Part shown: positions 1 through 64,000 of the stretch, one piece after another
How positions within the stretch are numbered: position 1 is the first letter of the stretch
Layout: the number at the start of each line of letters is the position of its first letter
Source: Pseudisothecium myosuroides
Lineage: Eukaryota > Streptophyta > Bryopsida > Hypnales > Lembophyllaceae
Reading direction: 5' to 3'
Assembly: GCA_951799445.1 (NCBI GenBank)
Contig: OX637295.1
Coordinates: 13,082,001 to 13,146,000 of the forward strand
Length of the DNA stretch: 64,000 nt
Notes under the pieces: generated by a model
What the model saw: only the letters and a program-made list of their open reading frames with translations
Databases searched by the model: none
What the model was told of the DNA's origin: nothing
Position numbers and translations under genes: made by a program

Positions 1-15
1 CTCCATTCAAGCACA

Positions 16-222
16 ATGACGACGTCCAAGAGATTATCTGAAATCAAGAGTGCGAAATTCCAGAAGAACGTCCTCAAGCGAGGGCAAGTGCCCGAATCTT
101 CTGTGAAGAAGTCCAATAACTATCCAGTGGGACCTATAGTTCTGGGCCTCTTTATTTTTGTTGTCGTTGGCTCTGCCATCCTTCAGATCTTCCGAACTGC
201 AACAAGTGGTGGCCTTTTCTAG
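16..222 (+). CDS. RAMP4/SERP1-type ER stress-associated membrane protein
   Basis: Complete 68-residue single-exon ORF. Family knowledge: RAMP4/SERP proteins are small tail-anchored ER proteins that sit at the Sec61 translocon and help stabilise membrane proteins under stress. Seen here: N-terminus MTTSKRLSEIKSAKFQKN, a basic cytosolic half with the family pattern K-F-x-K-N-V-x-K-R-G around residues 14-23, then PVGPIVLGLFIFVVVGSAIL as one C-terminal transmembrane helix (about residues 37-58), and the plant-type tail RTATSGGLF. Length matches the family. The start is the first ATG, 15 bases into the window, so the promoter lies outside. It ends with TAG, which shows that TAG is a normal stop in this genome. 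Confidence 0.93.
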   Translation: MTTSKRLSEIKSAKFQKNVLKRGQVPESSVKKSNNYPVGPIVLGLFIFVVVGSAILQIFRTATSGGLF

Positions 223-948
223 TTAGCCAGGCCCTAAGTAGGGTATCAAAGTACCACGAGTTCCACGAGAGAGAACCTACTTAGATGGCAATTACGATCC
301 AAATTCACATAGCCCTCTTTGACTGTGAAAGTGAGTTTTGTCAATTCGAATCTTTAATTACCATCTTGCAGGAGCGCTTTTCATTATGTTGCTATGGTGA
401 CTAGGTGGTTTGTTTCTCCGTTTGGTTGAGTGAACTAAATCAGTCCATGCAGCTATAGGGTTTATGCTTTTATTAGACAAAGATGATATAACACTGAACA
501 TTTGGATGAGTCTGAACACTGAAGTAGGATATCCTATTGAATTGGGTTTGCAGTGCTGTTATAACTTATAAGTGATAGCCACTTATTTTGTACGAATTGT
601 GAATCTGCATGGTGGTGTTGTCGTGGTCATCGAGTGTGATGTGCACATATGATTGTAATTTGCATAGTAATGACTTGATTGGTTGTTCTCTTGCATATCT
701 TGAATGAAACCATTGCATGCATACCAGTGCTCTGAAATTTGATTTCTGAAAGACAGTACAGGTAGTGCAAATTTATACTAACCTGTAGGGATATGTACAA
801 TTTTTGCTACATGGTGAAATTTTTTCTAAAATACAGTTGGCAATGGAGTTTTCAACTCTGAAGTGAAGTGGTTACATTTCTAGTTTTCCATACATAAGAG
901 AAGTCTACGATGACAAATGACTTGTGAATCAAAAGTACTCTCATTTTA
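223..948. other. 3' flank of RAMP4 and AT-rich intergenic DNA
   Basis: The first 100-400 bases probably include the RAMP4 3' UTR. I see no coding region or structured repeat here. Confidence 0.5.
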
Positions 949-1260
949 TTCCTCTATCCCACTAAAAAACTCCAAACTAAAAAACTCCAAATTAGACATT
1001 GTGTGTGTACCACCAAAAAGGTTGCATTTATTGATTTTGATTGTTGATAATTGAGCAAGCCAGGTGGAACAGAAGGAGAGAGATATGTATGTGACTTGAA
1101 TTCCACATCGCTTGCTCAAACAATCAAAATCAACACATGAGGTAGTTCAGTAGTCAAAATCAGTACATGAAGAGGTTTAGTGGTTAAAATCAATACACAA
1201 AGCGGTTTAGTCGTACATGCATTGTGTCTAAATTGGAAGTTTACAGTGGGATGGAGGGAA
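949..1260. mobile_element. Stowaway-like MITE
   Basis: Imperfect terminal inverted repeats TTCCTCTATCCCACT (left) and AGTGGGATGGAGGGAA (right) are flanked on both sides by TA (947-948 and 1261-1262). The right end read backwards, TTCCCTCCATCCCACT, resembles the Stowaway consensus CTCCCTCCGTCCC. The subterminal CCAAATTAGACA / TGTCTAAATTGG also pairs. Inside (about 1,120-1,215) is a 33-bp tandem motif repeated about three times, each with AGT..TCAAAATCA.TACA. Such elements are mobilised in trans by Tc1/mariner transposases. Confidence 0.65.
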
Positions 1261-4200
1261 TATTTTCTTGGTTGACATTTTGCCAATTTTAGAAGTCTAT
1301 GTATCAAAGAAGTTCTAGTTTAAAAACTGGAAGTAGCATTTGGTACCAATCATTTTATAGTTTCTGACCCTTTGAGGAATTAGTTATAAATTTTGAAGTT
1401 GGAATCACATAAGGTGGAAGTACCCAAAACCATCAAAATAAGGAATTCAGCATACTTCCAAGCACCATTTCAAAAAACTAATATTTTGTGGTGTTAGCGA
1501 GAGAAAATCATGAATTTTCAAAATACAAATTAGATTTTTCCCAAAACCGTCAAATAAGGAATTCAGCATACTTGTAGGCACCATTTCAAAAAACTAATAT
1601 TTTTGTAGTGTTAGCGAGAGAAAATCATGATTTTCAAAATACAAATTAGATTTTTCGGACTTGGCATGTATTTTTTATGAATTTTCAAAGTTGCAGTCCT
1701 CTAGACCATTGGAACCGTCCTGTAGGTGGATCCAAATCTGAATTCTGACAAATTCAGCACTTATCCAATCACAATGAAGAGAAGAAAAAACTTTATGATA
1801 CATGTCAAAGACCATTCAATGGAAGTTTAGGGATAGTTTAATATCCATCTAGGAACAAAGATTAGATACAGGGACGCTTTTGGGTATTATAAGAAAAATA
1901 GGGCCTCAAAAAGGCTTCCAAACTCACTCACTTCACCAAAAAACCAAAGAAAAAATCAAGAAAGGACAATCCTAGCTGGTCAAAGTTTGACCAATAGGTA
2001 CTGAAATTATTAGTTTTTACAAAATAATCAAATTAAAAAAAAATCAATAGGCAACGTCAATGCTATTATAGTTTTGTGCCCCTTTTCAGGCCCCCTTTTT
2101 CTTGTAATAGTGTCCATTTCTTGATATGTTCAATATTGGTGCATTGACAAATACAACTGGTGCATTGAAGAAAGCAATATGTACTTTGTATTAGAGAATG
2201 TTTTTAGAGCATCAGCTATTTTAGGATCTCCTATTTTATTTCAAGATTTAGGGCAACAAAGGGGAGTGAAGGCAATGCAAAAAGGCATTGAAGGAGAGAG
2301 AGGGTTGATCGACTCCAAGGTAAGGGATCCAAGAGAATGGCAAATTACATAGATAGCCTATAATGAAATCCAACTATTCAATGACCTTGTGTATGGGGAT
2401 TGACTTGGTCCCCCACCTACCAAATTTTGGCAATAGAAACCTATAGTCATTATTAAGCAACCCTCAAAATTTTAAGTTGAAATTATAGTTCATTAGAAAC
2501 CACTTGTTCGCACGTGGTTTGTAGTAAAATACTAGGTGCCCCCCCCCCGAGTTTTTATATTGACCTCTAAAGGACAAAAAACTCTCATCGAGATTTTTGG
2601 AAGGTTTAGGTAGATTATACAAAGTCATTTTTGAACAATTGAAAGTGAAATTTTTACCAAACATACGTGCTTACATTGACTTTGTGAAAATATAATTTTT
2701 TTTCAATTGGATGCATGATTAAAAACTATGGGGCTCAAAAGTTTAGATGTAGCTTGGGCAACATGCTAATAGAGAGGGCAAGCAATTGAGCAAGCAATCA
2801 AACAAGTTGTCAAGCTTTTTTCATTAACTTTGAATGCTTACATCTTGCAATATACTGTGATTCTTTAAATATTTTCTACACTTACAAAAATTTCCAAAGC
2901 TGATTGAAAAATTAAAGATTTTTAGCAAAATTTGGACGTATTGTAGTACAAGTAATACAATTGCATAAAATAAAATTTTAAAATATTTTTAAAAATTTTT
3001 GGTTTAAGAAAAATTTAATCAAATTTAATAGTGAAAAAAAAACTTTTAATAAATGTAATTTTTTTTCAGGTTCTGTAGTAAATGAAATGACTCCAAATTT
3101 TTATTGTTTTATAATTTATTCCAACAATCTCCAAAAAATTATAGAAAATTTGAAAAGTGCATAAAATATTTATGTCTAAATTTTATGGATTCATATTTTA
3201 GTTAGTAATTATTCATTCAAATAAAATGTAAATTCGTAAACTTTTCTTAATACAAAAGCCCTTAAAGAATTCTCAATCGACTTATTAAAGTTTTAAAAAA
3301 AACTTTTAAGTGCATTAGAAGATTTTTTGTACTAAGAAATTTTATAAATTTTATTTAAATCAAAAATCGTTATAAAACTTTTGAAAATTTATTTATGCCT
3401 GTTACTTTCTCGGTTACTTGTACCTCAACAGGTACAATTTAAAAAATACATATATAATTTCTCAATTAATTAATTAATTAACTGGTTCAATTTATTTGAT
3501 TTTTTTAATCTAATTAGTTTGGTAATTTTTTGAAGTGTATGAAAACTTATGAGAGAAACTATATGAAGTTGAATGGAATTAAAGTTTTCTCTAGACATTC
3601 TCATAATACTAAAGAAAAATAATGTGTGGTTAGAAATAGAAAAAAAAAAAAAAAAAAATTCTCAATTTTTATTAGCTCAAATTTTCTTGGGAGTTCATGA
3701 GATTTTTTAATTTTTTTTGTACTTGATTTCAAAAAAGAAAGGGTTGTGTTGACCATTGTGATTTTGATATATCCAAAAAATGAATTCTCCAAAGACAATT
3801 GAAACTTTGCTCATGTAGTTGATTATTTTGGACATTTTTTCAATGCATGATGATTTTTGGTATGTTAAGAAACCTTAGTTATCATTGAAAATTGACATGA
3901 AAATAGCCAACTTAACAACTATCCAGTGGTCCAAATTTCTAAAGTTGGATAATGCATCTTTCTCCACAAAGTTGAGTAAAACTAAGTTGATCCTATTGGG
4001 CATGGCCCAAAATTTCTTTGCTTTTAATTTGAAATGTTATAAGCTCGCAATCTATGAAGTCAAATGGTTTGAATTTTTTCCACACATTCCTACAATAGTC
4101 TAATACAAATTTATATGCTATAAGTTCTTAAAATTTATTTTATATATATTTCAATTATGCTTAAGGCATTAGAAAGTGGTAGTTTAGACACTTTTTGTGA

Positions 4201-5012
4201 AACCACCCCCAATATTTTAGAGGTTAGTTTGCTATTTTTTTTCTCAATAAGAAGTAGATGAAATTCAATAAGAAATACTATTAGGTGAAATCATCAAAAT
4301 TTAACTTTGTTGTAAAATAAAAATATATAATAAATGAAAAATAATTTCTATTTCAAAATTGTTGGATGACATTGGATTCAAATCAACCAATCAAGCAATT
4401 TTTAGCCTCAGCGTTTAAGGGTTAATCATCTCTAGGCCATAGAAGTCTCAAAATTGTTGGCTATCTTCAATGAATTTTATAATTCTTGGAGAATATTGCA
4501 TATTGAAGTAAATTGTCACCAATTGGATACAAATGTGAGATTGGCAAGACAAAGCAATCTTAACTTTTGTAACCCCATCACCACAAGTAATTTTTGAATT
4601 TTATTTTTTTACATGTAACACTAAATAATCACAATGCTAGTAACTCCATATTCCCTTGTCCAATTTTGGTATCTGGATTGCAAAATCAAGTAAAAGGATT
4701 CTAAAGCACCTCCTTAACTTTTGCAAATCCATCACCACAAGTATTTTCTTAATGTCATTTTTTAATTATATATTACACTAAATAATTACAATGTTACTAA
4801 CTCTATGTTTTCGTATTATCATGTTACCATGTGCAATTTAGGTGCCTAGATTGTAAAATAAAAAATGTCAAGGTGTAGTAAAAGAAGACTGTATTTGAGT
4901 GTCAATAGAGTTAAAGATTTTTACTATACACTCAATTAGGAGATTGTGTCTAATTTATAGTTTTTCAAAAATGAGACATTGGTCAAATTTCAAAATTCGT
5001 ATATTGGATGTT
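1261..5012. other. AT-rich gene-free DNA with a local duplication
   Basis: No credible gene. A tandem duplication of about 125 bp occupies 1,427-1,655: two copies running from AACCGTCAAATAAGGAATTC to TACAAATTAGATTTTTC. A diverged relative lies at 15,240-15,370. Homopolymer runs (A at 3,640-3,658, C at 2,539-2,547) break up the rest. Confidence 0.5.
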
Positions 5013-5659
5013 TTAACCCCTAAATGCCCAAGGCCTGTTTTGAGCTTCTAGGCTTTTGCTCTAAATTGAACAAAAAGACAAAATTTGCTAAATTGTATCA
5101 ATTTTTTTTGAATTGTAACTGTACAAATTCAAACTAGACATGTTAGAGGTCACATAGGAAAAGAAAACACAACAATATAATCACTTATGAATTGAAAGAT
5201 TATAATGTTTGAACATGAGGGTGTTAAAACTAAGAAATTCTTTCAACCCTTTTTTCACATATCAAATCTAAAAAGTTGGTCACCAAAAAATTATGAGGTT
5301 AAAGGGCCTAACATGCATAACCCCAATCAATTTACGGTTTTTCAAAATCTATTGTACAATTTTTTTAAATGAATTTCTAAGGTGATTTTTTCTCCAAGAT
5401 CTAGTGTATTTGAAGCTCATTTCCAAGAGCCCTCAACACTACGGGAGTTCAAGATTGCAACGGGTATCCTTGCACAAAATCTTAAATAGAAATATCATAA
5501 TTCTTCATTTTTACGATCAGCTTTTTGATCTTAAAACTAGACTTCAAAAAGAGTTCTCCAAAAATATAAACTACTAAAAATAGCAATTTAGTTGGATTTT
5601 ACTTAACTTCAAAGTTTTCGAAACACCAGAATCTGGTGCCTTGGGCAGTTAGGGATTAA
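5013..5659. mobile_element. TTAA-flanked non-autonomous transposon, copy 1
   Basis: The ends are TTAA-CCCCTAAATGCCCAAGGC on the left and GGTGCCTTGGGCAGTTAGGGA-TTAA on the right (TTAA at 5,013-5,016 and 5,656-5,659), giving terminal inverted repeats of about 20 bp. The interior matches 51,844-52,486 over nearly its whole length with many substitutions, in the same orientation. A TTAA target site with ends starting CCC is the pattern known from piggyBac elements. I see no transposase ORF, so it would be non-autonomous. Confidence 0.65.
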
Positions 5660-7196
5660 CTCATGACCTTCAAAAGATATAGATTTTGATGGGGAAGCTA
5701 ATTTCTTTTTCTTTTTGTTGGCCCTCTTTGAGACTAAAAGGCATTCATAGGCACTTTTGAATGTGAAAAACTCTAGTGATTCATGCACTACTAGAACAAA
5801 TTAGTGTAGTATTGTATTTTGGTTGTTAATAATTTTGTAGTATAATGTGATATTTGCTCAATTTCTCACGTATTGTAAATTCTAGCTTGAGTTGGTCATT
5901 GGAGGAAGTAAAGTCATTGAACAAATCAATTAGGGAACTACAAAATTCATTAGGATTGTTTTAATTTGTCCTAAACATTAATGAGGGTATAAATAAATGT
6001 CACCAAAAAGAATTGGCATCACTAAAAAATTTGCTATTTGTAGAAATTGGTTCAATGATATAATATTTTAAGTTATACTAATTTCACTATTCTACACATA
6101 GTGTGACCGCTTTGGTAAACTAGCTAGTGTCACAAATACTTATAGTACATATCAACATTTAAATATGTATGGGTCTTTTGTCAAAAGTTCTACAATTTTG
6201 AAATTATTCTCTACCAATGAATGCATGGGTCCCTCTTCAGACATTGATGTTGTTAAGGAATATTTTTGTAACAACAATAGTATTTGGAGAAGGACCTAGC
6301 ATGGTTTCATGTTCAAAAATGTCATGTAAGATAGGGAAGAATCAACATGGGGTCTTATAGATTGATAAATGTCATTCAAACAGTAGTTCAAATATGTATT
6401 ATTTAAGAAACAAGATACTTCTAGATTTTTGTCATAGTAAAAGATTCTTTGTAGATATCATGGTTCAAAGGTTACTTTTGACTCATGATTTGAAGACTAT
6501 TGCTTTAATCTTCAACATTAATTAACAAAGGTTAATAAAAACCCATCCTTAAAAACATTCACAAGATGTGCACAAAAGTGCACTTTTTCTTGTTCTCTAC
6601 CCAATTTATAGGCAGACTTTACCTCCTCAAGAATGGAGGATATTTTGGAGGAGGAAAAATCCAAAACTGTCAATTGTCAAAATTAAAATTATTTTTTTCT
6701 TAAAGTGATTTGACCAAGTGGATTGAAGATTATAATGCTTGAAGTGGAAATTTTTTTTTAATCATTCCTGCAAAATAGGGTCAACAAACCTCAAGTCTTC
6801 TTGGAGTAAAGTTTTATATCTACATAAAATATGAAGATTTTTACCATTCATAAGCAAATGATGTTAGGTTCACTCATGAAAAATTTCAAAAGCAAATATG
6901 AAGTCTAGCTTACTCTTAATCACCTTGCAATGCAAAGAGGTCAATAAGTGAATTGACAATACAATATAGTCATTTTTTGATGATTTCTTGTGCAATGAGA
7001 AACTTTCTTAATTGAAATTCAAATAGTGAAAAATTAAAGACAAACATTTGGAATATGTAAAAATCTTTTCAAGAACTCTAACTTCACAAATTACAAGATA
7101 ATAGGGCCAACCTTGAAGTTAAAAGAAAATGTTTTTCTCAAAACTATCCTAGCATAGCTAATAAAGTTTGACTCCTCTTAGAAGTAGACAATTGTA
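5660..7196. other. AT-rich intergenic DNA, no gene seen
   Basis: No ORF with recognisable protein features. The word CACTACTAGAACAAA at 5,788 resembles a CACTA transposon end, but I found no partner end. Confidence 0.4.
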
Positions 7197-8280
7197 GGGT
7201 GATTGCACGAAACACCTGTACTGTCTGGTTGCGTTTTTTTTTGGGAACGCTATAACTTTTGCTATAACTTTTGATTTATAGGTTCAATGCCAAAACCAAA
7301 AAAACTCTTCCTAGATGTCTTCATTGTAATTGTATCCCTTATTTTTCAGAAATTAAAAAAAATCAATTTATATTTAAAATTCAATTTTGTTAATTTGTCA
7401 CACTTTGACATTTAGGGGTTTTTAGTACTATTGAGCGGTTTAAATTAATGATTTTCAGTTGAAATTTATATGGTACATTCCCCTAGTAGGTAGACATATT
7501 CCTGCCAAAGATCATTTAAAAATACATTATTTTATATCCTCTACAGTTGTGCAAATAGGCCTCCCTTGTGCGCGCATTTGTAAACAGTGGAAATGGGTTT
7601 GACTTCATTTTTTTGGTCAAATCTCATCACCAAGAAGTCCTCCCAAATGGCCAATTTTTAGTTTTGTTCAAAATTATTTTTTCTATTTTCTACAAATTAA
7701 AATGTAGAAGGATGTATTTTCTAGGACAATTCTACAGACTATTCTAGCGAAGAGGAAAATACATCCTTCTACATTTTAATTTGTAGAAAATAGAAAAAAT
7801 AATTTTGAACAAAACTAAAAATTGGCCATTTGGGAGGACTTCTTGGTGATGAGATTTGACCAAAAAAATGAAGTCAAAACCCATTTCCACTGTTTACAAA
7901 TGCGCGCACAAGGGAGGCCTATTTGCACAACTGTGGAGGATATAAAATAATGTATTTTTAAATGATCTTTGGCAGGAATATGTCTACCTACTAGGGGAAT
8001 GTACCATATAAATTTCAACTGAAAATCATTAATTTAAACGGCTCAATAGTACTAAAATCCCCTAAATGTCAAAGTGTGACAAATTAACAAAATTGAATTT
8101 TAAATATAAATTGATTTTTTTTAATTTCTGAAAAATAAGAGATACAATTAAAATGAAGACATCTAGGAAGCTTTTTTTTGGTTTTGGCATTGAACCTATA
8201 AATCAAAAGTTATAGCAAAAATTAAAGCGTTCCCAAAAAAAAACGCAACCAGACAGTACAGGTGTTTCGTGCAATCACCC
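7197..8280. mobile_element. Foldback (long inverted-repeat) element, 1.08 kb
   Basis: Two arms of about 525 bp (7,197-7,721 and 7,755-8,280) are near-perfect reverse complements around a 33-bp spacer. Outer ends read GGGTGATTGCACGAAACACC and its complement. Both flanks carry TGTA (7,193-7,196 and 8,281-8,284), a plausible 4-bp target duplication. The arm is homologous to the half elements at 13,631 and 16,442, so this looks like a head-to-head dimer of one end of that family. Near-identical arms indicate recent formation or gene conversion. A transcript would form a long dsRNA hairpin. Confidence 0.85.
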
Positions 8281-8698
8281 TGTATACCATATTTTATTAG
8301 TTACATATATGCCAAATTTCAACTCTTCTTAGAAGTAGATGAGGGTTTGAAGAAAAGATTCTTCCAAGATGCCCAAATTGTCCGGGCTCCTTTTGAAGTT
8401 CAAGGCAACATAACTTTTGTTCCAGAAACCAAATTGAAAAAGAAAATTATGTTTCCACTAAGGAGGTACACCAATACATGTTCACACCTTGTGTCCAAAT
8501 TTCATCAACATTTGACCAAAATTGACTTCATAGGAACCTATCTAGAATTGTCTATTTGTCCTAACTTTAGGAATTAATTAAATGACCATTTACAATCAAA
8601 TGTCACAAACTCAAATCCACCACTAATAATTTTTAAAAGCAACCAATGCGAGTTCAAGCAATTCATACTTCAATGTTGAGTCCCGTTCAAAGGAAGTC
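8281..8698. other. AT-rich spacer with a chance ORF
   Basis: An open frame of 102 codons (8,269-8,577) starts inside the foldback end and has no recognisable features. The word CTTAGAAGTAGA occurs at 7,178 and again at 8,329, flanking the foldback. Confidence 0.35.
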
Positions 8699-9013
8699 TA
8701 AAGTAGTCTATTCTAAAAGCAACTAGCCTCTAAAACCAATCATGGCACATAGGTACATTTTTCTTTCTTCAATGTACACACCGTGTACACTTCAGGAGGT
8801 GGTTGTTTAACTTGTTTCTAGTGACCATTGCATTTCAACTTAAAAAATTTGTAACTAATTCTACAAAGGTCCACAAAATATGAAACAACTAGGGTTAGAT
8901 GCCAGTTCCATTTTTCTTCCAACAAAATTTTACTGAAAATTGTTTCAAGGAGTTTTAGCTTCCCAAAAAGGCAAACAGCTCTTAAATGGTCGCTTTAAGA
9001 GCAGATTACCTTA
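8699..9013. mobile_element. MITE family B, intact copy (~315 bp)
   Basis: The ends are TAAAGTAGTCTATTCTAAAAGC (split here as TAAAGTAGTCT plus ATTCTAAAAGC) and GGTCGCTTTAAGAGCAGATTACCTTA, imperfect inverted repeats of about 25 bp. The interior aligns with 12,963-13,155 followed by 14,640-14,766, which is a second copy opened by later insertions. No coding capacity. Confidence 0.6.
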
Positions 9014-9239
9014 CTAGCACGTCTAACCATGCCCTATGCTTTCAATCAACTTTAAAAGTTCTACAAAATATTACCGCAGTGTCAAGAAAAAAATATTGTG
9101 AAACCACTTGGATTGCAAAACCAGTGACCAAAATACCTCACCTCAAAAGCTTGAAGTACAACTTGGCTCAAAAGTCACGCCTTTGGTTTTCCTTCCTGGC
9201 CCACCTCTCCGAAACACTTCATTCCAGAATTCCACAGTT

Positions 9240-9661
9240 GCAGTGTCTGTCTGTGCGCGTCGATACCTCCTCTGCCTGCACATCGATCGAAGCTGGCCAG
9301 TTTCTCAATTCGTGTCTAGCGTCTCAGTCTGTGAATCTCATTAATCTGCGTCTCAGTACGTGTGAGTATGTATCTAAACTAGCTGCGTCGTCTTAATTGA
9401 GCATTGTGTGTGTATCTTAACTGTGTCTGTGTATCTTTCGATCTCTAAACTGCAACTCAGTGTTTATATATCTAAATTAGCTGCGTCTTAATTGAGCAGT
9501 GTACGTGTGTACCTAAACTGTGTCTCTGTGTGAGTATCGAAAGTGTGTCTCGATTTGGAGTGTGTATCTGAACGGCGTCTCAGAGTGCCTGTATCTAAGC
9601 AGTGTCTCCGTGGCTGTACCTAAACTGTGTCTCCATATGTGTATTTAAACTGCAGAGATCG
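9240..9661 (+). repeat. Degenerate GTGTCTC/CTAAACTG repeats upstream of a GC-rich gene
   Basis: Short imperfect units built on TGTATCTAAACTGTGTCTC recur about every 40-50 bp. A longer unit of about 110 bp appears twice (CTAAACTAGCTGCGTC...TTAATTGAGCA at 9,375 and CTAAATTAGCTGCGTC...TTAATTGAGCA at 9,474). It ends immediately before the start codon at 9,662, so it is probably the 5' UTR or promoter of that gene. Confidence 0.55.
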
Positions 9662-10519
9662 ATGGAGAGAGCGCGGGGAATTCCAGAGACCGACAGAAGC
9701 GCTCCAGAAGAGGGAGCCCCCAGTATTCCCTCTGGACCCGGCTCCGGTTCGCCTGTCCCCATGTTTGTTGTTCTCAATGGCCATGGAGGGCGAGACCCAC
9801 CCCCCGCAGTTTCCGAACACATTCTCCCGAAACAGCCCTTCACCGTGCGCCTGAAGAACAATCACGAGTGGACCGCCGCTCGACGTCCCCATGAGACACT
9901 CCAGCACTTCGTCGCCGAGGTCCATCGCAACGCGCGCTTGCTGAACCTCATCGACGACGACGAGCGCGTCCTCCGCTTGCAGCTTCCCGGCACCCCACCG
10001 AAGGACTTGGACGTGGACGCGACTCTAGGCGACGTGCGAATCTGTATGCGCGACAACGATCCTGTGCTCCTCGCCGTGATCGTCAAGCTTCCAGCGGTAA
10101 CCATCCCCGCTCCCTTGATCCCGGAGATTAATCGTGACCAAGCCTCCGTGACAGTCGGGGGTGCCCCCAAGCGCAAGGGCCAGCCCTCTTCTGGGGCGCC
10201 ATCGCCGTTGCAAGAGCGCTCCGTACTGATCAAGAGACGGTTCGACAGCGACCTTCGAGTGACGGAGTCGGACTTGTCTTCGAATACGCATCTTACGCTG
10301 ATGGAGAAAGCGGATTCGCTCTCGATTTCTTTGACGGCATTGAAGTATGCGCGGATCGAGCTGGGGATGGGGCGATGGATGGGAAGGCAGGAGAGAGCAC
10401 GTTTGAGGCGCGTGCGAGGGCCGTCGGAGGAGAGTCGCGGGTCCCCTAGTGCCGTTGCAAAGCGAGCGCGAACTGAAGGCCGCGATGGATTAGAATCCTG
10501 CAAACAAGAATTGCTGTGA
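9662..10519 (+). CDS. GC-rich single-exon gene, unknown function (285 aa)
   Basis: An open frame much richer in G+C than its surroundings, with strong G/C preference at third positions; this coding bias is the main evidence. The frame is open from 9,602, but I choose ATG at 9,662 (context GATCGATGG), after the repeat leader. The first 60 residues are Pro/Gly/Ser-rich. Residues about 60-145 look like a compact domain (PFTVRLKNNHEW ... VLRLQLPGTPPKDLDV ... TLGDVRICMRDNDPVLLAVI). The C-terminal third is basic with possible nuclear signals (LIKRR, VAKRARTEGR). I do not recognise the family; a beta-grasp-like fold is only a guess. It stands alone, with no intron and repeats on both sides, which fits a transferred or retro-inserted gene or a small mobile-element gene. 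Confidence 0.6.
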   Translation: MERARGIPETDRSAPEEGAPSIPSGPGSGSPVPMFVVLNGHGGRDPPPAVSEHILPKQPFTVRLKNNHEWTAARRPHETLQHFVAEVHRNARLLNLIDDDERVLRLQLPGTPPKDLDVDATLGDVRICMRDNDPVLLAVIVKLPAVTIPAPLIPEINRDQASVTVGGAPKRKGQPSSGAPSPLQERSVLIKRRFDSDLRVTESDLSSNTHLTLMEKADSLSISLTALKYARIELGMGRWMGRQERARLRRVRGPSEESRGSPSAVAKRARTEGRDGLESCKQELL

Positions 10520-10860
10520 CAGTCGTGGGATAGATATCCACCAAGCTCGAATGGCTGTACTTACACAGGGTGACAAGGGCGACACAAGGTACTTCCCGGA
10601 TTGCCATTATTTTTTCGGTTTAGAGTTTGCCAGCAGGCTCTCAAACAGGAATTGCTGTGACTGTCTTGGGATCCTGCAAACAAGAATCGCTGTGACAGTT
10701 TTCGGATCCAGCAAGCACGAATTGCTATACTTCATACAGTCAAGTGCTACACAGGGTAATTAATTATTCTTGAAGGTGCGACACAGGCCGTGTACTTCCC
10801 GGATTGCCATGAATTTCCGGTTAACAGTTTGCCAACAGGCTAGGAATCGAAAAAATTTGT
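10490..10860. repeat. Imperfect duplication downstream of the GC-rich gene
   Basis: Two copies about 185 bp apart of a block containing ACAGGGT ... GTACTTCCCGGATTGCCAT ... CGGTT.A.AGTTTGCCA.CAGGCT (10,555-10,640 and 10,745-10,845). In addition there are three copies of CAAACA(A/G)GAATTGCTGTGAC(A/T)GT-like sequence at 10,500-10,700. Only this gene has this flank, so the duplication may mark its own 3' UTR. Confidence 0.55.
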
Positions 10861-12962
10861 GCCACTAATTTCCTCTAGCTCAAGGCCTCTTTTCTCCGAT
10901 TCGCGAAATCATCTGGAAAACTTCTGATATACTTGTAAGGGAAACAAGTGACGATAATCTCTTACCCTGTGTGAGAACTACTATGGGGAACTTAATATGT
11001 CCCTGTTTAAGTTAGAATCGGTGCAGTTCAAGGCCTGCAATTCTGGGTTTATATACGGTGCTAGCCGGTTTTGTTCTTGCGCTGTTTGAATGTATGTAAG
11101 GAAGCAGAACCGTAATTAGACTGCGAAAATGGAAAATGGCTACGTAAATGTGTATTTCAGATATTCGGCGATACCAACGTTTCCGTCAGAGACGTTGTTT
11201 CTTTCGTTTGATGGGAATCGGTTCCGCTTGAAAGCAATTTTGTCTAGTGGAGTTGCGTTTGAAAAATGCTCTTTGCTGTGCTTGACTGCTACTGCATGAT
11301 CATTCGATCCTTGAGTTGAATTCATTTGTTAAAATAATTTAGCGTACTGCGACTGAAACTCTACTACGTAAGCAACCAGTCTTTATATGGCATGGATCGG
11401 CTTGTTTGTTTGCTTGTGATCACGGAGATGCTTTCGTAAGGGAAGAAAAGTGTGTCTCTTTGAGTGTTGAACGGTTCAGTCGCACAGAATTAGCTTTTTA
11501 TTGTTCCACGACAATGAAAGGTTGTTTGAAAACGTTTCATCAACTTTGAAAAGGACAAAAAGTGATGGACAATTATTCAACAACCACCAAAAGAAAGTGG
11601 CGAGTGCTTTTCATTGTGGAAAGTCTGAAGAAACCTTTCATTTTAACATTCATCACTTTTCATTTAGGCCCGCGTTTTGGCACTTTCAACGACTGTCCAG
11701 TACTGCTGCAGTCAAGCTCCAGTTGTTATTTGATTTTATACGGCAGTGGATGTAACGATGTAAACTGGATTGAAGTAATTTCAAGAGTGAGTCCCGCTGG
11801 CGAGAGGTGAGTTCAGTAATTAAGTCTGCCGCTACACTAACTGAAAATTCATTTCAAGGCTTTCGATTTAGTGGGTGGGTTAGAGATATTCCTAACACTA
11901 TTGGAGGCATGAATATCATATCTATGATTACAGTGAATATATTACTTTTTTCTGAACTTTTCTATACTAAAGCTATGAGCCTACTTTGGGAGGGCAAAAA
12001 TTTGGAATGGAGCTCCAAATTTTTACTTTTGGGGAAAGTAGGAAAAAATTATTTGTTGTGGATGAAAAAGTTTGGAAATCTTGAATTTGTATTTGAAATC
12101 ATCATAGACCCTGAATTAGATAGTAGATTTTTCAAAAAACAAAATTGGTAGCCTAGAATTAGAGGCATGTTATTACATCTGTGATAAGCGTGAGAAATAA
12201 AAATCTTCCTCCCTTGAAAGGCTTGTAGCACTTCCTTTTTTTCTCCTTCTTGCTTCTTTAGTTAATTGTAAGAAAGAATGTTGTTGGTGTGCTTTTGTAT
12301 AGAAGGCCCTTAGTTTACAGACACATTACATTACATAGAGTCACATCTAGTATATAATAGGGGGAGCCATTGACAACTAGTGAAACTAAATAAGGGAAAT
12401 CGCAGTAGGAAAATTCCTCATATTGAGTATTCTTCCAATTCAATGAAGAAGACAAAAAATACATGGAATGATTAAATTGAAGAATTTCGCTAAGTGTTGT
12501 TATAATCCACCCTATTATTCATTGGATGTTGAGATTTCTCACTTAACTTGAAGGAAGTTTAAGTACTGAAGGAAATTGTATGTTCTTTTAAAGACACAAG
12601 TGTTCTAACTTCCCTAACTTCCTAGGTTATATAAAAGATGAATTTTTGCTTTGAGCCTTTGTTATTGGGTGTTTGACAATGTTTTAAATACCACTTTACT
12701 TTGTTTAATGTGGTGAAGATTTATTGAGGATAACTAAAAACTTGACACCAATCATACACTACAAAGGTGATAATACTTAGTAACATGGAGTTTGTACATT
12801 GAAGATAGTAAAAATGGGAAATGCTATTGCCAAGGTAAATCAATTAGTGCACTAACTGTTATTTGTTTAATTTTTGTATTTTTTGGCAATAAAAAAATAA
12901 ATTCAATTCTAGTGAAATTGAACAATATGGCCGGCCCCAACGAGAATTAGAGCTGCCAAACT
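10861..12962. other. Intergenic DNA, no gene recognised
   Basis: Moderately AT-rich. Open frames of 60-114 codons (for example 11,807-12,151) have no family features. Part of 10,861-11,500 could be a long 3' UTR of the upstream gene. Confidence 0.35.
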
Positions 12963-13279
12963 TTAAGGTAGTTTGCTCTAAAAGCGACCATACTCTAAAA
13001 GCAATCATGACACAAAGGTACATTTTTCTTTTTTCAATAAACCAACATAGTACATTTTAGGAGGCACTTGGTCGCTTTCATTGACCATTGTTTTTGACTT
13101 CCAAAATTTGCAACAAATTCCAAAAAAGTCCAAAAAATATGAAAGAACCTAGGTTAAGGTAAACCCCCCTATAATCAACCAAATAAGGAATTTCAACATG
13201 ATCTGGAGAAGTGAAGGCAAAAAAAATATTTTTTAGAGGTACATCAATAGAAATGACATGGATTGTACAATAGAGAAAA

Positions 13280-13595
13280 TCTAGGGCCTCCGGAGGGCTG
13301 CCCCACAGCCCTCCAAGGTACCCTGAAATTTACTTTTTTTTGCTGAAAAATTCGTTTTTCCCCTATTCCCGCCCAGTTGAAACTGCAGCGGCAGTGGTGC
13401 AGGAACCAAAATTTACGAGTAAATTTTTTTTTTTTTTTAATCTTAAATTTTTTTATTTATTTTTAAATTCGCAATTTTTGACTGTTTCGACGAGCAGTCT
13501 ACCAAGCTGACTGCTCACTGTAGGACTGTTCTGGAGTGACAGGCTAAGCTATGAAATAGCTTGGCTTGTCACTCCGGAGCAACCCTCCGGAGGGC
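13280..13595. repeat. Hairpin-rich segment with paired CCTCCGGAGG palindromes
   Basis: CCTCCGGAGGGCTG occurs at 13,288 and again, as CCCTCCGGAGGGCTG, at 13,575. Just before the second lies a strong hairpin (about 13,533-13,580): GGAGTGACAGGCTAAGCTAT pairs with ATAGCTTGGCTTGTCACTCC around a 3-4 base loop. The preceding GAGCAGTC / GACTGCTC is a further small stem. Confidence 0.5.
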
Positions 13596-13630
13596 TGATA
13601 TTTCTTCTAATGAAAAAATTTGGTAATTTT

Positions 13631-14384
13631 AGGATCATTGCAAGAAAGACCGGTACTGAAACATTGTCACAAAGCAAGTGTGGAAGCTTCCTTTTGCTAT
13701 AACTGTTGCAGCATGACTTGCATGAATTTGAAATTTTTATTAGAGATGCTTCTCTTGAGTTTAATCATATCTCATATTTTTCAGAATTTTTCAAAAATCA
13801 TTTTATATTTAAAAATCAATTAACCTAATATGTCACGTTTTGAGTTTTAAGGGTTTTTAGTACTATGGAGTCCTCAAATTTAATGATTTGGAGCTGAAAT
13901 TTCTATGGTCTATTCCCATAGTAGGAATTAATGTTCCTACCAAGGGGCATCAAAAAATATTATATTTAATGTCCTCTACGTCCATGCAAAGAAGGCTCCC
14001 TAGGGCACGCAATTCTGAATGTTGAAGATGGTTTTAAGATAATTTTTTTGGTGAAATCTCTTCAAAATAAAGTTTTTCCAAATGGCCAATTTTTAGTTTC
14101 TTTGAAAATTGTTTTTCCTATTTTGTACAAATTAAAACGTCAAACTATGTATTTTCTTCAAAATTTCAGCTCACACGTTTTTGTGAATAACTTTTTACCT
14201 TGATTTTTTTTTAGGTCTGAAATTTTGGTGATATGCTATTTCTAGTGTTATACTAATTATCCTTATTTTATTTTATTTAAAAAAATTTATATGCAAAAAG
14301 CTCATAGTACTGGGAGTACTGGGAGTACTGGCTGAAAACAACCAAAGTGGAACAAAATTAGCTAGTCATTCTTGCAACGACCCT
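13631..14384. mobile_element. Non-autonomous transposon family A, copy A1
   Basis: The ends AGGATCATTGCAAGAAAGACC and TCATTCTTGCAACGACCCTT form an inverted pair. The left 530 bp is homologous to each arm of the foldback at 7,197-8,280 (shared blocks such as TTTCTATTTTCTACAAATT-like and CCAAATGGCCAATTTTTAG). No transposase ORF. It lies inside the family-B copy. Confidence 0.6.
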
Positions 14385-14766
14385 TTATCGCTTGAATTGA
14401 AATTACTATGAACTTTTGGAAGGCAAAAAGTGCACCGGACCCATGGTCAATGTGTAGACTCTTCCAATTTTGATCATTCAATAACTTTTTACTTAATCAT
14501 TATTTCCTACTTTTTTTCCACAACTTGGGACATGTATCATGTATTTATTAGTTCCAACCTTGAAAATGAAAAAAAACAAAACATACTAAGCGTGGTCATA
14601 AATACGTGCACCTATAGGTCAGGAATGAGTTAGTGGTCGGGAATGGGGAGTACCTTACATACCAATTCTAATTTTCTTCCTAGAAAAATTGATTGAAAAT
14701 TGTTTCAAGGATTCAACTTCCCCCAAAAGACAATCAGCTCTTATATGGTCGCTTCAGATTACCTTA

Positions 14767-15719
14767 ATCTTTAAACTACCTTAAGCAGACTACCTTAAAC
14801 ACAAGTAACAGGGCAAGAGCTGGGTCATTGAAGCTTCCAATTGCTTTTATTTGATTTACTGACCTTTTGGGATTTTTTCAATGATTGCCAAAGAGACATG
14901 TATTATTTTTGTTGCATCGTGCGTCTTGAGTGTTGAAGTGATTTTATGCACAATTTTGAAAATAACAATCCATTCTGGCAGTTGAATTTTTTTTTAAACA
15001 ATAAAGATAAATATGGCTATTTTAGAATCATATCTTTTTAATTCTAAAATTAATTTTTTTGGAACTGCTAATTTTTGAAATTGGTTGCTCTTGGAATTCA
15101 CGGTTCTGGTACCCATTTCTAAAAAATTTGGGGCAGAAATTCGGTAAAGATGGTTTTCAAATACACAATGAGCTATTGTATGTAAGAACAAATTTAAAAA
15201 AATTAAATCTACTTTCTAGGAAAGTCCGCAATGTAAGGTAGGTAGGAGCACCCACAACCATCAAATTAAGCAATTCAACATAGATGGAGGCAACTTTTTC
15301 AATATTAGCAATTGAAAATCATGAATTTAAAAAAAAATATAGAATTTTTGGATGTGGCATCTAATTTCTACAAATTTTCAAAGTAGAACTCCGTAGGGCA
15401 CCCTAAACCGCACTCTAATAAATCTGCCTTGATTCTAGCACCAAAATCTTAAAAAATTAGAGCCTACCAATCACAAATAAGCATGAACACGATTTCAATG
15501 TACTTTTGGGGGCACTTTAAGGGAACTCTACAATTGGTGTCAGGGTACAGTTACGTTGCTACCTTATGCTTTGTTCTACAAGCATTTGAAACATGGAGAA
15601 TTTTATTTTGTTAGTTCTCTTGGTAAATGACTATTGCCATAAGTTTTTATAAAAGAAATTTGTTGTTGTTTTTTCTAAATTTTTTTCCAATCTTAACGTC
15701 AGTTTTTTTTTTAACTTTA
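14767..15719. other. AT-rich DNA containing a dispersed repeat
   Basis: Positions 15,240-15,400 are a diverged copy of the block duplicated at 1,427-1,655 (CCATCAAATTAAGCAATTCA...AAAATCATGAATTT). No gene seen. Confidence 0.4.
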
Positions 15720-16442
15720 TGGATTGTTGCAAGAAAGAATGTCTTGTTTTTGTAGCGTTTTCCACAATACTCATTTTGTGGGGGGGAGTACTTTATATAA
15801 AAATGTGATTTTAAAAAAAAAGTATACACCTTTAAGAAGAAGGTACCCTAGGAAGGAAAAGCATAAAAAAAATTCTCTAAGTAGGAGAACTAAAAAAGTA
15901 GAAAATCTCATGAAAATAGGTATTTTCACATTTTAATTTGTAAAAAATAGGAAAAGAAATTTTTTTAAAAATTAAAAATTGTTCATTTGGGAAGAGTTTA
16001 TGGTGATGAGATTTCACCAAAAGAATGATCTTAGAACCATCTTCAGTATTCAAAAATTGTGCACAATGGAAGTGCTGTTTGCACTCATGTGGAGGACATA
16101 AAATAATATATTTTCAAATTTCCTTGGGTAGATATATGCTTTCCTAATATGCGATAAACCATAAAAATTTCAGCTCCAGATCATTAAATTTGGGGACTTC
16201 TAGAATGTAGTATAAACCTTAAACTTTTTAGTGTGACAAGTAAACAAAAATTATTTTTAAATATAAAATTATTTTTTTCAATTTCTAAATAATAAGGGAT
16301 TTGATTATCATCAAGTTACACATCTTTGATAAAAATTTCAAGTTTGTGAAGTTATGCTTCAAAGTTATAGAGGACATCTAACAAGAAAGTCACTTTGGCA
16401 TTGTGACGGTAAATAGGACTGGCCTTTCTTGCAATGATCCTT
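15720..16442. mobile_element. Non-autonomous transposon family A, copy A2 (inverted)
   Basis: The ends GGATTGTTGCAAGAAAGAAT and GGCCTTTCTTGCAATGATCC are inverted repeats. The right 540 bp is the reverse complement of the left part of A1 and matches the right arm of the foldback at 7,755-8,280. A1 and A2 therefore face each other and could pair across 1.3 kb. Confidence 0.6.
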
Positions 16443-17871
16443 ATTAAGATTTTCTATTTTAAAAAATTATTTGTATTTGATCTTGCAAAAATACAATCTT
16501 CTTAAATTCTATACAATAGCCATGTTTTAAACTTTAATGTTTGATTTATCCTACTTTCAAAGCATACCAAAATGAATTACAAATATTGAAGCAAAATGCC
16601 AAAAAAATGAAAAATATTCTTGAATGATAGGTTGACTGGGTACACTTGAGATGATTTTGGAAATACAATTGCTTTTGGAAAAAAATTTACTTAACCTTGA
16701 AGGACTGGGGGTGTTTTTCAAGAGAAATTGTCAATAACTACCATTATTTAGTGCATTGTCTAGAATTGAAAATTAATTTTTTTTGTAGAACTTCAATTGT
16801 ATAAAAGTATAGTAGACTACCATGGAAATGTGTTGAAAAAATTTCAATCCATTTGACCATAGAAATTGAAAGATTGTAATGTTAGAAGTGAAAAAAAAAA
16901 CTTTTTTTCATTCCTATGAAACAAGGTAAGCAAACTTTGAGCCCTCTTGAAGTAAAATTTTTGTTCTTGATTAGTTTGAGATTGTCAACCATTGATTTCT
17001 AAATCTTGCAAGGTACACTCATGTAAAATTCTGTAAGCCGCTAAAAGAATTTTGGGGCCTCTAGAAAGTTGCTTCATAGTGATCATCCGTCTATTAAAAC
17101 GAAGGTAGGTCTCCTACAAAAACTATCAAAAGTGTTGTCATAGTCAGGTGTTATAAATTTCACAAAACTAGTCGGTCAAAGTACGCATGCCGCTTAACTT
17201 CCACAGTAAAAAGAGGCCAATACAAGCTTTCTGCCGTTTGTTCTTGGTTCACTATTAGAATACACTCCAAATTTCTTTAAGAAAAAAAGCCAATTCTAAA
17301 CAAGGTTTTTAATTGAAAACTAAACTATCCAATCAAGTCTAGTTAAATCAATTTAAGTGGCTTTTGAAGCTAGTTGCTTTGGAGGGCAACAAGGTACAAT
17401 AGCTACTTACTTTAATTTGCGAGTTCAGAGATGAAAAGAAGAACTTCTTTATACAAGGTGGGATAGTGGTAGGTCAAACAATCCATATGGGATATGTAAA
17501 GTAGGATTTATAGGAGCTCAACCGCTCATAATTAAGTCAAATGCAGGAATTGTGTTTATAGTTGAATTTTAGACCTCATTTAAGCATAGTAGAATAATTT
17601 TTTTCAAACAATTTTAAACTCAATCAATGTAGGGAATCGAGTTAACTTGCATCTCCACATATCCATTTGAGATTTAGAGATTCCAATTAAAAAATTCAGA
17701 GAGGGGTTGGAAGGGACATTTTTTTGGACATTTTCAAGCACCCTCTCTGAATTTTGTCTATAACTTTTAGTTGGAGGCTCTAAACCTCAAACAAATTTTT
17801 GGAAATAAAATTTATTTTAATTCCCCAACTTTTTTTAGTTCAAAGTTTTAAAAAAAGAAGTTATTATACTA
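16443..17871. other. AT-rich intergenic DNA
   Basis: No gene. One hairpin at about 17,695-17,756 pairs AAATTCAGAGAGGGG with CACCCTCTCTGAATTT across about 30 bases. Confidence 0.35.
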
Positions 17872-18051
17872 TAGTAGAACCTCTCTTAGTGCATAATATG
17901 CAATAAGAGAGGTTGTGATATTTGTGAACAGTAGTTGGAGGCCACATAGTGAGAGGCCACATTAGCCAAAGTGCAATACAAAACCTCTCCAACTGCATAA
18001 ACTTCTCTTAGTGCATAGTCTCGTCACTATGCACTAAGAGAGGTTCTATTG
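17872..18051. mobile_element. Emigrant-like (pogo/Tc1-mariner) MITE, 180 bp
   Basis: The left end TAGTAGAACCTCTCTTAGTG and right end CACTAAGAGAGGTTCTATTG are inverted repeats of about 24 bp, flanked by TA on both sides (17,870-17,871 and 18,052-18,053). The terminal word AGTAGAACCTCT matches Emigrant-type MITE ends as I recall them (CAGTAGAACCTCTATAAATT). A second internal AACCTCTC...GCATA pair makes a more complex fold. Confidence 0.7.
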
Positions 18052-19415
18052 TATGCCTAAATGAGTTTTGGAATTTGATTTTGAGCACAATTCTTATTTT
18101 AACTTAACTATGAGTGGTTGAACTCTTATTAAGCCTAATCTACATATTTCACATGGATTGTATTAACTACTATTACCCAACTTGTATAAAGTGCTTCTCT
18201 TCTCATCTTCTATCTCACCAAATGTCTATAAAATAAGTGTTCACATTGCCATAAAAAAAATTTGAAATGGTAGATGGCCATTGGAATATTTTGGGCATTT
18301 GCTTGTTTTTCCACAACATATTTAGTGTGCAAGGTGCATTCAAGTTTGAGTGATTTAAAAATCAGGATTAAAGTGAATTAGAATACCTTGACCTTGATTA
18401 TTAAATACTTGTACTTAGATTTTGAACCAGTGATAGTCACCTGATAGACCAACGGAAGCTGAGTGGGTATAGGGAAAAAAATTCCTAAGTAAAAAACTAA
18501 ACTAAACTTTGGGATTGTTGGAGGGTTGCAGAGTGCCCCTTCGAAAGGCCTCAGATTTTGTCTAATGAAAATATTGAGTCTAATTTACTCTAAGTCACTC
18601 TCTGCAAGGAAGTTAAGTAAACTATCAATTTGCTAGTTGTGATTGAAAAACGTTGTGGCAAGCATATAGTTTGTGAAACAATACTATTATCTTTGTCATT
18701 TTTCCAATGTTAAATCACCAATTGTACATGCATTCATAGAATAATAAGTAAGTCTTTTGTATATATGTCAAACCAAAAGTTTTAAGTGCATCTATGTATA
18801 TATTAAAGATGTAAAGTACTTATGAGTCCAATAAAGAATTAAATTCAATAAGAGAATACTATAATATATAAATTCATTTACAATACATATAAAAATGACA
18901 TTTTCATCATGTCCGAATAGATTACATATTAATTTCTCTCACTGTTCAAATACAAATGTAGGATTGGATTTGAATAAATTGATATTTGTGTAGTAGATTG
19001 GACTATGTACTATGTTCTTTTGTAAAATCTATACATATAATGACTAATGATATAAATTCTCTTCAATGAAATATGAACATTTATTATAGTACACCCCATA
19101 AATACACTAATTCACTACACAAATCTCATATCATAATAACATTTGTATTATGGATTAGTGAAATATGGGAAATACTATTGTAGAATCCATATATGCAAAT
19201 TTAAGGATACAAATTTGTATAATTGGTGGCCAAGATAACCATGTCTACAACGTCAACTTGATAAGCAACTCTCAAAAGAAGATTCTTCATTTACATACTC
19301 ATTCTTATCCAAACATATTGCTCTTGGAATATGTGCGCATAGAATGTACTAGCTCATTTTATGTCACTTGGTATCAACCAAAATAATGCACCACTAAAGT
19401 AAGGGAGAGAGATGA
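18052..19415. other. AT-rich intergenic DNA up to the island boundary
   Basis: No coding region recognised. Base composition and repeat content change sharply at 19,416. Confidence 0.4.
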
Positions 19416-19460
19416 AATGCCATATTTAACTACTTCTGGACTTTCAATAGTCCAGAAGTA
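19416..19460 (+). repeat. Left terminal inverted repeat with subterminal hairpin
   Basis: The 25-bp TIR 19,416-19,440 is followed at once by a perfect 12-bp hairpin: TACTTCTGGACT (19,431-19,442) pairs with AGTCCAGAAGTA (19,449-19,460) around TTCAAT. The hairpin overlaps the inner end of the TIR, as is common for transposase binding regions. Confidence 0.8.
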
Positions 19461-19492
19461 AAGAGGCGGTGAAATCCCCTGATGTTTTTCTA

Positions 19493-20862
19493 TGGATCTG
19501 GAGATCTCCTGAAATAGGAACGCTTTGCATGCATCCAATTCAGCACCCACAAGTATGTCGGGGAGTGCTTCATGTGCTTGGAAATGAAAGAAATCGTGTA
19601 GTTGTAACATAGCGGATCCGTGGTAGAGTTCACATGATTGTATTGGGAGATCTGTGGACCGGGTTTCCGTAGTTTAGGCATCCAATTTACAGCACAACTG
19701 AAGTCTCAGAACCTATCGAGAGATCCCCCGATGACCACCACTTGTTGCAAACATGGCTCCCATCCCATATTAATCCCTCAGTGAGCGCTGATCTTCACAT
19801 AATTCTATCGGGAGATCCCTTGACGGGGGTGTAGAATATGAGTCGACTTCACTGACAATCTTGGTGTCGAAGTGGGGTACAATTTGATTCCTGTGCTAAA
19901 GTGCAAGTGATATCTGAGTTCATCAAGAATGATTCACAATAAGGCACGAAAGGGGCGATTCTTTCAAAGATATATGATATCCCGAGAGTTCTAAGGAAGT
20001 ACACACAAGTGGATTTGAAATTCTAACATCAGTTGACAATTACCAAATGAGCAATTGCTCTTGGGAATAAGGAGTCCGGTTCTAGGATTCACCGGGAGAT
20101 CTCCCGACGGATTGCTAACATAGTGGAGCTAAGGTAGTCAAATATGACGAAGTGACAGGGGCTTATCACAGTAACTTACTCACAGTGACATTTGAAGAAT
20201 TGTAGACCACTGAGTCACAGGTGCTCAGACGTTCAACATACATCTGAAGATGAATAACGGCTAAGTAAACATAATATTCCATCCGAAATAATGACATTAG
20301 TTTGAGTTTGTGTAAAGAACATCAAGGTTCTTCCACTGCAAAAAATAGTAAAATTCGTACTTGGTTGAATGTCCGCTATATAATTGTGAAGATGCAAAAC
20401 CTAGAAGACTAGAATTCCAACAGTGTAACTGTGAGAGAAAAGAAATGCATTATTCAGACTCATTTGAGTGCATGTGTGACCTGAGCAATGTATTCTGTTC
20501 CGGACACAAACATAAACCACTTCCATTTCAGGAGACGAGAGGAGGAAAGACATCCCGCGCTTCTGCTATCAAGTCATTGCCCCCGTGCCGCACGCAAAGA
20601 ATAGAAATCATAAACATATTAATATATTCATACAGATTTATTTTACATATACAAGTCACAAAAAGCAGCTCTGAAAAACTAATCGAAGAACAGTCCTACT
20701 GACTCAACGGACTGTACTTCGAAACCCCCACTTGCGGCTGCGCTTACTGGATGTAGAATGCGTCAAGCGATATCACGATGGCAGTCGCGCCCCGCAGAAT
20801 GCATCGTGACATCTCACGATTGCCGCGACGACCGAAACAGTGCGTCGAGAATTCCCATGATG
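19493..20862. repeat. Palindrome cluster, left end of the island
   Basis: Degenerate copies at 19,493 (GGAGATCTCC), 19,715-19,732 (ATCGAGAGATCCCCCGAT), 19,807-19,824, 20,091-20,110 (ACCGGGAGATCTCCCGACGG), 20,769-20,780, 20,802-20,820 (ATCGTGACATCTCACGAT) and 20,844-20,862. This 1.4-kb stretch lies 3' of the integrase-type gene and is otherwise noncoding. A 113-codon plus-strand ORF (20,361-20,702) is Cys-rich but unconvincing. Confidence 0.65.
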
Positions 20863-22829
20863 GCAGTAGCGACCCCGGACTAGGCACTCAATCATGGGTC
20901 CACCACGTTTGCCCGATTCAAATTCACTAAGGCAGCCTCCCTAGTCTTCTGAGGAATCGTCCGTGATTTTTGATCCACTCTCCTGGACCAATTCGCATAC
21001 ACTGCAGCACCCGCGTCCATCCAGGTGGGGGGACTTTTTTCAACGACCCATATACCGTACCAGCAATTCCGATAAAGCAATTCCAGACTTGTTTTGGAGT
21101 TATCGGGTCGCCAGTACTGAAGCAAGAACTTCCCGTTATTCACATCTCCTTCCACTCTGCATACAGTAGACAATGCTCTTCCCTGCCAAACAGCACATGA
21201 TTCTGGGACTTCCGGTCTGACAAGTACCCAACAGCCTGGTTGTATGTCTAGCCATGGATTAAAGCTTTCCCTTGGCGCTTCATTTGCAGGGCCGCAGTAA
21301 GGCTCCGGCTCCTCTTCTTCCTCCGGAATCACGTCCATGGGATTCACCGTCGATCCTGGGCAAGGGACTCCATTACGCGCCACCCTCCAATCGTGTTGTG
21401 GCCAGAAGCCTTCCACCAACTCCGGAGGACACTCGGGTAATGGTTCCTTCAGCTCATTGAGAACACACTTCCAGTAATCCACGTATGGACCGAACGCAGT
21501 TGCAAATCCCTCGCATCTAGAAATACCGTATTGCCAGTACTGAATGTATTTCTCGAGTCCTACCAGCATGAAACCCTTGTTCAAGGTAGCTTTCCGGGCC
21601 GCTTCCCTTGCCTTCTCTTGATTTCCATGCGGTATCGGAACCTCGCTGCCCCACATGGGCTTAAACGGAACAGGCTTTGGACAGCCGTGAGGGAGCATGG
21701 GCCGACCATTGCTGTCTGTCTTCCAAATGCGTTTAGAAGGTTTCTTTGACGGCAACCAGTTCGAATCAACTGCTGACCTTTTGAAGTTCATGACGGGGAC
21801 CCCATCAGTGTCCACGTAGAACTTGAACAGGTGCATCTCCCCCAATCCAATTAATTTTTCCCCGCGATCGCATTGGTAACCCTCCACGAACGACTTGAAA
21901 TCCCCCACCTCCTGTATGAACTCCGGCATAAATGACAGTTCTTGGGACTGCATGAAGGCTTTCATGAGGTCAGCGACGACAAAAGTGTTCTTGGTCTTCA
22001 GGGCCTTGGAAAGGTGGCTGAAATATGCATCGATGTCCTCGTGAGTGTGTCCGACTAGTAGAAACCCAACCTGAATTTCCTTGAAGACACCTCGTGCAGT
22101 GAGCAAGGATAAGAACTCCATTAGATATTTGTTCTTGTTATCCTTGGCAGAGTTGTCAAGCTGAAGATATAAATTTTCAGGAAGAGGGGTACTTCCGACG
22201 CGAGCTCCAGGTTCGGTGAGGGTTAGGCTGTCCATACATCTAGACTTTCCTCTAAGCAGTGCCTCGAACAATGAGTTAGCCGGCGGATATGGAAAGAGGT
22301 CGCCTGCCTCTCGAATAGGTGGACCCTCCAGCCGGCGCAACAACCTCGCCAAAGACGAAATGGTGAAGTTGGAGTCCGCCGGCCAGCAAGATGGAGCATA
22401 ATGGGCGTAAGTACCGTCACCATGGCCATGAGCTACCATTCCAGTAACGCTCATCGGAAGCTGCCCCAAACCGGCCGTGGCCTTCGTTGTCACCCGGAGT
22501 CTGGGTAGAGCCGTCTTGGATGTATCCATCTTGTCGTGAATTATACATAAAATTCTTCGAGGATCTCGTTTGGATTCCTCATGCCAAGATGCATACAAAC
22601 GACGGCAAGAAGCTTGGTGATTCAGATGATGAGTCCGCTGCTTCACGAACTCCACGTACTCGGGGCTTCCTTTCGGAGACTTCAGAATAAACTGTTGTAG
22701 GTCGTCGCACGTAGTAAATTTTGCAAACGAACTTCCGACAGGCTTAATGGAGACGTTGTTGAAGTTCTCCCGCTTGAGTCTACTAATAGTCGACTGGCTC
22801 ACAGGTGGTAGACCGTAGTCGGCATTCAA

Positions 22830-22994
22830 CTGCACATCTAGAATTGGTACGCTTAAGCATCGGTACAAGCGAAGGGGAAGGAATACAAATGACAAGCAAT
22901 GCACCAGAACAGTGATCGTGATATCTCACGATCATTGATCTTGACGGGAGATCTCACGATCAATAAAGCAGTGACAGGAGATAAGGGGCACTAC
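22830..22994 (-). repeat. Intron carrying two palindrome copies
   Basis: This 165-bp intron of the integrase-type gene holds GATCGTGATATCTCACGATC (22,914-22,933) and GACGGGAGATCTCACGATC (22,943-22,961). Its donor is GAG-GTAGTG and its acceptor GTGCAG-TTG on the minus strand. Confidence 0.65.
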
Positions 22995-23890
22995 CTCGTT
23001 GGCATCTGCTCGGACTCGTTTCCAATTTCTTCCGGGAGGAAGGAATTTTAGAGTGTCCGTTCGCCCGTTCCCGATGTCGCGCATTTGATGGGGCATTTGA
23101 TCAGCATTCTTGTCAATAATGGCTTTCATAGTCCCAGCGACCTAAACAGTCCGAGCCCGCGGACGCTTAACCCCTTTGTTTCCGTGCGTCCCTGATACGA
23201 CGCCGTCGTTGTACATCTCGATGTAACTGTGGTAAGTGGACTTCGGGATGCCGTGAATTATGTGCCACGCCTTGCCACAAACATCAACTCCCTCTAGCGT
23301 GACGTATTTCCGCTTTCGCTCCCCGTACCTTTCGTGTAGTTGTCCTCCCACTCCAATCCCATATTCACGGCGCTCGTCAAACGACTTCAAGTAGTACTTC
23401 TGCCTTACTAATAGCGTGAACTCCTGGTTATAATGCTGACAACACAGACGTCTGCAGCACTTCTCCGAGCTGACTTTCCGAATCTCCTCGTCTGCCGTTT
23501 TGCGGGAGTACTGCGATTCCTTCAGTTCCAGATTGGGTTTGCGAACTATAAACCGGTATGGTGCTTTCATTCTACCTCCGAGGTAAGCGAGAGGGTCGTC
23601 CATATCGGGAATGGCAGCAAAATGATCCACTGTCTCCTTCAACGAACGACCGTTGGGAAACCAACACTCCGAAATTGGCCACCTGTTGTGAGACATTATA
23701 GCTTCGGTGTCACCCACAAAAACATCGAGGACTGTCACACCTAGGAAACCTTCACCAAGTGTCTCCTCTTGGAAATGATCCTCCGGACTCCAACAAATGA
23801 TACGACCCGAGGAAACGAGGAGTCCGTCGGCGTCCTTCCGATGCACATCAAGTCCAAACCAGGCTCCTTGACGAATATACGGACATGGAT

Positions 23891-23910
23891 CCATCGGGGG
23901 ATCCCCCGAC
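23891..23910 (-). repeat. Palindrome copy inside integrase-type coding sequence
   Basis: ATCGGGGGATCCCCCGAC lies in exon 1 and is read on the minus strand as S-G-D-P-P (context VRASGDPPMDP). It is the same frame and the same peptide as the four coding copies in the ParB/FCP1 gene. Confidence 0.7.
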
Positions 23911-24275
23911 GCTCTAACAACGTCGGCGGCTCTCCACAACACTACATTCTCTTGAACATCCTCTAATGTATTCATACCCCTCTGACAAGGAAAGCATTTC
24001 GAATCCTGGAATTTTAATTTGACAGAATGAGGTCGCACCAGAATGTAAATCCAAGGCTCAACAGGTATAGGCACACCCAGCCACTGGCCCTGGGGACGAA
24101 CCTCTTTAACGATTCCTGATCCAACTTCACCGAATACAGGCACAAACAGCTTAACCCAATCACCATTCACAAACGCTTCACATCCACCGGTGGAATCCTG
24201 TGATTCACCCTCTACATGCGTTCCGTCCACATACGGAACTATCGCGTCAGCAGCAGACTCACAGAATGAATCCAT

Positions 24276-24435
24276 TGTCAGAGTGAGCTCTATCGAATCC
24301 CGTGGACGAGATTAAAACGATCCGTAAAACCTGTATATCATACATTCAAGGAGTTAGGCATGTCTACAGAAGAGCGCTGCATTCATGGCATTGTAACCTC
24401 ACGACATGAAGGACAGAAGCATCAACGTCTGTACA
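24276..24435. other. Upstream region of the integrase-type gene
   Basis: Presumed promoter and 5' UTR on the minus strand. No clear TATA box stands out. Confidence 0.3.
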
Positions 24436-25116
24436 GTCGTGGGAACTCACGATCACACGGCAACGCAACATGAACAAGTGAATCTAGTTACTGTCAACAA
24501 GAAGTTCGAAAGCCCAGACGCGATAGTGCAATCTCAAGAAGGCCGTCCCAGAACCACTGGGAAGAAGCCAAGGCATCCAGGAAAACGTCGCAGAAGTTTA
24601 GAAGACATTAACCAAAGAACGTTCAGTACATCGTGGGATCCCACGACACTCTTGGCGCTTAATCACTTAAACCAGAGATCGCGGTATTCCAAGATCCTCC
24701 TAAGGGATCACATAGACCGCTACAGAAATACAAATGAAGTAGTGGGTCAAACTGAATCACTCTGATGAGTCCCCGACATATTATCAATCAATCGTGGGAT
24801 CCCACGTGTTCGGTATCCTGTAAATTCCGGAAGAGTGTTTGTGAACCCCCCCGAGTAGGAGAACCTGGTGCCAACCGAGAACGTGATCGTGAGATCCCAC
24901 GATGCTTATACAAGATCAACGAGGAGTATGACGGTCATCGAAAAGTAAGGCACCTAGACGTACACCAGGAAGGCCACAGCCAAGGTTCAATCGATCGTGG
25001 GATCCCACGACGAAATTATAGAACATCCCTCGACTACCAGACCGTGATATCTCTATACTCGAAGACTGAGAGGTCTCGCCCACGCTCAATAAGCGGAGAT
25101 CGTGGGATCCCACGAT
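24436..25116. repeat. Palindrome array upstream of the integrase-type gene
   Basis: Copies centred at 24,444, 24,638, 24,686 (degenerate), 24,799, 24,894, 25,002 and 25,107; a very degraded one may sit near 24,531. The last four are 95-108 bp apart. Perfect or near-perfect copies include ATCGTGGGATCCCACGAC at 24,630 and GATCGTGGGATCCCACGATG at 25,098. Spacer sequences share no obvious homology. Overlapping plus-strand ORFs here (24,406-24,765 and 24,765-25,163) exist because the palindrome has no stop codon in any frame. Confidence 0.8.
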
Positions 25117-26449
25117 GCTTACGTATGTTGGATATATACACGTATTCTACTGTCGTAGACTAACGTATCTACAGAAGATCGTGAAATTAGGTTTCCTGTC
25201 ACTGGTTTCATGACATTCGACACTCTATAACTATTCTCAGTTACTGTACAAAAATTCTCTACTTTTCAAGTGGATTTTGTTGTAATTCAGACTCCTGAAC
25301 CTCCATGGATGCAATAAGAAACGTTCTTAGAAGTAGTTGAATTTGATGGCTGGGTTTTCCTCATGTAAGTTCGCCTAATTCCTAACGCAACTTAATTTCA
25401 CTACTTTGTGAAGACGTTCTGACCGGTTGTCATCCACGTACAAGGTTCTCATATCAACTTGCCCTCAGGGCAGTGCCGTCCCGCAATTCAAAAGGAACCT
25501 CGATGTCACCACAGCATGGTGATCCCTTAAGCACGTGAGTTTTTCGCAAATTGAGACCAATGCGCGAAGAAAATTATCACAGACTCCATTTCACTTTCAA
25601 TCTACGACATCCTCAGTTTGTGACAGAGTGCAGTGGCGTCAATTCGACTACAAAATCCTCGACATTGGGAATCGCATAACACTTGCAAGGGATGCATTCT
25701 TACCTTGCAGCAACCGGCTCGGTCAGAACTTCGTGCGCCTCCACGCCCACTCTATCGCCAACGTCGGCAGACACCCACTCACCACTCCGCAGCCTGCTCC
25801 GCCTCTTCACGTGTGCAGACAAAAAGAGCAAGCTCCAGGTTCTTTTCGGGTTATGAACCAGGTGGCTGGTTCGAATTCTTCAGCTCTGAATTCCCGCCGC
25901 GAATTTTGAAATCACCAAGCGATCCTTGATTTCGAATGTTGGATGCGTTCTTGAATGCCGTGCCACAATCAACAACGGCTGGGGGGTACTTGCGGTCCTT
26001 CACTTTGGAAGTTCATTGCATTCTCGAATTCCGCGCATCTCCGACTACAAGGAAGGAGGGCGTGGGGCTCTTGACTTTCTGACTGGAACTTCGCAAATCC
26101 AGGCTTCACTGAAATTTCGATTCTTCACTGACATTTTGAAATTCGCCGCATTCAAGGATGGTATCGTTGCACCGTTTTCTAGGAGTCAATGATGCTTTGA
26201 CCAAAGCGGATCAAACTCTGAAGACTTTCACTTGACAGAATGTCACACGCTTCCCCGATCAATACTCGGAATTCTTCCCCTACACGACCTGATTATACGT
26301 ATCCTACAGAAACGAACTGTACCAAATCTTGTGAACCCAAAAGCTTGAGTACCTGAAACATGTGGAACACCTCACTTACAAAAAGAATCAACAAAATGTT
26401 TGAACTCCCGAATGTTCATATTTGTTATTTTCTATTCCAATGAATGCAA
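25117..26449. other. Mixed-composition spacer, no palindromes
   Basis: Plus-strand ORFs of 88-124 codons (25,535-26,192) lack family features and coding bias, so I treat them as chance. The palindrome family is absent from here to 31,836. Confidence 0.35.
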
Positions 26450-26672
26450 TCTTAGGGTCTAGGGTCCACAGTCATAGGGTCTACAGTCCACGGTCATAGG
26501 GTTTAGGGTACATGTTGTAGTGTAGTGTTCACGGTTTCAAGGTCATGGTTCTTGGTTTCAGGGTTCAGGGTTTCAGGATTTAATAGGGTTTAGGGTATAC
26601 AGTGGCAGCGCTTTACATTAACGTTTTCAGGGTCTGCAGTTCATGGTTTACGGCTTTTAGGGTTTAGGGTAT
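26450..26672 (+). repeat. Degenerate telomere-like array
   Basis: Repeated words TAGGGTTTAGGGT, TAGGGTCTAGGGT, GGTTTCAGGGTTCAGGGTTT and TTTTAGGGTTTAGGGT, variants of the plant telomere unit TTTAGGG, interspersed with GGTCATGG/CCACGGTCA words. Too degenerate to be a recent telomere addition. It may be an interstitial telomeric repeat or a telo-box-rich region. Confidence 0.6.
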
Positions 26673-26932
26673 TATGAAAAATGAAAATGACGCTGATTAT
26701 TTGTTTCCAATTTTTTCCTCAATTAAGTTTACGTCATCTCAGACTGAGAACATATAAACTTAAAATTCAATCTAACTCAATATTGCTAATTAAAAATGTC
26801 AGTTAACAGATTGATTTCATATATAATTCTTGTTATGTAGTACAACATCCTATGGTTTAATATGGGACTTTACGGATTAAACAATGATTGACACAATTTT
26901 TATTTCATCTACGAATTTTTAAATAAAGCACC

Positions 26933-27085
26933 AGGGGCTTTTTTGCGTTTCCCTCTCTCATTTTTTCCTGCGTAAACGGCAATCCATGACTTCTCGTTGT
27001 GTCACAATCCGTTGACACAATGAAAAGTCATAAGATTGTTGTTTACATAGGGAAAAGTGAGAGAGGGAAACGCAAAAAAGCCCCT
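26933..27085. mobile_element. Short MITE/hairpin, 153 bp
   Basis: Terminal inverted repeats AGGGGCTTTTTTGCGTTTCC and its complement GGAAACGCAAAAAAGCCCCT, continuing through CTCTCTCA / TGAGAGAG, give a 28-bp nearly perfect stem. The inner part is also self-complementary (CAATCC.TGACTT / AAGTCATAAGATTG). No clear target duplication. Confidence 0.7.
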
Positions 27086-27389
27086 TGTGAAGGACTTTGG
27101 ATGTGCAATCATGATGGAACAAAGAACAAACTAAACCATTTATTTATTTTGTATTTTAAATCTTAGTCTGAATGATTTAATGAGTTAAATGCTTTCAAAT
27201 TTGTTAATGCACTTTGACGGGTGATGAATGCTTAAACCTGGAATCATGTCATTCATGAGAATATTGTAGGTCATGCAATCTTCATCTGGATTTTTGAAAT
27301 GATCGAACGTGGTATACATCTACATCATTATTTGACAACGATGTACGTAATATTGTTATTTGTTATTGTTATTTGAACAATCTCCACCG

Positions 27390-28770
27390 ATGTGAAACAA
27401 AAAATCGGGAATGAAATGCGTGATGGCTTGAAACGGCTTAAATAATATTTAAAAAGTCATGAAATTTCATACATGCATGCATAAAATTTGATTTAGAAAA
27501 ATGTAATTGCTCCAACCTTAGATTCCACCACTATTTTCTAGTCTTGCCCGTTGAAAAATTCTAATTCACATGAAAATAAAAAAATTGGAAATGAAACGGG
27601 CCCTGCCATTGAACTATGGCTTCATTTTAAAAATGTCATGGAATTTCACACGTGCATGCATAAAATTCTACTGTGGAAGTTGGAATTGCTCTCAGGATTT
27701 AGATTCCACCACTATATTCACTTCTTGCCCATTGCAAAATTCTAATTCACGTGAAGAAAAAAAAATTGGGAATGAAACAGTCAGGCCCTGCCATAGAATG
27801 GCTTCATTTTAAAAACGTCATGGATGGTTCATACATGCATGCATAAAATTCTATCGTGGAAGTTGGAATTGCTCTTATGATTTAGATTCCACCACTATAA
27901 TTATTCACTTCTTGCCCATTGCAAAATTCTAATTCACGTGAAGAAAAAAAAATCGGGAATGAAACAGTGAGGCCCTGCCATGGAATGGCTTCATTTTCAA
28001 AACGTCATGGATGGTTCATACATGCATGCATAAAATTCTATCGTGGAAGTTGGAATTGCTCTTATGATTTAGATTCCACCACTATAATTATTCACTTCTT
28101 GCCCATTGCAAAATTCTAATTCACGTGAAGAAAAAAAAATCGGGAATGAAACAGTGAGGCCCTGCCATAGAATGGCTTCATTTTCAAAACGTCATGGATG
28201 GTTCATACATGCATGCATAAAATTCTATTGTGGAAGTTGGAATTGCTCTTATGATTTAGATTCCACCACTATAATTATTCATTTCTTGCCCATTGCAAAA
28301 TTCTAATTCACGTGAAGAAAAAAAAATCGGGAATGAAACAGTCAGGCCCTGCCATGGAATGACTTCATTTTCAAAACATCATGGATGGTTCATACATGCA
28401 TGCATAAAATTCTATTGTGGAAGTTGGAATTGCTCTTATGATTTAGATTCCACCACTATAATTATTCACTTCTTGCCCATTGCAAAATTCTAATTCACGT
28501 GAAGTAAAAAAAATTGGGAATGCAACGGGCCCTCCCATGGAATGGTTTCGTTTTAAAAATGTCATGGATGGTTCATACATGCATGCATAAAATTCTATCG
28601 TGGAAGTTGGAATTGCTCTCAGGATTTAGATTCCACCACTATAATTATTCACTTCTTGCCCATTGCAAAATTCTAATTCACGTGAAGTAAAAAAAATTGG
28701 GAATGAAACGGGCCCTCCCATGGAATGGTTTCGTTTTAAAAATGTCTGGCAATTTCATGCATAAGACAGT
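27390..28770 (+). repeat. 187-bp tandem repeat, ~7 copies
   Basis: The word AAAATTCTAATTCACGTGAAG recurs (split here as AAAATTCTAATTCAC plus GTGAAG) at about 27,551, 27,733, 27,920, 28,107, 28,294, 28,481 and 28,668. The period settles at exactly 187 bp in the middle copies, while the first copy (27,390) is degenerate and the last incomplete. Each unit contains CATACATGCATGCATAAAATTC and AGATTCCACCACTATAATTA-like blocks. The middle units are almost identical, showing recent homogenisation. Near-identical 66-codon ORFs (27,919, 28,106, 28,293) are by-products of the repeat. Confidence 0.93.
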
Positions 28771-28774
28771 GCAT

Positions 28775-29962
28775 GTCGATATGGAAAAAAAGGTACAAGT
28801 TCAAAATACTCCGCTCATGAAGTGAAGAGGCATGAGCGGGAGAAGTCCAATCATGCTACGTTTTTCCGAACTTACCACGTAACCTAAAAAGGTCCTCCTC
28901 CGCCTGCGGTTCATTCAAAGAACTTTCATTCCATAAATCATACATAAAACAGTACATGTCGGTATCAAAAAAAGAATGTATAAGTTCTTAATCTTCCGCT
29001 CATGAAGTCATGAGCAAGAAAAGTCCATGGATTGGTACGTTTTCCAAAATTGCGATACATATTACATGTCGATTTAAAAACAAAAAATTGAAGTTGTAAC
29101 TTAATATTAATTTTTTTTTCATAAATTGAAGATCATTTCTGAACGTCCTTTGTTTGACATTTTTTTTTAATTTCCATTTTTTGCAAGTAATTCCAAGATC
29201 ATGGGCGGCTGGGCTTGGTCACGTACTTTGGAGAACTGTCTCCAGATATGCTCCAAAACACAAGTAAATTAAATAGATTAACACCTAGTATGCCCCTAAA
29301 ACCGCGAGCAATCACGCTCTTGTCCACATCTATTCAATGATCATTGGAAGACAATTAATATAGAAGACAATAACTAAGATAATTTAGATATTATTTCTTC
29401 ATTACACATTTGCCAATCATGTTGATTGTATACATGAAAATGATTGCAAAGGAGATGAATGAGAAAGAATTATATAGGATAATCATCAACAATGTTCCCT
29501 GTACTTATGTAATCGTTACAGTCATTTCTATTTAATTAAATAATTTGGACTAATCATTTTCTAGAGAAATGACACAAGTGCAAACTAGAAATCAAAGTTC
29601 ATTATGTTAAAGGCATATTTAGCGGCTTGTAAAAAAATAATAATCATCAAAACCAAAGGTTATACCTAGAAATCAATGTAGCAATTTATGAAATTAAACC
29701 GCTCATGATTCGTAACTAATGTTTGCATGGGCAGAGTATTTAAAATACTAAAACTACATTTTTTTTTGTTAAAATTAACTCGTACAACATCATGCATGAT
29801 TTATGGAATGAAGGGTCTTTGAACCGCAAGTTAGACCGAGGTTTTTTTTTTAGATTATGTGGTAAGTTTGGAAAAACGTAGCATGGACTTTTTCCGCTCA
29901 TGACTCTTCACTTCATGAGCGGAGTATTTACAACTTGTACATTTTTTTCCCATACCGACATT
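28775..29962. repeat. Inverted repeat (arms ~165 bp) with an internal direct copy
   Basis: The left arm 28,775-28,945 (GCATGTCGATATGG ... CCGCTCATGAAGTG ... ATTCCATAAATCAT) is the reverse complement of 29,796-29,962 (ATGATTTATGGAATG ... CACTTCATGAGCGG ... CCATACCGACAT). A partial direct copy of the left arm sits at 28,955-29,075. The roughly 850 bp between is AT-rich and gene-free. Probably a nested foldback transposon. Confidence 0.65.
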
Positions 29963-30241
29963 TAAAATAGTATAACTAGGTTGCCTTATTTCAACAAAGT
30001 TACTTTACAAGCCATCAAAGTAAATAAACGTTTCTACAATTATTTTTATTTGTAGACATGGAGTTTCGAGAGTTCCAATAGCAACAATACTTAAATAACA
30101 AATAGTGCATTCTTATAGAGAAACAAAAAAAATGTATGTGGTAATTATCGAATGTCACGAAATTAGTGAGGTGCAAGTGTGCGACCTAATTTCAGCATTT
30201 TGTGTAATGAGTGATTATTTAGCTTAAGACTTCTAGTCAAG

Positions 30242-30274
30242 CCCTCCTCATGATATCAGTAATCATGAGGAGGG
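30242..30274. repeat. 13-bp perfect hairpin before the ParB/FCP1 gene
   Basis: CCCTCCTCATGAT and ATCATGAGGAGGG flank a 7-base loop. It lies about 140 bp before the first proposed coding exon, so it may be a promoter element, but this is inference. Confidence 0.55.
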
Positions 30275-31578
30275 TGGGCAGTCATGACCTCCGTCGTCTT
30301 GCACCTGACAGCGCCACGTCAGCATTTCCCCCCGACGGTTTCCTCTCCTCCTGGTTTCCTTTCCTCCTCACGATGTCTGCTTGCTGTGTTTTTCTCCCGA
30401 CGTCGTGTGCTTCTCCGTTCTCCGTTTTCCTCAGTTGTGCGCTTCTCCGCTTTCTTTGTGCATTCATTCTCAGTTGCTGCAGTCCGTGAGTTTGGGTCAG
30501 TGTCTGAAGGTTTGCATTTCGAGTGAGTTTGGTTGTTTGGAGGTTCTCTGCTTGGTTCAACATTTGTGCGCGGAGCTGAGTGCGTCGGGGGACATCGAAG
30601 GAGCGTGTTCAAATTTCGCTGGCGGAGTCTGTGTGGAGCTGCGCGGAGAACGACACTGCTATCTCGTGGTGGAGTGTGCGGAGCATTTCCTGGCGGAGGC
30701 GGTGTGCAAGCTTCCGAATCTAGTGCGCAAGAAGGACAGGGTGTTGGATTTCACTCGGCTCATCCAACATGTTAGTTTGTTGTAGTCAAGCCTACAAAGC
30801 AGCATTTTGATTTTGTAGTTCTGACTCCATCTGTGAGGTTGATTTACTTTTTTGTTGTAGATTTCTGATTGCATAGAGCTGCGCGTTTGCTCTGGATTTC
30901 AGCTTCTAGGCTTGGAAAGAATTGATGATCCCATTCAAGCTTGTAGATTGCATCATTCTAGTACATGGATACAATGAATGTTTAGCACTCGCCTTCCTTG
31001 CAGCTGTAGGCTCTCCTCACGCATCGTAGTTCTCGGTTCATATGAACTGTAGACCCTAAAATGCTAAGTAACCTTGATGTAGTTCACGAACTAGAGTTCA
31101 ATGTGTATGGACTGCTGTGAGTGTTTGAATTGAAGCAAAGTGAAGTAAGGAATGGGAATGTTGCTCCCAAAGAGGAATGGAGCGAAGAGTTCATTGTATA
31201 TTATTTAATTAGACAGTACTCGTTTGTGAATGATATTAGGAACATGGTTTGTGCAGGGATTTTATGACTATAATCAGACACGCTTGTTTTCTGTGCAATA
31301 GGCTACTTAGTCCGTCACTTTAGAATGATTTAAGTTTACCTTCTCTTCAATTAAATTCACTTGGCTAGTCATGAAGAAACAAGTTAGGAGTTTGTGATTC
31401 TCAGTGAATGATTGAAGCTACAATTTCTTCTGCATTTGAATTTCATGCAACAGTCTTTCGAAGAGCGGAAGGGCATTTCTGTAGTAGCTGAAAACAAGGC
31501 CGGACCCGTGCAAGCGGAAGCTACGATGGCAGCAGCTCCATCCCAGCGTACAGCAGACCTCCCAGTTTGGAAAGACCC

Positions 31579-32607
31579 GTAAGTTACTTTGAACTACATT
31601 CTCATTACTTTCCGTTTCTTGCTTGCAATGTCTACGTTATAAACAATGCCAATAATTAGGGTATGGCTGTTTGCAATTGCATTGGTACGCACTTTGCTGA
31701 AAACGAGGGTAGTAGAGCCTCTGTCATAGTCGCTGTTATAAACATGGCCGAGAAATACGATAGTATCTATGCCAAGAAGAACACACGGTAATGAGTACGT
31801 GACTCTGTTACCGTGGATAGTGACCCTAAAACCGTGCATCGTGGGATCCCACGACAGGGCAGTCCCTGTGTACATTCGAGCATCGTAGGATCCCTGACTT
31901 GTAACCCTAGCCGCCCACCACTGCGCGGCCACACGAGTTTTAGGGTTTGTGGCCCATCGTGGGATCCCCCAATGATAAGATGTGGAGACGCAATCTAAAC
32001 CCAGACCACATATTAGGCACAGAACAGGCAGCGGATTAGTAACCAATCGTGGGATCCCTCGATGGAGGATAGTAAAGACCGCGCCTGACCCAGACTTAAC
32101 AATTAGAAGACCACCTACATAGAGCATTCATGTACTAAACCGTCGTGGGAAATCACGACGAGAAAGTCTAGCGTGGGTAGAGAAATTGAGATGCAGGCGC
32201 GTTAACAAATAGCGCTGATTATGTGAACAATCAATCGTGGGATCCCACGACAGACAGTAGTTTCACAGATCATCACCGATCACCTTCTAAGATATTCCAA
32301 TATCCATTCTATGTTATTTGGTGTCGTCGTCATATGCTGGGACGCCTTCAGTTCGTGAGTTGAGATGCAGTAACCTCCTGCCCACTACTGTCCGTGAATG
32401 TAACCGATCGTGATATCCCATGACAACGGTAATTTGTGAAACCAGGTCATCAAAATGATCACGAAACCATTCCTTCTCTTTCATAACCTCCGTCGTGGGA
32501 TCCCACGACTAATGATAAAAATTAAAGTTATACCCGGAATAATATCGCACCACCATCTGCTCTATCTGACAATGTGGAAACTAACATCTCTTTCTACCGT
32601 GCTGCAG
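31579..32607 (+). repeat. Intron 2 with eight palindrome copies
   Basis: Copies centred at 31,846, 31,890, 31,964, 32,054, 32,150, 32,242, 32,415 and 32,500; spacing 44, 74, 90, 96, 92, 173 and 85 bp. Three are perfect cores (TCGTGGGATCCCACGA). The intron runs from CC-GTAAGTT to CTGCAG-TG, phase 2. Confidence 0.8.
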
Positions 32608-33931
32608 TGAAATGCAAGTCGACGAAGGTCCAGAAGAACTGACACCAAGGAAGCTTGGTACCTTCATCGACTGCTACATTACGTCTTTGGAGTACACAAG
32701 TCCACATCCACCACAAGCCTTTTTCCGATGCAACGAGCAGATTACGCATTGGGGAATCGCCTGGAAAGCAGAGAGTGACGGCTCCGCCACTATTCTTCCC
32801 ACGCTGGTGAATGGGACAATGGGACACCCAACTGCCGGATTGAAGGTACTAGAAATGAAGGGGCTTGACGACGACACAGCGCTCCTAGTTGTACAGGAGA
32901 AGGTTCCCCTTTCCGGGGAGATCATAACGTTTGGGCTGATCCTTGACTACGCGAAGTTCAGCCTCACTCTGTGCGAGTCTGTGACTGCAAGGTCACATCT
33001 GATGTGCAAAGACACGTCTAAGCCTCGGTGGAAGCCTAAGGAGCTGAAGAACTAGTGGGACATAATCCTGGAAGACTTACGAGATACGAACGCTCCCCCC
33101 CAAGCCGTGACAGCGGTTGCTCCCACGCCGTCCCCCAAAAAGAAGACCAGGAAGAGGAAGTCTGCAGTTGGTGCTCCCGGGGACGAAGTTGAAGCCGTAG
33201 CTGGGCCATCCGGAAAGAAGAAAAAACCGGATACCCCGCTTCCGCTTCACAGGGCTGTGGCTCTAGGGGAGGCAGACGTGAAGAAGATGACACCGGAAGA
33301 GATGAATGCGATGAGGACCCTGTACGAGAACTCTTTCGGTGGCCTGTACAAATGGGGCAGGAAACCAGTTTGTGACAGCAAAGGAGAGCTCATCCGCATG
33401 CACTACGACTATCTGCACCAGGCACCTATAGCACTGCTCGTGTACAGGGGAATTCAGGCAGAGCGGCTTGATTCGCTGACGAGGAAGGCACGAATCACAC
33501 CTGATTATGACTCGGAGAACAGAGTCATAACAGTGCTTCCCCTTAAAGCGGAACCCTACGGCCCGGCAAAGGTAGTGTCGCACTATAAGAAGCAAGCGCC
33601 GAAGAAGGAGATCTTCGAAAACCCCAAGACGCACTACTACATTATAGGGGGCCAACACACTGTCCAGGCATTCAAGGACCTGATTAGGCTTGGTGTGATT
33701 CCCGAGAAGGACAAGAAGCTTGCCTCCACCTTCAATATTTTACCTGTGTGGACGGACAAAGATCACCACGGAGACCTAGTGCACTTCTCGCGGGCGCTGA
33801 ACCAAGATGTCGTTGGCAAACAGAAGGAGCAGAACTTTACGAAGCAGCTGCTGAACGCAAGAATCAAGTGGCGGAGTATGGGAAGTCCACAGCCAGCAAT
33901 ATTGGGCAGATCGCACTCAGTAGAGTACAAT

Positions 33932-34390
33932 GTAAGAATGCTGCTAGAGTTGTCATATTTTTTTTTGGGGGTCATCAGAGTGCGCTCTACCTGACCATCG
34001 TGGGATCTCCCGATGGTCCTGCACTACATCTCAGACCTTCATTACGTTAGAACCTCGTCATCGTGGGATCCCACGACTATGTCTTGGCTTTGCGATACGG
34101 GGTAGTTCTACGTTAGAGTGCGGCAATCGTGATATCCCACGACTTTAACATATGAAATACCAGATAGCACTAGTTTAGTTTTTTGTGCTCGCGGTTCAGT
34201 GCGTGGTGTTTTCAAATTGTGCATATAGAAGATAGTTGCTCATCGTGATATCTCACGACTGCCTGTTGCCTAAACGACTTCCTCGTGGTAACTGACTGAT
34301 CGTGGGATCGCACAACTGTTTATTGGACTTCTTGTGTTCACGTGGTCTGTCTACGGATCGCGTACTGACTGTTACTCCTTTGTTGGGCAG
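33932..34390 (+). repeat. Intron 3 with five palindrome copies
   Basis: Copies centred at 34,005 (ATCGTGGGATCTCCCGAT), 34,068 (perfect core), 34,134, 34,250 and 34,307. Donor AAT-GTAAGA, acceptor GGGCAG-GCG, phase 0. Nearly every 60-115 bp of this intron carries a copy. Confidence 0.8.
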
Positions 34391-36107
34391 GCGTTTCAGC
34401 CATCGGTGGCATCAATATTTGCGGGAGCAAAGGCGAAAGACATCGCCGAACTGAGAATCCCTCTACTCTTCCTGGAGAACGACACTGATGTTCAGAGATG
34501 GATCAAGATAGAGGAGAGATTCATGGCAGGTCTCCTTCCTGACGCGGCGGGGCTGGTCGATGTATCCGGGAGTACGGATCGCAAACCGTTGGCGGCAAAC
34601 GACTTCAAGCCCCTTTACGGACTTAGACCGGAGGACATCAATTTCCTTGCAGATCAAGTCGAAGCCCAAGTTATTAGCATGAAGACCTCCGTCGCAAAGT
34701 CGAAATCACAGAGAGGTGGAAAACGCATCATCTCTCTTGCAGACGCCGGCGCCAAAATTCGGTTGGTCAGGGCGATGAAGAACGAACTCTTGTCACACTA
34801 CAAGGGTCATCTGCTGCCGGCGAGGAGGGTGGAGTACGAGCCTTACCCGGACTCTTTGTGGGTCGAGTTTGCGACGGAAAGGAACATTGAGCACGAGGAT
34901 GTGGAGATGTGGGTGAACAAGGCAATGGAAACCCCTGCTGGAAAGAAGTGGTTGCAGGATCGGACGAAAAATCTCAACAGGACGTTCGACCCAGCTGACC
35001 TTCCGCAGTCGGTGATCCAAATGTGGGAGTCGTATTTCAAGCTGACGGCGGAGGAGGAATCGGTGCAGGCAAATGCACGTGGTTTTTTAGAGCACTATCT
35101 CTGTAAAACCATGGACGAAAGCAGCTGGGACATCAACGCCACCTTGGCGGCAGGGGACGTCATAGCGTGGAGGGGAAAGAAGAAGCAGCACCTGTACATC
35201 TGGTACATGTTCGAGTCAACGTCCTGCGGGTGTCGCGCCAAAATTCTTGAAGAGCGGAAGTTGAAGAGACTCTTTGACGCTCTAGAATACTATGATCCGC
35301 AGGACTAGACAATCGTAGCCCGCTCTGCCGCCGTTCTCCTCACAGATGCCGAAAGGTTCCACATGATTGTGGCTCACATAGAGAAACGAAGGATGGAAGT
35401 CAAAGCTAGGTTGTGGGACTGGCACGTTGTGAACTACATGGCAGGGCCCGAAGACTTCTTCCCTCAAGCTCCGGCCGGAGACGGATACAATGTCTTTGTT
35501 GTCTTCATTTTTGGGCACAACGAAGAGCACGAGCGGCGGACTTGCTTCAAGAGCTTCTTCCCGGGATTGGACCGCCTCACTCAGGTGTACAAGGCGGAAG
35601 ATATGCCGGACGACTACCCTTACTGGCGTCGGCAGCAGATGCCGTATTTGAAGATCAGCAGTGCGTTGATTCTATTCGAAGGACTAGCTTGCACCGACTA
35701 TGTCTTTGTGAATGTCAACGAGGGTCCAGAGTTCACATATCTGGGCTTGGTATGCACTACAACGATTGTCTTTTCTTTTGTTCTTCTGATAATTTCAATT
35801 TCGATTTGGGGGATTTGAATGTCACTAATTTCCGGTTGTTGTATTTCAGTATTCGGAAGGTGGTAAAGTGCTGGAAGTTGTCGACTCAGCGGAAGCGAAG
35901 ACGTTAAGTGAGGTCTTCGCCAAGCAGATTTGGGACGACAAACATGCGCAGGCGGCACCCCTTCCTCTTCCGGAGGCCGAACACGAGGACGAGGAAGTTG
36001 AGAGTGATGATGAAGATGCTGTACTCGAAGACATCACCCAACACAGACCGAGTTTAGGAACAAGGTCGGTTGAGCACCCTAAGGTTAGTGTGCATTATTT
36101 GCTGAAC

Positions 36108-36127
36108 CATCGTGATATCTCCGGACG
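36108..36127 (+). repeat. Single palindrome copy in intron 5
   Basis: CATCGTGATATCTCCGGACG in the 125-bp intron 36,084-36,208; the left half matches the family and the right half is degraded. Confidence 0.5.
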
Positions 36128-36811
36128 TTGGGCAGCGTATATCTCTCGCATGCTAATCTGGGAGGGCAAACTGAGCTCAATTGTGGTGGGATATTGCCTT
36201 TCTCGCAGGTGAAATCTCCGACTCCCTCCCCCCGGCGAGAGCAGCTGACTGATCCGCCAAGTGCAGCAGAGGATGCAGACAAAGTTCCCGAGGTTCATTC
36301 AGCGAAGGCGGAGCTGGCAGATCTGACAAAGGAGCATGAGAGTAGTCCAGAGCCGTTACCAGCCGAACAAATTGTAATTCTAATATCGAGCGGGTCGTCA
36401 GGCGAAGTGAATTTAGGGATCCAATTAACGGACCCAAGGATATCCAAGAGGAAGCCGCTTAAGACGCCGGTCAAGGAACCCGACACCGCAAAGGATACTG
36501 GGAGCACAAAGGCGGCCAAGCGAGCCCGGAAGACAGCAGGCGAGAATCGAAAGGGGGGGACCTCCAAGTGGACTCCAAGTAAGTCATTGGTGCAGCGCAA
36601 ACAGTCGACAGCGAAGCCGACTGGGAGTCCCAATCCCGAAGCATCAGTCGTGGCAGAAGCGCTTCTGAATTGTGCCTTGGGACCATTACCATCGAGGTCT
36701 AACAAGTCGACTCAGCCGCAAAAGGAGGATGCGCAGGCATCTCGTGCTTCAGGAGCTGACAGGCAGCTTCCGGACCTCGACTTATTAACCCTGGAAGACA
36801 CTCACCGACCA

Positions 36812-37250
36812 GCATCGGGGGATCCCACGATGACGAACAAGTCACTGGTCAAGAGCGGGGAGGATGCGGCCGACCTCAGCGAGGGGAGAAAAGAGTCGAA
36901 GGGGGATGATGACCACCTCGGATCGGGGGATCCCACGACGAGCCTTGCATTACCTGTCGAGACTGAGTTAGCTGTCTCTCGACGTGGTACAGGGAAGGAT
37001 GACCAAGGCCGGAAACCGGGACCTGAAGGATCGGGGGATCCCACGATCGCTGAAGAGTCAGTGGTCTCAATTCATCATGGAGATCTGGCAGAGAGCGAGG
37101 GGGGTGAACACCAGGAAGGAGTGGTTGCATTGTCTTCGTCGGGGGATCCCATGACTGTGCCAGAGCGATTGCTCCCGCCGATGGGCATCACGGTTGCTGT
37201 ACTTAACGACACCCTTGTTGACTTGGTCCCCCTGAGTCCCAAACCTGTTC
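36812..37250 (+). repeat. In-frame 108-bp (36-codon) repeats, each starting with the palindrome
   Basis: TCGGGGGATCCCA begins at 36,815, 36,923, 37,031 and 37,139, exactly 108 bp apart each time. It is always read S-G-D-P-T (last copy S-G-D-P-M). The 31 residues after each are poorly conserved (shared flavour: S-L/V-V then G-D-x-A-x-S-E-G) and acidic or Gly-rich. Only the palindromic core is conserved at DNA level. Confidence 0.85.
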
Positions 37251-38889
37251 TTGGAAGGAAGAGTAAACTTTTGATAGGGCGGGCGAGGATTGTCGACATT
37301 GCTTCACTGGCCTCCAGTGTTCCACTAGAGGTTGCAGGAGAGGTGGTTCCTGATGACGGTGAGTGCAATTCTGACGAAGTGCTAGAGGCCATACCTTACG
37401 AGGCCGAAGAAATAATGAAGTTCTGTCTTGTTGATCGTATGAGAGCATTTGGTCATTTACCGAGTCTAAACCACTATGGGAAGAAGCGTCTCGATACCAA
37501 CAAGGATATTCATTTGGAATTCGTAAGGCGAGCGAACCGTTTCCTTTACAAGCCCGTCTTTAAATGGATATTTCAGGATGGTCCGCATGCAGTGTATGAT
37601 GGAGGGGATCCACCTGATGCAGACGAAGAGTGGGAGGCAGTGGAAGGCGGCGTTAGAGGGAGGAGGGTGGTGGTGCCTTCAAGCGACGACGAGCTTGAGC
37701 CAGGATCTTTGAGTGGTGACCAGGGGGAAAGAGGACCAGTGAGCGCCGACGAGAGAGGAAAGGGGCAAATGCTCGTCAAGAGGAGGGGGGAAGGATCAGT
37801 GAGCGGTGGCGAGAGGGAAAGAGGACGATTGGGCGACGAAAGGAGGGCGGAAGGGTCGCCAGCTTGTAGCGTCCGAGCTCCCGCAGGTAACATGCCTACA
37901 TTATTGTCAATGTACATACGAGATAACGAATCTTGAATTGGCCGGTCACTGACTCTGTGCTTCTCTTGTATTCTGCAGTTTTTCGAGTGCCTGCTGAACC
38001 GGTGGCGAAGTCGTCGAATCAGGTAGAAAGGCGGCGGTATTATGTGGTCTTTGACCTTAATGGAGTTCTTGTTCACAGGTCATTCAATGAGTTGAACAGA
38101 CGCATCGTAACACTTCGACCGAATGTTGGTCATTTACTTGACTTTGTGCACAGACATGCAAACATTGCATTCTGGAGCAGTATGACACCGGCAAATGTGA
38201 CGAAGGTATTGAATCAAATGCTGCCGGGGACGTCTGTTAAGGTGAAGGACGTGCCTGTTCTCACGCAGGAAGACTGCACAAAGTCATCCTACAGAGACCC
38301 CGAACACCCGGTGTCGGGTAGAGAGGAGCGCGCTTAGGGAACACACGGGGTGTCTAGCTGCAAGTTGTTGAATGATATGGGTCGGTCTCTTGAAAACTCG
38401 AATCTTCACTTGAATCTTCACTTGATCTTCCGTTGGCCTATCCTGTAGTGGCTCTATAGGGCCAAGGGTAAGGGTGTATGATAAGAAACAAGTCCTCGGA
38501 CGGGTAAAACGGGACGGCCAAACCACGAGCTGACCGTCCGAAAGATTGGCTCCTGAATTTCAAACCCACGGTGACCAGGAAGCGCCTTTCACCAGTGGGA
38601 ACAACATAAAAGATCGACCATGTGGGTGATCAATCCCACTTCGTCGCCATAAACATAAAACGGGGCTTTATTGGATACCCACAAGCCCGCAACAGGTTTT
38701 ACAAAGCAGAAAGGAAATATGCAACTAGCCTCCAAAACCGGCTGGGAATAACATAAAAGACAACGAGCCACAAGCCACAACACATTGAAGATCCCTTTAA
38801 GGATCTTCAAGTCTTCAAAATCTTGAGTCTTGAGTCTTCAAACCTTCCTTCATTCGAATTTGAAGAAATCCGAACTAGTTTCAAAAGAA

Positions 38890-39735
38890 ACTAGTTCCCC
38901 ACACAAGCTGTCATTTTCAAACTAGTGCCACATATGATCTACAAGCTTAAATTCTAAGTGTCTTAGCTTTTTGGAAAGCTAATAACATAATACAACTATC
39001 CTATAAATTTCAACTCAAACTAAGCTACTGTCCAAAAGTTATTAGCGAGCAAAGTAGAGGTCCTCTTCTCCCTTAGCAACCAACTACTGCTTCTTCAAAA
39101 CTCAATAACTTTTGTTTAACAACTCCAAATCACAAGTGTGATAGCAATTTGGAAAGCCCTCCCTACCATCTACAACTTGTGAAAATTTCACTACAATCCA
39201 AACTACTGTCCAAAAGTTATGAGGTGTAGGGTCTCGGCTTTCTCAATTAAGAAGGCAAGAAACACCTCAAACTTTATTACTACTTAACTTTTGCATAGTA
39301 AGCTCAAATCACACAAATGAACTCATTCTAGAAAGGTGAGCTCATATTCTAACTACTCCCAAAGTTTCAACTTCAACAAAACAACTGACCCAAAGTTGTG
39401 GCCGTCGAAGTCTCGGCCTTCCTCCTCCAAGCTCAATCTTTGCTCCAAGCTTCAGCAGATGATAACTTCTCACTCCAAACTTCAAATCACAAGTTTAATA
39501 GCTTCTTAGAAAGCTATAAACAAGATCTACAAACCCTCTAAGTTTCAAAATGAACAAGCAAACGACGCAAAAGTTATGGCTTGATGAAGCCTCTGCCCTC
39601 TCAATGGAAGGCCTTGGGTCTTCACAACTTCAACCCTTAATAACTTTTTGCTCACAACTTCAATTGCAACTTGCAAATACTCTATGGAAAGCTCTCATCA
39701 TCAAGAATAACATACTCAAATTTTATTACTCAAAA
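38890..39735 (+). repeat. Degenerate 178-bp tandem repeat, ~4-5 units
   Basis: The block CTGTCCAAAAGTTAT and its variants lie at 39,028, 39,206, 39,385 and 39,563, a steady 178-bp step. Each unit also holds a CAAATCACAAGT-like word, an AGAAAGCTA-like word and AAGTTTCAAC. Sequence identity between units is modest, so the array is old. Confidence 0.7.
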
Positions 39736-40150
39736 ATCCATGCTCCATGAGCTACATACATAACAAATTTCGGTCCTTTCTACCTCTCCTCCACACACCC
39801 AAAACTCTCCCTTCCTACCAAACTCAAAGATTCCTCTCTCTCTTTTTCTCCCCTCTCTAAGGTGGTGGTGGGAGCACATCAGCCCATACCCCTTATCTCC
39901 CTACCTAAGACCCCACCAAAGATCCCATCTACTTCCCTATTCACACTCATTTTTCTCTTCTAACTCCTTGGCTATTTTATTTAGTTCAAAACTATTCACA
40001 CACATCTATCAAAGCCAATATAAACTAGAAATTAAAGGAAACAAATGCAAGGCAAGCAATCGTAGGATAGCCACGTGCCACTAGAGTGTTTAAAACTATC
40101 TGGAATCACTCTTCGATCGCCAAGTCGTGACCTTGGTCGGCCGAAAAGCG

Positions 40151-40207
40151 GTGGTCAAAGGCGTTCCGCTGGTCCGGAATCGCGGGTTCGAACCCCGATG
40201 GGACCGT
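40151..40207 (+). repeat. tRNA-like Pol III promoter (SINE-type A and B boxes)
   Basis: A-box-like TGGTCAAAGGCG at 40,152-40,163 and a perfect B box GGTTCGAACCC at 40,185-40,195. TTCCG...CGGAA could form an anticodon-like stem, and CGGG-TTCGAAC-CCCG a T-arm. No acceptor stem is visible, so this is not a functional tRNA but a tRNA-derived repeat head, about 230 bp before the end of the insert and followed by an AT-rich tail. Confidence 0.6.
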
Positions 40208-40755
40208 CGAGCGGCGGGGCGCCACGGCTTGGCACGCTGGTGAAGAGGCAGGAAACAAAGGCCGACTGCCCGCTACCTACCCCCTGAGCTGTGCTTCGCA
40301 CTGTGACAAGAATTAAAACGTGGTTCTCACCACGACCAATCCTTTTAGTTCTAATCACTCCTTTATTAAAAACAAACAAATATATATATAAATATATATA
40401 TTTACATGATGGAAGGATTTCCATCAGGACACCGGACAGGCCCTACTTCCTCAAGGATCTAAATCATTTCGCCACTAAGCTGGGTTTGAGGTCAACCAAG
40501 AATGTTCTCCTCGTTGATGACGATCCACTTAAGAACCTCCTGAATGATTGTCATAGCGCCATTTTCCCCCACAAATTTGATGGGGACTGGAGGGACCAGT
40601 ACCTTGTGGGGGTGCTCAGTCCTTGGCTCGGAGGTCTGTTTAAGTCACAGGATGCTGTGCTGGCGTATATCAAGAAGCATCCGCTCCACAATGGTCTGCC
40701 ACCGGTGGTCCGGTTGACCAGACCGGGGTCTGACATTTTGAGGGCAGTAGTTTAG

Positions 40756-41936
40756 TTTTGGTTTCTCTTCCTCGACGGACTTCATCGTGATATCTCACGA
40801 TCTCCTTTTGGCGTGCATATTATTGCTTGTAGCTTAAAACTCTTGAACATACTGTAAATATTGTAAATGCATTTTCGAAATACTGGACATTCTTTGTTTG
40901 TAGGAGGCATTGATTCTGCCTCGTAGTAAATGTGAAAATAAATTTTTTTCCTAAATGCCTTTGATTAAGATAATTATGAGTTCAAAGGGTTCACCTCGAC
41001 CTTGACTATTAATCCGCGTGCATGCACATCTAGAGATCTAATGGTATAATTACCGTGGAAGTGGATTCTATCGGTAGATCGGACTGTTCTGGGCATTTAT
41101 CCTTGTCTTTTAAATCTAATGTGAATGCATTTCCGGTGCATGACCGTCACTTAGAATTGTTAGAATTCTTACTCTTCGTTCGCAGCTTTAATCTAAATTT
41201 GGTTCTGAAATTGTTTATCATATTACTCGGAAGAGTGGAATTATTTGAACACCTCATTAGATTTTAACACTGGGCGTCATCATCTTGCGCGGCAAGCTTC
41301 ATCAGGAGATCGCACGATACGACGTGACGTGTGAACATTGAAATGTCGTTTCTGTCCTTGTATTGTCTCGTGATATTGTTTTTGTACTTGTGGATGACAG
41401 TGAAGTTGTAGTTGTGCTTCTACTGTTTGTTTGGGAGTTCTCCTGCAATTCCGGTTTGCTGAAGTACGGATTTGAAATTGATAATTTTGTCCTGTGTCTT
41501 CGGCTTGATTGGAAGATCTCACGATCATTTTCCCTTGCATTGAATTATTAGTCTTAGGCGGATTATGTAATGTCCATTTTTGTTGCTTCAGTCAAATGCA
41601 ATTGAATTTCTGCTGCGTAACTTCCTTTGCTCGAGTATTTTCGGTCTTCTAGTATGTCACCCTAAACCTTTTTCTGTATTTGACGCGAATTCTAAATCTG
41701 CATCCCTTGTTAGTGCTGTATTCTGGGCTGCAGTGACACCGTAGATGTATTGCTAATTTCCTTGCACTATGCAGCAAATATTAAGACATTCAGTCGCTGT
41801 TCTTCAAATAACTACCCATGCGTATTTTCAATTAACGGTTCGGTTGTATTGCATATTGGTCGGGGGATCCCACGATCAATTGACGTCGTTTCTGTATGTA
41901 CATGTCTGCGTACTGAGGCTTACTTGGTCTTTGCAG
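40756..41936. other. Noncoding spacer of the island with scattered palindromes
   Basis: Palindrome copies at 40,782-40,802 (CATCGTGATATCTCACGATC), 41,300-41,318, 41,511-41,527 and 41,859-41,877 (TCGGGGGATCCCACGATC). This may contain upstream exons of the next gene that I cannot define; the short ORFs lack family features. Confidence 0.45.
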
Positions 41937-42419
41937 AAGGCGATGCTCTTAGTACTAACAGGGGATCTCTGCGTGAAGGGCGGTGTGGCGGATCTCCCAC
42001 AGAATATCGAAATTCGGCCCGGCTTCCGTGGTCTTCTCCGAAATTTCGTTCAAGAAACTCACTGTGGTTTGTGGTCCGCAATGCAACCTTCAACACTGGC
42101 CGCTCTTCTTCGACGTATTCTACCGCCGGAAATTCTGTCAAGGTTTCTATTTTTTGCCGGGTCTGACAATCCACGGAAGAACCAGGTGTATCCCCATCGT
42201 CATGCAATACTGGAGACTGTCTTGAACATTCCTCGGACGCGCAGGGTACTCTTGAATAACAATGTTGTAATGCTTGTCCTAGATCCTCTTGATTGGAAAC
42301 GTCCGCACTTGCTTCGACCGGCGTTGCATGTGAGGGATGATGTAGATCCTGTAGAGTTAGATCGTCCGCACATTATAGCACCGCCTTTTGATTGGTCTTG
42401 GGCCCCAAAAAACATGTAG
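41937..42419 (+). CDS. Degenerate second FCP1/NIF-like exon
   Basis: An exon opening after TTTGCAG (41,930-41,936) and ending at TAG (42,417-42,419), about 160 codons. The order LLVLTGDLCVKG, IEIRPGFRGLLRNF, GLWSAMQPSTLAALLRRILPPEI parallels the FCP1-like domain of the neighbouring gene (VVFDLNGVLVHR, IVTLRPNVGHLLDF, AFWSSMTPANVTKVLNQMLP). The nucleophile Asp of HAD motif I is missing, apparently through a two-residue gap, and I see no DDxP motif near the C-terminus, so it should not be an active phosphatase. Upstream exons and start are unknown. It is probably a diverged tandem duplicate. Confidence 0.45.
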   Translation, partial: KAMLLVLTGDLCVKGGVADLPQNIEIRPGFRGLLRNFVQETHCGLWSAMQPSTLAALLRRILPPEILSRFLFFAGSDNPRKNQVYPHRHAILETVLNIPRTRRVLLNNNVVMLVLDPLDWKRPHLLRPALHVRDDVDPVELDRPHIIAPPFDWSWAPKNM

Positions 42420-42820
42420 TTGGAAGTGGACTAGTTGGGTTATTTATCACCTGTTTGTTGCATCCAAATGATTATATAAGTGGCGAATCCACCTTAGTTT
42501 TCTATCTGACTGTGATTACACCTTACCAAATGTCTGTAATTGCATTATGTTGCTTCTGCATTCTTTTGTGTTATGTGATACTTTGGGAAGTATGTTTTGA
42601 GCTCTCCCGATCTGTGATGTCGCATATTAATGCAACCCCGGATACAAATGTACCGCTTACAGCAAATGTCGGAGTTGACATCATCTCAAATTCATCGATT
42701 TGTTCGAACACTCTATCCCGAAGGAGTATATTTCCTTGCATCGGGAAATTTCCAGACCACTTAGCATCCCAAAGCGATTTAAATCTCCTTTGAATGGCAT
42801 TACGGACTCATTGTACATAC

Positions 42821-42842
42821 CATCGGGAAGATCTCCCGATGG
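42821..42842. repeat. Last palindrome copy before the right end
   Basis: CATCGGGAAGATCTCCCGATGG, 37 bp inside the right TIR. It mirrors the GGGAGATCTCCC-type copies near the left end, so end-proximal copies share the AGATCT centre. Confidence 0.65.
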
Positions 42843-42878
42843 ACAGGACCTTCACAAAGTCCAGAATTCCCCGTAAAT

Positions 42879-42903
42879 TCCAGAAGTAGTTAAATATGGC
42901 ATT
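42879..42903 (-). repeat. Right terminal inverted repeat of the island
   Basis: Exact reverse complement of 19,416-19,440 over 25 of 25 bases, ending ..TTAAATATGGCATT. A second TCCAGAA word lies just inside (42,860-42,866), paralleling the subterminal TTCTGGACT of the left end. Confidence 0.85.
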
Positions 42904-45900
42904 GAAGTGATACGTTGGAAAAAAGAGCTTGATTTATGCTATTAATTTCTAGGGATTGTTGGATTGCAAAAGACGTGCAAACACCAAATGATGTATCCCA
43001 TGATGACCAAAACGATGTGTTAAATAGACACGCCTCTTAATGTGATGTTTGTGGAAATATGGATGATGGTTAAGGCTATTCATATAGCCATTCACAAATA
43101 TCTCTTTGTGTCTTCAATGAACATATCAATTAAATGTTTCCATCAACTTTCAAGATCTTGTTGTACTTGTTCATGTCTTGTTGATACTAGAGTGAAGTTT
43201 GTCGTAATGCAACAATACCAAAGATTTCATCAAAGTGTGACATTTTGTCAAGATGTTTGGATGTCTTTACGGTTTAGCAAGAATGAATGAATGAAAAATC
43301 ATACAGATGAGAATGTGATGGATGAAATCATGACACAATTTGCACCTAATATAAGAGAAGAGATAAAAGATGCGCTTTTGGGGTACTTTAGTCTTTCAAT
43401 AGGGTTGTCATTAGTATGCCAAGGGACATAATTCTTGACTTTGAGCCCAAAATGCTTGATTTTGCCATTTATGTGAATCAAATCTTTTTCAATTGTTGAA
43501 TCAAAGATTGCATAGTCCATACGATGGATGTAGGTTAATTAGCAAAGATGCAATATCCATGTGTAAAGAAAACTATTTCTAAGACAAGGTTGGTAAAAAT
43601 ACATTGGTAAAAATAGGCAATTAATTTGAAGATAAAATATGGAATTTTACATAAATTTTTTTGTTTGGTAAAATAAAAGTTGCAACACTTAGAAGTTAGG
43701 AAAATTCAATACATCATACATGGCTAGTTTTCCTCTTTTCTAATTTCTCTAATTGCTAAGTGGTACAAGAATAAGTCAAATAATGGATATTTTCTGAAGG
43801 TCATAGAAAAGTATTTGTTTTGTAATCGTGTAAAATGAACAATTCTTTCATTTCTTTTATTGAATGATATGCTTTTCAATAGAATGCAAGTCACAAATGA
43901 ACAAATAAAATTGTCACTAACAAAGAAATTGAATCCTTGATAGCCTTAGATTTTTAAAATCTAAAAAAAATAACTATTGAAATTAGAAAGATGCACATAT
44001 TCCTAATTTATTTTTTCACCCCTTTATTTCAATTTTTCAAGAATTATGACACAAGAGATAGTGTACATGCAACATGTAATGCTAATATAATATGAAAATT
44101 TGTTCCAACATCCTAAAAAATAGTTATATGATACACCTAAAGATTTTGTACCAAAATTAGTTTCAAGTCTAAGTACTCTGACTACTACAAATACTATCAA
44201 TATTTGAACTTTATAAAATTGTGCTTGTCCATTTTTGACAAGATTTAATATATAGCATCTAAATAAGTACAATTATGTCTAATTCATTACTACCTATCAT
44301 CTTATACTACATATGGATAAATTTATTTAAGAAAATCAATTTAATTCCTAAAATTTAATTTTTTTAGCCTCTAAAAGTTCAAAGTCCTTGAACAAATATT
44401 TAAGAATTTCAAGCGAGTTCCTATGGTGTCAAATTCTACAATAGCTTTTTATAATTACTTTATGGGAATATAATTTTGATTTCAATATTTGCATAAAAAA
44501 AATTGTGCCCTCCTCAACTCAAAATGCATGACTCCAACCTCCTTGTAGCAAAAAAATAAATTCAAAAAATTCAAATTAATTTTAAAAATTTGATTCTTTA
44601 CGAATTATATTCATATCTACGTGGAAAGATTTAATGCATTCAGTTTAGATTAGTCATATGAAATTTATAATGCTAGTCTTGCTTAGCGGGCAATCAAGGC
44701 ATCTTTTAGAGAAAATATTGTATCAGATTTGCTTACAAGCTCAATTTTCACAATTTTTTAATAGAAAAGGTTTGTGAGGAGTAAATCACTTCATTTACTT
44801 GTTACAAAACTCTCACTTTCAAGATTGACATATTATCATTCCATTTTAGAACTATTTGTGATTTTTTTTTCCCATCCTATATCTTTTTCTACTTACCATT
44901 TTTTTAAAGGATGAAAATATTAAAAAAATTTATAGAAATTTTCTCGTAAATTCTCAACTCAATCCTTCTCCATAAAGATTAAATTTAATATCAAAACTTT
45001 ATAGTGCAAAATATTTAAATTAAAAAGATTCAAAGTCTGAAAACCTAGGATTGCAAAGTTCAAATTTTTGTTTTGTTTCAATTTGAATACTATTATCTTA
45101 CAATCTACATGGTCAAAGTTCTTGAAAAAATTTCCACACATTCTCATACAAGCCTTACACAAGGTCCTATAGTCAAATATGCAAAAAGTAGTTTTTTCCC
45201 AATTGTATCTCTTTGCACTAAAAATCAGTCGCATTTTGATGTTTTTTTTTAATAATACATAGTCTGTCATGAACCTTTAGAGGTCAATGATCCTTGCAAT
45301 ATAAAAAAAAAGATCACTTCATTGTCTACAAACATTGACTTTACAGCATTTGAAGTTATTTCAAAGATTTCTATACAACATGCTCAAACATTTATATAAT
45401 AAGGTGTTTTTTATTTTTTATTTTTTATTTATCATAGCAAGGTACATAATTATTTGTTTTGTTTCTTTCTTTCTTATAGTAAGGTACATATTTTGTTGTT
45501 TTATTTGCAATATGGATTGGTTCTTATAGATGCAAAAAATCACACAAACCATGCTAGTATATAATTATATCAAGGGAGGAGTTTTGTTTATTTGGTAATT
45601 TAGATTTGCATCAAAAGTACTCTTGATTGTAGAATAGGTAGTTAACCTTGTTTTTAGTGTTGTTGAAAGTGCCTCAAAAATGAGGTGTGTATAGCAAAAT
45701 TTTGCTCAAATTTTGCTTATAATGTGAGTAATATTAAATTTGAATAGAAGTTTGAATAGAAATTTGAATATGAATTTTGAATTTTGAAATGATTAGAACA
45801 GCCAAAATATTGGATTTAGGCTATGGGATGATGATAATAAGATTGGTACTACTGACAAGCCCAGAAAAGATGTGCACATTGATGGTTATTTACAATTTAT

Positions 45901-46400
45901 ACCTATAGAAGACTTAAATTTTATGAAGTTTCAAAAAAAATTCTCTTAAAAATTTTCAATATATAAAACGTGGGTATGGGTTGAATTTTCATAGGGCAAA
46001 TAGGTGTTTGTTTTTATTTGATTGTTGCCTTTATGTCTACAAAGATCTCCATTTAAAACCTATTGCCAAACACCTCATTGATTGACACACATTTTTTAAT
46101 ATAAACAAATATAATAAGGCACTTTCCAATTTAGCCAATATTTGGTAATATATACAGAGAGTACTTCTATTTGTATTGACAATTATAGGGTGCACCAAGT
46201 GTGAAGAGTCACTTAGATACAACTTGGCTATAGAGTCATAAAGCCAAACAACTAAAGCCATCAAATGAAGCCAAACAAGAGCAACTACAACTATCATTTG
46301 CTTCATATAATTTGTGTTTCATATCATCCACAACTGTAATTTTATACTACTAAAATCATAACTCCCTCTGTAATATCACAAGTGCTACCATTAATAATAG
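42904..46400. other. AT-rich gene-free DNA
   Basis: No protein family recognised. Composition returns to that of the left flank. Positions 46,190-46,300 (GCACCAAGTGTGAAG ... AAGCCATCAAATGAAGCC) resemble 60,890-61,020, so they belong to a dispersed repeat. Confidence 0.4.
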
Positions 46401-47055
46401 GGGCTCATGCTTGCTATGCTATGCATTCATTATATCACATATTAGTAAAATTTTGATATATTTGAATAGAATGCATGATAATGATTTCAATAAGTCTTTG
46501 AAATAATTAATTTTAATATTTTGTAAAAATATTTTTCAATCATGCATACATAAAAATAATATTTTCACACAATGTTATATTACAAAAATAGAGTAGTAGT
46601 TTGCAATCACCTCTATAATATCACTTTTACAGCTTTTATGATTTCAAAATTCTATTGCTACTACCAAATGATTTGAGAAATTTATTCAATTGAAGCGATT
46701 TTGAATTTCACAACAATTAAGTTGTTCATGAAGTTTTTGAAATTTACAAATTTTTCTTTTCAATTCACCAAGTTTTTGGGTTGCCATTGTTCGTAACAAT
46801 TGAGTCAACTTTTGAATGTATTACAATAAATGTGTAGCTTTTACAGTATTCACCATTGCATATATTTCATTCATCATTCAATAAATTTCTTTATACGTTT
46901 CAATATATGTTTATTTATAAACAAAATTATACAAAGATTTTAGTAATTTTTATTTGAAGATTTATTGAAATTTTTGTTCTGCATTTTATCTAATATATAA
47001 AAATTCTAATAAAATTCTAATGATGAATGCGTAGCATAGCAAGCGCCAACCGCTA
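46401..47055. mobile_element. Helitron-like or inverted-repeat element, ~655 bp
   Basis: GCTTGCTATGCTATGCATTC near the left end (46,409 on) pairs with GAATGCGTAGCATAGCAAGC (47,025 on) with one mismatch. The right end is followed by GCCAACCGCTAGT, and CTAG-T is the usual Helitron 3' terminus. The interior is AT-rich and noncoding. The alternative is an ordinary MITE. Confidence 0.45.
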
Positions 47056-47192
47056 GTATTTTAATAAAAATATAAGTTGAAAAGTTATTTCAAGACCAAA
47101 CTTATTTATATTTATAATTTAAGCAATCACTAACTATTAACTATTAAAATTGGAGACTCTTTAGAAATTGCCTTGAATATTCACTGTAAGGA

Positions 47193-47744
47193 CTATCCTA
47201 GGATTATTCTAGGATGACTGACTATCTTCAATGTCACCTCGAGACTTTGTGTAAGGTGAAAACACCCATTCCCGTCCATGTACACAATTCCATCACCATG
47301 TACCAATGGTGCACATTTTCCTAGAAAGAATGTATTCTGTTGGTACATGGTGACGGAATTGGGTACAGGGACGGGAATGGATGTTTCCACCTTATGTGGG
47401 ATGAACTCTGGTAGGTCTAGAATGAAATTGAGCTTGATAAGTTTTTTTGAACTTTGTCCTGCATTAAACCATTCAAGCATTAATCCATCTTGCATGTTGT
47501 GATCCATTCTTGGTACTTCCAATTCATTTCCGTTTGATTCTATGTTCAGAGTGTTTCTATATGTGTCTTTGATTACGGTTGTAATATAAAGTAAACTTAG
47601 AAAAATTGGACAACAACCGTTGCCATTTATCGCACAATAACTGCATGATTCAACTACCAATTCAATTGGGATGGGAACAAAATTTTGTACCACCCAATGA
47701 CCGCACACTATGGGGTGAAGGGTTGCAAGAAATTTTAGCTTCAT
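47193..47744 (-). CDS. Hypothetical ORF (183 aa), possibly chance
   Basis: The longest open frame in this AT-rich stretch, starting MKLKFLATLHPIVCGH. It matches no family I recognise. It has several Cys (CSYCAINGNGCC) and no obvious signal or membrane segment. Its C-terminal part lies across the inverted repeat at 47,252-47,394, which would explain the repeated Pro/Val/Asn-rich peptide there. No intron signals or neighbours support it. Confidence 0.2.
   Translation of the reverse strand: MKLKFLATLHPIVCGHWVVQNFVPIPIELVVESCSYCAINGNGCCPIFLSLLYITTVIKDTYRNTLNIESNGNELEVPRMDHNMQDGLMLEWFNAGQSSKKLIKLNFILDLPEFIPHKVETSIPVPVPNSVTMYQQNTFFLGKCAPLVHGDGIVYMDGNGCFHLTQSLEVTLKIVSHPRIILG
47252..47394. repeat. 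Precursor-miRNA-like hairpin, 55-nt arms
   Basis: Arms 47,252-47,306 and 47,340-47,394 pair at 50 of 55 positions without gaps (5 mismatches) around a 33-nt loop. The central stem includes CCCATTCCCGTCC and CACCATGTACCAA with their complements. It resembles a plant miRNA foldback or a young inverted gene duplication. Strand and expression are unknown. Confidence 0.7.
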
Positions 47745-48129
47745 TGCCTTTAAACTGCAATAAATTTTTTAGGAAGAAATCTTCTTTGCGTTCCTTTTTT
47801 TGAAGGTGAATCTTAATTAACATGACATTTAATAATCACGCCAAATTTCAAAACATGCAAGGCTCTATATTTATGTAGAGAAGATTTGAATTTTATATGT
47901 GTGGTGACTGTCAAGTTTACTCTAGTTATTAGCATCAATTATTAAAAATATCACAATGTATTGAAATCATTTTCTCAATCTCAAGAAATAATGTCATAGC
48001 AAAGATAAAGAGGGTTGATACTCAAGTGATTCATTTGAGCAAAAGGAGGTTTAAATTAGAGTAAGTAGTTCACTAAGTATCCATCAATATTGTGTAGGGG
48101 TTATTGAACGTTGAAAAGTAAACACTAAT

Positions 48130-48865
48130 GGGTACTTGCAAGAAACACTTCACATTTTTCGGTCAAAACTATATTTTTTGGCCATAGGACTGGTAATACT
48201 ATGCAATACTATCAATACTACGTGCTAGCAATGCCCCGGTAAATATAAACCATCGATTCAGGGCGCCTATAGATCTAAATTGTTGATTCAGTACTCCAGA
48301 TTACTACAGAGTACTACAAAAGCCATTGGGAGCAGAAAATAGCAAAAAAGGGGTCTGTGGAGTTTTTCATTTTTAGTAATTCAAAGGAAATTTTAAAAAA
48401 ATCCATAAAAAAATCCAATTTGTTAGAGAAGATTGCGCTCGCATTGCACCAAAAAGTTTATGAAGGAAAATTTTTCCTGCTTCGTAGCCTTTGAGCAAAG
48501 GAAGGTCACTTTGACCCCATGTGTGCAACCAACATGTTGCTATTTTCATAAAAACTCATTGTCATCCTTCGTTATGATAGTAGACCCCAACATGTCCAAT
48601 TTGTGTCTTCAAATTTGCATTTTTGGGTCAAAAATAGGACTATAAACCTCCAAAATGGCTGAGGTAGATATCAATTGGGGGCAGGTTAAAAATAATAAAT
48701 AAATTTTAAATTTAAAAAAAAACTACTCAATGTCTGTAACTATCGCATCTACCTTCATTCCAAATTTCAAGCCAAATGGACAAATAATACAAAAGTTATG
48801 AGCAAAATACCACGTGTCCAAGGACAAGGGGACAAGAAATAGGACAAGTGTTTCTTGCAATCACC
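48130..48865. mobile_element. Family-A-related element, 736 bp
   Basis: The ends GGGTACTTGCAAGAAACACTT and AAGTGTTTCTTGCAATCACC are inverted repeats matching the termini of the foldback at 7,197-8,280 (GGGTGATTGCACGAAACACC). The interior is unrelated. No transposase ORF. Confidence 0.65.
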
Positions 48866-51843
48866 TTAAAATGCAATTTTTTTTTTAAATTGTGAGAATT
48901 GAGTTAAAAAGTAGATTCAATACATTATTTTTCCAAAAAGTTGCTATGATTGCCTACAAAATAAGATGGTCTATATCTTTTACACTACTAATCTAAATGT
49001 TCTATATATAGACAAAAATATATCTGTAAGAAATAATTTTTTTTTAAATTATTTCAAATTTCTATGATTTTTTTATTTGCTAGAGATCAAGAGTTTTGAG
49101 CTTCGTATGTCATTTTTGGTGATGAGGCATTGATTTAAATAGAAATTATATTTTTTAAAAGTTAGTTTATTTTTCTATCCTAAAAAATAGTTTAGAAAAA
49201 TATATCAAAAATTGAAATCATAGGAACCAAATCAAACTTTCGATTGTCCTTCAAGGGGATACTTGGGACTTTTGGAGTTATGAAGTTGATTGAAATAGAG
49301 TGCATAAAAAATTCTTGAGCAAATACCAATCCATCTAATAAAATTAAAAAATTAACAAAAATTTTAATGTAAATTTACTAAGATGCCCACATTGAAATGG
49401 AAATTAAGAGAATTTTAATATGATTTTTGCAATAATTACCTATTGAATGCTTTTTTTCAAAATTGTGTAAAACATATTACATGTGACATAGACCTTTGTT
49501 GAGATTGGAAAATTTAACCTTCAATAATGATTATTTCCAACTGAAATTGCTTTATCCATTAGCAAATGTGATTCTTGACCATTGTCGCTTTTACTTCATG
49601 CTTTGTTTGAGTTTGTTGTTCCACTCCATGCTTGTTTTCTGCAAGAAGGCAACCTATTTCGAGGACCACTGTTTCCGGGGTCCTAACTCCATTTATGGGC
49701 CAAACTTCCATTGCCAAGGTCTCCCAAGCAAGAAACAGGGGCCCAAAATTTTCAATCTTCAACAAGCGTCACTACAGTAGTAGTGTGGAGAACAAAGGAG
49801 TGGCCTAAAAGAATTTTTTTTTGAACACATGAAATTATGACAAAATTTTAATTAGTATTTAGGATTAGTGGAACTATTTCTAAACTACGGTAGGTGCCAA
49901 AAATTTTGGAAATTTTTTCTTCCAAACAAAAAAAATTATATGGGAAAATTGAATGTTGCAATTTTTTTATATTTTTAAGCATTTGTCAAATCACTATTTT
50001 TGATTAATTAATTAATCAACAATAAATGCTAACATTGACTATAGAGTATGGAATACTACAACTTCAGTATTCATTAATTAAGTTATACATATGTGGTAAT
50101 GACAATGATTTCATTTTATTTTATCATTTACGAACACTCCATGATAGACTAGACTTCTCCCATTGTGTATTTGGCTCTTTGATGCCTAGATTATCTGGAT
50201 CTCCTGGAACAACAAGTTTTTTGCTTATAATCAATGGCCTCTGGACTTCACACACACAACAATTTGGGATGTTTTCCTTGACTTTGGCTTTATTGCCCAA
50301 TTGAAAGCTTAGCTACGAGCTCGTCAATGCCCACAAGATGTAGTGAATATCTAGGCCAAATTTGATTCTATTTGGCTTAAATCCTAGTTATGGCTAGCAG
50401 GAATGGTACTAGCATCTTTTGGAACAAGAGGAGTCTCCCCTCTAGCTTATTCTCTTAGCTTGCCTTTCATTGTTTTTTCCTTTTCGTTTTTTTCTCTTAA
50501 TTCTTCATTGACCGGCCTTTGTGGCTTGACTATTTTGTATTCTGTTTTTTTAAAATGCAATGGTTCTTTCCATTTGATAAAAAAACAAAACAAAACAAAA
50601 CAGAAAAGTTCATCAAATTAATGCACATTAATCCTTAATGGACCACAATGTTACTTTATGACACTTACATGGTTTCAAATGAACACTACAAGATGAAGAA
50701 AAACATTTATTCATCCACTATTTTTTGGAAAGTTCTTTTAATGAATTTGCATAAGAAGTTGGTGAAAATCACCTCATTGAGGTATTATTAAGTTCTCTAT
50801 ACAAAGAAGATGCTTAAAAAAACAGATCATAAAACAGGTGCTTTTTCAATGTGTTTTCATGAATTGCTTGACCTTGCTTTTGATTTGAATTTTAGACCAA
50901 AAAAAATGATCTGTTCTGAATTTGAATCCAATTTTTTGAAATGAAGTTAATGAATTCTACTTTCTAATCCAGTTTGAAAATTCAAAAATTCAAAAAATTC
51001 AAAAATTTAAATTAATTCAAACATTGAACCTAGGACCATGATCAATTGATTTTCTGCTATGGAAATTTGGTTCACACCTTATTGTTTCAAACTATGATAC
51101 ACTTGTGGTGAAATTTTCAGGACTTTTAAACATATGTTGTATTTCATATGAATTTTCTTCATTTTTGTTGCAAAAATTCACAGTAATTTCAAATTTATAC
51201 AAAATAATGTAAATTTTTTAGAATTTGTAGAAGACAAGTGATTTCATCTCTGAAAAATAAAATTAAAAAAATTTACACTCATACTTATTGACAATAACTA
51301 GAAGTGTAAAACAACCAATAGTAGGCAAAACACTTATAGTAATTTCCTACAAAATGACCCTAATACCGATGCATTCATTGTAAGGAACAAATTTTTTTTT
51401 GTAGTTAAATTTACAAATACTGATCATCTTGGAGAGGAAATTAACCTCTTTCATTATCAAATTGGTCTATATTGGTCAAATTTATCCCTCCAAATAAACA
51501 CCTAATTTTAACTACTTTGTAATTAGAACTTGAAATTTTCATCATTGGAAGCACATCCCAAAGTCCTTTGAATAGATTCCAAAAATCTCAAATTTCAACA
51601 TTTAACAATGAAACAAATCTACTTCAAAAGCTAGTTAAAGGACCCAAAACATAAAGGTGTTGGTAGATCACAATCATCAAAGCACTTTTGAACTCCAAAT
51701 TTGAAGTGAAATGCGATTTCATAACCATGATTTGCCAAGACCACTCTAATTTTTGTCTTTTTCCTACAATAAGTTCTTATAAACTAGTAGAAAGTTACGA
51801 TTTATTTGGAGGGGCAATTGATGAAGTGAACTGAGGATGCCTT
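48866..51843. other. AT-rich gene-free DNA
   Basis: Short ORFs only (for example 49,496-49,780), without family features. A small AAAAC repeat lies at 50,580-50,602. Confidence 0.4.
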
Positions 51844-52486
51844 TTAACCCCTAAATGCCCAAGGCCTGTTTTGAGCCTCTTAGAATTTACTCTAAATTGA
51901 ACAAAAAGTCAATATTTTGATAAGTTGAATCAAATTTTTTCCGATTGTAACCGTACAAATTCAAACTAGACATGTCAGAAATCATATAGGAAAAGAAAAC
52001 ACAACAATATCATTTAAGGTTCGAAAGATTATAATGTTTGATCATCAAGGTGTTAAAACTATGAAAATCTTTGAGCTCTCATTTTGCATGTCAAATCTAA
52101 AAAGTTCAAGAACAGAAAAAATGAGGTTGACGGGCCTAACAAATATAAGCCCAATCAATTTATGACTTCTTAAAAACTACTATACAATTTTTTTAAATGA
52201 ATTTCTAGTGTGGTTTTTTCTCCAAGATCTAATGTATTTGAGGCTCATTTCCAGAGCCCTCAACACTATGAAAAGTCAAGATTGCAGTGGGTACCCTTGC
52301 ACAATATCTTGAATAGAAAAATCATAATCCATCATTTTTAGAATCGGATTTTTGACACTAAAACTAGACTTCAAAAAGAATCTTTCAAAAATATGAACTA
52401 CTAAAAATAGCAATTTGGTAAGGTTTTATTTAACTTCACAGTTTCTTCAACACCACATTTGGGTGCCTTGAGCATTTAGGGGTTAA
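51844..52486. mobile_element. TTAA-flanked non-autonomous transposon, copy 2
   Basis: TTAA at 51,844-51,847 and 52,483-52,486; ends CCCCTAAATGCCCAAGGC and GCCTTGAGCATTTAGGGG are 18-bp inverted repeats with one mismatch. The interior matches 5,013-5,659 throughout (for example CAAATTCAAACTAGACATGT and AGGAAAAGAAAACACAACAA). Confidence 0.7.
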
Positions 52487-53277
52487 GTCTACAATCACAA
52501 AACGTCCATTTGGCAAAAGAAGGCCAGTAGTCCACATTTAATATCATTCATTCAAATTATAAAGCACTACTGCAGTCCTCCAGTTTCATCCACAAGCTAG
52601 AAATTGGCTCGGCGGCAATTCAGGGTTACCAAAGTTTCCACTGTAGTGGTCTCCAGGCTCTACGAAGTTGAGAATTAAATTTGGTATTATGGTCTCTCAC
52701 TAGTACCAAATTTGTTTCCCAAATTTGTAGAGCCACGCTACACAAGTAAAACAAGAACAAGAGCGCTTTGAACTAGAATTCAAGTCCATTCAGTTTCATT
52801 CTGATTATGGAGCCATTCAGAGAAAATACTCAACACATTACCGTTCAGAAAACACCAAACTGAATTTGAACCCCCAAAACACCCCTCAAGCATTGCGGTG
52901 AACGGAATCCACGGCAAAGCCCTGTCAGAAAGCCCAATTTAAAACTTGACGAGTTCAATTCCGTTCACGACAGCTTAGTTAAAACCTGGCATCAAGAGTT
53001 GAAAACTGCTTTTGTTCTCAATAAATGACAATCTGGTTTCTTTAAATGATCATGCTATGCTCTATGCATCAGTAGCTATGGGCTCTGTACCATCTGCTTC
53101 TGTCTTTGAAACGACCTTCTGTTCACAACCAACCACAACAACTACAAAGGAAGATTCAGTAAGCATACAAACAAGTAAAAAACAGGATGCTGTCTTTTAC
53201 GAGAGACCCTCCTAAAGGGAACAAAAGCCTTGATGATACACCCCTTTGTCAATGCTTCGCGGTTCGGGAGTTGCTAC
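52487..53277. other. 3' flank of the FKBP gene
   Basis: Probably includes the 3' UTR of the minus-strand FKBP gene. No other gene seen. Confidence 0.4.
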
Positions 53278-56200
53278 TTAGACCTTCTCAGCTGCTTCCA
53301 TTTTGCTGAGGCGAGCAAACATATTCCCGTATAACTTCGCTTCCTTTTTATTCTGTTCGGCCTGCTTCTGTTTCAATCGCTTGTACTCAAGCTTCACCTC
53401 CTTATTATTAGGGTCCAAGTCCAGGGCTTTCTTGATATCTGTCTCCGCATAGTCAAGATCTAACAACTCAATATACGCTTGCACTCTTCTGTATAGAGCC
53501 TTAATGCTTGTCGACTCCAACTCCAAAACCTGCTCCATCGAAACGTAAGTTATAGAAAATAAAATAATCAATTACCTCCATTTACAAGACATTCATAATG
53601 TATAAAAATGAAGATATACAATGAGTATTAATAACCTACCTTGGTCGTCAATTTCACCACCTCTCCATACTCTTTGAGTTTTAGCTTGCACGCAGCCATG
53701 TTGAGGTTGCAACTGATCTTGAGTGCCTTTGCCTCTTTCTTTTGAGCATCGTCAAAGCTACTATCGTACTCTATCAACTTAGCCGCCTGCTCCACAGAAC
53801 ACAGGATGTGTAAATGAACATTCACTACTAAAGTTAATCATTGTAGAGTAGATATTGCAACTATAGATATTACCAAGAGGATTCCGAATTTCTTGCAGTA
53901 CACTTCCTACTTCCGTTACTGCGTCCTGAACCTCACCTTCTCGTATCTCTTAGCAGCACGTGCATAATTTCCAGCTTTGAAAAGCGCATTACCATCTTCC
54001 TTTCTCTTTACAGCATTCTCCAATTTTTCAGGAATCTCCAAATCCCACGATTCCTTATCCTGCTTCATTGGCAATACGTAAGAAACCCATTACTTTTTTC
54101 ATAACATTGCAAAATCATGATCTAAGCAAGCCTACTTCAAAAAATACACGATCTTGATAGCTTTGACCATATAATAAAATATTCATTGATCTTCGGACAT
54201 TGGTCTACAAATTTATCTAAATTTGAACACGCAAACTTATGTACGGTATTCCAGTTGAGCAAAGTTACTCCAAATATTAACAAGACTTTTAACTTGTAAG
54301 GTAGAAACACCTAAAAGCCACTTTCTCTAGTCCCAATGTCTCAAGGTTGAGTGACCAAAAAAATTTGATGAGATTATAACCAAACTCAAAGAGAAATGCA
54401 ACTTAAGTGATTTCATAATTTTACAAAGTTCTAGTAATATTTTACAAATTTTCAGAGTAGAGAACATAGGATAGCTTGTACGTAACACTAGACTCACCTT
54501 GAACTCACCTTGAATGGACACCATTCAAACACTCACTGTCTTTAACTTTCATTGGTTGCTTAAAAAATCTCCTCTCACTGGTTCTCACCTCTCATTGGTT
54601 GCTTTTGAAAAGTTGTGGTGGTTTTGAGTCATGAAGTGTTCATTCAAGGCCAATTATTATGTAATGGAGAATGGAAAATGTTGCAATTAGGAGTTTCTAC
54701 CGTTGTTTGTCCACAAATTAATCGACTGGGCGTCTGTCATAATGGTAAGACGCAAAAGTTGCGACGGACTATTTACCTTTACGAACTCAACAAGTTCAAT
54801 TTCATATATGAGAGTAGAATTGGCAGGCACTGTAGTCAGATCCGTCTTAGTCTCCTCTGCTTTGAACCCATATTCCGGGGCAATAGTTACAAGAGCGAGT
54901 TCGTTTTTCTTCATAGAGAGCACAGCCTTGTCAAGACCATCAAGCACTTGCCCTGTAGGTACACAGAAACATATGTGAGCAGAGGACCTCGAGAAGGAGT
55001 AATTAGGCTGTGTTTGTGTAATGTTGACTCACGAAAATCACTCACTCTTTACATACCTTCATCGGTGACGAACTGAAACAACTCCTCGTCATGCCCCTTC
55101 TTCTCAAATATTGTTCCATCCTCCAACTTGGCCACATATTTCACTGCACAGAAAATAAACGAATCAGACTCCAGGCGACCTTTTCCCAAATGCAGAAAGA
55201 CACTACCAGGACTACCACGGCAATAGCAAAAGGTGACAATAGGATCAATATTTCACTACCATACACTTGATGGCAAAGAGTTAGGAATTGGCACCGTATA
55301 CCTTTCACAACCGATCCATCGTTGGGCTTTTCGTAGCCTTCTCCTGGAGTCAAGATTTTCTTCATTATTTTCTTATCATCGGTCACCGCCTCGACCACTT
55401 TCCATGATACAAGCTCAAGCTCAATTTCAAGAACAGCTTCAGATGGAATGGCTTGCACATCTCCAGAAGGAGCCTTGCCAGCACTTCCAAACCCATCTGA
55501 AAACAACCCGGTGTATGCATTTCAGAGGCAGCTTATCAAAACTGAAGAGGAACGACGAGTCCGAAAAATTTAAATTCTAGCGAAATTATGCAATAAATTG
55601 CGATTTCACAAAAGATGCTGTTCATAATATCAGCAGAGCTAGCACTTACATCGAGGCTTCACTGTCAACAAAGCTTTTTCTCCTTTCAGCATAGTTTTCA
55701 CCGCCTCCTTCAGCGCAGGACAAAAGTACCCTGTAGCGGCAACATGAAAACTCTGCATTAAGCCCCTAGAAAATCCTAGGTCAAGAATGGGTCCGACATA
55801 CCTTACACGTGCATTTGATACAGGTGATAACCAAAGGGAAAAGAAATATCCCTAGAAAGATCTTACCATCTTTTACAGTGAATTCCACACCACTTTCTGG
55901 AGATTTAGCCACGACCGTTCGACCACGTTGAAGTCTTGCCTCAAATTTCACTGCCAATTAAACCATAATCAAAGATAAATCAAAGAAAACTCTGAAACTG
56001 TCCAGATTCAGCAGTCTGTGCCAGCTTACTATACAACGTCAGTTTGAGCCATCAACCGCCCTTGTTTCCAGATATTTTAAAACACCGATTCCCAATGACA
56101 TTGAATTACATAATAAACATGAGTAAACTACCACTTATTTTATATGCCTTTCACTCACTTACGTGAATCCAAAAAAAACTTCCAAGAAACTCCTGAAGGT

Positions 56201-57344
56201 GACGGGTCAGACTTCAACGATATATCCTATTAGTGAGAACTTCTTTTGTGGAAACTAGTTCAATACAGTAATATTGTAACCTACACAAATTTAGAATGAA
56301 TGACTTCGGTAAATTGGTGTCACACGCACTGACAGGATGATTCAGAGTACAGAGCTTTGCAACTTAATGTTACTAAGCTACAAATCCCATCAAAAATTAG
56401 AAATACCCTAACAGAGAGCGACTTCTTCTCATGAAATTAGTGTTGGTGACTGCAGCATTCGTTACTCTAGAAATATGTCCTAATCAAAGTGACGAAAGCC
56501 AGCTGCAGAGGACCCATAACCAAAAAAAATTGAGCTCCAAAAAACACAATGCTTACCGAGAACTTCATCTAAGTCCTTGGGGTTTTCCCATTTCTTGCCT
56601 TCGTTAATAACTTTCTTGATAATACCACCATCCTTGCAAATATCCTTCACACTAGCCCAAGAGAGGAGCTCTACGTCAAATTTCAGAGTCGCGTTTGGCG
56701 GGATAACGGGAGGTGAACCAGCTTCGCCGTAAGCATTTTCAGGAGCAATAGTAAACGTAGCTTGCTCGCCCTTCTTCATAGTTGCCACACCTTTATCCCA
56801 TCCCTTGATCACTTGACCTGAAACACATAAAATGATCGCATCTCAAACTCGGAAGCTCTGGAAAAAGAAGATCTTTTGTAAAGGACCAAAAGTAAGTTGA
56901 AACTCCACCAGGTGCAACGAGCTAACCTTGGCCCAATTCGAATGTAAAAGGCGTTCCTCTGTCCCGGCTTGAATCGAACTTCGTCCCATCAAGCAAAGTC
57001 CCAGTGTAATGCACTGCAAAAAAACAGAACCACGACATGTTGAGGACCAAGGACCCTCGGCTAATCTGCGGTGCAAACACCAGAAATATCCAACATCCTA
57101 TCCCAGAACACGCGAGTGAGCAAATTCTTTCAAAAGCTGCGATCAGAATACATTACAAACCTGAGACTTCATCGCCGGTGTCAGGACTCTCCCAGCCCTC
57201 TCCAGCTTTGGTAATAACCTTCTGCAACCCTCCTCCCTTGATCAACTCCTGCACCTTCCCAACTGGGGCAGGATCGTAATCGACTTCCTCTCCGGACTCC
57301 TCCACGTCCTCAGCATCGGGTAGGTCGAAATCATCCGCCATCAT
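53278..57344 (-). CDS. FKBP62/ROF-type peptidyl-prolyl isomerase (3 FKBP domains + TPR)
   Basis: Eleven exons, all GT-AG with consistent phase: 57,344-57,161; 57,013-56,927; 56,817-56,557; 55,950-55,867; 55,730-55,650; 55,496-55,302; 55,143-55,057; 54,952-54,777; 54,059-53,937; 53,786-53,640; 53,529-53,278 (TAA). 558 residues. Acidic N-terminus ([16 protein letters not shown]), then FKBP domain 1 (about 45-140) with [26 protein letters not shown] and AYG, keeping the catalytic-pocket aromatics. Domain 2 ([14 protein letters not shown]) and domain 3 ([14 protein letters not shown]) lack the pocket Trp and are probably inactive. TPR repeats follow ([61 protein letters not shown]), expected to bind the HSP90 C-terminus. 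Family role: HSP90 co-chaperone in thermotolerance, cytosol and nucleus. The frame also starts with a second Met, so initiation may be at residue 2. Confidence 0.95.
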
Positions 57345-58000
57345 TCTTATCGATTAAGGTCTGCGACCACAGAAACTTCGACACATCAGGACCAAACATT
57401 CCACTCATCACCGTGCAAAAAACCTCACAGGCGGTACAGACACTGCTCCTTCTCCCGAATTCGTGACACCGCAAGCAATTGCAGGTTAAACCCTTCAACT
57501 AATAATCATCACCCGCCGCTCTTCTTCCAATACGCACCACGAAACAACCATTCCCACATTCAAACAATGCCACGCATCTCCCTTTACTCTACCGCCCTGG
57601 GATCCGCCTTCACATGCACATAATCAAACAACTGATCCGCTTGCATTTCCAGAACCCACGCATCAAAAATCCCAGCAAGCACGAACACCATCAGAATTTC
57701 CCAAAACTCCAACTCCCAACAGCTAAACCCTAGAAAGCAAAAAAATGACACACCCTCAAAAATTGATCAAAACAACCCCGGGCCGACTCATAGAAGCACA
57801 GCGCCGTAGACACAGGCGAAAGAAGCTTACCAGAAGCAGCTGGAGGAAGAAGAAAACAACGAAACACGGAGCCAAAGAGCACGACACCCGAGACGAAAGA
57901 GAGCAGGTCCTAAATCAGGGGAGCTCGCAGAAGATAACACAAGGAGCTACACAATGGCGAAACAGGGACATAGAGCGTGGCCACGGGAACAGAAAAACTA
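57345..58000 (-). promoter_or_regulatory. FKBP 5' leader and proximal promoter
   Basis: Presumed 5' UTR and promoter. A good splice donor on the minus strand (TCTG-GTAAGC, about 57,825) hints that the leader may contain an intron. Plus-strand ORFs here (57,745-58,044) lack family features. Confidence 0.4.
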
Positions 58001-58007
58001 GAGTGGG

Positions 58008-58046
58008 GAAGGTCCTAGAAGGGGCCGGGCGAGGAATGTCCTAGAA
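58008..58046 (-). promoter_or_regulatory. Two heat-shock-element-like sites
   Basis: GAAGGTCCTAGAA (58,008-58,020) and GAATGTCCTAGAA (58,034-58,046) each fit the three-part heat shock element GAAnnTTCnnGAA with one mismatch (TCC for TTC), 26 bp apart. They lie about 660 bp upstream of the FKBP start. ROF-type FKBPs are known to be heat-induced, which makes the sites credible. Confidence 0.5.
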
Positions 58047-59942
58047 GGCTGATGGCCGGGTCGAGAAGTGAGGGCCTGAAACCGTGCTCACAGCTTTCGT
58101 TCATCCGACCCACGGTCGGAGTTCACCGACGACGACGAAGACCTCCGTGGCGCTCTTCTTTGGATTTCAAACCATTTTGGTGGGAATGGCGATGTCGCGG
58201 GACGCCGAAGTTTTTCGGGCACCCGCTGCTTTTCTGGCTTTCGATTTTTGCGGTGCGATTTTGGGTTCAAAAATTTCGTACTTGAACAAACATGGTCCTG
58301 TTTACTAGTTAAATTTTCTGAGACTGGACACCATGGCGGTTCGCAGGAGGTGGTACTGTATTAGTTCTCGTTGGGATGGAGAATCGGGTTATGGAGATAT
58401 GAATTGTATGGAGGCAGGCATCTGATCGCTTGATTGCTTCATTCTTGAGCTCTGTGATACATTGTTATGGTTGATGAGAGTTAGGGATTCGTGATCGCAA
58501 ACAATTTTAAGCTACAGTACACAGTTTCTGCAACGCCAATTCGGAAATGGCCCGTGGCTAGCTATGGTCTCCTGCCTGGAATAAATTGTGCGATTGTCTT
58601 TCGCTTGTTTTGGCACCTTGCTATTGGAAATCCAGGGACGAGGATGTGGGTGTCAGTGTGTAAGTAAGGGTTTGGGGCTTAGGATGTTTTCGACTGTAGC
58701 AATGTGTAAAATCATTTTGTGAATATTTCCCCACAAAACATTCAGTGTCAGGCAATCTTTACAAGGGTTTATAATTCACACTCTGGTTGTTGGGAAGCAA
58801 TTCTTGACGGATAGTCACTACGGAGATATCTGCACCTGTTCTTCAGTGAACTTTGGGGATTGGTAATTTGTAATTCTTTACAGGTCTGCGTGGAATCTTT
58901 TCCGAGCGTTTCTTGTGAAGCATTTCCGGTTGTGAAAAAACTACCGAAGGTATGGCGTCTGATTCTACCAGTAGTTGTAGCTTTCGCTTGTCTTCCCCTT
59001 CATCTGCACCAAATGAGACTCAGTGACCGAGATCTTACACAAACTGCGAATGGATGTGACTATGATGTGCTCTGTCAACTACCGTGGTTTACAGTGAATG
59101 TAGCAAAAGTCTTGTAAACCCTTGCTCAAGAAGCGAACCGGTGCACATGGACAGAGCGTCTTTGTAGTGTAGCTGGTTGTTTGTGAAGTAAGGAGATCCT
59201 GCATTCCTGCATCCCGAAGTAAGGTAAAACAGCCCATTACAGTATGGACAGAAGACCCATTGTGGACACCTAGGAATGACCCCATTACAGTTTTTTTCCA
59301 GTGAATGAGATTTGGGTCACAATCAATGTCTTTGCTAATTGGAATGGAGTGATTAGTGATCACAATAGGGACTTCTAGTTTTTTAGTGTTAATTCATTAT
59401 AGGAAGTGATTGTTTTAGGGCTTCCATGTTAGAAAATATTGTAATTGCTTTAGGTGAGTAAGATGACCGTTACGAATACAATTTTTGTTGGTTTTGGGGT
59501 AGTCTAGAGACTCTTTGTAGGCTATGATGGGCTGAACATTTCAGAAATTCATAACAAATTCACATTTTGTTGAAAAAATATAATTTCAATTACTCTCGCC
59601 ATTTCTATCACTTGTCTTTATGTGGGAAAAAAATTAAAAAGAATTCAGCAATGACATGGGGGCAAACTCCCCATTTTGTCCACAATGGGCTGTTTTACTT
59701 TAATTGATTTTATTGGCACGAGTTAGGTTTGAAACGTCAATGCTTGTCAATCGTAGGAGATTACAGAACAACAGTCTGTCCATTATTACAGTTGGAGCAT
59801 ATGGTGGAAGTAAGGTAAGATGTTGTAAAACCATTAAGCACTTTGGAGCCGCCTCCTATAGGAAAACGTCCCTGATTATGCCCCATAATGCCCTGGTGAT
59901 AGTACCAGGCACTACTACCAGCACACTTTTGCGTGCTTAATG
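58047..59942. other. Intergenic DNA right of FKBP, no gene recognised
   Basis: GC-richer near 58,050-58,350, which could be the 5' end of a divergent transcript: ATGGCGGTTCGCAGG at 58,333 opens only 30 codons. The rest has short ORFs without family features. Confidence 0.35.
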
Positions 59943-60074
59943 CAGTGGGATGCCCTCACACGCGGGCCTTCTGTCATCTGAGGGTCCCGCTTCTCAGGCT
60001 CGGGCTCTCGCCCTTGCCATTGAGGCAGGGCCCTCACTTCACGGGAAGCTTTCATGTGAGGGCCTCCCACTATA
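59943..60074. mobile_element. GC-rich MITE-like hairpin, ~130 bp
   Basis: AGTGGGATGCCCTCACA (left) and TGTGAGGGCCTCCCACT (right) are inverted ends with one mismatch in an otherwise AT-rich region. The centre repeats GGGCCCTCAC / GTGAGGG and CTCAGGCTCGGGCTCTCG. Confidence 0.6.
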
Positions 60075-61377
60075 CAACTACGACCCAATTTTGTCAAAAC
60101 ATACTAAACACATACATAGTAGAATGCTAATATAAGACTTACAAAGATATCTTATCATTGAAATTCTCTAAAATATGAGACAATGATTGATCTTACATTT
60201 GCCTTCTATAGTGACATGACTTTTCTCACTCCCCAGAAACCCAAACGCATCATTCTTTAGATTTTAAAAAAAAAAATCACTCACTAGGCTTGGAACCACT
60301 AGTGTTTTAGATAAAAGAAATGATCAAACAATTGATTGGTATATAGAGTGTGTGTCCACTAGAGCAATAAGCCAAATTTTTTTACATAATTTCAAATACT
60401 AGAATGCAAATATCAATTAATGCAAAGAGTTACACAAGTTTGGTGAAATTCCCCCTAGACAAATGAGTGTAGTATAAGTCTAAATTGTATAAGTTGCTTT
60501 TTAGCACTAGCAAGAGCATCACGTTTAATGGAAGTTAGAGATAATCTAAAGTATAAGTAAGAGTGAAAGAAAGTTGATTGAAAGTGTTTTACGCTAAATA
60601 CAAAATGGCTTGAAAAAAAAATAGAAACTACATAATTTAGATATAACTCATTTGTTTTAAGTTGCTTATAGAGTATGGTCCTGAAAACATTTGCAATCCA
60701 CACTATCTCTTAGGAATTAACCATAGATTGCCAATCAACTTCAAATGGGTTGTTTCTCATCTTTTCAAGCACCATTTAGTCCTTTCAAATATTTGCAACT
60801 GATATTCTAGTGAGGACCTTCAGGTTAGAATTGGTTAAGGCAATACTATATAAATAGAGAGAGAAAAATACATGTATACTAGGTGTAAATAGGCACAACC
60901 CAAGCCATGAAGTGAAGCCAAAAAAGTGAAGCCAAAAAATTGAAGCCACATCTAAATGAAGCTACACAAGTGAAGCCACAACCAAAGCCATGAAATGTAG
61001 CTACAATTGTTGCATCAAATAATATTTGTGGCCATTTTTATACTCCAATAAAGTTGGGGAAGAGACAAGTCACCTCTTGAGTCCCTTGAGAAACCATCGT
61101 GGGTGTAGCACTTTCTGGTTCAAGGATTGACCTACAACACTAGTTTGTCCACATGTTTTGTTCATGATTCTATTCTCAAGGTTATTGCCTCATAGCTAGT
61201 TCACCCTTGCTACCAGATTTCCATCACCTTGGTAATGTTTTGGTGATAATCTTCTTCTAAATCTAATCACCATTGTACTCTAGTCAAGATTTTTCTTGCC
61301 CACCAAGGTATCTTTCTTGTAATTGTAAATGGAGCACTGATTGATTTTTTTTTTTTTTTCAATTCTCAAGTTGTGAG
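60075..61377. other. AT-rich DNA with a GTGAAGCCAAAA short repeat
   Basis: Positions 60,905-60,995 carry about six imperfect copies of (GT)GAAGCCA(AAAA/CA). The block is related to 46,190-46,300. No gene seen. Confidence 0.4.
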
Positions 61378-62508
61378 TTGATTAAGCACCTTCATCTACC
61401 AGTAGATAAGTATGGATTTAGCCTTATGTGCAACTTTGGTTGTGCTCATGTTCCCTTGGTAGGTCCTTGCCACCCACTCAAATTCTTCCACTACAACCCA
61501 ATTTTTTTAGCCCATAGTGAGGATGAGTACCAATCATTCCAAGATTTTTGGGGATTATTCAATGGACTCCATATTTTAGATTGTGTTAAATTTGGAGCCT
61601 CATGAATGGTGGGACCTTTTTAGGCTTGGTGCTTGTACACTTGCGTTGATTGTAAAGTAGATCTTTGCCCAATTTTCTTCCGCATCATCATGTAAATACA
61701 ATTGGAATATGAATTCATTTTTATACAACAAGGTCTATAATAGATTGACAATAGAGCATGCTTAGGAGTTGTTTTGCATAGGAGTTGTTTTACATCTACG
61801 CCAATTTAAGAACCTTCAAAGAAAAGGGTGGCACATATCCAACGGCAAGGTATGTTCAAAACATATAATTAGAATATTCTATGGTTTAGATGAATCAAAC
61901 GGTGAGGATCATAAGTCTATATTCTTTGACTCCAACGATGATGATTCAAATGACCCAGATGATGCACCGTTTGGTGGATACAATGGAAGAGGAGTAGGAG
62001 CTCATCAATTAATTGTTGAGAGATTATTTGAGTTCAATAAAGTGGACAATAACGACAACAGCAATGATGGTGATGAAGGTGGTATTTTAGAAAATGCTGA
62101 AATGCCCAATTTAATGAGTCCAATGGAGGTGGAAAATGAGAATGACGACACTGTAGTGCCAATGCCAGATGAAAGTACCTATCCCCAAGGCTATCTAAGG
62201 GAAGAAGTTAGAAGAGGGAATGCAAGAGGGAATGAAGATCAATGAGGTGGTTGCAACATAAGAATCATAACCAAGTTCTCCCTATAGAATAGGACCTTCT
62301 AACGGGAGGTGGAAGAATGGGGATCCAACCTTCACAACCAATCTCAAATGGACTTTATTGGCATGTGTTAGTTGTGAATACTCCACCAACCAATAGTTCA
62401 TCAATACCATCTTGTTTTGAAGTACAGCTCTGCAAACAAGGTCCATCAATAGGAACATGGTTGGTAGAAGTAGGCCTAACTTTGAATATGACACTCCATA
62501 TTAGCTAG
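61378..62508 (+). CDS. Three consecutive small ORFs, possible decayed gene
   Basis: Plus-strand ORFs at 61,378-61,605 (75 codons), 61,769-62,245 (158) and 62,317-62,508 (63). The middle one is acidic and Asn/Asp-rich (FFDSNDDDSNDPDDAPFGGYNGRG, quoted in parts: SNDDDSNDPDD, PFGGYNGRG). I recognise no family. Three same-strand ORFs within 1.1 kb of AT-rich DNA hint at a degraded coding sequence, perhaps from a transposon, but chance is not excluded. Confidence 0.22.
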
Positions 62509-62753
62509 AAATGGTTCACAGTCCAACCCTAATGTTAACCAACCAAAACAAAACAAAACCAATATATCAACCAACATGGTATGTATGAGATTTAAAAAAT
62601 AAAAGTAAAAGAAATAGTAAAAGGCAAAGTACAATGCAAGAAAATATTATTTTTAGACATCTTTAGGCATTTTTACACAACTCTAGTAGAGGAACATGCC
62701 CTTGGGGGGGTCACTTCCCGCATTTTAAAAACAACGTGTGGCATAATATAGAG

Positions 62754-63932
62754 CAGGGTTGCTATTTTGTGAGTTTGTGAGCGTGAGCCTGTGAGCCTGT
62801 GAGCCTGTGAGCGTACAACTTTTTAGAGATTCCATTTAAAGTTTTTGGCCAAATTTTTTTATTTTTGGAAAATTTTAACCATGGACCTATTACCGTGGTC
62901 TTTTAAACAACAATGATGTGATACTTATTGGACTTTGCTGGATTTTAAGATGAAAAAAAATTAATGATTAATTAAGATTTGTTTGAAATTGAATGAGATT
63001 GTCCCATTCAGATTTCAATTTTTAAGATCACTTTCCTCTTATTGCTAGGTACCTCTTGTAGTAGCATGGGTCCTCTTGGGGCTAATGGAGGTTACCTATC
63101 CTTTTGTCTTGATGTGCTAGTAACTGGATTTGTTAAGATTTTCAAAAAAAATATTTGATTGATAGGGATTATTTTTGTAAGGAATGAGCTTAGTTATAGC
63201 AAATTGTATATTAGTTGATCATTGTCCTCTTGTAGAACCTCCCGAGGGATCCAATTCTTTTATTTTTGATCTGATAGTCGTTTAGTTGATCACCCCCCTC
63301 TTGTTTCTTGGGAATTAGTGGTTAGGACTTGTTTGAAATTGAATGAAGTTGTTTCACTGAGATTTTGATTTTTTTTATCAACCCCCTCTTGCTACTGAAC
63401 TCCTCTTGGCGCCGAGAGGAGCCGCAGACCCGGAGCTAAAAAAAAAAGTTTAAAAAAAAAAAAAAAAAAGTTTTTTTTTTTTTTTTTTTTTTTCTCCCCC
63501 CACCGGGGCTACAACTCCCCTCGGCGTGGAGGAGTCCAGCAGCAAGAGGGTTTTGATGCAAAAAAATTGAAGTCTCTATAAAAACTTCATTCAATTTTAA
63601 ACAAATCCTAATTAATCACCAATGTTTTTTCTTCTTAAAATCTAACAAAGTCATAATGTATACTTCTAATATTTTAGACAACATTGAAAATTACAATTTT
63701 CATTTGAATTCTACATAACCACGGTATTAGGTCCACGGTAATAGGTCCACGGTAATAGATACTAGAATTTACTAAAAATAGTAAACTTAGTTGTAATTTT
63801 GAAAATATTGTCTATTTTTAGAAAATTATTGACTTTTCTAAAGATTTTTCAAATTTCAGAATTCAATGCTCACATAATCCCCGCTCAACGCTCGTAGGCT
63901 CGTGCTCGCAGGCTCACAATCTAGCACCGTTG
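62754..63932. mobile_element. 1.18-kb inverted-repeat transposon with perfect 10-bp TSD
   Basis: The ends CAGGGTTGCTATTTTGTGAG and (reverse) CAACGGTGCTAGATTGTGAG are imperfect terminal repeats, flanked by identical TAATATAGAG (62,744-62,753 and 63,933-63,942). The left end carries short GTGAGCCT repeats (62,780-62,812), mirrored by GCTCG/GGCTC words at 63,880-63,915. Further in, arms around ACCATGGACCTATTACCGTGG / CCACGGTAATAGGTCCACGG and TTTGTTTGAAATTGAATG / CATTCAATTTTAAACAAA also pair. The end sequence resembles hAT ends, but hAT elements make 8-bp duplications; a 10-bp duplication fits Mutator-like elements better. Confidence 0.75.
63360..63560. repeat. Central inverted repeat with poly-A/poly-T core
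   Basis: ACCCCCTCTTGCTACTGAACT and GTCCAGCAGCAAGAGGGTTTT flank A-runs and T-runs at 63,439-63,493. This is the apex of the foldback at 62,754-63,932 and may cause slippage or assembly errors. Confidence 0.6.
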
Positions 63933-64000
63933 TAATATAGAGTGGATTTTATTCATTTTGAGTAAAAATTATTAAAAAATTATAAATTTTTTACAAATAA

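Follow-up and report, generated by a model that had tools for sequence, protein, structure and literature searches.

A decayed copy of a probable giant cut-and-paste transposon family with a predicted DUF7869 transposase, a second gene and an array of palindromes

Results

Ends, target duplication and genomic copies of the element

Is the island of 23.5 kb within this 64,000-nucleotide stretch of moss DNA (the window) a single mobile element, and which of its genes might move it? A sequence-only reading had proposed an undescribed giant DNA transposon, citing 25/25 inverted repeats at the island's edges. These repeats are present, at 19416-19440 and 42879-42903, with the 25th pair forming part of the target duplication, so that the terminal inverted repeat (TIR) proper is 24 bp. 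The element proper occupies 19417-42902 (23,486 bp) and ends in perfect 24-bp inverted repeats, with the left TIR, ATGCCATATTTAACTACTTCTGGA, at 19417..19440 (+ strand) located by the inverted-pair survey and copy comparison, and the right TIR at 42879..42902 (- strand) by these and the right-end probe. Outside them lies the 4-bp duplication TGAA, at 19413..19416 on the left, as defined by the copy ends and the empty sites, and at 42903..42906 on the right, as defined by the copy comparison and the empty sites. In a survey of perfectly matched inverted pairs (minimum 18 bp) across the whole window, the 25-bp pair is exceeded in length only by the arms of a large hairpin at 7.2-8.3 kb, a 28-bp pair at 26.9-27.1 kb and a 26-bp pair at 28.8-29.9 kb. 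The 28-bp and 26-bp pairs are short-range and lie inside the island. A subterminal hairpin may also form at the left end, where 19432-19442 can pair with 19449-19459 (DNA fold z -4.9).

Probes from the left and right ends each match at least 40 scored places in the genome at 97-99% identity, with nearly all matches ending at the same bases. Among the 40 scored matches listed for the left-end probe, 38 start at query positions 116-118, the other two being the window itself and a match starting at 98; among the 40 listed for the right-end probe, 37 stop at 903-904, the others being the window and matches stopping at 907 and 908. The 24 complete copies examined, the window included, measure 20.7-28.3 kb (median 21.5 kb), with an identical 4-bp duplication in 23 and a perfect 24-bp TIR at both ends in 20. 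All three paralogous empty sites read carry one TGAA and lack the insert, both edges being missing together. Full-length copies, 4-bp duplications and empty sites without either edge establish a TIR-bounded mobile unit: the island is a real transposon, as had been proposed, and its family is one of large transposons with dozens of near-identical copies in this genome. Given these near-identical copies, the family may have been active recently.

Composition, palindromes and internal repeats

The G+C content rises from 0.30 at 18-19 kb to 0.38-0.55 in the island and returns to 0.30 at 43-44 kb, in keeping with the earlier claim that the compositional edges coincide with the TIRs. However, it falls to 0.31-0.39 at 26-30 kb, within the island, and further G+C-rich stretches lie beyond it, at 9-11 kb and 53-60 kb of the window. 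The island can therefore not be delimited from its composition alone. The low-G+C middle contains a 187-bp tandem repeat (27542..28746, 6.5 units here) that is matched in all six of the compared copies. Nor do the data support a composite built from nested pieces, since these six other copies are collinear through the low-G+C middle and only 38312-40431 is private to the window copy.

With as many as 3 mismatches allowed, the window holds 28 instances of the 16-bp palindrome TCGTGGGATCCCACGA, every one of them within 19716-41875 and none outside the element; the expectation from whole-window shuffles, which ignore the island's higher G+C, is 0.13. The palindromes are hence confined to the island, as had been noted, although the first lies 0.3 kb and the last 1.0 kb in from the repeats, not directly at them. 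A scan places 13 of the 28 upstream of the two genes, with six in a cluster at 24437..25115, upstream of the transposase start, and seven at 31839..32508, upstream of the second gene. Five more, at 33998..34315, probably lie in an inferred intron of the second gene, and a fourth cluster (36815-37154) is read as SGDPT repeats within a low-complexity open reading frame (36116..37936, + strand), whose dN/dS of 0.80 indicates little or no constraint.

The DUF7869 gene

The integrase-type, DDE-like gene of the sequence-only reading is borne out by a Pfam match to PF25273 (DUF7869; E 1.5e-43, 149.1 bits against a curated cut-off of 26), by a core that is predicted to be integrase-like and by the conservation of acidic residues. 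The gene lies on the - strand, with exon 2 (20892..22829) encoding the DUF7869/DDE-D core and a C-terminal barrel, as placed by the Pfam match, an AF2 model and its structural matches. A probable 165-bp GT-AG intron (22830..22994), read from the sequence with relatives as a guide, contains one palindrome, and exon 1 (22995..24275), with a putative start codon, was delimited from open reading frames and the compared copies. The protein of ~1,072 residues is predicted by the AF2 model to be integrase-like with an RNase H-like core, whose acidic residues are conserved in the comparison, and the candidates for the third catalytic residue, as conserved acids in the predicted core, are E/D296 or D297. 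Structural matches to the model include Mos1, Metnase and retroviral integrases, with identities of 9-13% in those rows. The predicted fold suggests that the DUF7869 protein is likely the transposase that moves the element. DUF7869 is without an assigned function in the Pfam version used and its name was not found in the literature searched, and a candidate function is thereby suggested for a domain listed without one.

The second gene and its NIF/FCP1-like domain

The second gene, on the + strand, begins with a long open reading frame (32612..33994, presumed start codon) that has six relatives at 44-63% identity, followed by a further long open reading frame (34292..35818) that has no Pfam match. 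The dN/dS ratios are 0.14 and 0.31 for the first and 0.27 and 0.19 for the further frame, compared with 0.24 over the transposase frame 20892-22925 (96 intron bases included) and 0.23 over 23142-24311 (exon 1), pointing to purifying selection on parts of both genes.

The proposed ParB identity of the first frame gained no support, with no ParB match found in Pfam, PHROGs, NCBIfam or PDB sequences; the best match was DUF6551, a weak one (E 0.011) in two of seven members, and the structure model of this frame (pLDDT 42) was too poor to use. The FCP1-like assignment, in contrast, is supported by Pfam NIF matches both to the first half of the domain in the window (37927..38311, + strand, DLNGVLV motif, E 2.5e-8) and to the unsplit domain of another copy (PF03031, E 9.3e-14). 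What had been read as an extra FCP1-like exon (40.3-40.8 kb) is instead the second half of the same domain (40432..40755, + strand, LLVDDDPLKN motif), which lies below the Pfam cut-off alone and was recognised by comparison with another copy; a private insertion of ~2.1 kb splits the phosphatase gene and so creates the apparent exon. The catalytic motif of HAD phosphatases is DxD. In all seven rows that cover this position, query included, DLNG stands in its place (one of the eight rows does not cover it), and the second gene or genes terminate in a NIF/FCP1-like domain in which DxN replaces DxD. A second frame that looks NIF-like by eye (41757..42419, + strand) has no Pfam match and a dN/dS of 2.3 from few changes.

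Decay of the window copy

The window copy carries three private TAG codons, at 23142-23144 in exon 1 of the transposase gene (CAG in all six compared copies), at 33053-33055 in the first long frame of the second gene and at 35306-35308 in its further frame. The insertion that splits the NIF domain (38312..40431) is absent from all six compared copies, with its junction read against one. The stop codons and the split domain suggest that this copy is probably no longer mobile by its own proteins and would depend on other copies, although read-through or re-initiation may occur. This concerns one copy and not the family, since neither the stop codons nor the insertion occur in the six compared copies, and is compatible with any of the readings below.

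Discussion

The locus very probably represents one decayed copy of a giant cut-and-paste transposon family (~21.5 kb) with recent activity, a DUF7869 transposase, an accessory second gene and palindromic sites. The DUF7869 protein, through its RNase H-like DDE/D core, would recognise the 24-bp ends, excise the element and reinsert it with a 4-bp stagger, a cut-and-paste route suggested by the fold, the residues and the duplications. The co-conserved second gene or gene set, with its NIF/FCP1-like end and altered catalytic motif, may be an accessory that aids propagation, as selection on its first exons would suggest. The palindromes are densest upstream of the two genes. Their most likely role is to be bound by a putative protein dimer, encoded by the element or by the host, which would set expression or help to assemble the long element. 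By analogy, this anatomy would work like that of a giant Sola-type transposon.

A bolder and rather unlikely version would make DUF7869 a giant-plant-transposon superfamily of its own, with the palindrome array read by a dimer of the second gene's product that coordinates the promoters and compacts or pairs the element, and with the NIF-like DxN domain acting as a non-canonical phosphatase or a binder of the transcription machinery. The array could in this respect resemble parS, the palindromes serving to compact or pair a 20-kb element for transposition. Giant cut-and-paste elements are uncommon. With ends placed to the base, target duplications and empty sites, the family provides a frame in which the candidate transposase role of DUF7869 can be tested, and the second gene and palindrome array raise the concrete question of what an element of 20 kb requires besides its transposase.

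Size, two gene blocks and TIRs might suggest an endogenous virus or a virus-derived, Polinton-like element. Polintons/Mavericks, however, make 6-bp target duplications and encode a protein-primed polymerase and a capsid, whilst a 6-bp match was found in none of the 24 complete copies, compared with 23 at 4 bp. Furthermore, no viral domain, polymerase, capsid and ATPase included, was detected in the 10 window frames and 7 frames of another copy scanned, no viral fold matched at E 0.001, and the transposase and first frame of the second gene had no relatives in viral contigs (two peptide patterns each), making a viral origin highly improbable. PiggyBac and Kolobok target TTAA, which is the target in just one of the 24 copies. 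Pack-MULEs, in the excerpts of PMC6431247 and PMC10741241, are likewise plant TIR elements able to carry other genes; Mutator-like elements nevertheless make 7-12 bp duplications (PMC10741241, in excerpt), unlike the 4 bp here, and the second gene is partly constrained. The 4-bp duplication also differs from the TA of Tc1/mariner elements given in the same excerpts.

The preferred reading of a DUF7869-driven cut-and-paste family leaves two possible classifications. The excerpts of PMC10741241 describe Sola elements as having a DDD transposase, 4-bp duplications and TIRs of 11-1124 bp, with some elements >15 kb and an occurrence in Physcomitrella. The predicted DDD/E-type transposase, the 24-bp TIR, the 4-bp duplication (23/24 copies, 3/3 empty sites) and the moss host agree with this description, so the earlier statement that the cargo is unlike known plant transposon classes was too strong. 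An ordinary Sola member enlarged by an extra gene, with DUF7869 being the Sola transposase under its Pfam name, is therefore somewhat favoured, although the comparison is with the published description, and the third residue may be D297 or the acid at 296. Less probably, these giant plant transposons form a new superfamily that has converged on Sola. Against this, the duplication length and catalytic layout coincide with those described for Sola (PMC10741241, in excerpt), whilst in its favour are a Pfam entry without an assigned function, a domain name not found in the literature searched, and the unusual size, second gene and palindromes. The element is not named in the titles and abstract openings of the literature listed, and the label "undescribed" holds to the extent of the literature searched. 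What sets the family apart from Sola as described is its size (median 21.5 kb), the NIF domain within a second, likewise conserved gene region, and the 28 palindromes.

Ends, copies and target sites

The island is a unit bounded by terminal inverted repeats (TIRs), inserted with 4-bp target duplications and present in many similar copies. The 25-bp inverted repeat described in the sequence-only reading is exact, but the true TIR is 24 bp, with the 25th pair forming part of the target duplication; the element limits are 19417-42902, with TGAA as the target duplication of the window copy. Searching the genome (388 Mb, 222 contigs), in which the window occupies C9:13082001-13146000, with 1-kb edge probes revealed, the window itself included, at least 40 places matching the left edge (97-99% identity for those other than the window, best 40 of 268 candidates) and at least 40 matching the right edge (97-98% likewise, best 40 of 236 candidates), with matches stopping at the window's repeat in 38/40 and 37/40 listed rows respectively, and all copy counts being lower bounds. 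A same-strand right end is listed 20.7-28.3 kb (median 21.5 kb) from 23 of the 40 listed left ends, and the other 17 have no partner among the right-end matches listed. For one of these, C5:45820, the right end was found by reading its sequence, and for another, C1:18145508, reading the sequence between 15.5 and 25.4 kb from the left end showed no right end.

Both TIRs are perfect in 20 of the 24 complete copies examined (window and C5:45820 included), and the four bases before ATGCC equal the four after GGCAT in 23, with the match extending over 5 bases in one copy and over 6 or more in none; the sole exception reads AATA/AATT. As background, left and right 4-bp sequences of different copies match in 11 of 552 combinations. 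The duplications are A+T-rich (G+C 0.23 vs 0.33 in the flanks), with no motif apparent by inspection of the 24 copies. When the two 400-base flanks of the window copy were joined over a single TGAA and used as a query, ten rows among the best 40 of 91 candidates, leaving aside the two halves of the window locus, crossed the junction uninterrupted at 77-86% identity, four of them within 80 kb on one contig, and the three of these ten sites that were read all carry a single TGAA without the insert. Both edges are therefore absent together, the joint absence on which the sequence-only reading had made its proposal depend holding here at loci that are paralogous, not orthologous. Movement would be by cut-and-paste.

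At the left end, 19417-19459 can fold into a strong subterminal hairpin (z -4.9). Many shuffles of the right end fold as well as that end itself does (z -1.3), so that the two ends differ inside the TIR.

Decay of the window copy and selection on its genes

Six other full-length copies align collinearly with that of the window, including the low-G+C middle and a 187-bp tandem array, with identities of 98.0-99.5% among the six and 96.7-97.2% to the window. Relative to these, the window copy alone has a ~2.1 kb insertion (38312-40431) and three TAG stops, at 23142 (minus strand), 33053 and 35306, where the six have CAG (CAA in one case). Its private differences number 413, of which 199 are C-to-T or G-to-A (at 77 of 1756 CpG positions and 122 of 7565 other C/G positions), a pattern that would be expected for methylated, silenced DNA. 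The stretch 30000-31000 is far more divergent between copies than the rest, with divergence among the six reaching 10% at 30.5-31.0 kb and mostly 0.3-2% elsewhere.

The element carries two coding blocks, parts of each of which are constrained. One is the minus-strand gene for a DUF7869 protein, the candidate transposase (ORFs 20892-22925 and 23142-24311), with closest named relatives, among 120 matches listed, in Physcomitrium patens, Ceratodon purpureus and Riccia sorocarpa, which points to a moss as the probable host. ORF 20892-22925, which takes in 96 bases of inferred intron, is free of internal stops in two of the six other copies and has one or two in four. The other block, a putative accessory gene (or genes), comprises plus-strand ORFs from 32585/32612 onwards. 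Comparison of the window with the six copies, and of the six among themselves, gave dN/dS values of 0.14 and 0.04 respectively for ORF 32585, 0.31 and 0.28 for ORF 33056, 0.27 and 0.34 for ORF 34292, 0.19 and 0.38 for ORF 35309, and 0.80 and 1.02 for ORF 36116; the transposase ORFs gave 0.24 and 0.23 against the window and 0.39 and 0.76 among the six. Against the window, ORF 35829 gave 0.99 and ORF 41757 2.30 (few changes), with controls at 0.62, 0.86 and 0.41 (antisense) and 1.00 and 0.55 (other ORFs). On these values, the case for constraint is strongest in the first exons of the second gene and in the transposase prior to the current burst. The NIF/FCP1-like end (37927-38311 and 40432-40755), at 0.60 and 1.98 on few changes, gives no evidence of constraint between the window and the six copies.

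The first ORF of the second gene has six relatives (44-63% identity), with no family identified in Pfam, PHROGs, NCBIfam or PDB sequences, and structure prediction gave no usable model (pLDDT 42). Its GGQHTV motif, in the part earlier called ParB-like, recalls ParB or DGQHR proteins, which we take to be a resemblance only. The phosphatase domain matches NIF, with E 9.3e-14 where another copy has it unsplit, and seven relatives share 44-58% identity with it; DLNG replaces the usual DxD in all seven covering rows of the eight-row alignment.

Palindromes

The palindrome TCGTGGGATCCCACGA and its variants occur 28 times in the element and nowhere else in the window, with 0.13 expected from whole-window shuffles. 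Their flanks, judged by eye, are unlike each other, so that the palindromes do not seem to derive from some longer repeated unit; they are less variable than their own flanks, the difference being modest. Six lie within 1 kb before the inferred transposase start and seven before that of the second gene, giving 13/28 (binomial 1.4e-7, by a test picked after the clusters had been seen), with the remainder in inferred introns, near the element ends and inside an ORF, where four at 36815-37154, spaced exactly 108 bp apart, encode SGDPT. Exact copies number 905 genome-wide, compared with none for the reversed control; among 50 matches listed, all on contig C1, many lie in element-like clusters and some singly. 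The palindromes may represent protein-binding sites.

Relation to known elements and other features

Sola elements, as described in PMC10741241, encode a DDD transposase, carry TIRs of 11-1124 bp, make 4-bp target duplications, are mostly 2-9 kb long with some exceeding 15 kb, and are present in Physcomitrella. On that account the element resembles Sola in its working and is a candidate member of that group. At a median of 21.5 kb the family is far larger than the curated Sola1 elements of PMC10294476, which average 5,445 bp. The word DUF7869 had zero matches in the literature searched.

Outside the island, a large near-perfect foldback-type inverted repeat occupies 7196-8281 (exact arms up to 124 bp, ~1.1 kb in total), and a G+C-rich 306-aa ORF at 9599-10516 (plus strand) matches RWP-RK only weakly, at E 2e-4, which falls short of the Pfam cut-off. 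Two exon-like ORFs at 54690-56842 (minus strand) match FKBP peptidyl-prolyl isomerases (FKBP_C, E 9e-13 and 4e-20) and are probably a host gene.
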